Part shown: one piece after another, positions 1 to 64,000 of the stretch
Numbering within the stretch: the first letter of the stretch is position 1
Layout: each line of letters starts with the position of its first letter
Source: Carya illinoinensis
Taxonomy: Eukaryota; Streptophyta; Magnoliopsida; Fagales; Juglandaceae
NCBI RefSeq assembly: GCF_018687715.1
Contig: NC_056755.1
Span: 34,060,001-34,124,000 of the forward strand
Direction of reading: 5' to 3'
Length of the DNA: 64,000 bases
Notes under the pieces: generated by a model
Told to the model about the DNA's origin: nothing
The model's database searches: none
What the model saw: only the letters and a program-made list of their open reading frames with translations
Translations under genes and position numbers: made by a program

Positions 1-1545
1 TGGTTTTTGATGCAGGGTTATTTAGCATGAATAAAGAGCTGGAAAATTTTAAAACCTCGGAAGGTTCACCATGAAACCAAGGAAGTTCCTTTATTTTTTC
101 AATCATTTTTACTTTTGCATCACAATGAGGACATTGTTTAGTTTAAGTTTGGGGGTGTAAACTCCTATAATCATTTGATCCTCTTGTTTTCTAAGTCTTG
201 GGTTGTTGATGGGTTGTTTGATTCTCTTACCAAGCATGCATTGGAGTAAGATTGAATTTTCTATGACTCTGAAATTTGTGATTGAAGATGGTTTTGACTA
301 AAATTTTCAAAAATTTCTTTTATGTCAAGTGAAGTTTTGTGGGTACTTTGGTTTAAATCTTTGAGCCTGAACACAATTGAGCACATAGTCGTTTTTCTCT
401 TATTCCATTTTGCTTATGAAGAGAAGAAGTTGAATTAATTGAAAGAGGGAGGTTCGATTTTGCTTTGCTCTAGAATCCGTTGATGGGTCCTTGAGGCAAA
501 ATCCTAGTTGAGACCAAATATCAGAGAAATGATCTAGGCATTTCTTTGGCATAACCAAAAAGCTTTCCCAGCCGTCCTAAATGTCATGCCATCATTACAT
601 GGTGTGTTTCCATAGTCAACCCCCTTGAGCCTTCATGAGCCTTTATTTATTCTTTGAACTACATAAACCATGCCAGCTCTAAGCCTGAAAAACAATGAAT
701 CTACCTTTGATAGTTTGAGAAAATACTTTGGTGGAGAGTTACATTTAAAAGAGAAAAATTGGTTTCATGATGAACCGTATTATCTTTGCTTTGATTGATC
801 AAAAAAAAGAAGAAGAAAGGAAGTGACTAAAAAAAAAAAAAAAAAAAAGAAGTAGAAGAAGAAGAAGAAAAGAGAAAGAAAAAGAAAAAGAAGTCGCTAA
901 GCGGAGTGTGAATTACCTCAGATTTTGTTAAGGGAAGTGTTGGTATTACATCAGTGATTACAGCAATAATAATGCCACAAGTATGAGCATATTGCCAAGA
1001 AAGAGCTATGATTTGAATCATGTGAGTTTCTCTTTTAATGTTCTTTTCACTAAGTATTTTCCCAGTTTGATTTAATTTCCCATATCCAGTTCTTTCTTAA
1101 CCCTCACCCTGTGGCCTATCATTACAACCTTATTAAAGACCTTTTGATCTCTGATTTTGGTGTTGACTACATTAGTGGAGAGGATTTCTGAAAATTGGAC
1201 TTATGGGGTTAAGTTTTAAGAGAATTCTTTTGATTTTGGTTGTTCTACTTTTATCTGAGTTTGCAGGTGGTTTGAGGTTAAATTGATTATATCACACACA
1301 CACTCAAGGCCTTAGCTTTAGGTTGAAGTAAACGCCTAACTCTTGCTTGACAAATTGCAAAATTTTTGATTGATTTTCCTGCCATCTTTGATGTTAAAAG
1401 AGTAAAATACTAGAGATGAAATCTAAATTCATAAAAGCTTGGTGAGTGATGATACTTCTCTTTCGGGTCGAGTCGATATTGCCTAAACTATCATTTGTTT
1501 TTCTTTTTGTTTGAGTACAAACAAAGTTGTAAGTTTGGGGGTATT
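1..1545 (+). mobile_element. 3' non-coding part of an Athila-type Ty3/gypsy element (truncated by window edge)
   Basis: There is no coding region here. A gaggacattg box followed by a G-rich tract (AAGTTTGGGGGTG) lies at about 128-158, and a second tract (AAGTTTGGGGGT) lies at 1531-1542 directly before an LTR start. The same two-tract layout follows pol in the Athila elements at 7371-6584 (minus) and 50480-51363. I therefore read this as the 3' untranslated region ending in the polypurine tract. A purine-rich simple repeat (A-run plus GAA repeats) sits at about 806-893. Pol must lie left of the window. Confidence 0.6.
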
Positions 1546-1571
1546 TGATGACTTGCAAAAATTTCATATTG

Positions 1572-1835
1572 CAGATTCTACAAGTTCGCTCGAGCGGAGG
1601 CTTTTGGCCGCTCGAGGGAATTCAGGCAGATTTAAACGCTCGACTGCCTCTCGACAGGGAGCTCGAGAGGGTTGCTGAAAAACAAAGATCACTCGAGCGG
1701 AGACATTGGCCGCTCGAGCGAAATCAGGCAGAGTCGAACGCTTGACGTGCGCTCCATAGGATGCTCGAGCGAAATCAGACAGAGTCGAATGCTCGATGTG
1801 CGCTCAACACCCCGCTCGAGCGAACATCGTATTTT
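1572..1835 (+). repeat. CTCGAG minisatellite in LTR U3
   Basis: Irregular units carry GCTCGAGCG, then TCAGGCAGA, then a CGCTCGAC-like block. They repeat about five times with degeneration. The array ends about 30 bp before the TATA box. The same unit occurs at 51548-51792, 28195-28480 and 38325-38640. Confidence 0.85.
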
Positions 1836-1866
1836 GACAGATTTTAGGTTTTCCACCGTGACACCA

Positions 1867-1874
1867 TATAAAAG
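1867..1874 (+). promoter_or_regulatory. LTR TATA box
   Basis: TATAAAAG lies downstream of the CTCGAG array in the LTR. It is the expected position for the core promoter that drives the element's genomic RNA. Assigned by motif and position only. Confidence 0.55.
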
Positions 1875-2864
1875 CAATTTTTCACTCTAGGGCCGGGAGT
1901 TTTTTGACTGGAGAACACATCTTGGGAGAGAAAAACATAGCTAGAAGGATTCAAATCATCTATTTTTGGAGAGGGAATTCCAATTATTGCACGTACGTTG
2001 GAATCATACATGAGCACGGACGAGAGAAAAGCGCTGAATCGTTCCCTTGAGCTTTTGACGACGAGTTGAGGCTGCAAGGAGGATTTTTCAGTGTTTATTT
2101 TCTTCCCATCTTCTCAGAACAATTATGGTGAATTCGTTTATGTTGAATTTCATTTCTAGCATGAGCTAAATTTTCTTCATTCTAAGAAAACGATGTAACC
2201 TATTTCCGAACTATGCTTGATTGTCTATGCTAATTTAATGCAATTCTCTCTTTGTTTATCTGATTTATTCTGAATTTATTGCTTCTAATTAACTGGCCAT
2301 TGATTAGATGATAAGTAATCTTGTGATTTGCTATCGAAAGAGGGAATCATAGGGTAGATCTTGGATATTTCAGCATAGGTAAGTATAGAGATCGAAAGAC
2401 TTGTATGAATCTATGTAGTAATTAAATCATTGGTCTTATTGCGTTCTTGATTATTGAATTTGCATATTCTTGTGTGAATTGATAACCAAGAGTCAATTCC
2501 AAAAGAGGCTTTTGGATGAATTAGAGATTTGCTAATAGACAAAAGAGATTTAAATTAAATTAGCTGGATGAGAAAAGCATAGTGAAGAAGTAGGTGAAAT
2601 CGATTTCCTAGAAGTTTTCTTCCCATTAATTTGATCTTCGAACGTCAGTGTTATTTTCTTTGCACATTTTTCTTTGAGTTGATCTAGTTTAGATTGCAAC
2701 TACAAAAATCTTAGTGATTCCTCTAGATAAAATCAAGTTTAGTATAATTTTGGTATTTGGCAAACGTAAGGTACTAATCCCTGAGGACGATACTATTCTT
2801 ATTACTTTACTATAAAACTACGATACTGTGCAATTGCAGTTTTGCACTGGTCACCTGTTTATTG

Positions 2865-3801
2865 GCGTAAGTGGATTTACGGGTGCGTGTGTATCATGAC
2901 CCCAAGCCGAGATGCGGTATTATCTCGGTGGAGCTCCTTTGGTCACTCGGGAGCGGAATAAACTGAGTGATGTCCCCTGGGTTGTCGTTGGGCGACGACG
3001 GGAGCAGGGGCTAGGGGGTGCTTGGCTACGAACGAGCCGGGTGCAAAATCGGGCATCGCTCTACGCACCGACTCCATGGCCCTTCGTTGGCGAGGGCTTT
3101 TTGGATGCTTGGCTACGAACACGCGGGGCGTGGAACTGGGCATCGCTCGTTAGGTGTCACATGCGTGGTGGTACTCTGCGGTGTGGCACTGGAGCCAGGG
3201 TGTGTGGATGACCCCTAGGGGAGGTCATGGTGCATACGGGTTAAAATGGATAATGGTTTGAGATGAATAAAGGCCAAATGTGACTTTTGGCTTGATATTT
3301 GGAAAGGTTTGTTTTTGGGCCAAATGAGTTTTTTGGCGTGTGTGGAAAATTATGTTTTATGGGTTTTGCGCATTGGCATCACTTCATGCATGTTGTTTGA
3401 GTTCTATGTGCTTTTATCTGGTGGTGTTTGGGTTTTACTTACCTGCGGTACCTTTTTTGGTTCCGTAGATTTTGGTGTAGGATTCGAGAATGAGGAGGAG
3501 GAGGCTGAGCCCGAGGATGCGGGTCTGCCGGGTTGCTGATGTTATGCTTTATAGTTTGGTTTAAAACTATATTCGTGTTTTGTAATATTTTATTTATGTA
3601 TGTTTTAAACAGCTTGTATTACGTTAAGAAAAATTCTGGTACTTAGTTATATGACTTTCGTTATCCGCTGCGTGTTTCTTCATGCACATATGTTGCTTTT
3701 TCACACACTTGGCACTCGTCGATAGGGTGGTGACCCGGGTTGTCAACATCCGGACGTCTCGATTTCCCCGTGTCCGTGCGTGGGGATTTGGGGGTGTCAC
3801 A
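2865..3801 (+). repeat. Tekay-like chromovirus LTR, 3' part only
   Basis: This is the reverse complement of the first ~900 bp of the LTR at 43364-45432. Shared blocks include GGTGCGTGTGT, the 'cttacctgcggtacc' box and the LTR terminus GGGGGTGTCACA at 3790-3801. The terminal CA is present and abuts the Athila LTR of 3802 precisely, as if a Tekay element had inserted into that LTR and then lost its 5' portion. The left junction with the Athila LTR at about 2865 is a breakpoint. Confidence 0.75.
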
Positions 3802-6583
<2,782 letters not shown>

Positions 6584-6598
6584 CACCCCCAACTAGCT
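6584..6598 (-). promoter_or_regulatory. polypurine tract of the Athila element
   Basis: On the minus strand, AAGCTAGTTGGGGGTG lies directly before the 3' LTR start TGATGAAG. This is the usual primer for plus-strand DNA synthesis. A second similar tract, AGTTGGGGGGTGG, lies at about 7334-7347. Confidence 0.7.
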
Positions 6599-7571
6599 TT
6601 TTGCTAGACTCTAGCAAATAAAGTGAACGAATTCACGCGAAGGTGAGATTTCCAACTACAATTTCAAAAGAAGTTCAAGAATCACATGCCATGAAATAGA
6701 CTTGTTGAGTTTAAGAACATTGGAGATAGATTAATATGAATTTTGTATCAACTAAGAGATTTATACACCATTTAGTTAATCAACCAGGGGAATTACATGT
6801 AACAAACAATTGAACCTAGTGGGGGAATCGGACCTATGAATGTGCGCCTACCCACACTTTCACAAGTCAGCCCTTAACACCAGTCTACCTAAAGGATTTT
6901 TTTTTTTTTTTGGATCCCTGGCTTGTCCCTTTTCTCATTTAATTCATTTTAGATTTCTTCCTAAGCCATTAGGATATGGTTCATTAGAGTCTCAAACAAT
7001 TGAAGTGTAAATCAACCAACAATCACTCGATGTAATCTTTCTAGGCCTTTCGGGGTATGTGTTGTGTGCGTTTTAGCAAAACTTTTAACATCTTTCCCTT
7101 GGTTTAACAACTAAATAAAATGGACAAGTCCCTCTTTTGACATATACTCATATTTGCACTACATTCCACATGTTCCATGACCTCAACAAATCCTTTTTTT
7201 TTTTTTAATCACTTTCCAGCGTGTAAACTTCAAGAATAAGGGATTTAATCTGCTTTCAACTCATTACTAACACTCCCCCAAAGTGGACCAAAATATGTCT
7301 AAGGCATGCAAACAGAGAAATAAATTCTCTTCCACCCCCCAACTAGATTGTAGCATTGTCCTCAATGATGCAAGAGAAATGAAAGAATTTATACAAAGGG
7401 AGCAGTTAAGGGGCAAAACAACTAAAAGAAGAACCGAAAATTCAAAGAAAAACTGAAGGAAAGAGGAAAAGGAAGTACCTGGATAGCTTTGAAAAGAATG
7501 TAGCCAAAATAAAAGATAAAAACTAAAGAACAAAAGAAGACAATGAAAAGAAATGGATAGATCAAGAACCA
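6599..7571 (-). other. Athila 3' untranslated region
   Basis: This lies between the end of the integrase reading frame and the polypurine tract. It contains poly(T) runs at about 6896-6911 and 7194-7206. It also holds a GAGGACAATG box plus a G-tract at 7371-7334 (minus), which mirrors the arrangement at 128-158 and 50485-50520. I see no envelope-like gene. A 102-residue hydrophobic frame at 7575-7267 is biased by low-complexity sequence and I do not call it. Confidence 0.55.
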
Positions 7572-8294
7572 TCAATTAGGATCAAGCAAATGTAGAGTAG
7601 ATTCCTCAGGTGCAAAGTTAGAAATAAAAGGCTTGAGCCTTTGACCATTAACCTTAAAAATGTTACCATTGAGAGGATTCATTATCTCTATAGCACCATG
7701 ATGAAAAACAGTTTGTACCACATAAGGCCCACTCCATCGAGACCTTAACTTACCAGGGAACAAGTGTAACCGAGAGTTGTACAATAACACTTTTTGATTA
7801 GACTCAAAAGTCTTACGTTGGATGTGTTTGTCATGGAAGTTCTTCATTCTTTCTTTGGACAACTTAGAGTTGTTGTAGGTATCCATCCTCAACTCATCCA
7901 ACTCAAACAACTGCAATTTTCTCACACAACCAGCTTTATCAATGTTAAAACTGCATTGCTTAATGGCCCAATACGCTCTATGTTCCAACTCTACAGGCAA
8001 ATGGCAAGCCTTACCATACACTAGTCTATATGGAGACATGCCCAAAATGGTTTTAAAGGCTGTTCTATAAGCCCACAAGGCATCAGACAATCTCAAAAAC
8101 CAATCCTTCCTGTTTGGGTTAACTGTTTTTTCAAGAATGATTTTAATCTCCCTATTTGCTAGTTCAGCTTGTCCATTGGTTTGAGGATGATAGGGAGTAG
8201 AGATTTTGTGATGGATACCATACTTCTTCATTAAGGCCGAGAAATGCTTGTTACAAAAGTGGGTGCCATTATCACTAATTATGGCTTTAGGCAT
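7572..8294 (-). pseudogene. Athila integrase, C-terminal half
   Basis: The 240-residue frame starts inside the integrase catalytic core. Near residues 6-13 is SDNGTHF with the second catalytic Asp. [10 protein letters not shown] near residues 41-50 carries the catalytic Glu. The C-terminus ends with a conserved [10 protein letters not shown] element near residue 215. It is the continuation of the frame ending at 8327. Between them lie two in-frame TAA codons at Lys positions and a 1-base loss in a T-run (about 8300-8330). The protein would join element cDNA to host DNA, but here it is split and non-functional. Confidence 0.85.
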
Positions 8295-8326
8295 GCCAAA
8301 CCTTGCAAAATGTTTTATTTCAAAAA

Positions 8327-11090
8327 TTATACAACAACTTGATGATCATTAGATTTGCAAAGGACTGCCTCAACCCACTTAGAAACATAGTCAACAGCAA
8401 GCAATATGTATAAATAGCCATAAGAAGAAGGAAATGGTCCCATAAAATCTATCCCCCAACAATCAAAAATTTCAATCACTAGTATGGGTTGCATAGGCAT
8501 TATATTTCTCCTAGTGATTCCTCCTAATTTCTGACAAGGTTCATAAGTTTTACAAAAACTAAAGGCATCTTTGAACATGGTTGGCCAATAAAATCCGCTT
8601 TGAAGAATTTTGTTCACTGTTTTGTGGGCTGAAAAATGCCCACCACAAGCTTTCGTATGGCAAAAATTTAAGGCACCAGAAATTTCATCATTGGGCACAC
8701 ACTTCCTAATGATTTGATCTGAACAATACTTGAAAAGGTAAGGATCATCATAAAAGAACGATCTCACCTCATGCATGAATTTTCGTATATCTTGAGCGCT
8801 CCAATGAGGTGTTGTTTGTCCTGTCACCAAGAAATTTACTATATTAGCAAACCAAGGCAAATTTTTAACTAACATAAGATGTTCATTAGGAAAAGAATCA
8901 AGAACAGGTGTCGGTTGTTCAGTTTCAGCAACTGTGAGCCTAGACAAATGGTCGGCTACCACATTCTCTACTCCTTTCTTGTCCGTGATGATAATATTGA
9001 ACTCATGGAGTAAAAGTATCCATCTAATCAACCTTGGTTTTGCATCTTTCTTTGTCAATAAATACTTGAGAGCTGCATGGTCAGTAAAGATGACTATAGG
9101 AGAACCAAGAATATATGCACGAAACTTCTCTAAAGCAAATACCATAGCAAGTAATTCTTTTTCAGTAGTAGAATATTTTTTTTGAGCAAAATTCAAAGTT
9201 TTACTTGCATAGTAAATGACATAAGGAAGTTTGTTCCTACGCTGTCCAATAACAGCTCCTATAGCAAAATCACTTGCATCACACATGATTTCAAAAGAAA
9301 GTGACCAATCAGGAGGTTGAAGAATAGGAGCAGTGGTTAGCAAAGTTTTAACCTGACAAAAAGCTTCTTGACACTCGGGTGTCCAATCAAATTTTACATC
9401 ATTCATCAATAGCTTACATAGAGGCTTAGAAGTAGAGCTAAAGTCTTTGATAAATCTCTTATAAAAACCCGCATGCCCAAGAAAAGATCTAATGTCTTTT
9501 ATTGACTTAGGTGTAGGAAGTTTAGAAATCAACTCAATTTTTGCTCTATCTACTTCAAGTCCTCTAGATGAAACAATATGTCCCAGAACAATGCCCTGTT
9601 GTACCATGAAATGGCACTTCTCCCAATTAAGTAGAAATTGCTTCACTTCACACCTGGCCAAAACAGCTTGTAAATTGGTTAAACAACTCTCAAATGAATC
9701 ACCAAATACAGAAAAATTATCCATAAACACTTCTAGGGTGTTCTCAATCATGTCACTAAAAATGCTAAGCATGCATCTTTGAAAAGTTGCTGGTGCATTG
9801 CATAAACCAAAAGACATTCTCCTAAAAGCAAAAGTACCAAAAGGACAAGTAAAGGTGGTCTTTTCTTGATCCTCTGGTGCTATTTCTAATTGATAGTAAC
9901 CGGAGAATCCATCTAAGAAACAATAAAAAGCATGTCCAGCAACTTTTTCTAACACTTGATCAAGAAAAGGCAAAGAAAAATGATCTCTCCTAGTGGCGGC
10001 ATTCAACTTCCTATAATCTATACACATGCGCCAACCAGTAGAAATTCTGGTGGGAATCGATTCATTTTGCTCATTTTTAACAATGGTAAGCCCAGATTTT
10101 TTTGGAGCTACATGAATAGGACTTACCCACTTGCTATCCGAGATGGGATAAATGATACCCACATCAAGCAATTTCAACACCTCACCTTTAATCACTTCCT
10201 TCATTGTGGGATTCAACCTTCTTTGCATTTCCCTAGAAGGCTTTGCATCATCTTCTAAATAAATCCTATGGGTACACTTCAAGGGACTTATACCTTTTAT
10301 ATCAGCCATTGTCCAACCAATAGATTTTTTATGCTTCTTAAGCACATCTAGCAATTTATCTTCTTGTTCACTAGTTAAGTGAGAAGAAATTACCACAGGA
10401 AAAGTGCTTTGTGGTCCTAAGAAAGCATACTTCAACTCCAATGGAAGAGGGAAGAAGTCCAAAGTTGGGGATTGCTCCTCCGAAGGCTTGAGGGTTGATG
10501 TCAATGGTGGAAGTTGCTCAAATTTTGGCCTCCATGGTGGTGTAACTTGCTTAACTATTGAGGAAACAAGAGATGAGTTATTAACATTATCAAATATTTT
10601 GAAATTTTCTTCAAATTCCTCTAAAGAATCAATAAGTTGAAAGTAATGTGCAGAATTTTCATCAAAGAAATTTTCCAGTAAATTCACTTCATGAACTTCT
10701 TCAACTTCTTGCGGTTGCCTGCAAATATTAAAAATATTTAGCTCCAAGGTCATATTTCCAAAACTCAATTTTAAAACTCCACTTCTACAATTTATGAGTG
10801 CATTAGAAGTAGCCAAGAAGGGTCTTCCTAAGATAACAGGTGCTTGGAAAGTAGAATGATTAGTCAATTGCATGTCAATTACAACAAAGTCTACTGGATA
10901 GTAGAATTTGTCTACTTGAACCAAAACATCTTCCACAACACCTCTAGGAATCTTTATAGACCTATCAGCCAACTGCAATGTGATAGAAGTAGATTTCAAC
11001 TCACCCAATCCAAGCTGAACATAAACATTATTATAAGGCAATAAGTTCACACTTGAACCTAAGTCTAATAATGCTTGGCCTCCCTATCAT
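8327..11090 (-). pseudogene. Athila protease - reverse transcriptase - RNase H - integrase N-terminus
   Basis: A 907-residue open frame runs from about 11050, with protease sequence extending up to about 11090. Order: aspartic protease (DLGSS then [14 protein letters not shown], residues ~1-105), RT (~280-520, with [11 protein letters not shown] and [14 protein letters not shown]), RNase H (~590-700, with [12 protein letters not shown] and TTEKELLA), integrase zinc region (~800-850) and WGIDFMGPF (~870, first catalytic Asp). The RT active site reads FMDNF where the family has FMDDF, so one metal-binding Asp is lost. The zinc region has Tyr for one Cys (TYEPCQ). A frameshift at about 11080 separates it from gag. 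It should supply all replication enzymes but is dead. Confidence 0.9.
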
Positions 11091-13010
11091 GCAAGCTATG
11101 GTAGGGGAACCTGGGTCCTTGTATTTGGGAGAAGTGTTGGTTTGGATAATAGCACTAACCTGCTCAGTAAGAAAAGCTTTCTTTCGCACATTCAATTTTC
11201 TTTTTACGGTGCATAAATCCTTTAAAAATTTAGCATAGGTAGGAATCTGATGAATAGCATCTAACAATAGTATATTTATCCTAACTTGCTTAAAAATTTC
11301 AAGAATTTCAACGTGATGCTTATCTTTGTGCAAAGGGGTTAACCTTTGAGGAAAAGGTGCAAGTGTAGTGCTTGGGACACTTTCAGATTTCACAGGATTA
11401 TGTGCCTCATTTTCAGAAGGAGGTTTAGAAGTGTTACCATTCTTTTCTACCTCTTGAGCTGGAATGCCAATCACCTTACCACTTCTCAAGGTTGTAATAG
11501 CTTTGACTTGCTTGACATTTGAATCTCCTGCCACACTTTGAAATTAGTGGTTTTGGCCTTGGGGATTAGGCTGAGATTGTGCAGGGAACTTCCCTTTCTC
11601 TTGAGCACTCATGGTTGTAGTCAACCTTGTGACTGACCCTCGAATCTCAGCAATGGCTTGTGAATTTTGACTGTTAATAGCAGCTTGGCTTTGCATGAAT
11701 TGCTGAAAATTGGTGGACAGCTGCTGGAAGTTGGTGGATAATTGCTGGAAATTGTCTTCAAGGTTCTTTTTCTGAGCTGGGACCATCTGGTTGGCATATT
11801 GAGATGGTCCTGGACCTCCTGGAGTAGTGTAGGATACAATTTGTGAAGGACCAGTTATGTTGGGTGCAGGTAAAGCAACTTGATCACCTCTCCAACTGAA
11901 ATTAGGGTGATTTCTCCATCCCGAATTGTAGGTATTGGAATAAGGACCTGAAAAAGATTTAGCAACCATATTAACATCATTAGATTGATCTAAAAGAAAT
12001 TCTTTAAAAGCTGGAATGGTTGGGCAATCATTAGTTGAATGCCCTTGGCCCTCACAAATATTACAGCTCAAGGTAATCTCAGGTACAGCTTGTACTTCAT
12101 TCACTTTCTTCAGTTCTATGGTTTCTAATTTCTTAGAAATCATAGCCAACCTAGCATTCAAATCATCTACTTCTCTCAGATTATATTTCCCAACCCTTGA
12201 AATTGTCCTTGAACTTTCCGACCTATCATGAACATCAGATTTATCCCATGATTGTGCATTTTCGATAATCAAAATATTCAAAAGCTTCCTCAGGTTCTTT
12301 GTTAAAAAACGCTCCATTACATATGGTCTCCACAAATTGTCTCATTTTTTGTTGCAACCCCTCATAAAAAAAACTAATGGCCCTCCAATTCTCATATCTA
12401 TGATGAGGACATGCATTTAAAAGGTCTTTGAATCGTCCCAACAATGATAAAATGTTTCGACATCCTTTTGGCCAAAATTCATGATCTGTCTTTTCAAGGC
12501 ATTGGTTCTATGTATGGGAAAAAATTTCTTTAAAAATTCAGTTTGCATTTCTTGCCAAGCCCCAATGGATCTTGGTCTTAAGGAATTCTACCATGTCTTA
12601 GCCTTGTCTTTTAAAATAAAAGGAAACGGTTTCAATCTTATGACCTCATCAGTGCATGTTCTATCCATGAATGTGGAACACACTTATTCAAACTCTTTGA
12701 TATGCAAATAGGGGTTTTCAGATTCCATACCATGAAAGTGTGGTAACAATGGAATCATCCTGGGTTTGAAATTAAAAGCATTTGCATTAATTGGTAAAAT
12801 GATGCAAAAAGGTGTGCTAGTCCTAACAGGCTGAAGATATTCTCTAAGAGTCCTGTTTGGATTCTCCACTTCCCTATCATGATGCTCATTTTCAGCCATG
12901 ATGCTATCAGTGTCTGATGATGATTCAACATAAGATGATGCAGAGCTAAAAGATATCAATGATTCTGTCCTAAACAGTCGAGATGTATGGTCTCTAGACC
13001 AACCAGTCAT
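11031..13010 (-). pseudogene. Athila gag, fragmented
   Basis: Three frames (13010-12684, 12335-11544, 11534-11031) cover the capsid/nucleocapsid protein. The N-terminus has RTLREYLQPVRTST and FHGMESENPYLH, typical of Athila gag. A CCHC-type knuckle, CNICEGQGHSTNDC, lies at ~12047-12088, followed by a Gln/Asn-rich tail with two FQQLSTN repeats. Stops and frameshifts at about 12685, 12440-12335 and 11540 break it. The last frame runs into the protease but shifts at the active site (about 11080). Gag would package the RNA; no intact product is possible here. Confidence 0.82.
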
Positions 13011-13151
13011 ACAAATAAGAGTAGATAATCAAAGAACATGAAAAATAAACAGAGAGAAGGGAAAAGGATTAGATGTCACCCAGGCTGTGAAAAGGTTAAT
13101 AGCTCTACAATGTCCTCTCAGCAGTAGAGGAATGCTCTAATAAGCACCAGT

Positions 13152-13171
13152 TGTCCCCGGCAACGGTGCCA
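13152..13171 (-). promoter_or_regulatory. primer binding site (tRNA-Asp type)
   Basis: Read on the minus strand it is TGGCACCGTTGCCGGGGA, two bases inside the 5' LTR end (GGAGTCA then AG). It matches the 3' end of plant tRNA-Asp except one C to T or A-type change in GGCGCC. Athila elements typically use this primer, which supports the lineage call. Confidence 0.85.
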
Positions 13172-13177
13172 AAAACT

Positions 13178-15989
<2,812 letters not shown>

Positions 15990-17259
15990 AGCTCCATCGA
16001 GATAATGCCCCATCTCGGCTTGGGATCGTGATATACATGCACCCAAAAATCCATCTACACATGAAAACCCAGTTTACAATTTCCAACACATGTATATGTA
16101 TGCACCGTGCAATGCAAACAACATGACACAAAGTACCCAACAATCCAAATCATTTAAACATAATTTACTCTGCCCTCAAATCCAACCAACCCTTGACTCC
16201 TCAAACTCAGTCCAGTATAACCAACTAATCACAATTTATTGTAAAAGCAATAATATATTTAAATCTAAATGGAAGTTTAAAAAATACTTACAACACTATA
16301 AAATAATTTTTGAAGGATCAACGTGCTGCCAAAGGCTGAGGAAAAGCAACGTAACAGTGTAAAATCATAATGGTTGTGGCCCGTGGGTTATAAATTACCC
16401 ACTTTTGAATGGGGACAAACTAAAACTTGGGATTGATAGGGAATGAGTTAGAGGTGCTAGTGAAGCTAGTGAAAGTGGGGGTTAGCCGTGGGTGGTGGTG
16501 AAAACGGCGGTGGAAATGAAAAATGGCCAAAACATAATTGAACTCGTGGGGGTTGCTCCGGAGATGAATCAGAGCTGGAAATGGGTGGGTTAGGTCGAAA
16601 ATGGGTCAATGATAAAGTGGTGAAGAGATGGTGGTCGGAGGTGAAGGCACGGCGGCCCAGGAGCAACACAACCATGTGGCTTGGAGAGGGGCATGTGGGC
16701 TAACAGTGGCGTCGGAGGGGTTGGAAATCGGTGAGGGAGCTTGCCGGCCGGTGGGGAGATGAATGGTGGCGACGGTGAGAGGTACGGTGACTACAGGTAG
16801 TTGGCTAGGGCAGATGAAGGAAACGGCATGGAGAGGGAGGGAGAAACGTTGCATGAGGGAGAAATCAAGGGAAGGAAAGAAGAAAAAAAAAGAAAGAAGA
16901 ATAAAAAATAAGGAAAAAGAAAAAGGGAAAAGAAAAGAAAATGAGGTCCAATCTTTTCCAACTCAGGGTGTCAAACAGATCCAACAAAAATAGATTTTAA
17001 AACGGTGAGATAAATAAAATAATTTAAACATAGTGACTAAATAAAATAAAATAGTTAAAGCCCAACAATAAAATAATTTAAAATAAAGAGCATTTTAAAT
17101 ACAAAACAATACTTAATAATAAAAAAGCACCTTAAAATAAATTTCACAACTAAATAAATCCAATTAAAATTCGATAAGTTTAAAATAAAAGAATCAATAT
17201 TTTAATTAAATTAAACTACTCATTTAATTAAAAAAAACATGTAAAAGCATGTTATCACA
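15990..17259 (-). repeat. Tekay-like LTR, 5' part (insertion site of the Athila element)
   Basis: Corresponds to 44270-45432 of the Tekay LTR: AGCTCC..CGAGATAAT at the left end, a GC-rich stretch with 'cggtgg' motifs (16480-16850), a purine-rich tract (16855-16945), then AT-rich DNA ending in GTTATCACA at 17259, the LTR terminus. It is more diverged than the 43-54 kb copies. The frames within it are not genes. Confidence 0.72.
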
Positions 17260-19655
17260 CTCGAAACCAGTACTTTCAATTTTACCAGTTGAGGTCCAGT
17301 TTTCCCGATGAGCTAGCAAGGTCTGGTGCATAAGAAGTCAAGCTTAGAACAACAAACTAATAAATTAAAAGAATTTCCTAAACATAAAAATGATATGCAA
17401 CAAAAATAAGAACTATAGTAAAACTATTATAGTATACATACATTATTTATAAGAATCATATTATCATATACGTTAGTGATAATATGATGGTTATATAAAA
17501 TTAAAATTAAAAGTTTTTATGTTATATTAATTTTATGTAATAAAATTAAAATTTATATTATATAATATGTTATAGTAAAATTTATAAGATTAATTTTTAT
17601 TTTATATTATATCAAATGTTATATTAATTTTATGATATTAGATTATTATACATGAGTTTCAAGATTTTAAAATTTCATATTATAGTAATTAGAAATTTAG
17701 CATATAATATATATAATATAAATAAATAACTATAAATAAAATATAGATAATATAAATAAATCATATAACAAATTATTTATATATAATAAAAATAATCTAT
17801 ATATATATATGAACTAATCTGGCTCGGTTCAGTTTGGTCTAAAAAACAAAAAACCAAAATCGAAATTAGACCAAACCGATTTTACACTGATCAAATTTGG
17901 TTTGGGCAGGTTTACCGATTTACTGCTTTTTATTTTCGGCCCTAATGAAATATTGTAGTATCTGGTATACCGCCTCCCCAGTATTGTGAAGAAAGTTGTG
18001 TTCCATACGATAGGATTTTATTTATTCTTAAATGATATTTCTATTTCCACCCAAGTAATTAAAAAAATCAATCTAAACATTCATATGCCAAAATTGTTAG
18101 GCCATTACTTCTCGAACTTTACATACTATCCACTCATTGTTACTTCATTTTTTGAGGTCTGAGAGACTATGTAATAAAGTAACAATGAAATCCACACAGT
18201 TCTTCAAGATAATTCTCTATTAGAATATTTGTACGATAGAAAACTGGTATAGACTTATTGTTAGCCCTCTCATAAAGTTGTAAGAAGGATAACAACAAGT
18301 TTATACAATATTCTAGTTTTGTAGAGAATGAATGGGGAATTATTCTAAAAAAATATGTAGCTTTCATTTCTTCAAGATCATCATTAGGTACAACCTATGC
18401 AAGATAGGAAGCCGGTATAAACTTATTATTGGTGGTCTTGTAACCTTGTAAGACAGATAATAATAAGTTTATATAAGCTTCTAGTCTTGCAGAAAATGAA
18501 TGGAAAGTTATCATGAAGTGATCGGCTTTCATTGTTACTGCACTGCACTGTCTCTTTGACCTTTGGACATGATGCCCCATGGGGAATTTTGGCAAGTAAT
18601 TCTTTAGTTTGATTTTTTAAGTGAATCGAGAGGGAAGAAAATCGTTGTTTAAGAATTATAATTGAAATCATATGGAACTAAACTTTCATCTAACATCATT
18701 ATGAATGTAGAGTGATGAATTTGATTTTCTTGTTAGACCATTTCCGAAACATCATTATTGTTGATTAGAGACAGTTTAGTGTGTGTTAAGAATGACAAAA
18801 ACTCCATCACTTAGAACAGTTGAATTAGGTCCATGTTCTAACCCATATTACATAACACTTAAGTGACTAGGATTTATTTACTATAGACTAATAATTTTTA
18901 TTATTTTTATCTTATTCGAAGTCTAATTGTAATCACTAGTATTCTATTTCCTTGAGTTATTAAAACTAGTGTGTTGATGTTATTAACTAATTAGAACTAG
19001 TAATTTATAATGATCAAAATAGTAGTTTATGGTATATATTTTTTATCATGTACAAACAATTTCCTTTTGTTTTTATTCTAAGTACAATTTTTATAACTAG
19101 TTGTTACATCCTTAACTAAGTATTAACTAGAATTTATTTGATTAACTAATTATAACTACCTGGTATTTTAAATTATGAGAAAATTAGGGAGACAGTGACT
19201 TCTTCTTCTTCTACTTCTTTTTCTTTTTTTTCTTTTTTTTAATGATGGAGTAATATTAATTACACTATGTTGACAATTGGCTAAGTATAATTTTTATAAG
19301 ATTTATATTTTCTTTACTAATTATAACTAGTATTTTTTATCTTATTATTTATAAATAGTATTCTAATTATAATCATAAAAATATTAATTTTTAGTACTAT
19401 TATCGTGACATCCACATTTTTATTTTTATTCTAATTGAGCTAGATATAACTAGTATTTTAATTACCTGACTAGCTATAGTTAATATTCTCTTTTTAACTT
19501 CAATGTGATGTGGAATTCTAAACACTACAATTGTTTTTTCTTTATACACTTAGCTATTCTAACAAATAATATAATAAATCCCAAGTGACATATATAGTCG
19601 CATCATTATATACTCTAAAGCTCAACATGCTTGCTAATTCCAGCATCCATTAACA
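17260..19655. other. AT-rich intergenic DNA without recognisable genes
   Basis: Very AT-rich with many 'atataat' stretches (17460-17830). An imperfect inverted repeat at about 17820-17885 (CGGTTCAGTTTGGTC against GACCAAACCG) looks like a small foldback/MITE remnant. 18860-19560 is littered with degenerate AACTAGTATTTTAATT-like motifs. A CTT/pyrimidine microsatellite lies at 19199-19240. I see no coding region apart from the duplicated small frame noted separately. Confidence 0.6.
18181..18545. repeat. two-copy direct repeat, period about 168 bp
   Basis: Copy one (about 18235-18368) and copy two (about 18403-18536) align over their length: GATAGaaaactGGTATAgACTTATT against GATAGgaagccGGTATAaACTTATT, and both end CTTTCATT. 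On the minus strand each copy keeps a short frame with related peptides (HSFS, INLLLS, NNK.IP). I do not recognise a family. It may be a decayed exon duplication or chance. Confidence 0.6.
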
Positions 19656-20786
19656 ATACTTGTGATTCGTTGGTTGTGCCAGACTGAGTCCGAGTCAGGG
19701 ATTGGTTGGATTGGAGGACGGAGCTATTTATTTGATTGTTTGATGTTGTTGATTGATGTTGAAAATTGATGTTGTTGGATATTTTTGGTATCTTGTCATA
19801 TGCATTGCATAGTGCATGCATGTGCATGTTTGAAAAGGAAAATTGGATTTTCGTGTAATTGTATGCATGCTCATGCGCATATTTGAAAACTGGGTTTTTA
19901 TACAAGAAAGGATTTTGGATGTGTTTGAAATAAATGGATTGAACGGTTTGAGTTAGAGTCACTGTAGTGATGATAGTAGAGTCCTGCTTGTGATTCCCGC
20001 CTACAGTGCACCCGTAGGGATGGTGGTAGAGTCCCGCCTGCGATTCCCACCTACAGATGGAGTTATAGGAATGGTGGTAAGTAGGGACGGTGGTAGAGTC
20101 CCGCTTGTGATTCCCGCCTACGGTACACGCGTAGGGATGGTGGTAGAATCCCACATGTGATTCCTGCCTACAGTGCTCTGGTAGTTGGTTAATGGGGAAA
20201 ATGATGAGATTTGATGTTTGGCTATTTTCTGGGAAATGGCTATTGTTTTAATGGATTGGATTTTTGGGTCAAAATGGGATTTTGGCATGTATGTAAAATT
20301 GGTTATTTTGGGAAAGAATGATTTTCGGGACGTATGACATCATGTTCGTGCATTTGGTTATTGCATGAATGTATTTTTATCTTGTGGTTTACTTGGATTG
20401 TTACTTACCTGCGGTACCCTTTTTTGGTACCATATACTTTGATGCAGATAATGAGGAGAATGAGCTTGAGGATGCGGCTCTGCCAAAGGAGTGATAGGGG
20501 ATCACTCATGGGTTGAGATTTATTTCCTGTTTTTGGTTATTGTTTTTGATTTTATTATATTTATACTGGTTAACTATAATATTTTTGGTACGCTTATGTT
20601 TAAGCAGACTTGTATTTAAACAATTCTGGTACTTAGTTAACTAAACTTAATTATTCCGCTGTGTTCTTTGTTGTACATGTTGCATGTACAAACATTTACA
20701 CGTGACGATGGGATGTATGACCCGTCTTGTCATCATTCTGGATGCCTTGATTCCCTAGTTTCCGTATGTAGGGGTCAGGGACGTCA
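19656..20786 (+). repeat. diverged Tekay-like LTR, 3' half
   Basis: Starts with the GACTGAGTCCGAG box also found in the 43-45 kb and 53 kb LTRs (reverse orientation there). It contains the CTTACCTGCGGTACC box (20404-20418) and the 'gaggatgcggctctgcc' motif also seen near 3513, and ends in CAGGGACGTCA at 20786, matching the LTR terminus. Its middle has been remodelled by 50-bp tandem repeats. No element interior is attached. Confidence 0.6.
19961..20175. repeat. 50-bp tandem repeat
   Basis: Four units of 50-51 bp (starting at about 19966, 20016, 20083 and 20133) share GTAGGGATGGTGGTAGAGTC and ATTCCCGCCTAC. A 16-bp partial unit is inserted between units two and three. The forward and reverse frames here are repeat artefacts. 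Confidence 0.85.
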
Positions 20787-22540
20787 TACTGCTTGGTCAA
20801 ATGAAGCTTATTTGGAGACGTGATTAAGGTAGCGACAACAAGAGGATCTATGGAGGGACGTAGCAGTACCAAGAAATGCTTCATGAGATGTAAATAATTA
20901 TGTCACGACAATTTATGCCTCCACCATCTTTGGGATATTTTCTATATATGATAATTTAGTCAATGGATTTGAATAGTTGAATGGGATACAAGCATACATC
21001 TATTATAATATGCTATAATATTAGGATTTAAAATATATGATTTGAATAATTTAATGAGATTTATAATAGTTAATTTGATAGATTTATAGTACTATATATA
21101 GAATAGTATATGTATACTATACTAAAAATTATATTAGATAGCTTTAGATTTATCATAAGTTAACTCATTAATGTAGATTATAAATTAGATTAATAGATTC
21201 AAGTACATAGAGATATAAGAAATATGTTATGTCATTCGAATAGAAGATATATTGTTTGAACAAAATGTATCATCTTTGAACTCCTGATATTACATTCAAA
21301 CTACATATAATGACGTACTGTTCAAATACTAAATTATCCGTTTGAACGGAAACCAATGTGAATAAATACTTGAATCCTTCCCTCAATCCACATATCCTTC
21401 AAACTTCTCTCACCTATTTCTCACATCTATTTGAATTCCCAACTATCATTCACCACCATCTTTGCCACCACCGCTATCACACATTTCTCTAGCCGCCAAA
21501 ATGTATGTACTTTATCCATTGTATGTTATTCACCTAACCAATGGGGCTCGGATCCCATTTGTGGGCCCAAACCCCATTCCTTTATTTTTAAGCCACCACA
21601 CACAATGGATGGTTGTGTGAATGAGGGAGTGCCATAAATATTTATGGGAGAAAATCTATCAATCTAGAAGATTGATGGCTTTAGTTTTAGGAATGAGTTG
21701 ACTCAGCCATTAATGTCTTCTCAACTCTAGTATTCTAACGTGTCCTCTAAACATTCAAACTTTTAAAGTTGCCAAATGCTATTAACATACTTTCAAACAC
21801 CAAGTTGTAGAGTTTGAACACTATAAACTTAACGTTCATATATATGTTCGAACATAATTTCTATCCATTTGAACATTCTTTTGTTTCAAACCATGTCATT
21901 CCCCACTATGAGTAATTATATTGTTCAAACAATGTCAAGTTGAGTTTGAATACCAACCTGAATCTGGTTCGAGATTAACTTTTATTCAAATACTGCTTTC
22001 TGTTTGAACGAATATTACATTAGTTTGAAAAACAACCCGAATAAGTGTTCAATGAGTACTAATTTTATATACGAGTTGGTGTTTTAACATTGTTTATGTA
22101 GTTTGAACACCAACCCAAATATGTGTTGAACATTTTCATTAGCTCACAATCTGATTGTTGTTTGAAGAAAGAATACATTCGTTCGAAAATCAACCTAAAT
22201 AAGTGTTTAAATTAGTAATAAGTTTATATACGGGTTGGTGTTTGAACATTGTTTACATTAGTTTGAACACCAACCCGAATACGTGTTCAACATTTTCATT
22301 TTCTCACAATCCATTTGTTGTTCAAATGAAGAATATGTTTGTTTAAACATCAACCCAGATAAGTGTTCAACTTAATAGTAAGTTTACATACGAGTTGGTC
22401 GAATATTGTTTATGTTAGTTTGAACACCAACCTGAATGTGTTTTTAACATTTTCATTTTCTTGCAATTTTCTTGTTGTTTGAATGAAGAGTACATTCGTT
22501 TTAAATCAGACTTTACACATCATGTATATTAGTAGATTGA
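20787..22540. other. AT-rich region with TTTGAAC/TTCGAAC motifs, possible CACTA subterminal DNA
   Basis: No convincing gene. From about 21230 onward TTTGAAC, GTTCAAA and TTCGAAC motifs recur every 20-60 bp, as in the subterminal regions of the CACTA elements at 43140-43300 and 59480-60130. No CACTACA terminus was found nearby, so the assignment is tentative. A ~160-bp tandem repeat occupies its right end. Confidence 0.4.
22010..22500. repeat. tandem repeat, period about 160 bp, three copies plus partial
   Basis: Units start at about 22010, 22171, 22331 and 22488 (partial). Each carries a GAATA.ATTCGTT-like start, CAACCCGAATA, AGTTTATATACGAGTTGG, TTTGAACACCAACC, and TTTTCATTTTCTCACAAT. Copies differ by scattered substitutions and small indels. 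Confidence 0.85.
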
Positions 22541-24300
22541 AATGTGCTAAGTTAACAGAGGGAACATCGTTGACTGCAATGAACCGACTTCCCAGGTCGA
22601 TACTTTTCAAGAGGGCCATTAAGCTTAATGACTTCAACAACATCATTTGGGAAGGCAGGACTCTGTTGTCTATATTCACTGATAGCCCTCTTGACTACAC
22701 CTGCTGTTTGTCAAATATCTAATAGCTTAGGGTGCCTTCTATGTTGTACCTTTAACTCATCAAAGTCCATCACCTTCACTTCCTGAATCCAGGCTATATA
22801 ACCTCCTCTTGTTGGGAAATTTCAAGCAACAATGTCCTCATTCCATTGAGGATAGAATTTACCCCCTACGATTCATCTACATTCTCCACTTGAGATTTCT
22901 AACAAAGTACATTGGCAACCAAGTTGGCCTTCACTAGGTGATACCTGATCTTGCACTGATAGTTGCTAATTACATCCGACCACCTACTCTATCTTATGGA
23001 TGAGAAGGTGCTTTAGAATTTTATGATTTGTATAGATCTCATAGGCTTCACCATAGAGATCGGGTCGTAAGATCGTCTAGGGAGACCACAACTTCTAACT
23101 CTAGATGATGACTATGGTAATTCTTCTCATGATCCTTTAGTCAATGCAATGTGTATGGCACCACCGACCTTGCTACATCAAATTGCACCTGTAACCATAT
23201 TTGGATAAGTCATTGAAAATCACCATTTGCTTGTGTGGCTCAGGTAGGGCCAACATGAGGCTTGGGGTTAGTCATTTTGGTCAAGATCATGAGTGGACTT
23301 GAGGGCTAGAGAAGCCTTCCATGATTCTCCTATAAAAACTAGCAAGTCCTAGAAAGTTTCTGATCTCAAGGTACTCCTGGGACGCTGCCAGTCTACCACT
23401 ACTTTGATCTTGCTAGGGCCACCACTACAACATATTGGAAATCACATGGCCAAGAAACTTCACTTCCTCCAGCCAAAATTTTTTCATACAATTGGTGTGC
23501 TCATGCAGTTTCACTAATAATCAGTCCTAGGTGGTTCATATAGTCTCCCAGATCATGTGAGTAGACCAAAATGTAGTTGATAAAAACCACTACAAAATAA
23601 ATCCAAGAAGGCCCTAAACACCTAATACATACCATCCATGAATGTAGCAAGTGCATTGGCCAATCCAAATGGCATCACCATGAACTCATAGTGTTTGTAC
23701 ATAGTTTGGAATGCATTTTTGGGCTATCCATGATCCTTAACTAGTGATCCTTAACACTGTCTCTCCTTGCACTTGGTCAAACAGTCATCGATCCTATTTA
23801 AGGGTTACTTATTCAGTTCTTTTTAGTCTATGTACATCCTAAAAGTCTCATCCATCTTCTTGACAAATAATACCAATGCCCCCCACAGTAACAAACTCGG
23901 TCTGATAAATCGCTTGTCTGGAAGCTCATTTAGTTGCGTCTTCAGCTCTCTTAATACCAATGGCGTCATCCTATAAGTTGCCTAGTGTACAAGAGCTACT
24001 CCAAGCTCCAAAATGATTCCAAACTCAATCCCCTAGATGGGGGGAAATCCTAGTAGATCGTCGTAAAGATCTATTGGAACTTCTTGAATACTGGAATTCC
24101 CCTTACTAACTTCTTCTTTGTCAGTTTTAGCACTACTTGAACTAGGTATGGTTCCACTCCACTCGCCAAGTCCCTCTTAGCTTGTAGAGTTGTTATCATC
24201 TTTGGAATCGTCTTTTCTTTCTATAACACTAATTGGTTCCAGGGGTCGACTAACTCACCAATTGGATCGTTGATCGTCAACTCTATTTGGAAGACAAAGT
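22541..24300 (-). pseudogene. chromovirus-like RT/RNase H remnant
   Basis: On the minus strand, short conceptual pieces match chromovirus pol in correct order but in changing frames: LRELKTQL and RFIRPS..WGA near 23970-23860, [14 protein letters not shown] near 23690-23640, FVVVFINYILVYS near 23600-23560 (the family has DD where this has NY, so the catalytic Asp pair is gone), and RNase H text near 22990-22900 parallel to 47120-47200. Many stops and indels break it. No frame longer than ~80 residues survives. It has no function now. Confidence 0.7.
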
Positions 24301-26672
24301 TCATTCCCTTCGTGCATATGCCAAGATGGTGCTCAATGATATCATTGTCAATCTCGGGCATGTCTTTATGGCTCCAAGCAAACACATCATTTTGTTTGAT
24401 TAGGAACTGCTTTCATTGCTACCTTATCTTTGACTTGATTTTGATTCTGATACTTGTTGTGGCTTTAGGATGGTTTGAGTCCAAGACCCCAAGTTCCAGA
24501 AGTTTGTTCACCTCAGCTCGTCTCAAATTCGCTCATCCCTCATTTTGACCTCATGGTCAATAGGTTCTTGTGGCGATGGTGGTGCTTCACTACACTTCGA
24601 GCTCTCCACCATTCATACATCTTTTCTCCCATTTTTTAGCTCTTGTACATTAGTCTCTTGCCAATACTTGCTCGCCATGTACTAGTCCTATGCCTTCTTC
24701 CATCGATAATTTCATCTTCAAGTGATAGGTGGAAGTCACAACCTTTAGGCTATTCAGGGATGGGCGCCCAAGAATAGTGTTGTAAGATAAGGGAGCCTTA
24801 ACCACAAAACATTCAATCATGGTGGTGGCATTGCAAGGTCCTTTGCCAGCTAACACATGAAACGTTACAGTGTCCATAGCTTGAGCCACATCTACAGAAA
24901 ACCCTTTCAATGGTTTGGGCAAAGGGCATAGTCAGCTTTGGTCAATTCCCATTTTTGTAAAAGCATCCTAGAAAATGATGTTGGCCAAGCTACCAGTGTT
25001 GATCAAAATCCTGCTGGTGGTATATCTGGCTACCAACAACGTTACCAACAGTGTGTCATAATGGGGATACTGGACCCATTGCAGTCTTTGTTTTCAAAAG
25101 ATATGGCAATTGCTTTCTCGTTCCTCGCTTGCTTTGGGGGCCTCTCTGTTGAGAACAGTTTCTCATCTCTGGCCCTCCGTGCATACACTTTTCTACTGAT
25201 GGAAATGAAATACCCCTAGCAAATCCTCCTGCTATCATCAAGATCTCGCCTAAGGTGTATTATTCCTGGCTAGGCTTTGGTGATGAGCATCTTGGGGTTT
25301 CCCCGCATTTTCCTTCGTCGTTTCGGGCTTACACTTTTGTGTGGCCTACAAGTCTACTCTATCCTCTAGATTGAAGATTGCCCTTTAGACATTGAATGTT
25401 GAGCAACCAACCATTCCAACTCCCTATTCTCCCTCATTGTTTCTTTCTTCTTCTTCAGGAAGTAGCAATCTTCCTTCCTATACCTTTCCACTTGGCCGTA
25501 AGTGTAGAAACGATGATTTCTCCAATTTCGATCTCCATTACTCCAATTTTGGTCTCCATTACCTCGTGCATGTTCCTCACTTTCTGCTTGCATGTTCAAA
25601 TTTGTGTACAAGCCTAGAACTTTTGTTTTTGAAGGGCGTGCCTCCATCCCGTCTCCTATCATATTGGCCCCTTTTGGCCCTTTTCGATTCCTTTTTAGCA
25701 CTTGGTTTCATGGAGGTATTCCCTGCTTGTTCCAATTCAGACGTTCTTGGTCGATAGGGTATCTTCATTCGCCCTATCTATGAAGTCTTGCTATGTTGTG
25801 GGAGTCATTCTTGCCAATTCCGTCATGAATGGGATTTTTGGGCATACACCTCTAGGAGAGCAACGAGCATAATCTTCTCGTCTTGATCATCAATGTTGAT
25901 GTGCTCCTTGTTAAACCTGGCTAGGTACACCTTCAAGCTTTTGTCCTCCCATTGTTTAACAGTTAGAAGGTACGTCACGGGCTATCTTCTCCTTTTAATA
26001 GCCATAAATTGGACAAGAACTATGGAGCGAGTTATTGGAAGGTGTCTATGGAACTTGGCTGCAAGGCTCCAAGCCATCCTTTTGACACCACTTTCAGAGT
26101 TAAGGGGAAAGCCCAACAAGCGATTTTTCTATGGAATATGTAAAGAGTCATGTGAGTTTTAAATGACTCTAGATATTCTAGGGGATCCTTAGAATAGTCG
26201 TACAGTTCTATTTGAGGATCTTTAAACTTTGGTGGGAGCGACACTATTATTATCTTAGTGTTGTAAGGCAAGTCGGTGCTTTTCAACAGATTGTCGATAG
26301 AGGAGGATGTGCCTAACTTCGTGGCTATCTCCTTGGATTTAGCCATGAGTTGATGCAAACCTTTGTGCAGCTTCCTCTTCTCTTCACCATCAAGGTTCTT
26401 TCTATCTGTATTTTGTGATTCTGCTTCGTTTCTTTCAGTATGGCTTGGTGTAACAATCTCTACACTTTTTGTTCCTAATAGCCTTATTGTCTTGTTGGAG
26501 GCTCTCCATCTACAGAGTCATCTTCTTCAATCTCTCTCTTCTATTTCTATAAATCTTCCCTCCATCCTACTGTTTGCTCGATCACTTCTTGTTATTGTAT
26601 CTAGATCGCCTATTACTTGAGAGCACGTTATAGTAGCATATGAAAGGCACGTTACAATGTATGGAAAAGAGA
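24300..26672 (-). pseudogene. Tat/Retand-lineage gag, protease and pre-RT remnant
   Basis: Frames at 26358-26032 (LPPKFKDPQIELYDYSKDP, family capsid motif), 25701-25366 (basic gag C-terminus) and 24922-24650 (protease: YNTILGRPSLNSLK then VVTSTYHLKMK) are typical of Tat/Retand. Near 24400-24340 the sequence reads NDVFAWSHKDMPEID, the pre-RT motif of that lineage. After this, at about 24300, resemblance switches to chromovirus RT. The degenerate PBS at 26674-26696 marks the 5' end. Stops are frequent; no product is expected. Confidence 0.72.
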
Positions 26673-26673
26673 T

Positions 26674-26696
26674 CCCATAGATGTCACCAATTGTTG
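26674..26696 (-). promoter_or_regulatory. decayed primer binding site of the Tat/Retand element
   Basis: Minus strand reads ATTGGTGACATCTATGGGA. The usual site in this lineage is TGGCGCCGTCTGTGGGA; most differences are transitions. It sits where expected, between gag and an LTR-like end (ACAACA). Confidence 0.55.
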
Positions 26697-26905
26697 TGGA
26701 TGTTTGTTATATCTACTCAAATGACTTCAAGTACCTGCACTTAGAAGGTAAGTGGAGCTCGATCGATATGGTGGGGGACACCTTCGATGCCTAACTCAGT
26801 GTAGAGTTTTGAGAATATTTCTAGTTTCATTGACTAGTTCTTTTAGAGCATAGGTCATATAATTTAGATTTTCTATTAGAGCATTATAAAAAGTAATAGA
26901 GCTTA
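26697..26905 (-). repeat. remnant of Tat/Retand 5' LTR
   Basis: Begins TGTTGTGGATG directly right of the PBS, so it is the 3' end of the 5' LTR in element orientation. It continues only ~200 bp before the sequence becomes the flank repeat (ACCCCTTGGATCAG). The rest is deleted. Confidence 0.4.
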
Positions 26906-28084
26906 CCCCTTGGATCAGAGTGTACCAGTTCAAGCAGTACCGCTCAAAACTTCTCTCTTTGTAGGTTTCTGAAGCGTGACTTTTGTTCTCGGATAAACCA
27001 TTCTACACTTCATCGATCTCAATCACGTGACTAGATGGTTAACTTTATTAATTTAAAAAAGGGAAATGATGCGTCCACCCACTATGAATCCCGATAAAAA
27101 CTATCGATTATCTTTTTTTCTTTATTTAATTATTAACAAAGTGCTTTTAAATGTTTAAAATAATTTAAAGTGTTTAAAAAATCACATAAAATAAAAATTA
27201 TATCTTATGCTTTTCGATAGAAATTTTCAAAATTACCTCTAGGTGGCTCTAACCATTTTCATTCAAAATGGTTTCGATAGTAAGTTGAGATGAGATATTG
27301 AGTTAAAACATTTTATAAGATTTTGAAAAAAAAAATTGAAGAAAAATATTATAAAGTGAATATATTGTTATAATACAATTTTTTTAAAATTATTTTTGTT
27401 TATATTTGAAAATTTTGAATTTTTTAATATTTTATTTAAAAATTTAGAAAAGGAATAATGATTAACAAATAATTAAATGAAAATATTGAAAATTTGAAAT
27501 TAAAAAGTATTTACATTTATAATATTTAAATATTAAAATAAAATGAAATAGAATTAAATGAGTTGGAATGAAATCTCTCTCCCAATCCATACCTAAAAAA
27601 ACGCACATGGCGACCCAACTCATGTTGCATCGAGTACCAGAACTCATAATTTTTCCCTTCTCTCCATATCATATATAGTTGCAAGAAAATGGTTAAAGCA
27701 ACACATGCAGCATTGACCAGCATCGTATACGATAAAAGGGTGCAAGGGAAGAAAACAAAACATTAAAAAAAACATAAATCAAGTGGGTGATCACATATAT
27801 AGGATGGTACTCGATGCTACATGAGTGTCTCAACTTGTAATTTTATTTTTTTTAATTTTTTGTTTTCTTCCACTGTCTCCTTTTTTCGTATACGATGCTG
27901 GTCAATGCAGCATGTGTTGCTTTTACCTTTTTTCTTGCAGCTACAAGAGTCCAAGACGGATAGTTAGAAAAAAACAAAATAAAATAGACCCCTTAGATCA
28001 GAGTGTACCACTCAAACTTCTCATTTTAGGATTTTGAAGCGTGACTTTGTTCTCGGACAAACCACTTCTACACTTCATCGATCT
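26905..28084. repeat. flank repeat R with MITE and inverted repeat (copy 1, left of copia)
   Basis: Parts recur at 37248-38214, 39305-39450 and 41985-42840: ATCAGAGTGTACCAG, GAAGCGTGACTTTGTTCTCGG, CTTCATCGATCTCAATCACG and GATAAAAACTATCGAT. 27120-28084 is almost identical to 37248-38214. An ~80-bp inverted repeat (27680-27762 against 27862-27945) carries CGTATACGATGCTGGTCAATG. The copia LTR begins exactly after CATCGATCT. No gene is evident. Confidence 0.75.
27270..27600. mobile_element. AT-rich MITE (gagatgagat type), copy 1
   Basis: Starts with AGTTGAGATGAGAT. It continues with TTTTATAAGATTTT, ATTATTTTTGTTT and TTTGAAAATT blocks and ends with AAATGAAATAGAATTAAATGAG. The same sequence occurs at 37398-37730 and, more diverged, at 42485-42835. 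It resembles hAT-type MITEs I recall as abundant in Fagales; that identification is from memory. Confidence 0.5.
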
Positions 28085-28194
28085 TGTTGAGAGAAAAATG
28101 AGCGTATTGGCATATTCTTGTAAAAATCTGTGTAAAATAGTGTTGTAACAAGTGTTGTTGCAGAAAGGCTTGAAGATTGGTCAAAGAAGGTGAC

Positions 28195-28480
28195 TTCGCT
28201 CGACCCTCGCTCGACGGAACGCTCGAGCGAACTTGGGCAGATTGCATCGCTCGACCTTCGCTTGACATACAGTTCGAGAGAACTCAAGCAGATTCGACCG
28301 CTCGAGCCTCGCTCGATACTGAGCTCGAGCAAACTCAGGCAGAGTGTGTCGCTCGACCCTCGCTCGACACTTAGCTCGAGCGAACCCAGGCAGAGTCGAC
28401 CGCTCGATACTCGCTCGACAGGTCGCTCGAGCGAACTTTGGCAGATTGTTTCGCTCGACACTTCGCTCGAGCCAATGTTC
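28195..28480 (+). repeat. CTCGAG minisatellite in copia 5' LTR
   Basis: About five to six units with a ~51-bp period: GAGCTCGAGCGAAC, CAGGCAGAGT, CGCTCGACCCTCGCTCGACA. Located in U3, ending ~48 bp before the TATA box. Open frames on both strands (rich in Arg/Ser/Leu/Glu) are a by-product of the repeat. Confidence 0.9.
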
Positions 28481-28527
28481 CAAATCACTTACAATGTAGG
28501 GTTTTGAACGCCTCATTTGATGGGAAC

Positions 28528-28535
28528 TATAAATA
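28528..28535 (+). promoter_or_regulatory. copia LTR TATA box
   Basis: TATAAATA lies downstream of the minisatellite and upstream of a transcribed-looking leader. The matching site in the right LTR is 38698-38705. Confidence 0.6.
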
Positions 28536-29136
28536 AAACAGGTTAACTTCTGTTATAGGTGTGGAGAATCAGAGCAAAAACCCTAAGGGCCTCCAAGAAC
28601 TTCTTAGAGCAAACTCTCCCCCATTTGTTTGATTCTCTCTTGGATAAAAATTTCTCCACCACAACTCATTCAAAATCAACTCTTACTTGAGTCCATTGAA
28701 GTGGACATTTTTGTTGGCCGGAAGAGTCCGGAGCTACCGTTGATGCAGAGATCGAGAGGTTCTCTTGGGAAGCTATAGGAAGGTCGGAGTTCCGACACTA
28801 CATGCGTGTAGAGATCGAGTGGGTCACTCGTGGTGTTGCAAGCCAAGTTTAGCTACTACAAAGGTTTTGTGAGTGTCTCTAAATTGGTTGTAACAAACTA
28901 AAATTTCTATAGTGGATTTGAGGTGGTGCCTTACACCCGGAGTGGTTTTAGATTTTGAAGATGTTCTTCAAACGAGTTTTCACTCTGTGATCAAAATCAT
29001 GTGTTGATTATTTTTGTTATTTGATTCATTTATTAACTGCTTGTTTGTCTAATTTTCAAAAGGCCATAAAAATTAGATTACACCTATTCACCCCCCCTCT
29101 AGGTGTAGTGTTGGGTAAAACCACTACTTTTTCAAT

Positions 29137-29150
29137 TGGTATCAGAGTGG
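29137..29150 (+). promoter_or_regulatory. copia primer binding site (initiator tRNA-Met)
   Basis: TGGTATCAGAGTGG starts two bases after the LTR end. It matches the common TGGTATCAGAGC site of plant copia elements, complementary to initiator tRNA-Met. Confidence 0.85.
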
Positions 29151-29203
29151 GTTCACTCCGCTAGGATTTAGTTCCTGAGTGTGATTCTGCTGTAGTGGTT
29201 TAA

Positions 29204-30499
29204 ATGGATAGGTCTCAATCACTCACATCTCCACCATATTTTGATGGAAACAACTATGCTTATTGGAAAGTGAGAATGAGAGCATTCTTGAAATCTGTGG
29301 ATGAATGAGTATGGGTTTCCATAACAAATGGTTGGATAGAACCAGAGGTTCTTGTTGACGGAGTGCGGACTCCCAAAAGTGTAGAAAATTACTCTAGGGA
29401 TGAAATAAGTGAGTGTGGTTGGAATAGCAAAGGGCTTAGTGTGATCTTTATGGCTGTATCCCAGGAAGAATTCAAACGGATATCAATGTGTCAAAATTGC
29501 AAGGAAGCTTGGGATATTCTTGAGATTACCCATGAAGGTACCAAGGCTGTAAAGAATTCTAAGCTTCAAATGTTGACTACTAGTTTCGAAGAGTCGAGAA
29601 TGAAGGATGATGAAACATTTGATGCTTTCTATGCCAAACTAAATAATATCGTCAACTCTCGCTTTAATCTAGGAGATAAAATTCCTGAGAATGGAGTTGT
29701 GAGAAAAGTTCTCAGATCTCTTCCTGAGAGATTTTGTCCTAAGGTTACGGCTATTGAGGAAAGCAAAGATGTGGATACTATGAGAATTGAAGAATTGGTG
29801 GGCTCCCTCCAAACATATGAACATACTCTTCCAATGGACAAAAAGCATAAGTCCATAGCAGTCAATACTGTTAGAGAGGAGTCAGATGAGTCATCCGATG
29901 ATTTGGCTATGAGTGACAAAGAAATAGCATTTTATGCTAAGAAATTCAGGAAAATGTTTGTGGCTAGAAATAAAAAGAATCAGAGCCTAGAGAAGAAAAA
30001 GTTTGAAAGATACAACAGAGGCTCAAGTTCAGGAAACAAGGATAGAAACTCTGAGAAGCACACTAGAACAAATAAAGATAAGGGTCAGTCCAGTGTGCAG
30101 TGTCATGAATGCCATGGTTTTGGACACATTCGCCTGGAATGTCCAAACTACAAAAAGGCAAAAGAAAGAGCAAAAATGGCATCCCTAAGTGAGAGTGAAT
30201 CAGAGTCAAGTGATTCATCGGGGAACTCTTCCCCAAAAAGAAATCTGAATTACATGGCATTCACTGTCTCGGTAGATAGCAAGAGTCAACACAGTGAAAA
30301 TGTGTCGGATGATGAGAGCAAGTCTGGAAATGAATCTGAATATGAAGATGAGCTGCAAGAAGTTTATGAGAAGTTATACAAGGAATGTGTTAAATTGAGG
30401 AAACTCAACAAAGTGCACATTAAAGAGATAGACTTCATTAAAAGAGAAAATGAAGAGCTTCAAGGCAAATTAACTGAGGCCATTGTTCTAGCTGATTAG
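29204..30499 (+). pseudogene. copia gag (one internal stop)
   Basis: The ATG at 29204 opens MDRSQSLTSPPYFDGNNY, the usual copia gag start. A TGA at 29306-29308, probably an old Trp codon, interrupts it, after which the frame stays open to a TAG at 30497-30499. The gag UBN2-type region follows (about residues 50-190), then a CCHC knuckle CHECHGFGHIRLEC near residue 300 and an acidic Ser-rich, coiled-coil tail. Gag forms the particle and binds genomic RNA. The same frame continues into pol across the TAG with no frameshift. Confidence 0.85.
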
Positions 30500-30505
30500 T
30501 TTAAA

Positions 30506-33500
30506 ATGAAGAAGGTGTTTCTAGAAGATGAGTTAAAAACTCATGAAAGTGAAATAACCTTGCTAAAAGAAAAGCTGAAATCCTTCTCCAGCGGGAATCA
30601 AAAGTTGGATGAAATCCTAAGTTTTGGAAAGTCCCCTAGTGACAAGAGTGGACTAGGATATGATGCAGTAAACTTTGAAACTGCAACCACCTCAAAGGTC
30701 TCCCACAAAAAGGAGAAGAAGACTGTGTTTGTTTGTGAATCAGCAGTTAATGGAAAGACTAACCCATCTGACAAGGGCAAGAAATCATCTCATGTCCAAA
30801 TGGGTGTTCTGTCTCATGTGAAACCAAAAACTAGAAATGCAAGACCCATTTGTCATCACTGTGGTAAAACAGGTGATGTTGTAACGGAGTGTTTTAAGCT
30901 GAAAAGATACATCGGGTATGAACATGCACCTTCTCAAAGCAAAAGTATGCACCCTCCAAACATGGGTAAACGTCTCATAACTGCTCCTAAGTATACCTCT
31001 TCATTCAGGAGACAAAGAGATAGCAAAGAAAACTATATGTGTCATAATTGTGGTAGGGCTGGCCACATCCGACCAAATTGCTATGAGCTTAGGAAGAATC
31101 ACATGAAAAATGGAGATAGACAACCAAGAAGAGGGCATCTAAATCTTTGGAGTCAAGTCATGGCCTTAACTAGGCAAAATGAGATGCTGAATGTCAAGTT
31201 AGACCAACTGTCAACTACCAAAAAGGGTGGTTCTCCAAAAGTTATAAAGATGTGGGTCAGAACTGGAGAAAGAAACACATGTCATGTGGCACACATTGCT
31301 AGTGGGTGCTCACGTCACATGTCAGGTGATAGAAGTTTGTTTAAAACTATTGAGGAATACAAGTGTGGAACAGTAACTTTTGGAGATGGTGGAAAAGCTG
31401 ATATAATTGGAAAAGGTGAAATTGATATACCTGGACTACCTGTCTTGAGGGAAGTACTGTTTGTTGATGGATTAAAAGCAAATCTCCTCAGCATAAGTAA
31501 AATGTGTGACAATGGTGCTGAGGTTTGCTTTTCAAGAGAAAAATGCATTGTTTCAGATAATGATGGAAACTGCATGATGCAGGGAACGAGGACATCTGAC
31601 AATTGTTATGGCATCACTCCTAATTTTCAATATAGTTGCAACAGTGCTAAGAGTGAGGCAACAGACCTGTGGCACCAAAGACTTGGACATGTGAATCATA
31701 AAAATCTGTCCAAGATTGCCAAGAAAGATATGGTGATAGGGTTAGCTGAGCTGGGTAAAGTGGAGACTCCTGTGTGTGGGTCATGTCAATTGGGAAAACA
31801 AGTCAGAACAGCTCACAAGAAAACGACGGCTATCCTAATTGAACAACCTTTGGAGTTATTGCACATAGATCTTATGGGACCCTCTAGAACTGAAAGCTTG
31901 GGGGGAAAGAGATACATACTGGTAATGGTGGATGACTTCACCAGATATTCATGGGTAGAATTTTTGAGAGAGAAAGCTGAAGCTCCTAATGTGATTAAAA
32001 TCTTGTGCAAGAAGCTTCAAAATGAGCAAGGAAAGGTAATAGTCAGAATTAGGAGCGATCATGGAAGAGAATTTAACAATTCAAATCTTGAGAGTTTTTG
32101 TGATGAAGAGGGCATCAGTCAAGAATTTTCTGCCCCTATCACTCCACAGCAAAATGGAGTGGTTGAAAGAAAGAATAGGGTGATTCAAGAAATGGCTCGA
32201 GTCATGATACACAGTAAGAATGTTCCTACCCATTTCTGGGGAGAAGCTGTGAACACAGCATGTCATATTATGAATAGAGTCTATCCGAGACCAAACACTT
32301 CCAAAACACCATATGAACTGTGGAAAGGAAAGAAACCAAATGTGAAGTACTTCAAGGTGTTTGGAAGCCAATGCTACATTTTGAGAGACAGGGAAAACTT
32401 AGCTAAGTTTGACCCCAAAAGTGATGAAGGGATTTTTCTTGGATACTCTAGAAACAGTCGTGCGTATAGATGCTACAATCTGCACACTAGAACTGTAATA
32501 GAATCCATAAATGTGGTAGTGAATGATGCTCCTGAAGAGAAATTGAGTAAAGATGAGCCATCTCACTTACCAAGTGGAATTGAAAGAGAAGATAGTGATG
32601 CAGTAAGGGAAAACTTGGAGTCCGCATCAAATGAAAAGATAAAATGCCAAAAGGAGCCTTCTTCAAGAGTAAAGTTGAATCATCCTCAAGAAAATATTAT
32701 AGGAAACCTAGATGAAGGGATGAGACTAAGAAGAAAAGTGATAAATCAATTGGCTCACTCAAGTTACATCTCACAAATTGAGCCAAAAAGGGTTGAAGAA
32801 GCTTTAAGTGACGAAAATTGGTTAAATGCGATGCATGATGAAATAAATCAATTTGTGAGGAACAATGTGTGGTATTTGGTGCCAAGACCAGAAAGTCACA
32901 ATGTGGTAGGCACAAAATGGATTTTCAAGAATAAGTCTGATGAGAATGGAATCATCGTGCGAAATAAAGCAAGAGTGGTTGCTCAAGGGTATGCCCAGAT
33001 GGAGGGTATAGACTTCAATGAGACTTTTGCTCCGGTTGCCAGACTTGAGTCCATTCGAATTTTGTTGAGCATCGCTTGTCATATGTGCTTCAAGCTCTAT
33101 AAAATGGATGTCAAGAGTGCTTTTCTGAATGGAGTTCTTCAAGAAGAAGTATATGTTGAACAACCAAAGGGTTTCAAGGATCCAAAATATCCTAGTCATG
33201 TCTATAGGCTGAAGAAAGCTCTTTATGGCCTAAAACAGGCTCCCAGAGCTTGGTATGACAGACTAACTTCCTATTTAGAGAACCACAAGTTTTTGAGAGG
33301 AAGTGTGGATAGGACATTATTCATCAGAAAAGCTGGAGAAGACATAACAATTGCTCAAATCTATGTGGATGACATTGTTTTTGGATCTTCCATTGACACT
33401 CTAGCTCTTGAGTTTGCTGATGAGATGAATAATGAATTTGAGATGAGCATGGTAGGTGAACTAACCTTTTTCTTGGGACTCCAAGTAAAACAGTTGAATG

Positions 33501-34309
33501 ATGGGTTATTCATATCTCAATCCAAATATGCAAAAGATCTAATCACAAAATTTGGATTAGATGGCAAGAGCCATGCTAGAACTCCCATGAGCACGAGTGT
33601 TAAGCTAAGCGCTGATCTGTCAGGCAAGGATGTTGAGCAATCCTTGTATAGGAGCATGATTGGGAGTTTGCTGTATCTCATTGCAAGTAGACCAGACATT
33701 GCCTTTAGTGTTGGGGTGTGTGCTAGATTTCAAGCCAATCCAAAAGAATCACATTTGATAGCTGTCAAACGCATACTTCGTTATGTGAATGAGACGATTA
33801 ACTATGGGATTTGGTATTCTAGAGACTCTAACACTGAACTTGCAGGCTATTTAGATGTTGATTGGGCAGGTAATGCAAATGATGGGAAAAGCACCTCTGG
33901 TGGGTGTTTCTATGTTGGGACGAATTTGGTAGCCTGGATGAGTAAGAAACAAAACTCAATTTCCATGTCCACGGCTGAGGCTGAATACATTACTGCAGGG
34001 AGTTGTTGTTGCACGCAATTGTTGTGGATGAAGCAAATGCTATGTGACTATGGCATTGCTGAAGGTGTGATGAGCGTCTATTGTGACAATACCAGTGCTA
34101 TTAACATTTCAAAAAATCATGTCCAACACTCTAGGACCAAGCACATTGACATTAGGCACCATCTCATTCGGGAGCTTGTGAAAACAAAGGTTGTGACACT
34201 TGAGTATGTTCCCACCGAACATCAACTAGCCGACCTTTTTACAAAACCCTTGGATAAGCTTCGTTTTGAACTTCTTAGAAAGGCTATTGGGATTTGTGCT
34301 TTGACATAA
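30506..34309 (+). pseudogene. copia pol: knuckles, protease, integrase, RT, RNase H
   Basis: 1267 residues without interruption. Two further zinc knuckles lie at ~116-129 and ~177-190. The protease site reads [10 protein letters not shown] at ~263 where the family has DSG, so the catalytic Asp is replaced by Ala. Integrase has the HHCC region (~387-425), then the DDE residues in LHIDLMGP (~452), RSDHGREF (~515) and NGVVERKN (~552). RT has [12 protein letters not shown] (~864), [12 protein letters not shown] and YVDD (~953). RNase H has [18 protein letters not shown] (~1150) and KHIDIRHH (~1213). It is in frame with gag across one TAG. RT and integrase look chemically competent; loss of the protease Asp and the two stops make the copy non-autonomous. 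Confidence 0.9.
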
Positions 34310-36055
34310 GCCCTGAAACATGCATAACATGCATTACATGTTTTTCATGCACTTTCATTTTTTTTTTTTGTTGTTGATGTTTGGGTTGCATGTGTTAGTT
34401 GTTTAGTTTTATTGTCATTGATTGCTGCCCCTACATGCACTCCATGATTGCGCTATATAATAGTGGAGTTGTTAATTCTAAAATCTAGGTGCATGTATCT
34501 TTTGAGATTTGTATCATATAACTATGTTTTACAAAGGTTTGGAACATGAGTATCTCGTGTAATCTGTGACTGGCATCACACACTTCACTCCAAACTCGGT
34601 CAATTGACATTTCACCACTTGTGAGTTTATTGGGGAGGCAATCAAAAGTGGTCGGAAGCTCTATCTTCATACAGAATTGACCACGGGCTAGATGACCTCA
34701 TCATGGTTCGTTTGTAAAAACAAAGAAAAAAAAAAAGGTGGTGAAAAACAGAATAAGTTTTCTGTTTTCTTGAACATATTGAAACAAGTATTTAAACAGA
34801 AAGATTTAGGTCCTAGTAGCATTGGGTTTGACTTTCTGTACCTTGAATGAGCTTCCCAAGCACTTATGGTTTCATGTTCAGCCCAACCCCGCTCACGCCT
34901 TACGGTTGAAATTTCTTGATTGAGCAAGGACCGCTTTAAACACGCACGTCTATATTACTTGTGATACTTTGTTTTTAACTGTGTGTTTTATGGGAATATG
35001 ATGCTCTTCTACATTTGATATGTACTCTTGGTGTAAAAATTGACATTCACAGTATTTGTCCAAGTCATGTGAGTGTTGTGTGCTTCAAAACTGGGCAAAA
35101 TGTGATTTTCTGGTGGTCTCGCTCGACCCTCGCTAGACTCTGCTCGAGCGAAAGCCGCTCGAGGGTTTTAAGTTCGCTCGAACGAACGTCTGTTATAAAA
35201 CTCGAGCGCCGCTCGAGCCGCTCGAGCACAGTGGCCTCTTTTCTCCCATTCCGTGCGATTTTCTTCCACTTTTCTCAAATTTCTTCGTTTAATCTTGTGC
35301 TTTCCTTCCAAAATCATCTCCAAATCAAGGTAAAGCCCTTTCTCTTTTGTATTTTCATAATTTGGTGATTTTATTTTGGATGTTTTCCGTGTGTTGTGCG
35401 AATATGGGTTTCGAATTCTGTTTTTGAGTTTTTTCTTCGATTGTTTTCCATTTATTTTGGTTTATTGAGGCTATTGTGGAGCCATTGTTGGGTTTTGAGT
35501 GTATTTAGGAGGTTTTTGGTACTTCCATGGGCCTATACCTGAGTTTCTCACTTGGATGCACTCAAAGTGTTTGGTAAAATGCCTCAATGAAGTTTGTTTT
35601 CTCTTTTTCATCATGCATTGGCATAGCGTTGTTACCATGTCTATTTCATGTCTATCCTAGGTTTGGGACATCGTCTAAACTAAGATTGCATTTAGTTTGA
35701 AGGTGTTTTAGTTTAGAAGTGGCATTGGCTTGCAAATGGCTTGGCATTGGTTTGCACTTGGGTTGGCATTGGCTTGCAAATGGCTTTGCATGTGGGTTGT
35801 CATTGCATAAGAGTCATGCACATGGGTTGGCATTAGCATGCATGTTGATCATGCACATGAGTTGGCATTGGCATGCATATGGGACACTTTGAACTAGGCA
35901 TTTATCATTGTTTTGAAAAATGAAGAGCGGCATAGGGCATGCACCAAGTCCTACATTGTCGGTTGGCATTGTTGTGTCAGCATGCATGCATTCATCACTT
36001 CTTTGCATTGCCTTAGCCTTGTCTAATGTCTTTGACTCTGTCTACAGCCGAAACC
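34310..36055 (+). other. long spacer between copia pol and downstream ORF
   Basis: Non-coding by eye. It holds a CTCGAG cluster at 35119-35232 (GCTCGAGCGAA and GCCGCTCGAG, no regular period) like the LTR minisatellites. It also holds a degenerate 'ttggcattggcttgcaaatgg' repeat at about 35715-35880. Short frames here lack recognisable features. A long region between pol and the polypurine tract is usual for Sireviruses. Confidence 0.6.
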
Positions 36056-37147
36056 ATGTCTCAACGTGTTCGTCCTCGCCAAAACCCTCCTGTACCCGCT
36101 CAAGCTCACTTCCATAGTGCCAGAGCCCAGGAGTTATATTCTCAGAACTTCTCGCATCGTACTCCCATAGTCGAGCGTGAAGTGGCCTTAGGTGAGCTTA
36201 CCGAGACTATCATTCCCCGCATTTTTGAGTCTCGTTAGTGGCAAGCATTGACCACTGGTCATCCCACTCCTTCTGTGGAGTTGGTTAGGGAGTTTTACTC
36301 CAATATTCATGACGTGTCTGTTGATGACTCGTTTGAAGTCAGTCTTAGGAACGTTGTTTTTCGAGTAACTCCAAGCATGATAGCGACTCTGCTAAATGCT
36401 CCTCGTGTGTCCTATCCCGAGTTTCCCTACTCATGGACATCTCCTCCCAGTCCACAAGTCATTGCTAGTTGTCTTTGTGGTCGAACTAGTAGTTGGGAAG
36501 GGACAACCCCTATTTCAACTACTCGTTTTACCCCTGATCACCTCATTCTCAGTAGGATTGTTCTTACGAACTTAGATCCTACTGGTCATAATAGTGATGT
36601 GGGTCTTGACCGTGCCCTTCTGCTGTATGCCTTGATCAATGGAGTCTCCATTGATCTAGGAAGTCTTTTGTGTCGCGTTATAATTGAGGCGTATCGGTCC
36701 TCCAAAACACGGACTGGTTTGCCATTACCGTGTTTAATCACCCGACTAGCCCTCTCCCAGTCTGTTGCTTTACATCCTCAGGAGCCTAGAATTGCACTTA
36801 AGGCCCCTATTGGTCATAGGACGGTCCAGCTGAGTCGTGCTCACACAACTCCACACCCTCTCCGTGTTGAGCACCCTCCCGCTCCCTCCTCTCAGCCTTC
36901 GAGCTCCCGACCATTTAGTTCTCAATCGTCTACCTCGGCCCCATCCAGCTCTCAGCCATCTTCCTCAGCCCCCGGTTCGTCGGAGCCCAGTCTTCAGCAG
37001 GTACTTGAGTATCTAGCTCGCCTTGACGCCCGGTTCGACAGCCTTGAGGTGAAAGTTGATAACCTGCAGCAACTTGTGACTCAACACTTCAACGACATCG
37101 AGAGGCAGCTCAATGAGGATGATGAGGATGCCGATGGTGATGATTGA
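36056..37147 (+). pseudogene. extra ORF after copia pol, 'putative plant transposon protein' domain
   Basis: The ATG at 36056 gives MSQRVRPRQNPP. A TAG at 36236-36238 interrupts it and the same frame continues to 37147 (364 codons in all). The body has VELVREFYSN, FRVTPSMIATLLNAP, RALLLYALINGVSIDLG and LPLPCLITRLA, which I recognise as the PF20167-like domain of many plant retroelement ORFs. A Pro/Ser-rich linker (residues ~280-305) and a C-terminal coiled coil with an acidic end follow. It occupies the place of the envelope-like ORF of Sireviruses, but I see no signal peptide or membrane segment, so envelope function is not supported. Its role is unknown. Confidence 0.7.
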
Positions 37148-37167
37148 GACCCTTGGCCTCTTGTGAC

Positions 37168-37180
37168 AAAAAGGGGGAGA
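37168..37180 (+). promoter_or_regulatory. copia polypurine tract
   Basis: AAAAAGGGGGAGA lies 20 bp after the extra ORF. It is followed by TATTGTTGAGGG, which resembles an LTR start, and by a second GTTGAGGGGGAG. The true LTR start (TGTTGAGAGAAAAA) is not here. Confidence 0.75.
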
Positions 37181-37247
37181 TATTGTTGAGGGAGAGTAGT
37201 ACAGTAGTAATGTTGAGGGGGAGTAGTACACAAAATGCTTTTAAATG

Positions 37248-38214
37248 CTTTATTTAATTATTAACAAAGTGCTTTTAAATGTTTAAAATAATTTAAAGTG
37301 TTTAAAAAATAACATAAAATAAAAATTATATCTTATGCTTTTCGATAGAAATTTTCAAAATTACCTCAAGGTGGCTCTAACCATTTTCATTAAAAATGGT
37401 TTTGATAGTAAGTTGAGATGAGATATTGAGTTAAAATATTTTATAAGATTTTCAAAAAAAAAAATTGAAGAAAAATATTATAAAGTGAATATATTGTCAT
37501 AATACAATTTTTTTAAAATTATTTTTGTTTATATTTGAAAATTTTGAATTTTTTAATATTTTATTTAAAATTTTAGAAAAGTAATAATGATTAACTAATA
37601 ATTAAATGAAAATATTGAAAATTTGAAATTAAAAAGTATTTACATTTATAATATTTAAATATTAAAATAAAATGAAATAGAATTAAATGAGTTGGAATGA
37701 AATCTCTCTCCCAATCCATACCTAAAAAAACGCACATGGCGACCCAACTCATGTTGCATCAAGTACCAGAACTTATAATTTTTCCCTTCTCTCCGTATCA
37801 TATATAGTTGCAAGAAAATGGTTAAAGCAACACATGCAGCATTGACCAGCATCGTATACGATAAAAGGGGTGCAAGGGAAGAAAACAAAACATTAAAAAA
37901 AATATAAATCAAGTGGGTGATCACATATATAGGATGGTACTCGATGCTACATGAGTGTCTCAACTTGTAATTTTATTTTTTTTAATTTTTTGTTTTCTTC
38001 CACTGTCTCCTTTTTTCGTATACGATGCTGGTCAATGCAGCATGTGTTGCTTTTACCTTTTTTCTTGCAGCTACAAGAGTCCAAGACGGATAGTTGGAAA
38101 AAAACAAAATAAAATAGACCCCTTAGATCAGAGTGTACCACTCAAACTTCTCGTTTTAGGATTCGGAAGCGTGACTTTGTTCTCGGACAAAGCACTTCTA
38201 CACTTCATCGATCT
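37248..38214. repeat. duplicate of the copia's left flank (R copy 2)
   Basis: 967 bp nearly identical to 27120-28084, including the MITE (about 37398-37730) and the inverted repeat. It lies between the copia polypurine tract and the right LTR, where no flank DNA should be. The left junction has GCTTTTAAATG on both the copia side (37236-37247) and just inside R, a possible microhomology. Confidence 0.9.
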
Positions 38215-39304
38215 TGTTGAGAGAAAAATGAGCGTATTGGCATATTCTTGTGAAAACCTGTGTAAAATAGTGTTGTAACAAGTGTTGTTGCGGAAAGGCT
38301 TGAAGATTGGTCAAAGAAGGCGACTTCGCTCGACGGAGCGCTCGAGCGAACTTGGGCAGATTGCACCGCTCGACTTTCGCTCGACATACAGCTCGAGCGA
38401 ACTCAGACAGATTCAACCACTCGACCCTCGCTCGATACTGAGCTCGAGCGAACCCAGGCAGAGTGTGTCGCTCGACCCTCGCTCGACACTGAGCTCGAGC
38501 GAACCTAGGCAGAGTGTGTCGCTCGACCCTTGCTCGACAGTGAGCTCGAGCGAACTCAGGCAGAGTCGACCGCTCGATACTTGCTCGACAAGTCGCTCGA
38601 GCGAACTTTAGCAGATTGTTTCGCTCGACACTTCGCTCGAGCCAATGTTCCAGATCACTTACAATGTAGGGTTTTGAACGCCTCATTTGATGGGAACTAT
38701 AAATAGAACAGGTTAACTTCTGTTATAGGTGTGGAGAATCAGAGCAAAAACCCTAAGGGTCTCCAAGAACTTTTTAGAGCAAACTCTCCACCATTTGTTT
38801 GATTCTCTCTTGGATAAAAATTTCTCCACCACAACTCATTCAAAATCAACTCTTACTTGAGTCCATTGAAGTGGACATTTTTGTTAGCCGGAAGAGTCCG
38901 GAGCTGCCGTTGATGCAGAGATCGAGAGGTTCTCGTGGGAAACTATAGGAAGGTCGGAGTTCCGACACTACATGCGTGTAGAGATCGAGTGGGTAACTTG
39001 TGGTGTTGCAAGCCAAGTTTAGCTACTACAAAGGTTTTGTGAGTGTCTCTAAATTGGTTGTAACAAACTAAAATTTCTATAGTGGATTTGAGGTGGTGCC
39101 TTACACCCGGAGTGGTTTTAGATTTTGAAGATATTCTTCAAACGAGTTTTTACTCCGTGATCAAAATCATGTGTTGATTATTTTTGTTATTTGATTCATT
39201 TATTAACTGCTTGTTTGGCTAATTTTTAAAATACCATAAAAATTAGATTACACCTATTCACCCCCCCTCTAGGTGTAGTGTTGGGTAAAACCACTGCTTT
39301 TTCA
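38215..39304 (+). repeat. right copia LTR (3' LTR or solo LTR)
   Basis: TGTTGAGAG...GCTTTTTCA, 1090 bp. Flanked by R on both sides: GATCT on the left, TATCT on the right, then the continuation CAATCACGTGA. On its own this looks like a solo LTR at the original insertion site. It contains the 51-bp CTCGAG array (38325-38640, one unit more than the 5' LTR) and a TATA box at 38698. Confidence 0.88.
38325..38640 (+). repeat. CTCGAG minisatellite in right copia LTR
   Basis: Six to seven units of ~51 bp with GAGCTCGAGCGAAC and CAGGCAGAGT cores. One extra unit relative to 28195-28480, showing copy-number change since the LTRs were identical. Confidence 0.9.
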
Positions 39305-40010
39305 TATCTCAATCACGTGAATAGATGGTAAACTTTATTAATTCAAGGAAAGGGAAATGATATGTCCACCAATGACGAATCTCGATAAAAACTATCGATT
39401 AACAAGGCGTTTTAAATGTCTAAAAAGAGTTTAAAAATATACACAAAATAAAAAATATAGAATATACAAAGAATATATATAAAACCCTCCAGAGTCATGA
39501 AGTTCAAGGAATTAAACCATGCATATCTTTTCTATGATTAATCTAAAGGAATAATGGTACACATACAATTTTTTGTTACAATCTTTATATAACCATATTT
39601 TAGATTTAGGGTATTTCTATAAAACAATGTTATTATTATATGTTTCGTTATAAAAATTTCGTTCTTTTAAGTAAGAATTGTATCAACGTTATAAAAAAAT
39701 TAATTGTATGCATACCATTTTCGTAATCTAAAGCGTGTGTTATTCATTTTGGGATAAGTCATGTTCACACCGAATGCACCTCAAAGAAGACTTCGAGTAA
39801 AAAATAAACTAACAAGTATATTTTTTTTCATATACATGCCTGTGTATATAGAGTTACATCTACACGAGAGTGTATGTATGTGGTGATAATTCCAAAACGT
39901 TACACAATCATAAACTATAACCAAAATATTTTGTGTCAATTTTCAAACCAAAATGATCACCAGAGCTAAATTCAGCACTCAATTTGTGATGAAGGAGGAT
40001 CCAAGTTCAA
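39305..40010. other. right flank of copia (R continuation) and unassigned AT-rich DNA
   Basis: 39305-39450 continues R (ATCTCAATCACGTGA, GATAAAAACTATCGAT) as expected on the far side of the insertion. 39450-40010 is AT-rich and I recognise nothing in it. Confidence 0.6.
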
Positions 40011-40011
40011 T

Positions 40012-41745
40012 AATGAGGCTCAACTGACATATGCGACGTTAAAAGCACTGGACTACCTTGAGGAGGTAGGTCAGCACAAAACCGACAAAAAGAGCTGAAT
40101 ATTCCTAGGATCTAGGCAAGAAGTAGTAGATTTGGGTTAGAAGTGGTATTCGTTAGATTTGGGGAAGAAGCAGCAAATGCGGGAGAGAAGCAGTACTCCT
40201 TGGATTTAGGCGAGGACTGACTTATTCTTCGGTTGGTCGAGGAGACTTATTCCTTAGTTAGGCGAGAAGTGGTAGTGATAATATATTTTTCTCATAACTT
40301 TGGCTACAAGTATCAAAATCTAGCATATAATTCTAATCTGGAAACCTCTCTTTTGCGTGCACATCGTGATCATTGGGCTTTGCCTGGTGGGCCCCTTGTT
40401 GATACCAAAATCATCCATTTTTCCTTCCATTCTTTCATTTTCAATTAATTTTCTATTATGGTAAAGTTTATCTCTAGTAACGACTTTATTCTAGATTCTT
40501 AGGCTAGATTTTAACCATATTTATCTTATTCTGTATTTTATTGTTTGACCTTAATTACAATTTTTCCTTTTCTGTTAGCTATTTAAATCCGGCTTCTGGA
40601 TTTCAGAAGGATCTTGATTATTATTCAATTTTTATAAACAAACCCTAATCTTAGAGTTTATCTTTGTTTGCGATTTTCTCAATCTCAATATCCAACTTCC
40701 GTTATTTAAATAGCTGTCAAAATAATCACCAATTCTATCCCAACATTAGTCGGCATCAGAATGTGGGGCGAGACTCCAAAACAAGGGAAAGACGGGTTTA
40801 ACGGAGATCCAAAAAACCAAGGCAAGAAGATTTAGAATTTAAGGAGGAATTCTCTTTGACCCAGTAAGAATGATGTTAGTATGTGACTCCAAATTTATAT
40901 ATATATATAATGGAATTTGGGTCTAGAGTCTACATTGGCTGTGCCTTCCAAACGACCATCTCAGTCCACTCATGCTTCATCGATGTTTACGTGAACTCGA
41001 GAGTGAGCTCTTTTGAACAAAGGCTCAATAGACAGATGCGACGTTAAAAGCACTAGACTACCTCTAGGAGGTAGACCAACGCAAAACTAGCTAGAAGAGA
41101 TGGGTATTTTTAGCATTTGGGCGAGAAGTGGTAGATTTTATCAAGAAGCAATATTCGTCAGATATATTCGTCAAATTTGGGTGAGGAACAACTTATTTCT
41201 CAGTTGGGGGAGGAGAAATGGCGGTTTCAATATATTTTTCCCATGAGTTGGGCTACAGGTGTCAAAATTATGCATATAACCCTAATCCAGAAAGCTCTCT
41301 TCAGTGTGCACGTCGTGGTCACCACGCTCTGCTTGGTGGGCCCCTTGTTGATTGCAAAATCAAACATTCTTCCTTCCGAATCGTCATTTTTAGCTAACTC
41401 TTCCATTTTTGGTTAATTTTCTTTTATGGTAATGTTTATCTGTAGTAACGATTTTATTCTGAATTCTTAAGCTAGATTTTAACCATATTTATCTTATTTT
41501 CCACCCATTTTACTTGTTGGCCTTAATCACAATTTTACCTTTTTCGTTAGCTATTTAGCCTACTTGTAGGTTTCACAAGGATCTTGATTTTTATTTTATT
41601 TTTATAAACAAATCCTAATATTAGAGTTTACCTTAAAGTTTCTCTTTGTTTGCAATTTTATCAATCTCTATCTCTAACTTTCGTTGGTTAATTAGCCGCC
41701 AGAATAATCATATATTCCATCCTGACGTCATTTTGATTCATGCAA
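40012..41745 (+). repeat. direct repeat pair of ~730 bp with ~275-bp spacer (TRIM-like?)
   Basis: Copy A (about 40017-40747) and copy B (about 41022-41740) share AGATGCGACGTTAAAAGCACT-like starts, TGGTGGGCCCCTTGTTGAT, ATGGTAA.GTTTATCT.TAGTAACGA, and AAGGATCTTGATT with following 'aaaccctaa'. The layout (promoter-like and leader-like sequence in each repeat, no coding spacer) suits a terminal-repeat retrotransposon in miniature. CGGCATCAGAATG right after copy A might be a weak PBS. TG/CA ends are not clear, so a tandem duplication is possible. The short frames in it are not supported as genes. Confidence 0.55.
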
Positions 41746-41984
41746 AAGCAACGTGCTATATGTTTTGGGTCTCTAATTGTATTGTTAATTAGTCTTGTTG
41801 AAATATAGATTATTTCACTTAAATTTTTATTATAGTGTTAAAAATAATATCAGAGGCTATATATTGAGTCGTGTCATCTACGATCGACTAGTCGGTCGAG
41901 AATGACATCCAATTAAAGTAAAAAATAAGAACATAATATTAATATTTAATATTAAAAACTAAAAATTAGAAGTTGTGGTACTCG

Positions 41985-42840
41985 ATGCTACCTGAGTGCC
42001 CAACTTGTAATTATTTTTTTATTTTTTTGTTTTCTTCCTCAGCCTTCTTTTTTCGTATACGATGCTGGTCAATGCAGCATGTGTTGCTTTTTCCTTTTTT
42101 TCTTGCAGCTACAAGAGTCCAAGACGGATAGTTGGAAAAAAAATAAATAAATAAACCCCTTAGATCAGACTTTACCAGTTCAGGCAGTACAACTCAAAGC
42201 ATCTCTTTTTAGGATTCTGAAGCGTGACTTTATTCTCGGAAAAACCATTTCTACGCTTCATCGACATAGATCACGTGAATAGATGGTAAACTTTTTTAAT
42301 TCAGGAAAGGGAAACGATACGCCCACCAACGATGAATCTCGATAAAAACTATCGATCATCTTTTTTTTCTTTAATTAATTATTGACAAGGCGTTTTTAAA
42401 TGTTTAAAAAGAGTTTAAAAATATACACAAAATTAAAAATATATTTTATACTTTTTGAAATTACCTGTGGCTCTAACAATTTTGAAAATAAGTTGAGACG
42501 AGATGAATTGAGATGGTTTATGAATAATAGTGGGATATTTGAGTTAAGATAAGATGTGTTAGAAATAGTTTGAGTTAAAATCTTTTATAAGATTTTAAAA
42601 AATAAAAGAAAAAAAAAGTATAATAAAAATATTGTTAAAATATAACTTTTCAAAATTATTTTTGTTTTGAATTTGAAAAAGTTAAATTATTCTTATGTTT
42701 TATTTGAAAATTTAAAAAAGTTGTAATAATAAGATAATAATTAGATGAAAAATTTAAAAACTAAAAATTGAAACATATTTATTTTTGGGATGTTTGAATT
42801 TTGAGGTGAGATGGGATGACACAGAAGTATCAAAATAAGA
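41985..42840. repeat. flank repeat R, copy 3, with MITE
   Basis: Contains GGTACTCGATGCTACCTGAG, CGTATACGATGCTGGTCAATG, GAAGCGTGACTTTATTCTCGG, CACGTGAATAGATGG and GATAAAAACTATCGATC in the order seen at 27800-28084 plus 39305-39400, but not interrupted by a copia LTR. This is the empty-site form that defines the copia insertion point. A diverged MITE copy lies at about 42485-42835. Confidence 0.7.
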
Positions 42841-43057
42841 AAATGATGCAATGATACATCCACCGACAAAGCAGGACTACAAAATTCACCAATTGATATT
42901 TTATTTTATTTTTTTATTTAATTGTTAAGAAAACTTTTTTAAATGAGATTATAATTTTTTTGAAAAAAATATTTTCGAGTATAAAAATACAAAAAAGCCA
43001 TTTAATCTTATCACCACTCTCGTACACCGCACCTAGTGTAGCACAACTCATTAGAAT

Positions 43058-43363
43058 CACTACAACAAAAATGTCATTTAGTGATGCTTTGGAATTGGTG
43101 ATAGTCCTCAAACCATCATAAAAAACAAACTGGCACTAAAATCATATGAGAATTCGTCTAACGTTTGAATGTAGGCAAATTTATGTTCGAACGCCACATC
43201 AACGTTTATACATTCAGGCTAGTTACGTGTGAATGTAATATTTTTTTGCATAACGTCTGATCGTTAGTGAGTGACGTTCGAACGTTATATAGAATATTTG
43301 GTAAATGTGACTATAATTTATAATTTATATAGTTTTTAAATTTGCTAATACATTCTTACCAAG
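43058..43363. mobile_element. CACTA transposon A, left terminus and subterminal region
   Basis: CACTACAACAAAAATG at 43058 matches the plant CACTA (En/Spm-like) terminal inverted repeat. It is preceded by AAT as a possible 3-bp target copy. The next 250 bp carry GTTCGAACGCC, ACGTTTGAATG and GTTCGAACGTT, candidate transposase-binding repeats. The element is interrupted at 43364 by the Tekay LTR and resumes at 54292. Confidence 0.7.
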
Positions 43364-45432
43364 TGTGACGCCCCCAAATCCCCACGCACGAACACGGGGA
43401 AATCGAGACATCCGGATGATGATATCACGGGTCATCACCCTATCAACGTGTGCCAAGTGTGTGTATAAGCAACGAATGTGCACAAGAAATACGCAACGAA
43501 AAGCAAAGTCAATAACTAAGTACTAGAATTTTTCTTGTTTAATACAAAGCTATTCAAAAACATATAGAATAGAATATTACAAACACAAATATAATTTTAA
43601 ACCAAGTACAAAACATAACATCAGCATCCCAGCGGAGCTACATCCTTGGGCTCAGCCTCCTCCTCCTCATCCTCGATCTCTGCACCAAAATCTACGGTAC
43701 CAAAAATGGTGCCGCAGGTAAGTAAACTCCAAACACCACTAGATAAAAACATATAAAACTCAAACAATATGCATGAAATAAAAACCAATGCACATGCGCC
43801 ATAAAATCATAATTTTTCCCACGCATGCCAAAAACCCATTTGGCCCACAAAAACATATCCTTAAAACCAAGCCTCGCCATTATCCCAGATAATGGCCCAA
43901 ACCACCATTTTCCCAGAAAATGGATCAGAAGCCTCGAAAACCAAACCTCGCCATTTTCCCAGAAAATGGCCCATATCCGAAAACCATAAAAACAATCCGG
44001 TTATGCATGCACCATGATCTCCCCTAGAGATCACCCGCACACCCTGGCTCTGTGCCACACCGTAGGTAACGACTACGCATGTGACATCTAAACAAGCGAT
44101 GCCCAGACTCGCGCCCCGCGCGTACCTGGCCAAGCCATCCTCTAGTCCCCGCCACTCTAGGGACCACGAAGTCGTCACGATAGCGTTACCGTATCGTGCG
44201 ATCCGGTCGTCGCCCTGCGACAAACTAGGGGATGTCACTCAGTATTATCCACTCCCGAGTGACCAGAGGAGCTCCACCAAGATAATAACCCATCCCGACT
44301 TGTGCTCGTGAGACACACGCACCCAAAACCATTTATGCACATAAACACAATATGCAACTCACGCCTCATGGCTCAAATAATCAAACAATCACAAACAAGC
44401 AAAACCAAGCACTCTGTCCTCAATCCATCCGACCCCCGAACTCCTCGGACTCAGTCCGAAATCAGCCAACCAACAACAAATAATTTATTGAATGAGAAAA
44501 ATATATTTAAATCTAAAAGTAGGGTTTGGAAAATACTTACAGCGCTATATGGTATTTTTAGAAAACATGCGGCGTTGCAAATGGCGGAAGGAAAGCAACG
44601 TAACAATGAAATTTCACTGTGGCCGTGGGTTGTAAAATACCCACTTTTGAACGGGGACAAACCAACTCTTGAGATTGATAGGGAAGGGTTTACGGATGTT
44701 TATGAAGCTAGTGGAAGTGGAGTTTGGCCGTGGGTGGCGGCAGAAACGGCGGAGGAAGGGCCGAAATGCCTAAAACGGAAACTAGCTCGTGGGAGCTGTT
44801 CCGGTGGCTGTTAGAGGCCGGAAATGGGTGGGTTAGGATGGCAAGGAGTCGGTGATGAAGTGGTGAAGAGGTGGTGGCCGGAGGTGGAGCGACGGCAGCA
44901 GATCGGAGCAAAAATCCGTGAGGCTTGCTGGCTTTTTCCGGCCAAACGGCGGCTCCGTTGGTGGTGAAAATTGGTGGGGTCGTTCACCGGAGGGAGGGAA
45001 AGATTTTGGTGGGGGTGGTGTGCCACACGGTGGCTGGCAGTGGTGGGTCTGGGCTGATGTAGCTTCCGGCCCTGAGGGAGAGGAGAGAGAGAGAGACGAA
45101 CGGGGGGGGTTATGCGCGGGAGGGTAGGGGAAAAAGGAAGGGAAAAAGAAAAAAGAAAAAAAGGAAAAAAGAAGGAAAAGAGAAAAAGAGAAAAAGGAAA
45201 AAGGAAAAAGAAAATATGGAGGGAAGAAATGAGGTCTAGTCCTCACTCTAGAAACCAAAACAAATCTGCCGAAAATGACATTAAAAATCGTAAAACGACT
45301 AAATAAAATAAACACCGCATCAAATAAATAAAAACCAATTAAAATAAATTAATTTAAAATAAATAAACTAATATATTAATTAAATTAAAAACAATACTTC
45401 AGTGAAAATACACGTAAAAGCGGGTCATCACA
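43364..45432 (-). repeat. Tekay-like 3' LTR
   Basis: 2069 bp, TG...CA. In element orientation it runs from TGTGATGACCCGC to GGGGGCGTCACA. The 44000-44290 part is GC-rich. A purine-rich tract lies at 45061-45230. It matches 52673-54291 closely and, in pieces, 2865-3801 and 15990-17259. Frames on either strand in the LTR are not genes. Confidence 0.88.
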
Positions 45433-45447
45433 TCCTTCCCCCCTTAA
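45433..45447 (-). promoter_or_regulatory. Tekay polypurine tract
   Basis: Minus strand AAGGGGGGAAGGA immediately before the LTR start TGTGATG. It is preceded by TTCGAGGACGAAATTTG, a common box at this place in chromoviruses of this group. Confidence 0.8.
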
Positions 45448-45551
45448 AACAAATTTCGTCCTCGAAATTTGCAAGATCAACCACCAACTTAAAACAAGCC
45501 ACATAAAATCACATAAACCATCTGTGACCAAGATTAAGAAACGTACCGTCT

Positions 45552-48500
45552 TTACTCGAACAAGTATGGGTATTGTTCCCTCATGTCCGCTACTCGCTCC
45601 TAAGAGAAGTCTTGAGCAAATGGATCTCCCCATGCCACCTTAACCAAAGGTATCGTCTTGGACCTCAACTGTTGCTCCTTCCAATCCATGATCTGCGACA
45701 GAACAACCTCATAAGTGAGATCCGGTTGCAACTGAATACTCTCTCGGTCAACAAAGCGTGGCTCTCGTTGTCTAAAGCTCTTCTTCAAGGACGATACGTG
45801 GACGACATCATGAATATCCCCAAAATACTCTAGCAAAGCAACTCTGCAAGCGACAGACCCTACCTTTTTCAGAATCTGAAAAGGGCCGACATATCTCGGA
45901 TCCAGTTTCCTCTTCTTACCAAAACGCTTAACACCTCTCATGGGAGAGACTTTGAGATAAACCCAATCACCTTCTTCAAAAGATAACTCTCTCCTCCTGG
46001 TATCAGCGTAACTTTACTGACGAATTTGAGCTGCCGCCATTTTATCCTTCATGATCCGAGCTTGGCTTTACATCTCTTGAATTATTTCAGGTCCAATAAT
46101 CTTACTCTCCCCGACTTCATCCCAACACAAGGGCGATCTGCACTTCCTCCCATAAAGAGCTTCATAGGGAGTCATCTGAATGGTTGCATGGAAGCTATTA
46201 TTATATGCAAACTCTATGAGTGGCAAATGGTTTTCCCAACTCCCTTGAAATTCCATGACACATGCTCGCAACATGTCTTCAAGGGTCTGAATGGTGCGCT
46301 CCGATTGGCCGTCTGTCTGTGGGTGGTAAGCAGTATTGAACTTCAACTTATTACCCAAAGCTGTCTGCAAACTCTTCTAGAACTGGGACGTGAACCTTGG
46401 GCCTCGATCCGACACTATACTCTTCGGTATGCCATGCAGCCGCACTATCTCCTTAACATACAAGCGTGTCAACTTACCCAAGGAATTGGTGTTATTAACA
46501 GGCAAGAAATGAGCACTCTTCGTTAACCGGTCAACAATCACCCAAACAGAATTTTTCCCACTAGGCATTCTCGACAAACCCACTACAAAGTCCATCGTGA
46601 TGTCATCCCATTTCCACTCAGGAATCGGGAGGGGTTGGAGCATACCAGCGGGTCTTTGATGCTCGACCTTGACTTGATGGCATGTGTGACATTTTTCAAC
46701 ATACAAGGCAATATCCCTCTTCATTCCATCCCACCAATAATTTTTCTTCAAGTCCCGGTACATCTTTGTACTGCCGGGATGAACTGAATAAGGGGCCGCA
46801 TGAGCTTCTGCCATGATCCGCTCCTTGAATTCTGAATCTTTGGGGACCACTCTACGATCTCGGAATCGAAGTATTCCATCTTCATCCATACTATAGTACA
46901 ACGGCCCTCGAGATTTTCTGACTCTTTTCCTTATATTCAGCAGCTTCGGATTCTTCCTTTGAAGAGTCTTCAATTCCTCAAAATCAGTTACTCGAATATC
47001 AAGAACTGAAGATAAAATCTCTTCTTGCTGTGAACTTTCAATAAGGAGCCTTCTCATCCCACAAAGCAAAGAATCCAATTCTGACAGCTTGGCTTCATCT
47101 TCCAAGTGCGACTTTCGGCTCAAAGCATCAGCAACTATATTAGCCTTCCCCGGATGGTACTTGATCTCGCACTGGTAGTCATTGATTAACTCCAGCCATC
47201 GCCTCTACCTCATGTTCATATTTTTCTGGGAAAACAAGTGCTTCAGGCTCTTGTGATCGGTGTATATTTCATAAGCTTCCCCGTACAAAAAGTGCCGCCA
47301 GATCTTGAGAGCAAAAACAATCGCAGCCAATTTCAAATCGTGCGTCGGATAATTCTTCTCATGGTCCTTTAGTTGACGAGATGCATAGTCAATAACCCAT
47401 CCTTCTTGCATAAGGACACAACCCAAATCAAATTTAGACGCATCGCTGAAGACTACGAATGGCTTATGCAGTTCTAGAAGCACTAACACTGGTGCCGTCG
47501 TCAACCTGTTCTTCAATTCTTGGAAGCTTCTCTCACACTTATCTGACCAAACAAATTTTGCATTCTTCCGAGTCAAAGCTGTGAGAGGTCCGGATAGGCG
47601 AGCAAATCCCTCCACAAATCTTCGGTAGTATCCGGCAAGTCCCAAGAAACTCCGGATCTCGCGCATTGTAGTCGGACGCTACCATGACAAAATGGCTTCC
47701 ACCTCACTAGGATCAACAACCACTCCATCTCGGGAAATCACATGCCCAAGAAATCTGACTTCCTCCAACCAGAATTCACACTTGCTAAGCTTGGCGTACA
47801 ACTGGTGTTCTCTCAATTTCCCAAGTACCAGACGAAGATGATGCACATGCTCTTCGACATCTCGGGAATAAATCAGAATATCATCAATTAATACTACCAC
47901 AAAGAAATCCAGATAAGGTCAAAATACTCGATTCATTAAATCCATAAAAGCAGCAGGGGCATTAGCTAGCCCAAACGGCATCACCTTAAATTCATAATGC
48001 CCATATCTTGACCTGAAAGCAGTTTTGGGCACATCCTTGTCCCTGATCCTCAGCTGGTAGTATCCCGACCTCAAATCAATCTTCGAGAACACAACTGCTC
48101 CTTGAAGCTGATCAAATAAATCATCTATCTGCGGGAGAGGATATTTATTTTTGATGGTCACCTTATTTAATTCCCGATAATCGATGCACATACGAAGGGT
48201 TCCATCTTTCATTTTAACGAACAACACTGGCGCACCCCACGGCGAAGTACTAGACTAAATAAATCCCTTATCTACCAGCTTTTGCAACTGAGTCTTCAAC
48301 TCTTTTAATTCAGTCGGTGCCATGCGATAAGGAGCTTTATGTACAGGAGCCGCTTCAGGTTCTAAGTCTATAACAAACTCCATTTCTCGAACAGGGGGTA
48401 GTCCAGGCAAGTCATCCACAAACACATCGGGAAATTCTTCCACAACTGGAATGTCTACCAAAGACTTCTTCTCAGATGGCGCAGACACTATCTGAACTAA

Positions 48501-50206
48501 GAATGCATCCGCTCCCCATACAATCTCTCTTCTTGCTTGAATTGCCGATATAATTACTGGCTTTTCTTTTAACTTACTTTCCGCAAATTCCAGACAATCA
48601 CCATCTGGAAGCTGAAAGGTAATTACCCGACTTCTGCAATTAATACTCGCAGAATATCGGTATAGCCAATCCATCCCGAGGATGATATCAAAACCCAACA
48701 GCTTAAACACCATCAAATTAGCATCCAAGAACCTTCCATCAAAATTTAACGGGCATCCCAACGCAACCTTAGAGCACCACACCATTTCACTATCGGGTAA
48801 AGCCACTACCAATGACTTTGGTAAAGGTTCTGTGACCAAATTACACATCCGCGCAAACGTGGAAGATACAAACGACTGCGATGCACCGGAATCAAACAAA
48901 GTGCAAACATAAAACTCATATAAATGGACTCTTCCTGAACCAAACACATTAACCCATAAAATCCAAAAAAACAAAGGAGAAACCAAATACACCAAAAATT
49001 AAATCCAACATAAAATTAAATTAAATTAATCCATACCTGTAATTACTCCAGCATCATGGGTCGCTGGTGCCTCATCATCCACATCTCCGGGTGTGACAGC
49101 ATAAACTCGGGCTTGCACTGCTTGCCTTGGATTTGTTCTTCCACCGCGTCTACCTCCACGGCTTCCTTGAACTGGTCTTGGACACTCACGGGCAAAGTGA
49201 CCCTACTGGCCACAATTATAACATCGAGCCCCACCAGAAGGACACTCACCCACATGGGCTCTATTACAAACTCCGCAAACAGGCACACGTCCTCCCATGC
49301 AAACACCTGAGGATGCTTGCGGTTGAGTTTCGGTCCGCTGAACAAATTTCTAAGGTGAACCCGAGTTGCTTCCTTCGCCAGAAAAACTTCGCCTCTTGTG
49401 CCCTGGAGGGGAGACCATACTCAGATTATTCTCTCGCTTCACAGGGGTGGCCGCATCCACTAAGTCCTGAAAAGTGGATATCCGGTGACTGACCACCATA
49501 CGGCGTATGTCAGGGCGTAGTCCCTCCTGAAAACGCTCAACTCGCATCTCCTCTGTGGCAATGAGGTGGGGAGCAAACCGCCCAAGTTCTATAAATCTTC
49601 GGGCGTACTGTTCCACTGTCGTGCTCCCTTAAACCAAATTTGAGAACTCTCTTGCCTTTTACTTTCTTACAGAAGCAGGAAAGAAGCGGTCGTTAAATTA
49701 TTTCTTGAAGCGCTGCCAGGTCACAGCGGCGAAAGATCCCAATTCTGCTTCCAGCATCACCCTCTTGGTATCCCACCAATCAGAAGCGGTGCCTTGCAAC
49801 AGATAGCTAGTGTAGAGTACTTGTTGCGCCTCGGTGCAACTACACACCTCAAAAGTTCTTTCCAAGTCCTTGATTCACTTTTCAGCTTGAAGTGGATCCT
49901 CTTCTCCAGTGAAGTGTGGAGTCCTATGCGCTAGAAAGCACTCATAGGTGCATCCGGCTTGCACCATGCTACTAGATCCTCCCGGGTATAGCCAAAGCCC
50001 TCCCTGATGTGGCCAAGGACCTCCTTGTGGCGGCCAGGGACCCCATTGTTGTGGCCAAGGTCCTCCTGGTTGTGGCCAAGGCCCTGTCTGCTGTGGCCTA
50101 AAATTCTGCGGCATAAACTCCGTCATCTGCCGTATTGCTTGGGCTATGAGTCATCTCTTGATGTATTCTCCCGTGGCTCCTGAGTAGATTTCCTTGGTCC
50201 CACCAT
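45552..50206 (-). pseudogene. Tekay-like gag-pol polyprotein, many stop codons
   Basis: Gag likely starts at 50206. A frameshift near 50150 precedes a Pro-rich stretch with repeated GPWP (50090-50000), then TPHFTGEEDPLQAE and EQYARRFIELGRFAP (49616-49350) and CCHC knuckles about 49280-49190. Protease has LFDSGASQSFVS (~48890). RT (48300-47680) keeps [18 protein letters not shown] and LIDDILIYS. RNase H is at 47666-47205. Integrase (47123-46068) has an H..H/CHTC zinc region, TMDFVVGL, SDRGPRF and TDGQSERT, so the catalytic residues are present. The C-terminus (45941-45552) carries a chromodomain-like DLTYE...IPLVKVAW. Premature stops lie near 49200, 48240, 47912, 47675, 47203, 46374, 46067, 46016 and 45599. 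Confidence 0.88.
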
Positions 50207-50400
50207 TTTTCTTGTCACCACAACCTTTGACCCCCTTTAAGAAAACAAAAACAAAAACCAAAGACCAACACCACATAACAAGAAACAAAAAGAAACCAGC
50301 CTGCAAAAACATAACTAAATAAATAAAAACAAGCAAACAAGCTCAAATAACAACTTTACTTAACATAATTTTTAAAACACAACCATAAAAACATTCTGGT
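50207..50400 (-). other. Tekay 5' untranslated remnant
   Basis: A-rich on the plus strand, with no frame of interest. It ends near 50400, where Athila 3' sequence begins in the opposite orientation. No tRNA-Met-type PBS is found before the junction. Confidence 0.5.
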
Positions 50401-51547
50401 ACTACCTACGGGACATGTGGTTTTTCATGTTAATTGTTTGTTTTGCTTGCTTAGCTCTGTGCACTTTCTTTTCTTTCATTCGAATCATTGAGGACTATGT
50501 CTCTCACTAGTTGGGGGGTAGCATGTGTGCACAGTTTCAAAAAATAAATAAATAAATAAATAAATAAGATTTGTGAAATTTGAGCATCTTGGTGGAGTAG
50601 TTGAGTGGGATCATTTGTGAAGATTTATTTTCAAGCTTAAACATAGAGCATGATTTTTGATGCATCATATTTTGTTGATATGTGACTTGAAACACTGGGA
50701 TGTTATGCTTATTGAGATGAAACTTGATAAAATTTGTGTAGAACAAAAGGCAAATTTTGAAGGACATTTTGCACATGCTTACGCTTGTAGTATTCCTTAT
50801 TTACCATTCATTGATTTAACACTGGAGAAGTAAACTGCAAGACTACTGAGCCATGAAAAAAAAAAAGAGGATTTGAAAAGAAAAGAAAAAAAAGAAAAAA
50901 AAAAGAGAGAAAAGGAATAAACGAAACTTAGTGAACTTTCCTAAGTAAAAAGGGCTAGAAACAGTTACCCAAGACTTTGGGGGTTGAGTGTCCAACCTTT
51001 AAAAACAGAGCTAGCGTGAAAACTGCTAGACCCTTGGGCTTTGAGGTAGTTAGAATCAGCAATGATTAATCTTAAGGTTGAAAAATCCTATGGCAAATCA
51101 TGGCTAGTAATGAGGAACACACAACCGATCTAGCTCCACACACACATTTGAGTTCTGAGACATTTGTCTTAATTATATGTGAAAGATTGTTAAGATAGTC
51201 TTGGTGGGTATAACCCTTGGGAGTTGAGTAGTAACGTGTCACTTTTGTGAGAATTCAGAATTGTGTTTGATTGTTTTTGTTTGAATTTCGATCTTTATGC
51301 AATATTCATCTCAATTAATTTTCACTATTTTGCTCAAGGATTAGCAAAATGCTAGTTGGGGGGTGTGATTGAGTTGAATTATTGCATTTTTAATGCTTTT
51401 GGAACCAATATATATTAATTCTTTCATTACTTTATCATTGGTTTTGTATGGAAGAATGAATAAATCAAAGTTTTGATTTTAATTGATTAAAAACATGAAT
51501 TTCTGCTCTAATTTTATCAAATGCCAATTAATATGGATTATGGTACA

Positions 51548-51792
51548 GTTCGCTCGAGCGGCGGCTTCTGGCCGCTCGAGCGAAGTCAGGCAGATTCAAA
51601 CGCTCGACTTCCGCTCGACAGTGGGCTCGAGCGAGATGCGGGAAAAGAGATCGCTCGAGCGGAGGCATTTGGTCGCTCGAGCGAATTCAGGCAGAGTCGA
51701 ACGCTCGATGTTCGCTCGACAGGCTGCTCGAGCGAACTTAGGCAGAGTCGAACGCTCGATGTTCGCTCGACACTATGCTCGAGCGAATATCG
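51548..51792 (+). repeat. CTCGAG minisatellite in Athila-type LTR
   Basis: GCTCGAGCGAA, TCAGGCAGAGTCGAACGCT and TTCGCTCGACA blocks repeat about five times. It is better preserved than at 1572-1835 and nearly the same unit as in the copia LTRs. A TATATATAT box at 51829-51837 follows within 40 bp. Confidence 0.88.
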
Positions 51793-51828
51793 CATTTTTA
51801 CAGATCAGGGTTCATTCCGCCATCAGAG

Positions 51829-51837
51829 TATATATAT
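51829..51837 (+). promoter_or_regulatory. Athila-type LTR TATA box
   Basis: TATATATAT lies 37 bp after the minisatellite, in the same relative place as 1867 and 28528. Motif-based only. Confidence 0.45.
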
Positions 51838-52672
51838 GTTTTTTTTACATCTTAGGACGACTCTTGGGCTGGAAAACTCGGTTTTTGAGTAGAGAAACAC
51901 TTAGAATTCATTTTTCCTTTGATTTTCATTCAGATTCGAAGAGGAGGATTCATTCAATCGATCATTCACGCAGCTACACAATTTCCACTGGATCATTCAC
52001 TCACAATGCAGCAGATTGAAGAACTCCTTGAGGGGTCCAATTGCCACTGCAGCTCAGCCTCCTCCACCGCTTCGAATCTTCATCTTCATTCAACTGGCTT
52101 GATCTTTTCAATTCCCTACTTGCTATTTCATTTCAGTTTTGATTTTCTGAATTATTTTAGAGAATTTTGATTTGGACGTTTAAGAAATTTATTTGTTATT
52201 CATTCAACTCATGTTATTTATTTTTATCCTTTCGTTAAACTTTTATTTTAGTAGTGATTGCAATTACGGTGGTTTAATTTGAGAATTTATGATTTGAACA
52301 TAATGATGAACCCTAGAACATTGATTTTGGGGCTTTTCAATTTCAGTGCATGTTTGGTCAATTACTTCCTAATTTAGTTTAATTCTTAATTTAGTTTTAT
52401 CAATTTCTGAGTTTAATCTATTAGTCATTTACATTCCGATCTGACAATCAAAATCCAAAAATATGAATCTAGTCCAAGACTAGTGTCCTCCCCCATCCAT
52501 TGCACATACCATCATTTTATTTTCTCTTTGTGAAGTTTTTCACCTTTTTCAACGAGTTTGATTTCTAAGTAACTTTCCCTGAGGAGACAATCTAGGAATT
52601 TATTCCTAATTATTACACGACATCCTCCTGCACTTGGGATAGCTTTAGTGCTACTCGTTTTTGAGTGAGTCA

Positions 52673-53881
52673 CCAAGCCTCGCCATTATCCCAGATAATG
52701 GCCCAAACCACCATTTTCCCAAAAAATGGATCAGAAGCCTTGAAAACCAAACCTCGCCATTTTTCCAGAAAATGGCCCACATCCGAAAACTATAAAAACA
52801 ATCCAGTTATGCATGCACCATGATCTCCCCTAGGGATCACCCGCACACCCTGGCTCTGTGCCACACCGCAGGTAACGACTACGCATGTGACACCTAAACA
52901 AGCGATGCCCAGACTTGCACCCCGCACGTACTTGGCCAGGCCATTCTCTAGTCCCCGCCACTCTAGGGACCACGGAGTCGTCACGACAGCGTTACCGTAT
53001 CGTGCGATCCGGTCGTCGCCCTGCGACAACCCAGGGGATGTCACTCAGTATTATCCACTCCCGAGTGACAAGATGAGCTCCACCGAGATAATAACCCATC
53101 TCGGCTTGGGCTCGTGAGACACACGCACCTAAAACCATTTACGCCAATAAAACGAGATTTTCTCAATTAAAACAAAATGCACATAAACACAATATGCAAC
53201 TCAAGCCTCATGGCTCAAATAATCAAGCAATCACAAACAAGCAAAACCAAGCACTCCGTCCTCAATCCATCCGACCCCCAAGCTCCTCGGACTCAGTGCG
53301 GAATCAGCCAACCAACAACAAATAATTTATTGAATGAGAAAAATATATTTAAATCTAAAAGTAGGGTTTGGAAAATACTTATAGTGCTATACGCGGAAGG
53401 AAAGCAGCGTAACAGTGAAATTTCACTGTGGTCGTAGGTTGTAAAATACCCACTTTTGAACGGGGACAAACCAAGGCTCGGGATTGATAGGGAAGGGTCT
53501 AAGGATGTTTATGAAGTTAGTGGAAGTGGAGTTTGGCCGTGGGTGGCGACGGAAACGGCGGAGGAAGGGCCGAAATGCCTAAAACGGAAACTAGCTCGTG
53601 GGAGCTGTTCCGGTGGCTGTTAGAGGCCGGAAATGGGTGGGTTAGGACGGTAAGGAGTCGGTGATGAAGTGGTGAAGAGGTGGTGGCCGGAGGTGGAGCG
53701 ACGGCGGCAGATCGGAGCAAAAATCCGTGAGGCTTGCTGGGCTTTTTCCGGCCAAACGGCGGCTCTGTTGACGGTGAAAATTGGTGGGGTGGTTCACCAG
53801 AGGGAGGGAAAGATTTTGGTGGGGGTGGTGTGTCGCATGGTGGCTGGCGGTGGTGGGTCTGGGCTGATGAAGCTTCCGGCC

Positions 53882-53956
<75 letters not shown>

Positions 53957-54291
53957 GAACCGGGGGGGTTACGCGCGGGAGGGGAGGGGAAAAATGAGGG
54001 GAAAAAGAAAAAAGAAAAAAAAGAAAAAAGAAAGAAAAGAGAAAAAGAGAAAAAGGAAAATGGAAAAAGAAAAGATGGATGGAAGAAATGAGGTCCAGTC
54101 CTCACTCTAGAAACCAAAACAGATCCGCCGAAAACGACATTAAAAACCATAAAACGACTAAATAAAATAAACACCACATCAAATAAATAAAAACCAATTA
54201 AAATACATTAATTTAAAATAAATAAACTAATATATTAATTAAATTAAAAATAACACTTAAGTGAAAATACACGTAAAGGCAGGTCATCACA
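52673..54291 (-). repeat. Tekay-like 5' LTR, inner end truncated
   Basis: Matches 43867-45432. It lacks the ~503 bp equivalent to 43364-43866, which in element orientation is the LTR end next to the PBS. A GA microsatellite at 53886-53954 has expanded to about 34 dinucleotides, against a handful at 45076-45096 in the other LTR. Confidence 0.88.
53886..53954. repeat. (GA)n microsatellite
   Basis: Nearly uninterrupted GA dinucleotides, about 34 units, within the Tekay LTR. Confidence 0.95.
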
Positions 54292-56900
54292 CAAAGTGTA
54301 ATATAGATTTATATATACACAATTTGTAAAATATAAATATATTTATGTTTATATATATAAGTATTTATGTTTATATATATATATATAAGCAGGGGACAAG
54401 AAGGGGTTCGGCCCTCCCGGCCCCCTGCCTCTGGCATGGGTGGGGCAGGGTTGCACGTCCCACCATGCGGGGGCAGGGAGGATGTGGGTAAGGAAGCGGG
54501 GTGCAGAGCCCATACTTTTAGTTGGATATTTCACATTTAAAATATTGAAATTTAAAGTGCAGTGATTTAATATTAAAGTTGGATAAGCTAACATGAAAGA
54601 AAATTAAGAATTGAAATTCAAAAGAGAGTTACAAAACCAAAAAAAGTAGAGAAAATTAGTCAAATGACAAAAAGAAATACACAATAAAATTTGCAAACTA
54701 CAATCCGTGCACGTGAGTTGAAATTAAAAATTAAAAATTATAAATGACTGAATAGTAATTAAAAAAAATTCCAAGTCTTTAGCCTCCAAGTCCAAAACTC
54801 TAAGTACAACTTTACTGCAGCAACAGAGCAAATAAATATCAAATGTCTTAGTTTAATAACAAAAATAACTAGTATAGTAGTACAAAAGTATATTCTTCTC
54901 AACCCATTTATCTACATTGGGTGTAGACATTTGCAAAATCCTACAACTCAATGAGCACAAAACAAATACTGTAAATGTTTGTAAAATCCTACAAATCAGA
55001 ACACAAACATTACACTATAAATGTTTGCAAAATCCCACACTGTAAATGTTTGCAAAACCCTACAAATCAATAAAATCAGAACACTACAAATCATACAAAT
55101 TACATTATCTTAGTTTCTCAACCCAATCTGTTAATTGTTTCCTTGTTTCTAACTTCCCAAGTGCAATTGTTAATTTCCTAAATTCTAATAGAGGTAGAGC
55201 TAATAACATTAAAAATAAATAAAAAAATTCAACATCTATCCATCCCTATCAGCAGTCCTGATTCTCCCAATGCAAATAGCCAAAGAGAATACTTAGAAGT
55301 CAGAATAGATTCAGTGGAAATAAAGCAAATAGAAAAATATAACTTAGAGCAAATAGAACATTAATATAACTTATTAACAAAACCATTGCCTAAAAACAAA
55401 CAGAAAAAACTACATCTGTGGAAACTGGAAAGGGAAGCGAATGAGGAACGTACCTTAGGGATTGTGAAATACAAAGGATTGAGGAAAGGGAAGGGGCTAT
55501 AATGGTGGGTTATGTGATGGAGGGGCTGTGAGTTTGTCATGGTGGTGCTACAGAGGTGGGGAATCGTGTGAGTTGCGATGGTTAGGGCTTTGAGTGAGAG
55601 GGTTGAGGGAGTAAGAGTGGGAGGGTTCGGGGGGCTCCTAGAGAAGTCACGGGGGCTATGTCATGGGGGTTGTGTTGAAACGGCATCATTTGGCTCAAAA
55701 TAACCCTAAATGGTGCCGTTCCAAAATATGAGTTTCTATAAATAAATAATAAGAAAAATTGATTTGTGTGAAACGACATTTTTTTATGCAACTTAGTTTA
55801 TTTTTCAAAGGCCTATAGACCTAAGCAACCCCATCTAGGTCTAATTTAACCCTAAACAGCGATGTTTGTTTAATATGTTAGAAGACAAATCTTTCCTCTT
55901 TTAGTCTTTTTGGCACATAAGTTGATAAATAAATTATTTAAATTAAGAAAAATTAAAATTAAGTAAACTATTTAATGTGGATTATAATTTATGTAATTAA
56001 CTCACTAAAAAATATTATAATATTTTTATGATGTTAATTGCTAATTTGTTACTAATTAGAGTATGTAAATGTATTGTGATAGTTAATGTATAATGCGTAT
56101 ATTAAAATTTTAACATTTTGTATATAATTAATGAATAATTGTGATTGACTCATTGACCATACATGCTTTATAGTTAATGCTTGCTATAAACTTAGGTATC
56201 TTAAAACAATTGCCTAATTACTTTAATTAAAAGTAAATAGTAGAGTATGTATGAATATATATATATATATATGGTGTATTAACTATTTACATATATGACA
56301 TTAATTATCACATAATTTATGATATATTATGAATTGATAGCATATACTATTAATGCTTGCTTGCTTACAACTTAGGTGAAAATTATATAATTAATTATAA
56401 AATTATTATACTTTTCTTAGATCATAGATGTAGACGTTAGTAATTAATTAATGGTGATAGGTTAGTAGATTGATTTAATACCTTAATTAATTGATAGCAT
56501 ATTTGTAATTAAATAGTTAATGCTTGTTTGCAACTTAAATATGTTAAAAAAATTGAAAGAATTACTTTAATGAAGTGTAAATAATAGAGTATGTATGAAT
56601 GTATGGTGTATTAACTATTTACATATATGACATAAATGATTACATTATTTACGATATATTATTAATTGATACCATATATTATTTAATATTTTATATAGTC
56701 AATGATAATAAATTAGATGAAAATCACATCATTAAGATATTAAAAATAGTTTATCCTTCTTTTTACCTTCAATTGACATCAATGTTCCCAATATAGACTC
56801 GCATAATATACATAATATCAAGACTATGCCAAAAGTTTAACTTTAACCAATATGGGAGCTCAGGAAATATACTATTATTTGTCGAATTGAACCCATTCAT
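54292..56900. mobile_element. CACTA A interior, non-coding or decayed
   Basis: AT-rich. A TA repeat (54355-54388) adjoins a GC-rich patch (54390-54510) that may be a separate small insertion. Repeats of AAATGTTTGCAAAATCC lie at 54925-55075. A G-rich stretch lies at 55430-55680, followed by AAATGGTGCCGTT. A ~345-bp direct repeat occurs at 56155-56345 and 56500-56690 (GTATGTATGAATGTATGGTG and ACATATATGACAT). No gene downstream of TnpD is recognisable, although one would be expected here. Confidence 0.45.
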
Positions 56901-58435
56901 AGTTCATTTTCTCTTATGTTGCTTTTTTACCAAATTCATTACAACTGACATTTACAAATTGTGCAAGTACATCTTCGCCTGACAAATATGGTGGAGGGTG
57001 CTCCGATTCAACAGTGTCATCAAACAACCTAGAATTTCCAGACTATCTATGACTCATGAAAAATAATTTCCTCTCATACATAAGCCATTCAGATTTGGTA
57101 TGTTTGTTACATGTCGGACGTGCCATTTTTCCCTTAGTACTCCAAACTGACAAATTTCCATAAGCGGGAAATCATTTATTGTCCATAACACGGTAACATG
57201 AATCTTGAACAACTTGCCTGTTGATGAATTAAATGTGACAACCTCATTCTCCCATAAATCTTTCAATTCTATAATCAATGGTTGTAAGTGTATATCTATA
57301 TCATTTTCCAGCGATCTTGGACCTGGAATGAGCAAACTCATCATGAAATATGGATCTTTCATACACTTTCACAGTGGTAGATTATACGGCATAAGTATAA
57401 CTGACCAATTACTATGACTAGTACTCATGTTCCCAAGTGGAATAAATTCATTTGTTGCCAACCCAAGACACATATTACGAGGTTTTTCAGCAAACTATGG
57501 GTGTTCCTGATCAAATTCTTTACAAACCTAGGAGTCAACAAGATGTGACAAGACACCACTGTTCCTGACTTTGGATGATAAGTTTCATGTCATGTCTACA
57601 GTCAGTGTGTGACGTAAATAACTGTTGTAATCTAGGTATAAATGGAAAGTGGCGTACAACTTTTCACGGCACATTCTACTTCTCAAATGTCGGTATTGAT
57701 TCGTGACATACAGGACACTCATTTAATTGTTCTCGCCAAAATAATACAATACAATCATTCTTACATGCATGTATTCGTGACATACAGGACACTCATTTCA
57801 ACTGCTTTGCTTCATAGAAGTTACGAGATAAAGTATTGTCTGATGGAAGTGCCTCTTTAAACAGCTCAAGTAACATATTGATAGCCGTAATAGATAATTG
57901 GCATATTGATTTTATGTAAAGCAGTTTAACTGTAAATGACAACTTACTGTGCTTCTGTATCCTGGATATAGCTCATGCTGTGAATCATTCCAGAAGCATG
58001 CAAAAGTGTTATGGCCTACATCATTTAAATTTGATATGTCCGTATCACCTTCATCCATAAACATTCCCACACCAGTGTCACCCAGCATTTGCTCCATATC
58101 CTTATCATATTTATCACCAACAACATCTAGCTATACATCTTCATCAATGTCTTCTTCTTCATGTGGAGGTTCGAATGACGTCGAATATGGTTCACTGTAT
58201 AAGACCCAATCAGTATAACCCTAGTCAATACCTATGATAAGTAATGCTATCTCACCAAGTCTATCTTAAAAGAATGTATATTCTTGCATTGTCAGCAAGG
58301 ATATCTAATATGCCCATCACTATCACATGTATAGTATGTGAACTCCAAGAATTTCTTAATACCTTTAGCACAGACATTTTAATCCTCACTCGAGCAATTT
58401 CTAACTCACATCCAACTCTTATCTATGCCTAATAC
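56900..58435 (-). pseudogene. CACTA A TnpD transposase (tnp2 family), decayed
   Basis: Minus-strand pieces in correct order. The start near 58435 carries DKSWM, followed by a region with FLEFTYYTCDSDGHIRYPC. At 58097-57912 is ELYPGY in a run like the family's ELYPGC. At about 57480-57370 is RNMCLGLATNEFIPLGNMS, then MPYNLP, a stop at a Trp position, KCMKDPYFMMSLLIPGP (57362 on), IDIHLQPLI and LWTINDFP. These are hallmarks of plant CACTA TnpD, which cuts at the element ends. Frameshifts and stops are frequent and the C-terminal part is missing, so it is inactive. Confidence 0.85.
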
Positions 58436-60188
58436 CCTATTACAAATAGTCACGTGGGCATCAACAAACAAGCAAGCATGTATCACGTGTGCAATATGCC
58501 TCCTTTCACGAGGTAGTTGGTCTTATCCCATTCAGGATTGCCAGATCCTAGTCACCAACCTATCAACTATTATCTGTCACGTCCAATGAAATTTTGGTAG
58601 CATCTCCCTATAGTTCTCCAAATATGCTCCTTTCATTGTGTGCACTGACAAGTAACACGTTGGTGCACCATCACCAAAACTGCATATCTAGAGAACAACA
58701 AGGGATGACTACCAAAATCATAATGTCGGACCCTAATACATATAGTTCGATAATTTGAGAGAATGATTTTATAATCTCAAACTGTCCACTTTGGATAATT
58801 CAAGAGTTATCAATCAAGCGTTCATCTAGATTAATAACTCTTTAATAGGTCTAAGCTGGTTTATTTTGATAAAACATTCAATGTTGAAGAGTAATACACA
58901 ACAACAATAAAAGATAAGCTAACAGATATCAAATAGCAACAGCATGAAAGTAATACAAAAATACAAGTATTATTAAGTATTTGGTATTATTAATATTTGA
59001 TTAAAGTATTAAGTATTTTATTCCAAATGGATTAAATTTAATAATTAATTTATGAAGTTATTATTAAGTATTAAGTAAATTTGAAATATTAAGTATTTTT
59101 TAATATTCTTTTAAGTATTAAGTATTTTAAGTATTAAGTATTTTAATTATTAATTATTAAGTATTTTTCAATTTTTTTAAGAATTAATTATTTTAAGTAT
59201 CACCAATTTTAATTATTAAATATATTTTAATATTTTTTAAGTATTAATTATTTAAGTATTACCAATTTTAATTCTTAAGTGTTTTTTTAAGTATTAAGTA
59301 TACTATATATTAACTATTTTAAGTATTAAGTAAATTTGAAGTATTAAGTATTTTTTTAATACTTATTTTTTAACTATTTGTTAATAAGCATTTTGAACAA
59401 CTATCCTTATGTATTATAGGATCTAATTGTAAATACATTAATGGACAAAATATATTTGCTATATGTGTAATTTGTATTTTATGCAAGTTTCCGTTCGAAC
59501 ATATAAATTGATGTTCGAACGCCACAATACCATTTGAATCGTAACACATGCACGTTTGAACGAATTCAACCCAGATTCCACAAAGCCAGAACGATATCAA
59601 GAACAAAGAACAATAACGTATTCAAACACAAAAATAATGCACAATATCGATAAACACATAAAACTAATGAACAAAGAACATACCTTTAAGAAATTCGTGT
59701 CCAACCCTCTTTGCAATGTGAGTTCAATCTAATTCATCCAAACAACAATCTCTATGTCAATCTTTGTCTCTCTCTAATCAAAGTGGGAGAAAAATGAATG
59801 AGTTAGATGAATAATGAAAGATTTGGGATCTGGATTGAGGGAGAGAGGCACTAGGTTGAAGGAGAATGAGAATACACGAATGAGTGTGGGATGTCAGGGG
59901 TATTTAAACTTTTGCAAAACTTTTGAACTTATTACCCAATGCACGAAACACCATTCTCAAACTTAAAATTCCTCTTATTACAGTGAAAAGTGTTGTCACC
60001 TGCACACCTTGATAAGTTGTTTGCCATTCGAATGGACTATATTACATGTTCAAACATAAAAATTAATTCAATGGGCAATTTTTCTCGCTTGACAATTTTT
60101 CATGGAAGCTTTCAAACGGTAATAAAGTACCATTCAAACCCTAGAAACGCCAATCACTAATAAAGTAACATTCAGTCACTAATATAGC
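58436..60188. mobile_element. CACTA A 5' non-coding and subterminal region
   Basis: No gene. 58965-59370 is low-complexity TAAGTATT/TTAATTATT repeats. 59480-60130 carries GTTCGAACATA, TGTTCGAACGCCACA and GTTTGAACG, like the left subterminal region at 43150-43280. Near 60140-60185 CAATCACTAATAAAG and CAGTCACTAATATAG are recognisably near-terminal, but the CACTA end itself is absent because element B begins at 60189. The true end should lie beyond B. Confidence 0.55.
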
Positions 60189-60199
60189 CACTACAAGAG

Positions 60200-60740
60200 A
60201 TATGATTTTTTGAGACAAAAAATTTTGTCTCAAAAAATGGAAATTTCGTCCCTAAAAGTTTTGGGAGATGAAAAAATTTCGTCTCTATTTTGTCTCAAAA
60301 AGGCTGTCTCAGAAAGTTTTCAGAGGATTTTCGTCTCCGAAAAGTATTTTTAGGGACGAAATTGGGCGGAACAGGTCGAAACCGTTAGAATGGGAAATTT
60401 TTTCTGAGACAAAAAAATGTTGTCTCAGAATCTAGTTCGAACGGAAATATTTTTGTTCGAACAACATGAAATGTTAATTCGAACCAATAACCATATCTGA
60501 CCAAGTTTGTTCGAAGAAAAATATTAACTATTCGAACAAATAATCTATTTACAGAAATCTTCTGTTCGAACGGACTTTTAGAAATGAATTTATTCGAACG
60601 AGTATTTAGTTGTTCGAACGAACGCATGGATTGTATTTCCCGGTAAGTTCGAATGGGTATATTTTTGTTCGAATGGGAATTTATTGGTTCGAATGGATAT
60701 GTTTTTGTTCGAATGTATGCATAAATGGTAATTTACCATT
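60200..60740. repeat. CACTA B subterminal repeat zone
   Basis: Two motif sets. Near the tip (60211-60430) GTCTCAAAAA and its complement recur, including a palindrome TGAGACAAAA..TTTTGTCTCA. Farther in (60427-60720) TTCGAA occurs about 14 times, usually as GTTCGAACG or GTTCGAATG. Such dense subterminal repeats are binding sites for the DNA-binding protein of known CACTA systems. Here that role is inferred. Confidence 0.75.
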
Positions 60741-60863
60741 CAAATGGCATTGATCAAACAAAATGAAATTGATACTAATACAAATTGTAATCTATATACA
60801 TCAATTGTTCAAATGTTTACAAACATCGTAAATATAAAAGGCTATTAAAAAAAAACAAATGAA

Positions 60864-62389
60864 TTATGATTGTGGTGGTGGTGGTGGTATAGGGTTTTGG
60901 GACATCATTAATTGAAATTGTTCAAACATTTTTTGGTTATTTAATTGTAGCCTCTCTTCTAATTTTGTTTCTAAATCTGCTGCTTGATCTAATCGAGTCA
61001 ACAACTCTTTTTCCTTCGATCTCAATCGTTCTATCTCAAGTGCAGCTTCCTCTAATTTTTTAGTGTTGTCGTCATTCGATCTGGCTTTAGAAGATGATGA
61101 AGATGTTGAGGATGGCTTCACGCAACGTCCTAAGCCCCTCAAATATCCAGAACGTGATCCAAGAACTTGAGAAAAGATTTGAGCATCGTTGACAGATGAT
61201 TCATCAGATGGATCCGCAACAGTGTCTTTAAGAGATATCATCTTGTCCTGGAAAAAGAAAAACATTAAAATTAGTATATGTAACAAAAATATATTTAGAC
61301 AATGAAATTAAATAAACTTAAACTTACATAATTTGCCTCTGCTTCAGGATTGCTCCAAACACCATCACGATTTTTATGTGCTTTAGCATACAATTGGGTC
61401 AAATCATAATCAGTAGGATTTTCTTCTTGCTGCAAAATGAAAATTAATATCATAATTTATACGAAAAAAGTGTATATATTAAGATTTATTGGAGACAATA
61501 AGAACTAACCATTTTTTTTGACAAGCGATGAAAAGATCGAGAACCCGCGTGATGGTGTATCGTTAAATTTGATCTATTTGTTTTGTTCACTGTACTCCGT
61601 TTCTAAAAAAAAAGAATTATAATTTTTATTTAATACATCTATTATATATTATTAAAAAAAAGATAGTAGCGAAATTACCTGATAAGCAGGATCTTCAAAC
61701 AGATCACAAACTTTCTCCCATTCGTTTGGTGGCATTGCTTGGAATGGATTTTGACGCGCCTCTATCGTAGTACTGAACTTCTGGTAGTGTGCATGGCATC
61801 GACCTTTGTACCTCCGAAATGCATTCGACATGAGTTCTTCAATCGTTAGTCGATCCTCCCGCCGACCAAAATTTAGTTCAAACTCGTCCTTCAAATAATT
61901 ATAAACAATTAGTATAATTTCAAACATTCGCATTTAAATAAAAATGTTATACAAAGTAACTTATTACCAGACAACGATTTTTGATGTGGTCTTTCACATC
62001 TTGGGGAACTTTAGCCCAGGATGATGTAGCCATCGGTGCATACGTGCGAGTAAGTGTACCAACATAAGAAGCAAGCCAAGCTGCCGAATCCCCAGAGCCA
62101 CCGGTGTGATCATCAGATATATCAACTTTAATTTTACCCACTTTCCTTACTTTTTCTATGCAGACACCCCTCGTAATGCCTCTAACTCAGCGCTGGTTTA
62201 CAACAGCTATATATACAAATGGCTTAGAATATATTTTAATTAAATTAATCTTATTTGAAAGATATACATTGAAAAAATACCTTGTTCTGGTTCTGCTGAT
62301 GGTGGCCCACCATTGTTGGCAGGTGAAGCACAGGGGGATTCGCTAAGTGGTGGGGATGGCTCACGTGTTCTTTTGCGTTTAGGAGGCAT
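60864..62389 (-). CDS. CACTA B second gene, Ptta/En/Spm-type (Transposase_24) protein, six exons
   Basis: Exons 62389-62281, 62155-61968, 61888-61679, 61602-61510, 61429-61328 and 61247-60864. Each intron begins GT and ends AG. Exon lengths 109, 188, 210, 93, 102 and 384 keep phase and give 361 residues and a TAA stop. The N-terminus has a basic nuclear-signal-like PPKRKRTREPSPP. The middle has WAKVPQDVKDHIKNRC and WEKVCDLFEDPAYQ. NKTNRSNL, GSRSF, DGVWSNPEA and QVLGSRSGYLRGLG follow, all family landmarks. A coiled coil and PPPPPQS end it. It probably binds the subterminal repeats, like TnpA in role. Exon limits are by eye. Confidence 0.82.
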
Positions 62390-62482
62390 ATCTGTTTGAA
62401 ATTACACAATATATTATTATTCGAACAAAATACATGAAATATTTTTATAAGAATTTTACCTACACAAATATCTGTTTGAAAA

Positions 62483-64000
62483 TCATTCGGTATCAGTATT
62501 GCTGGACCAATCGCTCTCATCCTCAGTAGACATTTCAGTTGATTCATGTTCTTCCGACATGTCACCTTCAATTACTTCGGGTTGAACATCTTCTCTGCGC
62601 AATGGGACCATGTCATAATGGCTTAGATCAACAAATAGATTGATGCCTGATTCATTTTCTTGATATGCTTCTTCATGGTCTGGACTATCAACTTCTTCAT
62701 GTGGTTTGTCTACCTCTGGAATATAATCATACACATTTCTCGGCGCAAATTTCTCGACTATTCTCCATGGATTTCCGAACTCCGGATCATCTAAATAAAA
62801 AACTTGATTTGCTTGGCATGCGAGAACAAATGGGTCGTCCTCATACCATTTGCGAGATGTATTGACACTTACAAAATATTCATCCTTACGCACTCCCAAT
62901 CTAGGATTCGAGACATCCCACCAATTACATTTAAATAACCAGACCATATATCCCCCCACATACTTTAATGCTATGATATTCTCCACAATTCCGTAAAAAT
63001 CAATATTTTCATCCCCATGGCTTCCTTCGACAACAACCCCACAATTTTGAGTTTTCCTATATCGTTCTCTGTCTGCTGTGTGAAATCTATATCCACGCAC
63101 CAAACATCCTGAATATTGGATAGCCCGCTTAGACGGACCACATGCCAAAGCATATACTTCTGGTGAGATTTCACCTGAATGTTCATTATATTTCGATGCA
63201 ACCTACATAAATAAATTTTATTCTACTTATATCAATATCATATATAAATATGATGACACCTACAAATTAAATAAAGTTTAAAATACTTTCAAGCATAATT
63301 TTTTCCCGAATAATACCGTATGTTCAAACCATGAGGCAAATTCTTCTTCATGCGTCTTTTCTACGTCAGTCACACCATTCGTGCGAAGTAGTTCTATATG
63401 TTCGCTGCATATGTTAATGTGAGTTATTAATTTGTATCAATATATACTATATTATTAGAAATGCACTTAATACTACTACCAAATTAGATGATCATCACGA
63501 ACCTCAAATACTGTTCAATCTCTTCACAATTATTTAAGACATACCATCGAGCTCTTTCAAACTCTCGCCCACATAGGTCATAGCCCCATTGTGCACCTAT
63601 AGGACGTACTTTCTGGGAAAACACGGTAAATGCTGACGAAACTCCCATTTGTCCACCTTCATAATTTCGATCCGGTCTCGTAAATCTAGTATCAACCCCA
63701 CGAATATACATTGAACAAAATGTATGCCACTCATTATGAATATATGACTCTGCGATCGATCCTTCCGGACGAGCCTTATTCCCCACAGATCGCTTAAGTT
63801 TTCCCAAAAACCGTTCAATAGGATACATCCATCTATACTGAACGGGGCCAGCAACTAAAGCCTCACGAGGGAGATGCACAGCCAAATGAACCATTACATC
63901 AAAGAATGAAGGCGGGTACATTTTTAATAAGGCATCAACTTTCAACGTTCTACTGCAAATATTTCTGAAAAATCGCCCTAATTCTGTGATAGCTGTACGA
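62483..64000 (-). CDS. CACTA B TnpD, C-terminal part (DUF4218 and DUF4216), 5' end outside window
   Basis: Exons 64000-63503, 63404-63317 and 63202-62483 join in phase (GT/AG borders, stop at 62483). The first has MYPPSFFDVMVHLAVHL, GPVQYRWMYPIERFLG and NKARPEGSIAE, the DUF4218 signature. The third has YRFHTADRERYRKTQNCGV, DFYGIVENIIALKY and WLFKCNWWD, the DUF4216 signature, then an acidic tail ending NTDTE. These domains form the C-terminal half of plant CACTA TnpD. The frame is open to the window edge, so the catalytic tnp2 part should lie beyond 64000. It lies 94 bp upstream of the second gene on the same strand. Confidence 0.87.

Follow-up and report, generated by a model that had tools for sequence, protein, structure and literature searches.

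Retroelements of the window

The window, by which we mean the whole 64-kb stretch of Carya illinoinensis DNA analysed here, contains a copia element of Sirevirus type, two Athila-type LTRs (A1 and A2) and a Ty3-type element with Athila-like features (element A), as listed in Table 1. The pol order of element A, with RT-RNaseH followed by integrase, is that of Ty3 elements, and element A served as our reference for naming A1 and A2 Athila-type. Its TTTTTGGCACCGTTGCCGGGGA resembles the primer site of its presumed lineage and is a candidate tRNA-Asp-type PBS. Diaspora and Calypso are stated to use tRNA-Asp in PMC1142308. The PPT/LTR junction of A2 equals that of element A save for one mismatch and one gap, and the A1 junction resembles it weakly (score 20 versus 44). 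Next to A1 are a 3′ linker and the polypurine tract AAGTTTGGGGG; the linker motif ATGAGGACATTG...AAGTTTGGGGGTG at 126 resembles those of element A (minus strand, 7364) and A2 (50489); a GAGGAC linker motif is common to all three. Of A1 and A2, the window yielded only 3′ linker and LTR, the Pfam scan having covered 16 of its 22 listed frames. The LTRs of element A are without an array and hold a single CTCGAG, at 15705.

Table 1. Positions of the retroelement features and palindromic arrays in the window
Feature	Position	Strand	Remarks
A1, Athila-type LTR (3′ LTR or remnant)	1542..2853, right end approximate	+	starts TATTTGATGAC (TA, not TG)
Array in A1	1584..1825	+	3 full 51-bp units and edge palindromes; 3 dyads, 0 exact
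TATA box of A1	1867..1872	+	46 bases past last CTCGAG
Element A, Ty3-type, Athila-like features	3802..15989	-	primer-site-like TTTTTGGCACCGTTGCCGGGGA
Left copia LTR, Sirevirus-type	28085..29134	+	runs TGTTGAGAG...TTTTTCA; C-rich block CACCCCCCCTCTAGGTG near end; ATTGGTATCAGAGT (PBS region) next
Array in left copia LTR	28195..28471	+	51-bp units, 6 dyads
TATA box, left copia LTR	28528..28533	+	56 bases past last CTCGAG
Copia gag	29309..30499	+	PF14223
Copia pol	30500..34309	+	PF13976, PF00665, PF25597, PF07727
Looser half-site cluster, copia linker	35119..35232	+	upstream of 3′ ORF
Copia 3′ ORF	36239..37147	+	PF20167 (putative plant transposon protein)
Two AGGGGGAG polypurine octamers	37172..37223	+	starts 37172 and 37216; sole two on + strand of window
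Right copia LTR	38215..39304	+	downstream part 97% identical to left over 664 bp
Array in right copia LTR	38326..38641	+	51-bp units, 7 dyads; one unit above left LTR
TATA box, right copia LTR	38698..38703	+	56 bases past last CTCGAG
A2, Athila-type LTR (3′ LTR or remnant)	51364..52672, right end approximate	+	PPT/LTR junction TAGCAAAATGCTAGTTGGGGGG/TGTGAT
Array in A2	51547..51788	+	51-bp units; 3/3 dyads exact
TATA-like box of A2	51829..51838	+	45 bases past last CTCGAG

The copia element carries copia-type gag-pol domains (PF14223, PF07727, PF00665 and others). Likenesses to the Sireviruses, as these are described in PMC2829016, lie in the PBS junction, the polypurine tracts and the C-rich block near the LTR end. 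The Sirevirus 5′ LTR/PBS junction, CA/ATTGG with TATCAGAGC, occurs here as TTTTTCA/ATTGGTATCAGAGT, differing in the final base; the C-rich integrase signal is present as CACCCCCCCTCTAGGTG in both copia LTRs; and the several AGGGGGAG tracts of the Sirevirus linker, averaging four (PMC2829016), are represented by two copies. A Sirevirus terminal PPT is followed by AT/TG and the 3′ LTR, whereas the PPT at 37172 is followed by ATAT and TGTTGAG. This difference says little on family, because the copia copy is rearranged and a copy of the left flank parts the right LTR from the polypurine tracts. Self-BLAST delimits a copia repeat from 27120/37248 onwards, which would make the LTR roughly 2 kb long. 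This reading was rejected in favour of the LTRs in Table 1, because the unbroken flank copy crosses the point of LTR insertion (27011) and TGTTGAGAG opens each LTR.

Homology of the 51-bp unit across superfamilies

Our analysis revealed arrays of a 51-bp unit in four LTR promoters, two of copia and two of Athila type, as the initial annotation had proposed. The TRF rows jointly span 1582–1824, 28196–28470, 38326–38640 and 51550–51787, close to the positions claimed there; the periods are 51 and 101/102/153 bp. The distance from array to TATA box, given there as 30–60 bp, was found to be 45–56 bp in all four LTRs when measured from the last CTCGAG, and the orientation and pre-TATA position of the array are identical in the copia and the Athila-type LTRs. 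The units carry the dyad CGCTCGA-N8-TCGAGCG. All 19 dyads detected at up to two mismatches (10 of them exact) fall within the four arrays, and the rest of the 64-kb window holds none. When scored against a unit template, 15 of the 17 units used reached 37–46 and the two terminal copia units 32–33; the best non-array 51-mers of the window scored 26 on the plus and 25 on the minus strand. The CpG o/e ratio was 1.33–1.60 in the arrays versus 0.24 in copia's own pol. The arrays are not the sole CpG-rich stretches of the window, making up, together with the linker cluster, 5 of 18; this was counted against transfer of the array between superfamilies.

The data support homology of the unit between copia and Athila-type arrays, beyond CTCGAG itself. 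Self-BLAST joins the arrays across superfamilies, for instance 38391–38605 with 51574–51787 (74% over 218 bp, E 5e-30), and the A1 and A2 arrays are 85% identical over 261 bp. When all bases apart from the motif hexamers were shuffled, the real score was never attained in 500 rounds for any of the six pairings of the four arrays. Between the superfamily consensuses, 17 of the 28 spacer columns agree, whereas 10,000 permutations gave 6.8 on average and 16 at most. A likeness through CTCGAG alone, which the initial annotation had named as grounds for abandoning its reading, is ruled out by both tests (0/500 and 0/10,000). Convergence, in which both families would have evolved clusters of one transcription-factor palindrome, draws on the shortness of the core hexamers and on the different palindromic motifs of diverse Sirevirus LTRs described in PMC2829016, but has to accommodate the equal 51-bp period, motif order and N8 spacer as well as the spacer columns and shuffles just given. 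The matching spacers would need to belong to the binding site, and we strongly disfavour convergence as very improbable.

No significant similarity was found between copia and Athila-type LTRs outside the array. An early reading that the likeness extends to the TATA box was dropped: in 12 tests, 17–48 of 500 shuffles were as good for A2 and 78–246 of 500 for A1 (lowest 3.4%, uncorrected). Nesting is heavy in this region, and the copied flank separates the 3′ LTR of copia from its PPT, a setting in which the Athila "LTRs" could be copia LTR fragments, as the initial annotation had allowed, or misjoined sequence. Such an artefact is the least credible explanation: neither the A1 nor the A2 flanks match the copia LTRs significantly, the A2 junction is that of element A, and independent proteins, including P0005 from pecan, carry the array within A1-type flanks. 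Our observations support that the array-bearing LTRs A1 and A2 are not copia LTR fragments.

Identity between copia and Athila units averages 70% and rises to 86%; within the left and right copia LTRs it is 70% and 73%. Athila units are more alike mutually (mean 80%) than to copia units, which was also counted against transfer. In the best unit tree, the comparison envisaged by the initial annotation, Athila and copia units are mixed in two subtypes (support 85/90, dropping to 68/92 when units are not realigned), and of 200 bootstrap trees 4% unite the Athila units in a single clade. A separate Athila clade, however, is compatible with the AU test (p 0.245; p 0.278 without the terminal copia units). 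Intermixing of the two sets is supported but not proven.

Relation to Sirevirus repeated motifs

The repeated motifs (RM) of Sireviruses are described by Bousios et al. 2010 (PMC2829016) as palindromic dyads present in many copies in the upper LTR half, where they form a CpG-rich block; the TATA box follows this island at a mean distance of 37 bp. Arrays of palindromes preceding the TATA box, together with a motif cluster upstream of the 3′ ORF (pre-ENV), are a hallmark of the group, and RM are called Sirevirus-specific and missing from a classic copia set (PMC2829016). The copia arrays of the window are of this description, with many CpG-rich palindromic dyads shortly before the TATA box and extra copies before the 3′ ORF. 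These extra copies are the looser cluster at 35119–35232, which corresponds to the pre-ENV cluster (PMC2829016). The cluster, already reported by the initial annotation, proved real: it beat 500 of 500 spacer shuffles against both copia arrays. Against the Athila arrays it behaved like shuffled sequence, with 278 of 500 and 170 of 500 shuffles equally good, so no distinguishable match links it to them. Because pre-TATA arrays and pre-ORF copies are already a published Sirevirus hallmark, the copia half of the finding, including this cluster, is of a known kind. The initial annotation overlooked this precedent, and the new part is the unit common to copia and Athila.

Two differences separate the window unit from RM as described in PMC2829016. 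It is a regular tandem unit of 51 bp with the core CGCTCGA/TCGAGCG, whereas 12 of the 13 published motifs have a CGG-CCG core (the exception being Tnd-1), and this was counted against our preferred reading. In addition, the unit also occurs in the Athila-type (Ty3) LTRs A1 and A2, unlike RM as a Sirevirus-only feature. Published Sirevirus motifs themselves differ in sequence between species (PMC2829016). In maize, the LTR palindromes of Sireviruses are small-RNA hotspots according to PMC5311732; the palindrome-rich LTR regulatory region is alike here, while sequence and host differ and the present case is known from sequence alone. The tandem repeats of Retand-type elements (PMC11963269) are likewise arrays in Ty3 elements, but they are found after pol and ahead of the 3′ LTR instead of in the LTR promoter, and they are described as family-specific. 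Judged by title and abstract opening, no report of an LTR array common to copia and Ty3 was found among the matches listed, most subscription journals lying outside the search. When the unit was searched as literature text, no title among the matches listed concerned plant retrotransposons.

Transfer, capture or inheritance of the array

LTR regulatory regions are usually viewed as family-private. On balance, we consider it somewhat probable that the array is a promoter module of the Sirevirus RM kind passed between copia and Athila-type LTRs by recombination. The module would consist of the 51-bp units with their dyad, directly upstream of the LTR TATA box, and the array or a multi-unit piece would have been transferred between Sirevirus-type copia and Athila-type Ty3 LTRs, either through template switching between co-packaged RNAs or through LTR copies recombining ectopically or undergoing gene conversion. 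The template-switching route assumes that copia and Ty3 RNAs are packaged together. Gain and loss of units would have followed, probably with more LTR recombination within the array. As a predicted binding-site cluster, the array would set LTR transcription, and its hairpins are possible small-RNA sources by prediction. A Sirevirus is the putative donor, since arrays of this sort are known from the literature as a Sirevirus trait, the window copia has a pre-ORF cluster, and element A is without an array. LTR swapping in soybean reportedly stays within one superfamily. PMC6317226 and PMC3601003 raise the possibility that some copia lineages arose as chimeras through ancient recombination, and that LTRs took part in a recombination event; those cases deal with the coding domains of copia lineages, and with LTRs of retroviruses versus Metaviridae, not with a promoter array common to plant copia and Ty3 elements.

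The initial annotation had read the array as a promoter module exchanged between elements or a host sequence captured by both. Homology, position, orientation and the lack of copia/Athila likeness outside the array bear out this reading, but do not tell exchange from capture. Independent capture of a host minisatellite or promoter cluster by copia and Athila LTRs would account for a similarity limited to the array, and is helped by the putative nature of either direction of transfer. Under capture, though, orientation and TATA distance must coincide twice, and the window holds no non-array dyad and no non-array 51-mer scoring above 26 (plus strand) or 25 (minus strand) against the unit template. 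Moreover, the four array-bearing database proteins found (P0001, P0002, P0004 and P0005) all align into A1 or A2 flanks, a weak test that covered a protein database and non-plant collections. We regard capture as unlikely and infer transfer instead. The unit pattern occurred at one viral-contig locus (L001) and four bacterial loci in genome contigs (L002–L005), none with an array; the dyad pattern gave a single match in viral contigs (L006), also without an array; and copia and Ty3 RT pieces found no relatives in viral contigs.

Downstream of the array, A1 and A2 show weak significant similarity in global alignment (unmatched by any of 1000 dinucleotide shuffles at either 120 or 250 bp), which overturned an impression from local BLAST and local scores that they share nothing outside it. 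The array common to A1 and A2 may therefore be inherited and constrained, not exchanged. Extended to both superfamilies, vertical inheritance under constraint would mean that selection preserved the array as an ancient part of the LTR, its flanks having diverged past recognition. Since the A1 and A2 arrays are 85% identical and their flanks only weakly similar, slower change of the array is possible; P0004 matches A1 at 86% across the array-containing stretch and 66% downstream, and the CpG columns of copia units vary less than the others (14/132 versus 83/429 cells). Those of Athila units, however, are no better conserved (14/96 versus 26/210 cells), Sirevirus motifs of other species differ in sequence (PMC2829016), element A in the same window is without an array, and between copia and Athila the array would have had to persist since before the superfamily split. 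Inheritance of this depth appears decidedly improbable.

If the array is common to copia and Ty3 elements, a single host regulator and a single silencing trigger could act on both superfamilies; if the transfer we prefer is true, palindromic arrays would be exchange points between LTRs. We tentatively suggest, as a possibility somewhat short of probable, that the arrays are mobile modules acting as recombination sites for the swapping of whole U3 halves, and that unrelated superfamilies of one host thereby share an upstream regulatory code, and possibly a small-RNA target, with the rest of the LTR distinct. Modular promoter evolution, a general idea, would become testable through the number of LTR chimeras whose joint falls inside the array, and through the action of one factor or small-RNA set on both superfamilies.

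One public protein, a translated LTR, looks like a natural A1/A2 chimera joined inside the array. Residues 1–30 of P0002 match A2 (27/30; E 3e-16) and residues 100–180 match A1 (E 2e-29), and among the matches listed the other Athila LTR has none to residues 1–18 or 100–180. An Athila LTR chimera joined in the array is supported by P0002 but not proven; misassembly is possible because the source is a single 571-nt contig and short-read assemblies misjoin at arrays. The remaining proteins, P0001, P0004 and P0005, represent A1-type LTRs. Relative to A1, P0002 and P0005 are without one 17-residue (51-bp) unit.

Arrays of a 51-bp unit in copia and Athila-type LTRs

The initial annotation had placed arrays of a 51-bp unit in two Athila-type LTRs (A1 and A2) and in both LTRs of a Ty1/copia element, and the TRF coordinates (rows combined, see table) bore this out, with higher-order periods of 101, 102 and 153 bp. 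All arrays have the unit skeleton GCTCGAGCGAA-.TCAGGCAGA.T-....-CGCTCGA-...-CGCTCGACA. Across each unit boundary, the closing half-site of the preceding unit and the opening one of the following unit make up the dyad CGCTCGA-N8-TCGAGCG, which occurs 19 times in the window at no more than two mismatches (10 exact), always inside the four arrays (A1, left copia, right copia, A2: 3, 6, 7, 3; all three in A1 inexact).

Coordinates of the features in the window (nt)
Feature	Coordinates	Strand	Remark
A1 LTR	from 1542		array-bearing
A1 array	1582-1824
Element A	3802-15989	minus	Athila-type reference
160-bp tandem repeat	22001-22500		3.2 copies; also registers at 80-bp period
Left copia LTR	28085-29134
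Left copia array	28196-28470
gag	29309-30499		copia element
pol	30500-34309		copia element
3' ORF with PF20167	36239-37147		copia element
Right copia LTR	38215-39304
Right copia array	38326-38640
A2 LTR	51364 onward		array-bearing
A2 array	51550-51787
DUF4216 and DUF4218 frames	62483-63999	minus	PF13952, PF13960

Copia and Athila units proved to be homologous beyond CTCGAG. When everything but the motif hexamers was shuffled, no shuffle out of 500 scored as high as the real arrays in any of the six array pairings, and the copia and Athila unit consensuses agree in 40 of 51 columns and in 17 of 28 spacer columns, against a chance mean of 6.8 and maximum of 16 (10,000 permutations). Outside the arrays, no significant similarity between copia and Athila LTRs was detected in 12 tests of 500 dinucleotide shuffles each (17-48 shuffles equally good for A2, 78-246 for A1), which argues against the possibility that the Athila LTRs are copia LTR fragments. 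The array is common to both in position, orientation and homology. A1 and A2, with arrays 85% identical over 261 bp, keep a weak similarity downstream (0/1000 shuffles equally good at 120 and 250 bp, 3/1000 at 60 bp, 2/1000 at 400 bp; 14/1000 over the LTRs' final 150 bp) and show none upstream (154/1000 and 105/1000).

The arrays have a CpG observed/expected ratio of 1.33-1.60, and a looser cluster of related half-sites in the copia linker, at 35119-35232, one of 1.79, compared with 0.62 for the whole window and 0.24 for copia pol; these five make up 5 of the 18 CpG-rich stretches under the criterion used. CpG columns were less variable than other columns in copia units (14/132 vs 83/429 cells), not in Athila units (14/96 vs 26/210), and 9 of 14 CpG changes were C>T or G>A in either set. 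Of six pieces folded as RNA, four exceeded shuffled sequence in stability by a clear margin (z -4.6, -3.7, -2.9, -2.5); the excess was weaker for the second copia piece (z -2.0; 7/200 shuffles equally good) and not convincing for the looser cluster (z -1.6; 14/200).

Elements carrying the arrays

The non-coding features of the copia element fit the Sirevirus description by Bousios et al. (2010; PMC2829016): a PBS junction CA/ATTGG with TATCAGAG, AGGGGGAG octamers at 37172 and 37216, a C-rich block ahead of the LTR end, and palindromes followed by a TATA box in the LTR. Its array belongs to a known kind, the repeated motif of Sireviruses, and has an unusual core. Unlike that description, the right LTR of this copy does not directly follow the PPT: a copied stretch of left flank about 1 kb long (37248-38214) intervenes. 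This arrangement points to unequal recombination that followed the insertion, or to an assembly that joined two haplotypes. Downstream of the array the two LTRs are 97% identical over 664 bp. The segments concerned are 26905-28084, 37248-38214, 39305-39467 and 41976-42802; related flank copies that have no LTR are those at 26937-27110 and 41976-42802.

Element A has a pol of Ty3 order (PF00078, PF17917/PF17919, PF17921, PF00665) and the primer-site region TTTTTGGCACCGTTGCCGGGGA. No pol was recognised for A1 or A2 in the 16 of 22 window frames of at least 150 aa that were scanned, and their Athila label therefore rests on junction and linker features. Compared with element A, these non-coding features point to Athila-type LTRs: the A2 junction (TAGCAAAATGCTAGTTGGGGGG followed by TGTGAT) differs by one mismatch and one gap, that of A1 resembles it weakly, and all three have the linker motif GAGGAC...GTTTGGGGG/GTTGGGGGG. 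The LTRs of element A lack the array and hold a single CTCGAG, at 15705. The A2 linker and LTR (50200-52672) seemingly interrupt another Ty3 element, element B (minus strand, 43364-54291), and A2 adjoins a shortened copy of the element B LTR at 52672; A1 likewise adjoins a related LTR fragment at 2858.

Unit tree and database relatives

For the unit comparison, 17 of 20 scored rows were taken, leaving out low-scoring 28170, the divergent A2 half-unit 51625 and the looser-cluster row. Athila and copia units are on average 70% identical (maximum 86%), compared with 70% and 73% inside the left and right copia LTRs and 80% among Athila units. The best IQ-TREE tree has two subtypes (support 85/90; 68/92 without realignment), one with four Athila units and copia 28374/38544, the other with two Athila units and the remaining copia units. 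Along the arrays, units of the second subtype come before those of the first in copia and Athila alike; the exception is the divergent terminal copia unit 28425/38595, which lies after first-subtype units. Copia and Athila units thus intermix in the best tree, and a single Athila clade appears in only 4% of 200 bootstrap trees, yet the AU test did not reject such a clade (p 0.245, or 0.278 once the two terminal copia units were left out). Over 51 columns, we regard the mixing as suggestive only.

A unit of 51 bp is 17 codons long, so that reading frames can run through the arrays without a stop; long ones lie at 38198-38722 (-) and 51483-52019 (+). Such repetitive ORFs are probably spurious, with relatives in protein databases. 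Searches with translated arrays, in which 1/434, 2/150 and 3/191 candidates passed (the three including the query itself), yielded five proteins, P0001-P0005. P0001, P0004 and P0005 (source name Carya illinoinensis) align along A1 in and beyond the array. P0002 (180 residues, a single 571-nt contig, source 'ena') matches A2 over residues 1-30 (27/30, E 3e-16) and A1 over residues 100-180 (E 2e-29), switching near residue 46, within the array; it looks like a natural A2/A1 chimera, with misassembly in the repeat as a possible alternative. P0002 and P0005 have one 17-residue unit fewer than A1, and hence unit number differs between copies. P0003 (Carya illinoinensis I3760_05G158500), an NAD-epimerase-type gene model, has no array; its C-terminal 28 residues match the A2 LTR frame 51933-52016 (27/28 identical): either a piece of LTR serves as the terminal exon or the annotation is wrong there. 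These matches make pecan or another member of the Juglandaceae the probable host. Six pattern-matched loci from viral and bacterial collections contained no array, with one match per locus.

Array history and possible function

The most economical history would be recombination that brought a Sirevirus-type array into an Athila LTR, followed by diversification and further recombination among Athila LTRs; the alternative to such exchange would be a double capture. We infer a Sirevirus donor because the array is a published Sirevirus trait (PMC2829016), because this copia element has both LTR array and pre-ORF cluster, and because element A lacks the array. That paper calls repeated motifs of this kind Sirevirus-specific, against which the unit in Athila-type LTRs is new; within the limits of our searches, no report of such a unit in Athila-type LTRs was found. 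The arrays may be clusters of host-factor binding sites setting LTR transcription, a role proposed, not demonstrated, for Sirevirus motifs in PMC2829016. Hairpins from the arrays may also be a source of silencing small RNAs, which PMC5311732 states of the palindromes of maize Sireviruses.

Elsewhere in the window, the 160-bp repeat probably consists of two diverged halves, given its 80-bp period. The DUF4216 and DUF4218 frames are of a kind that goes with CACTA-type DNA transposons.
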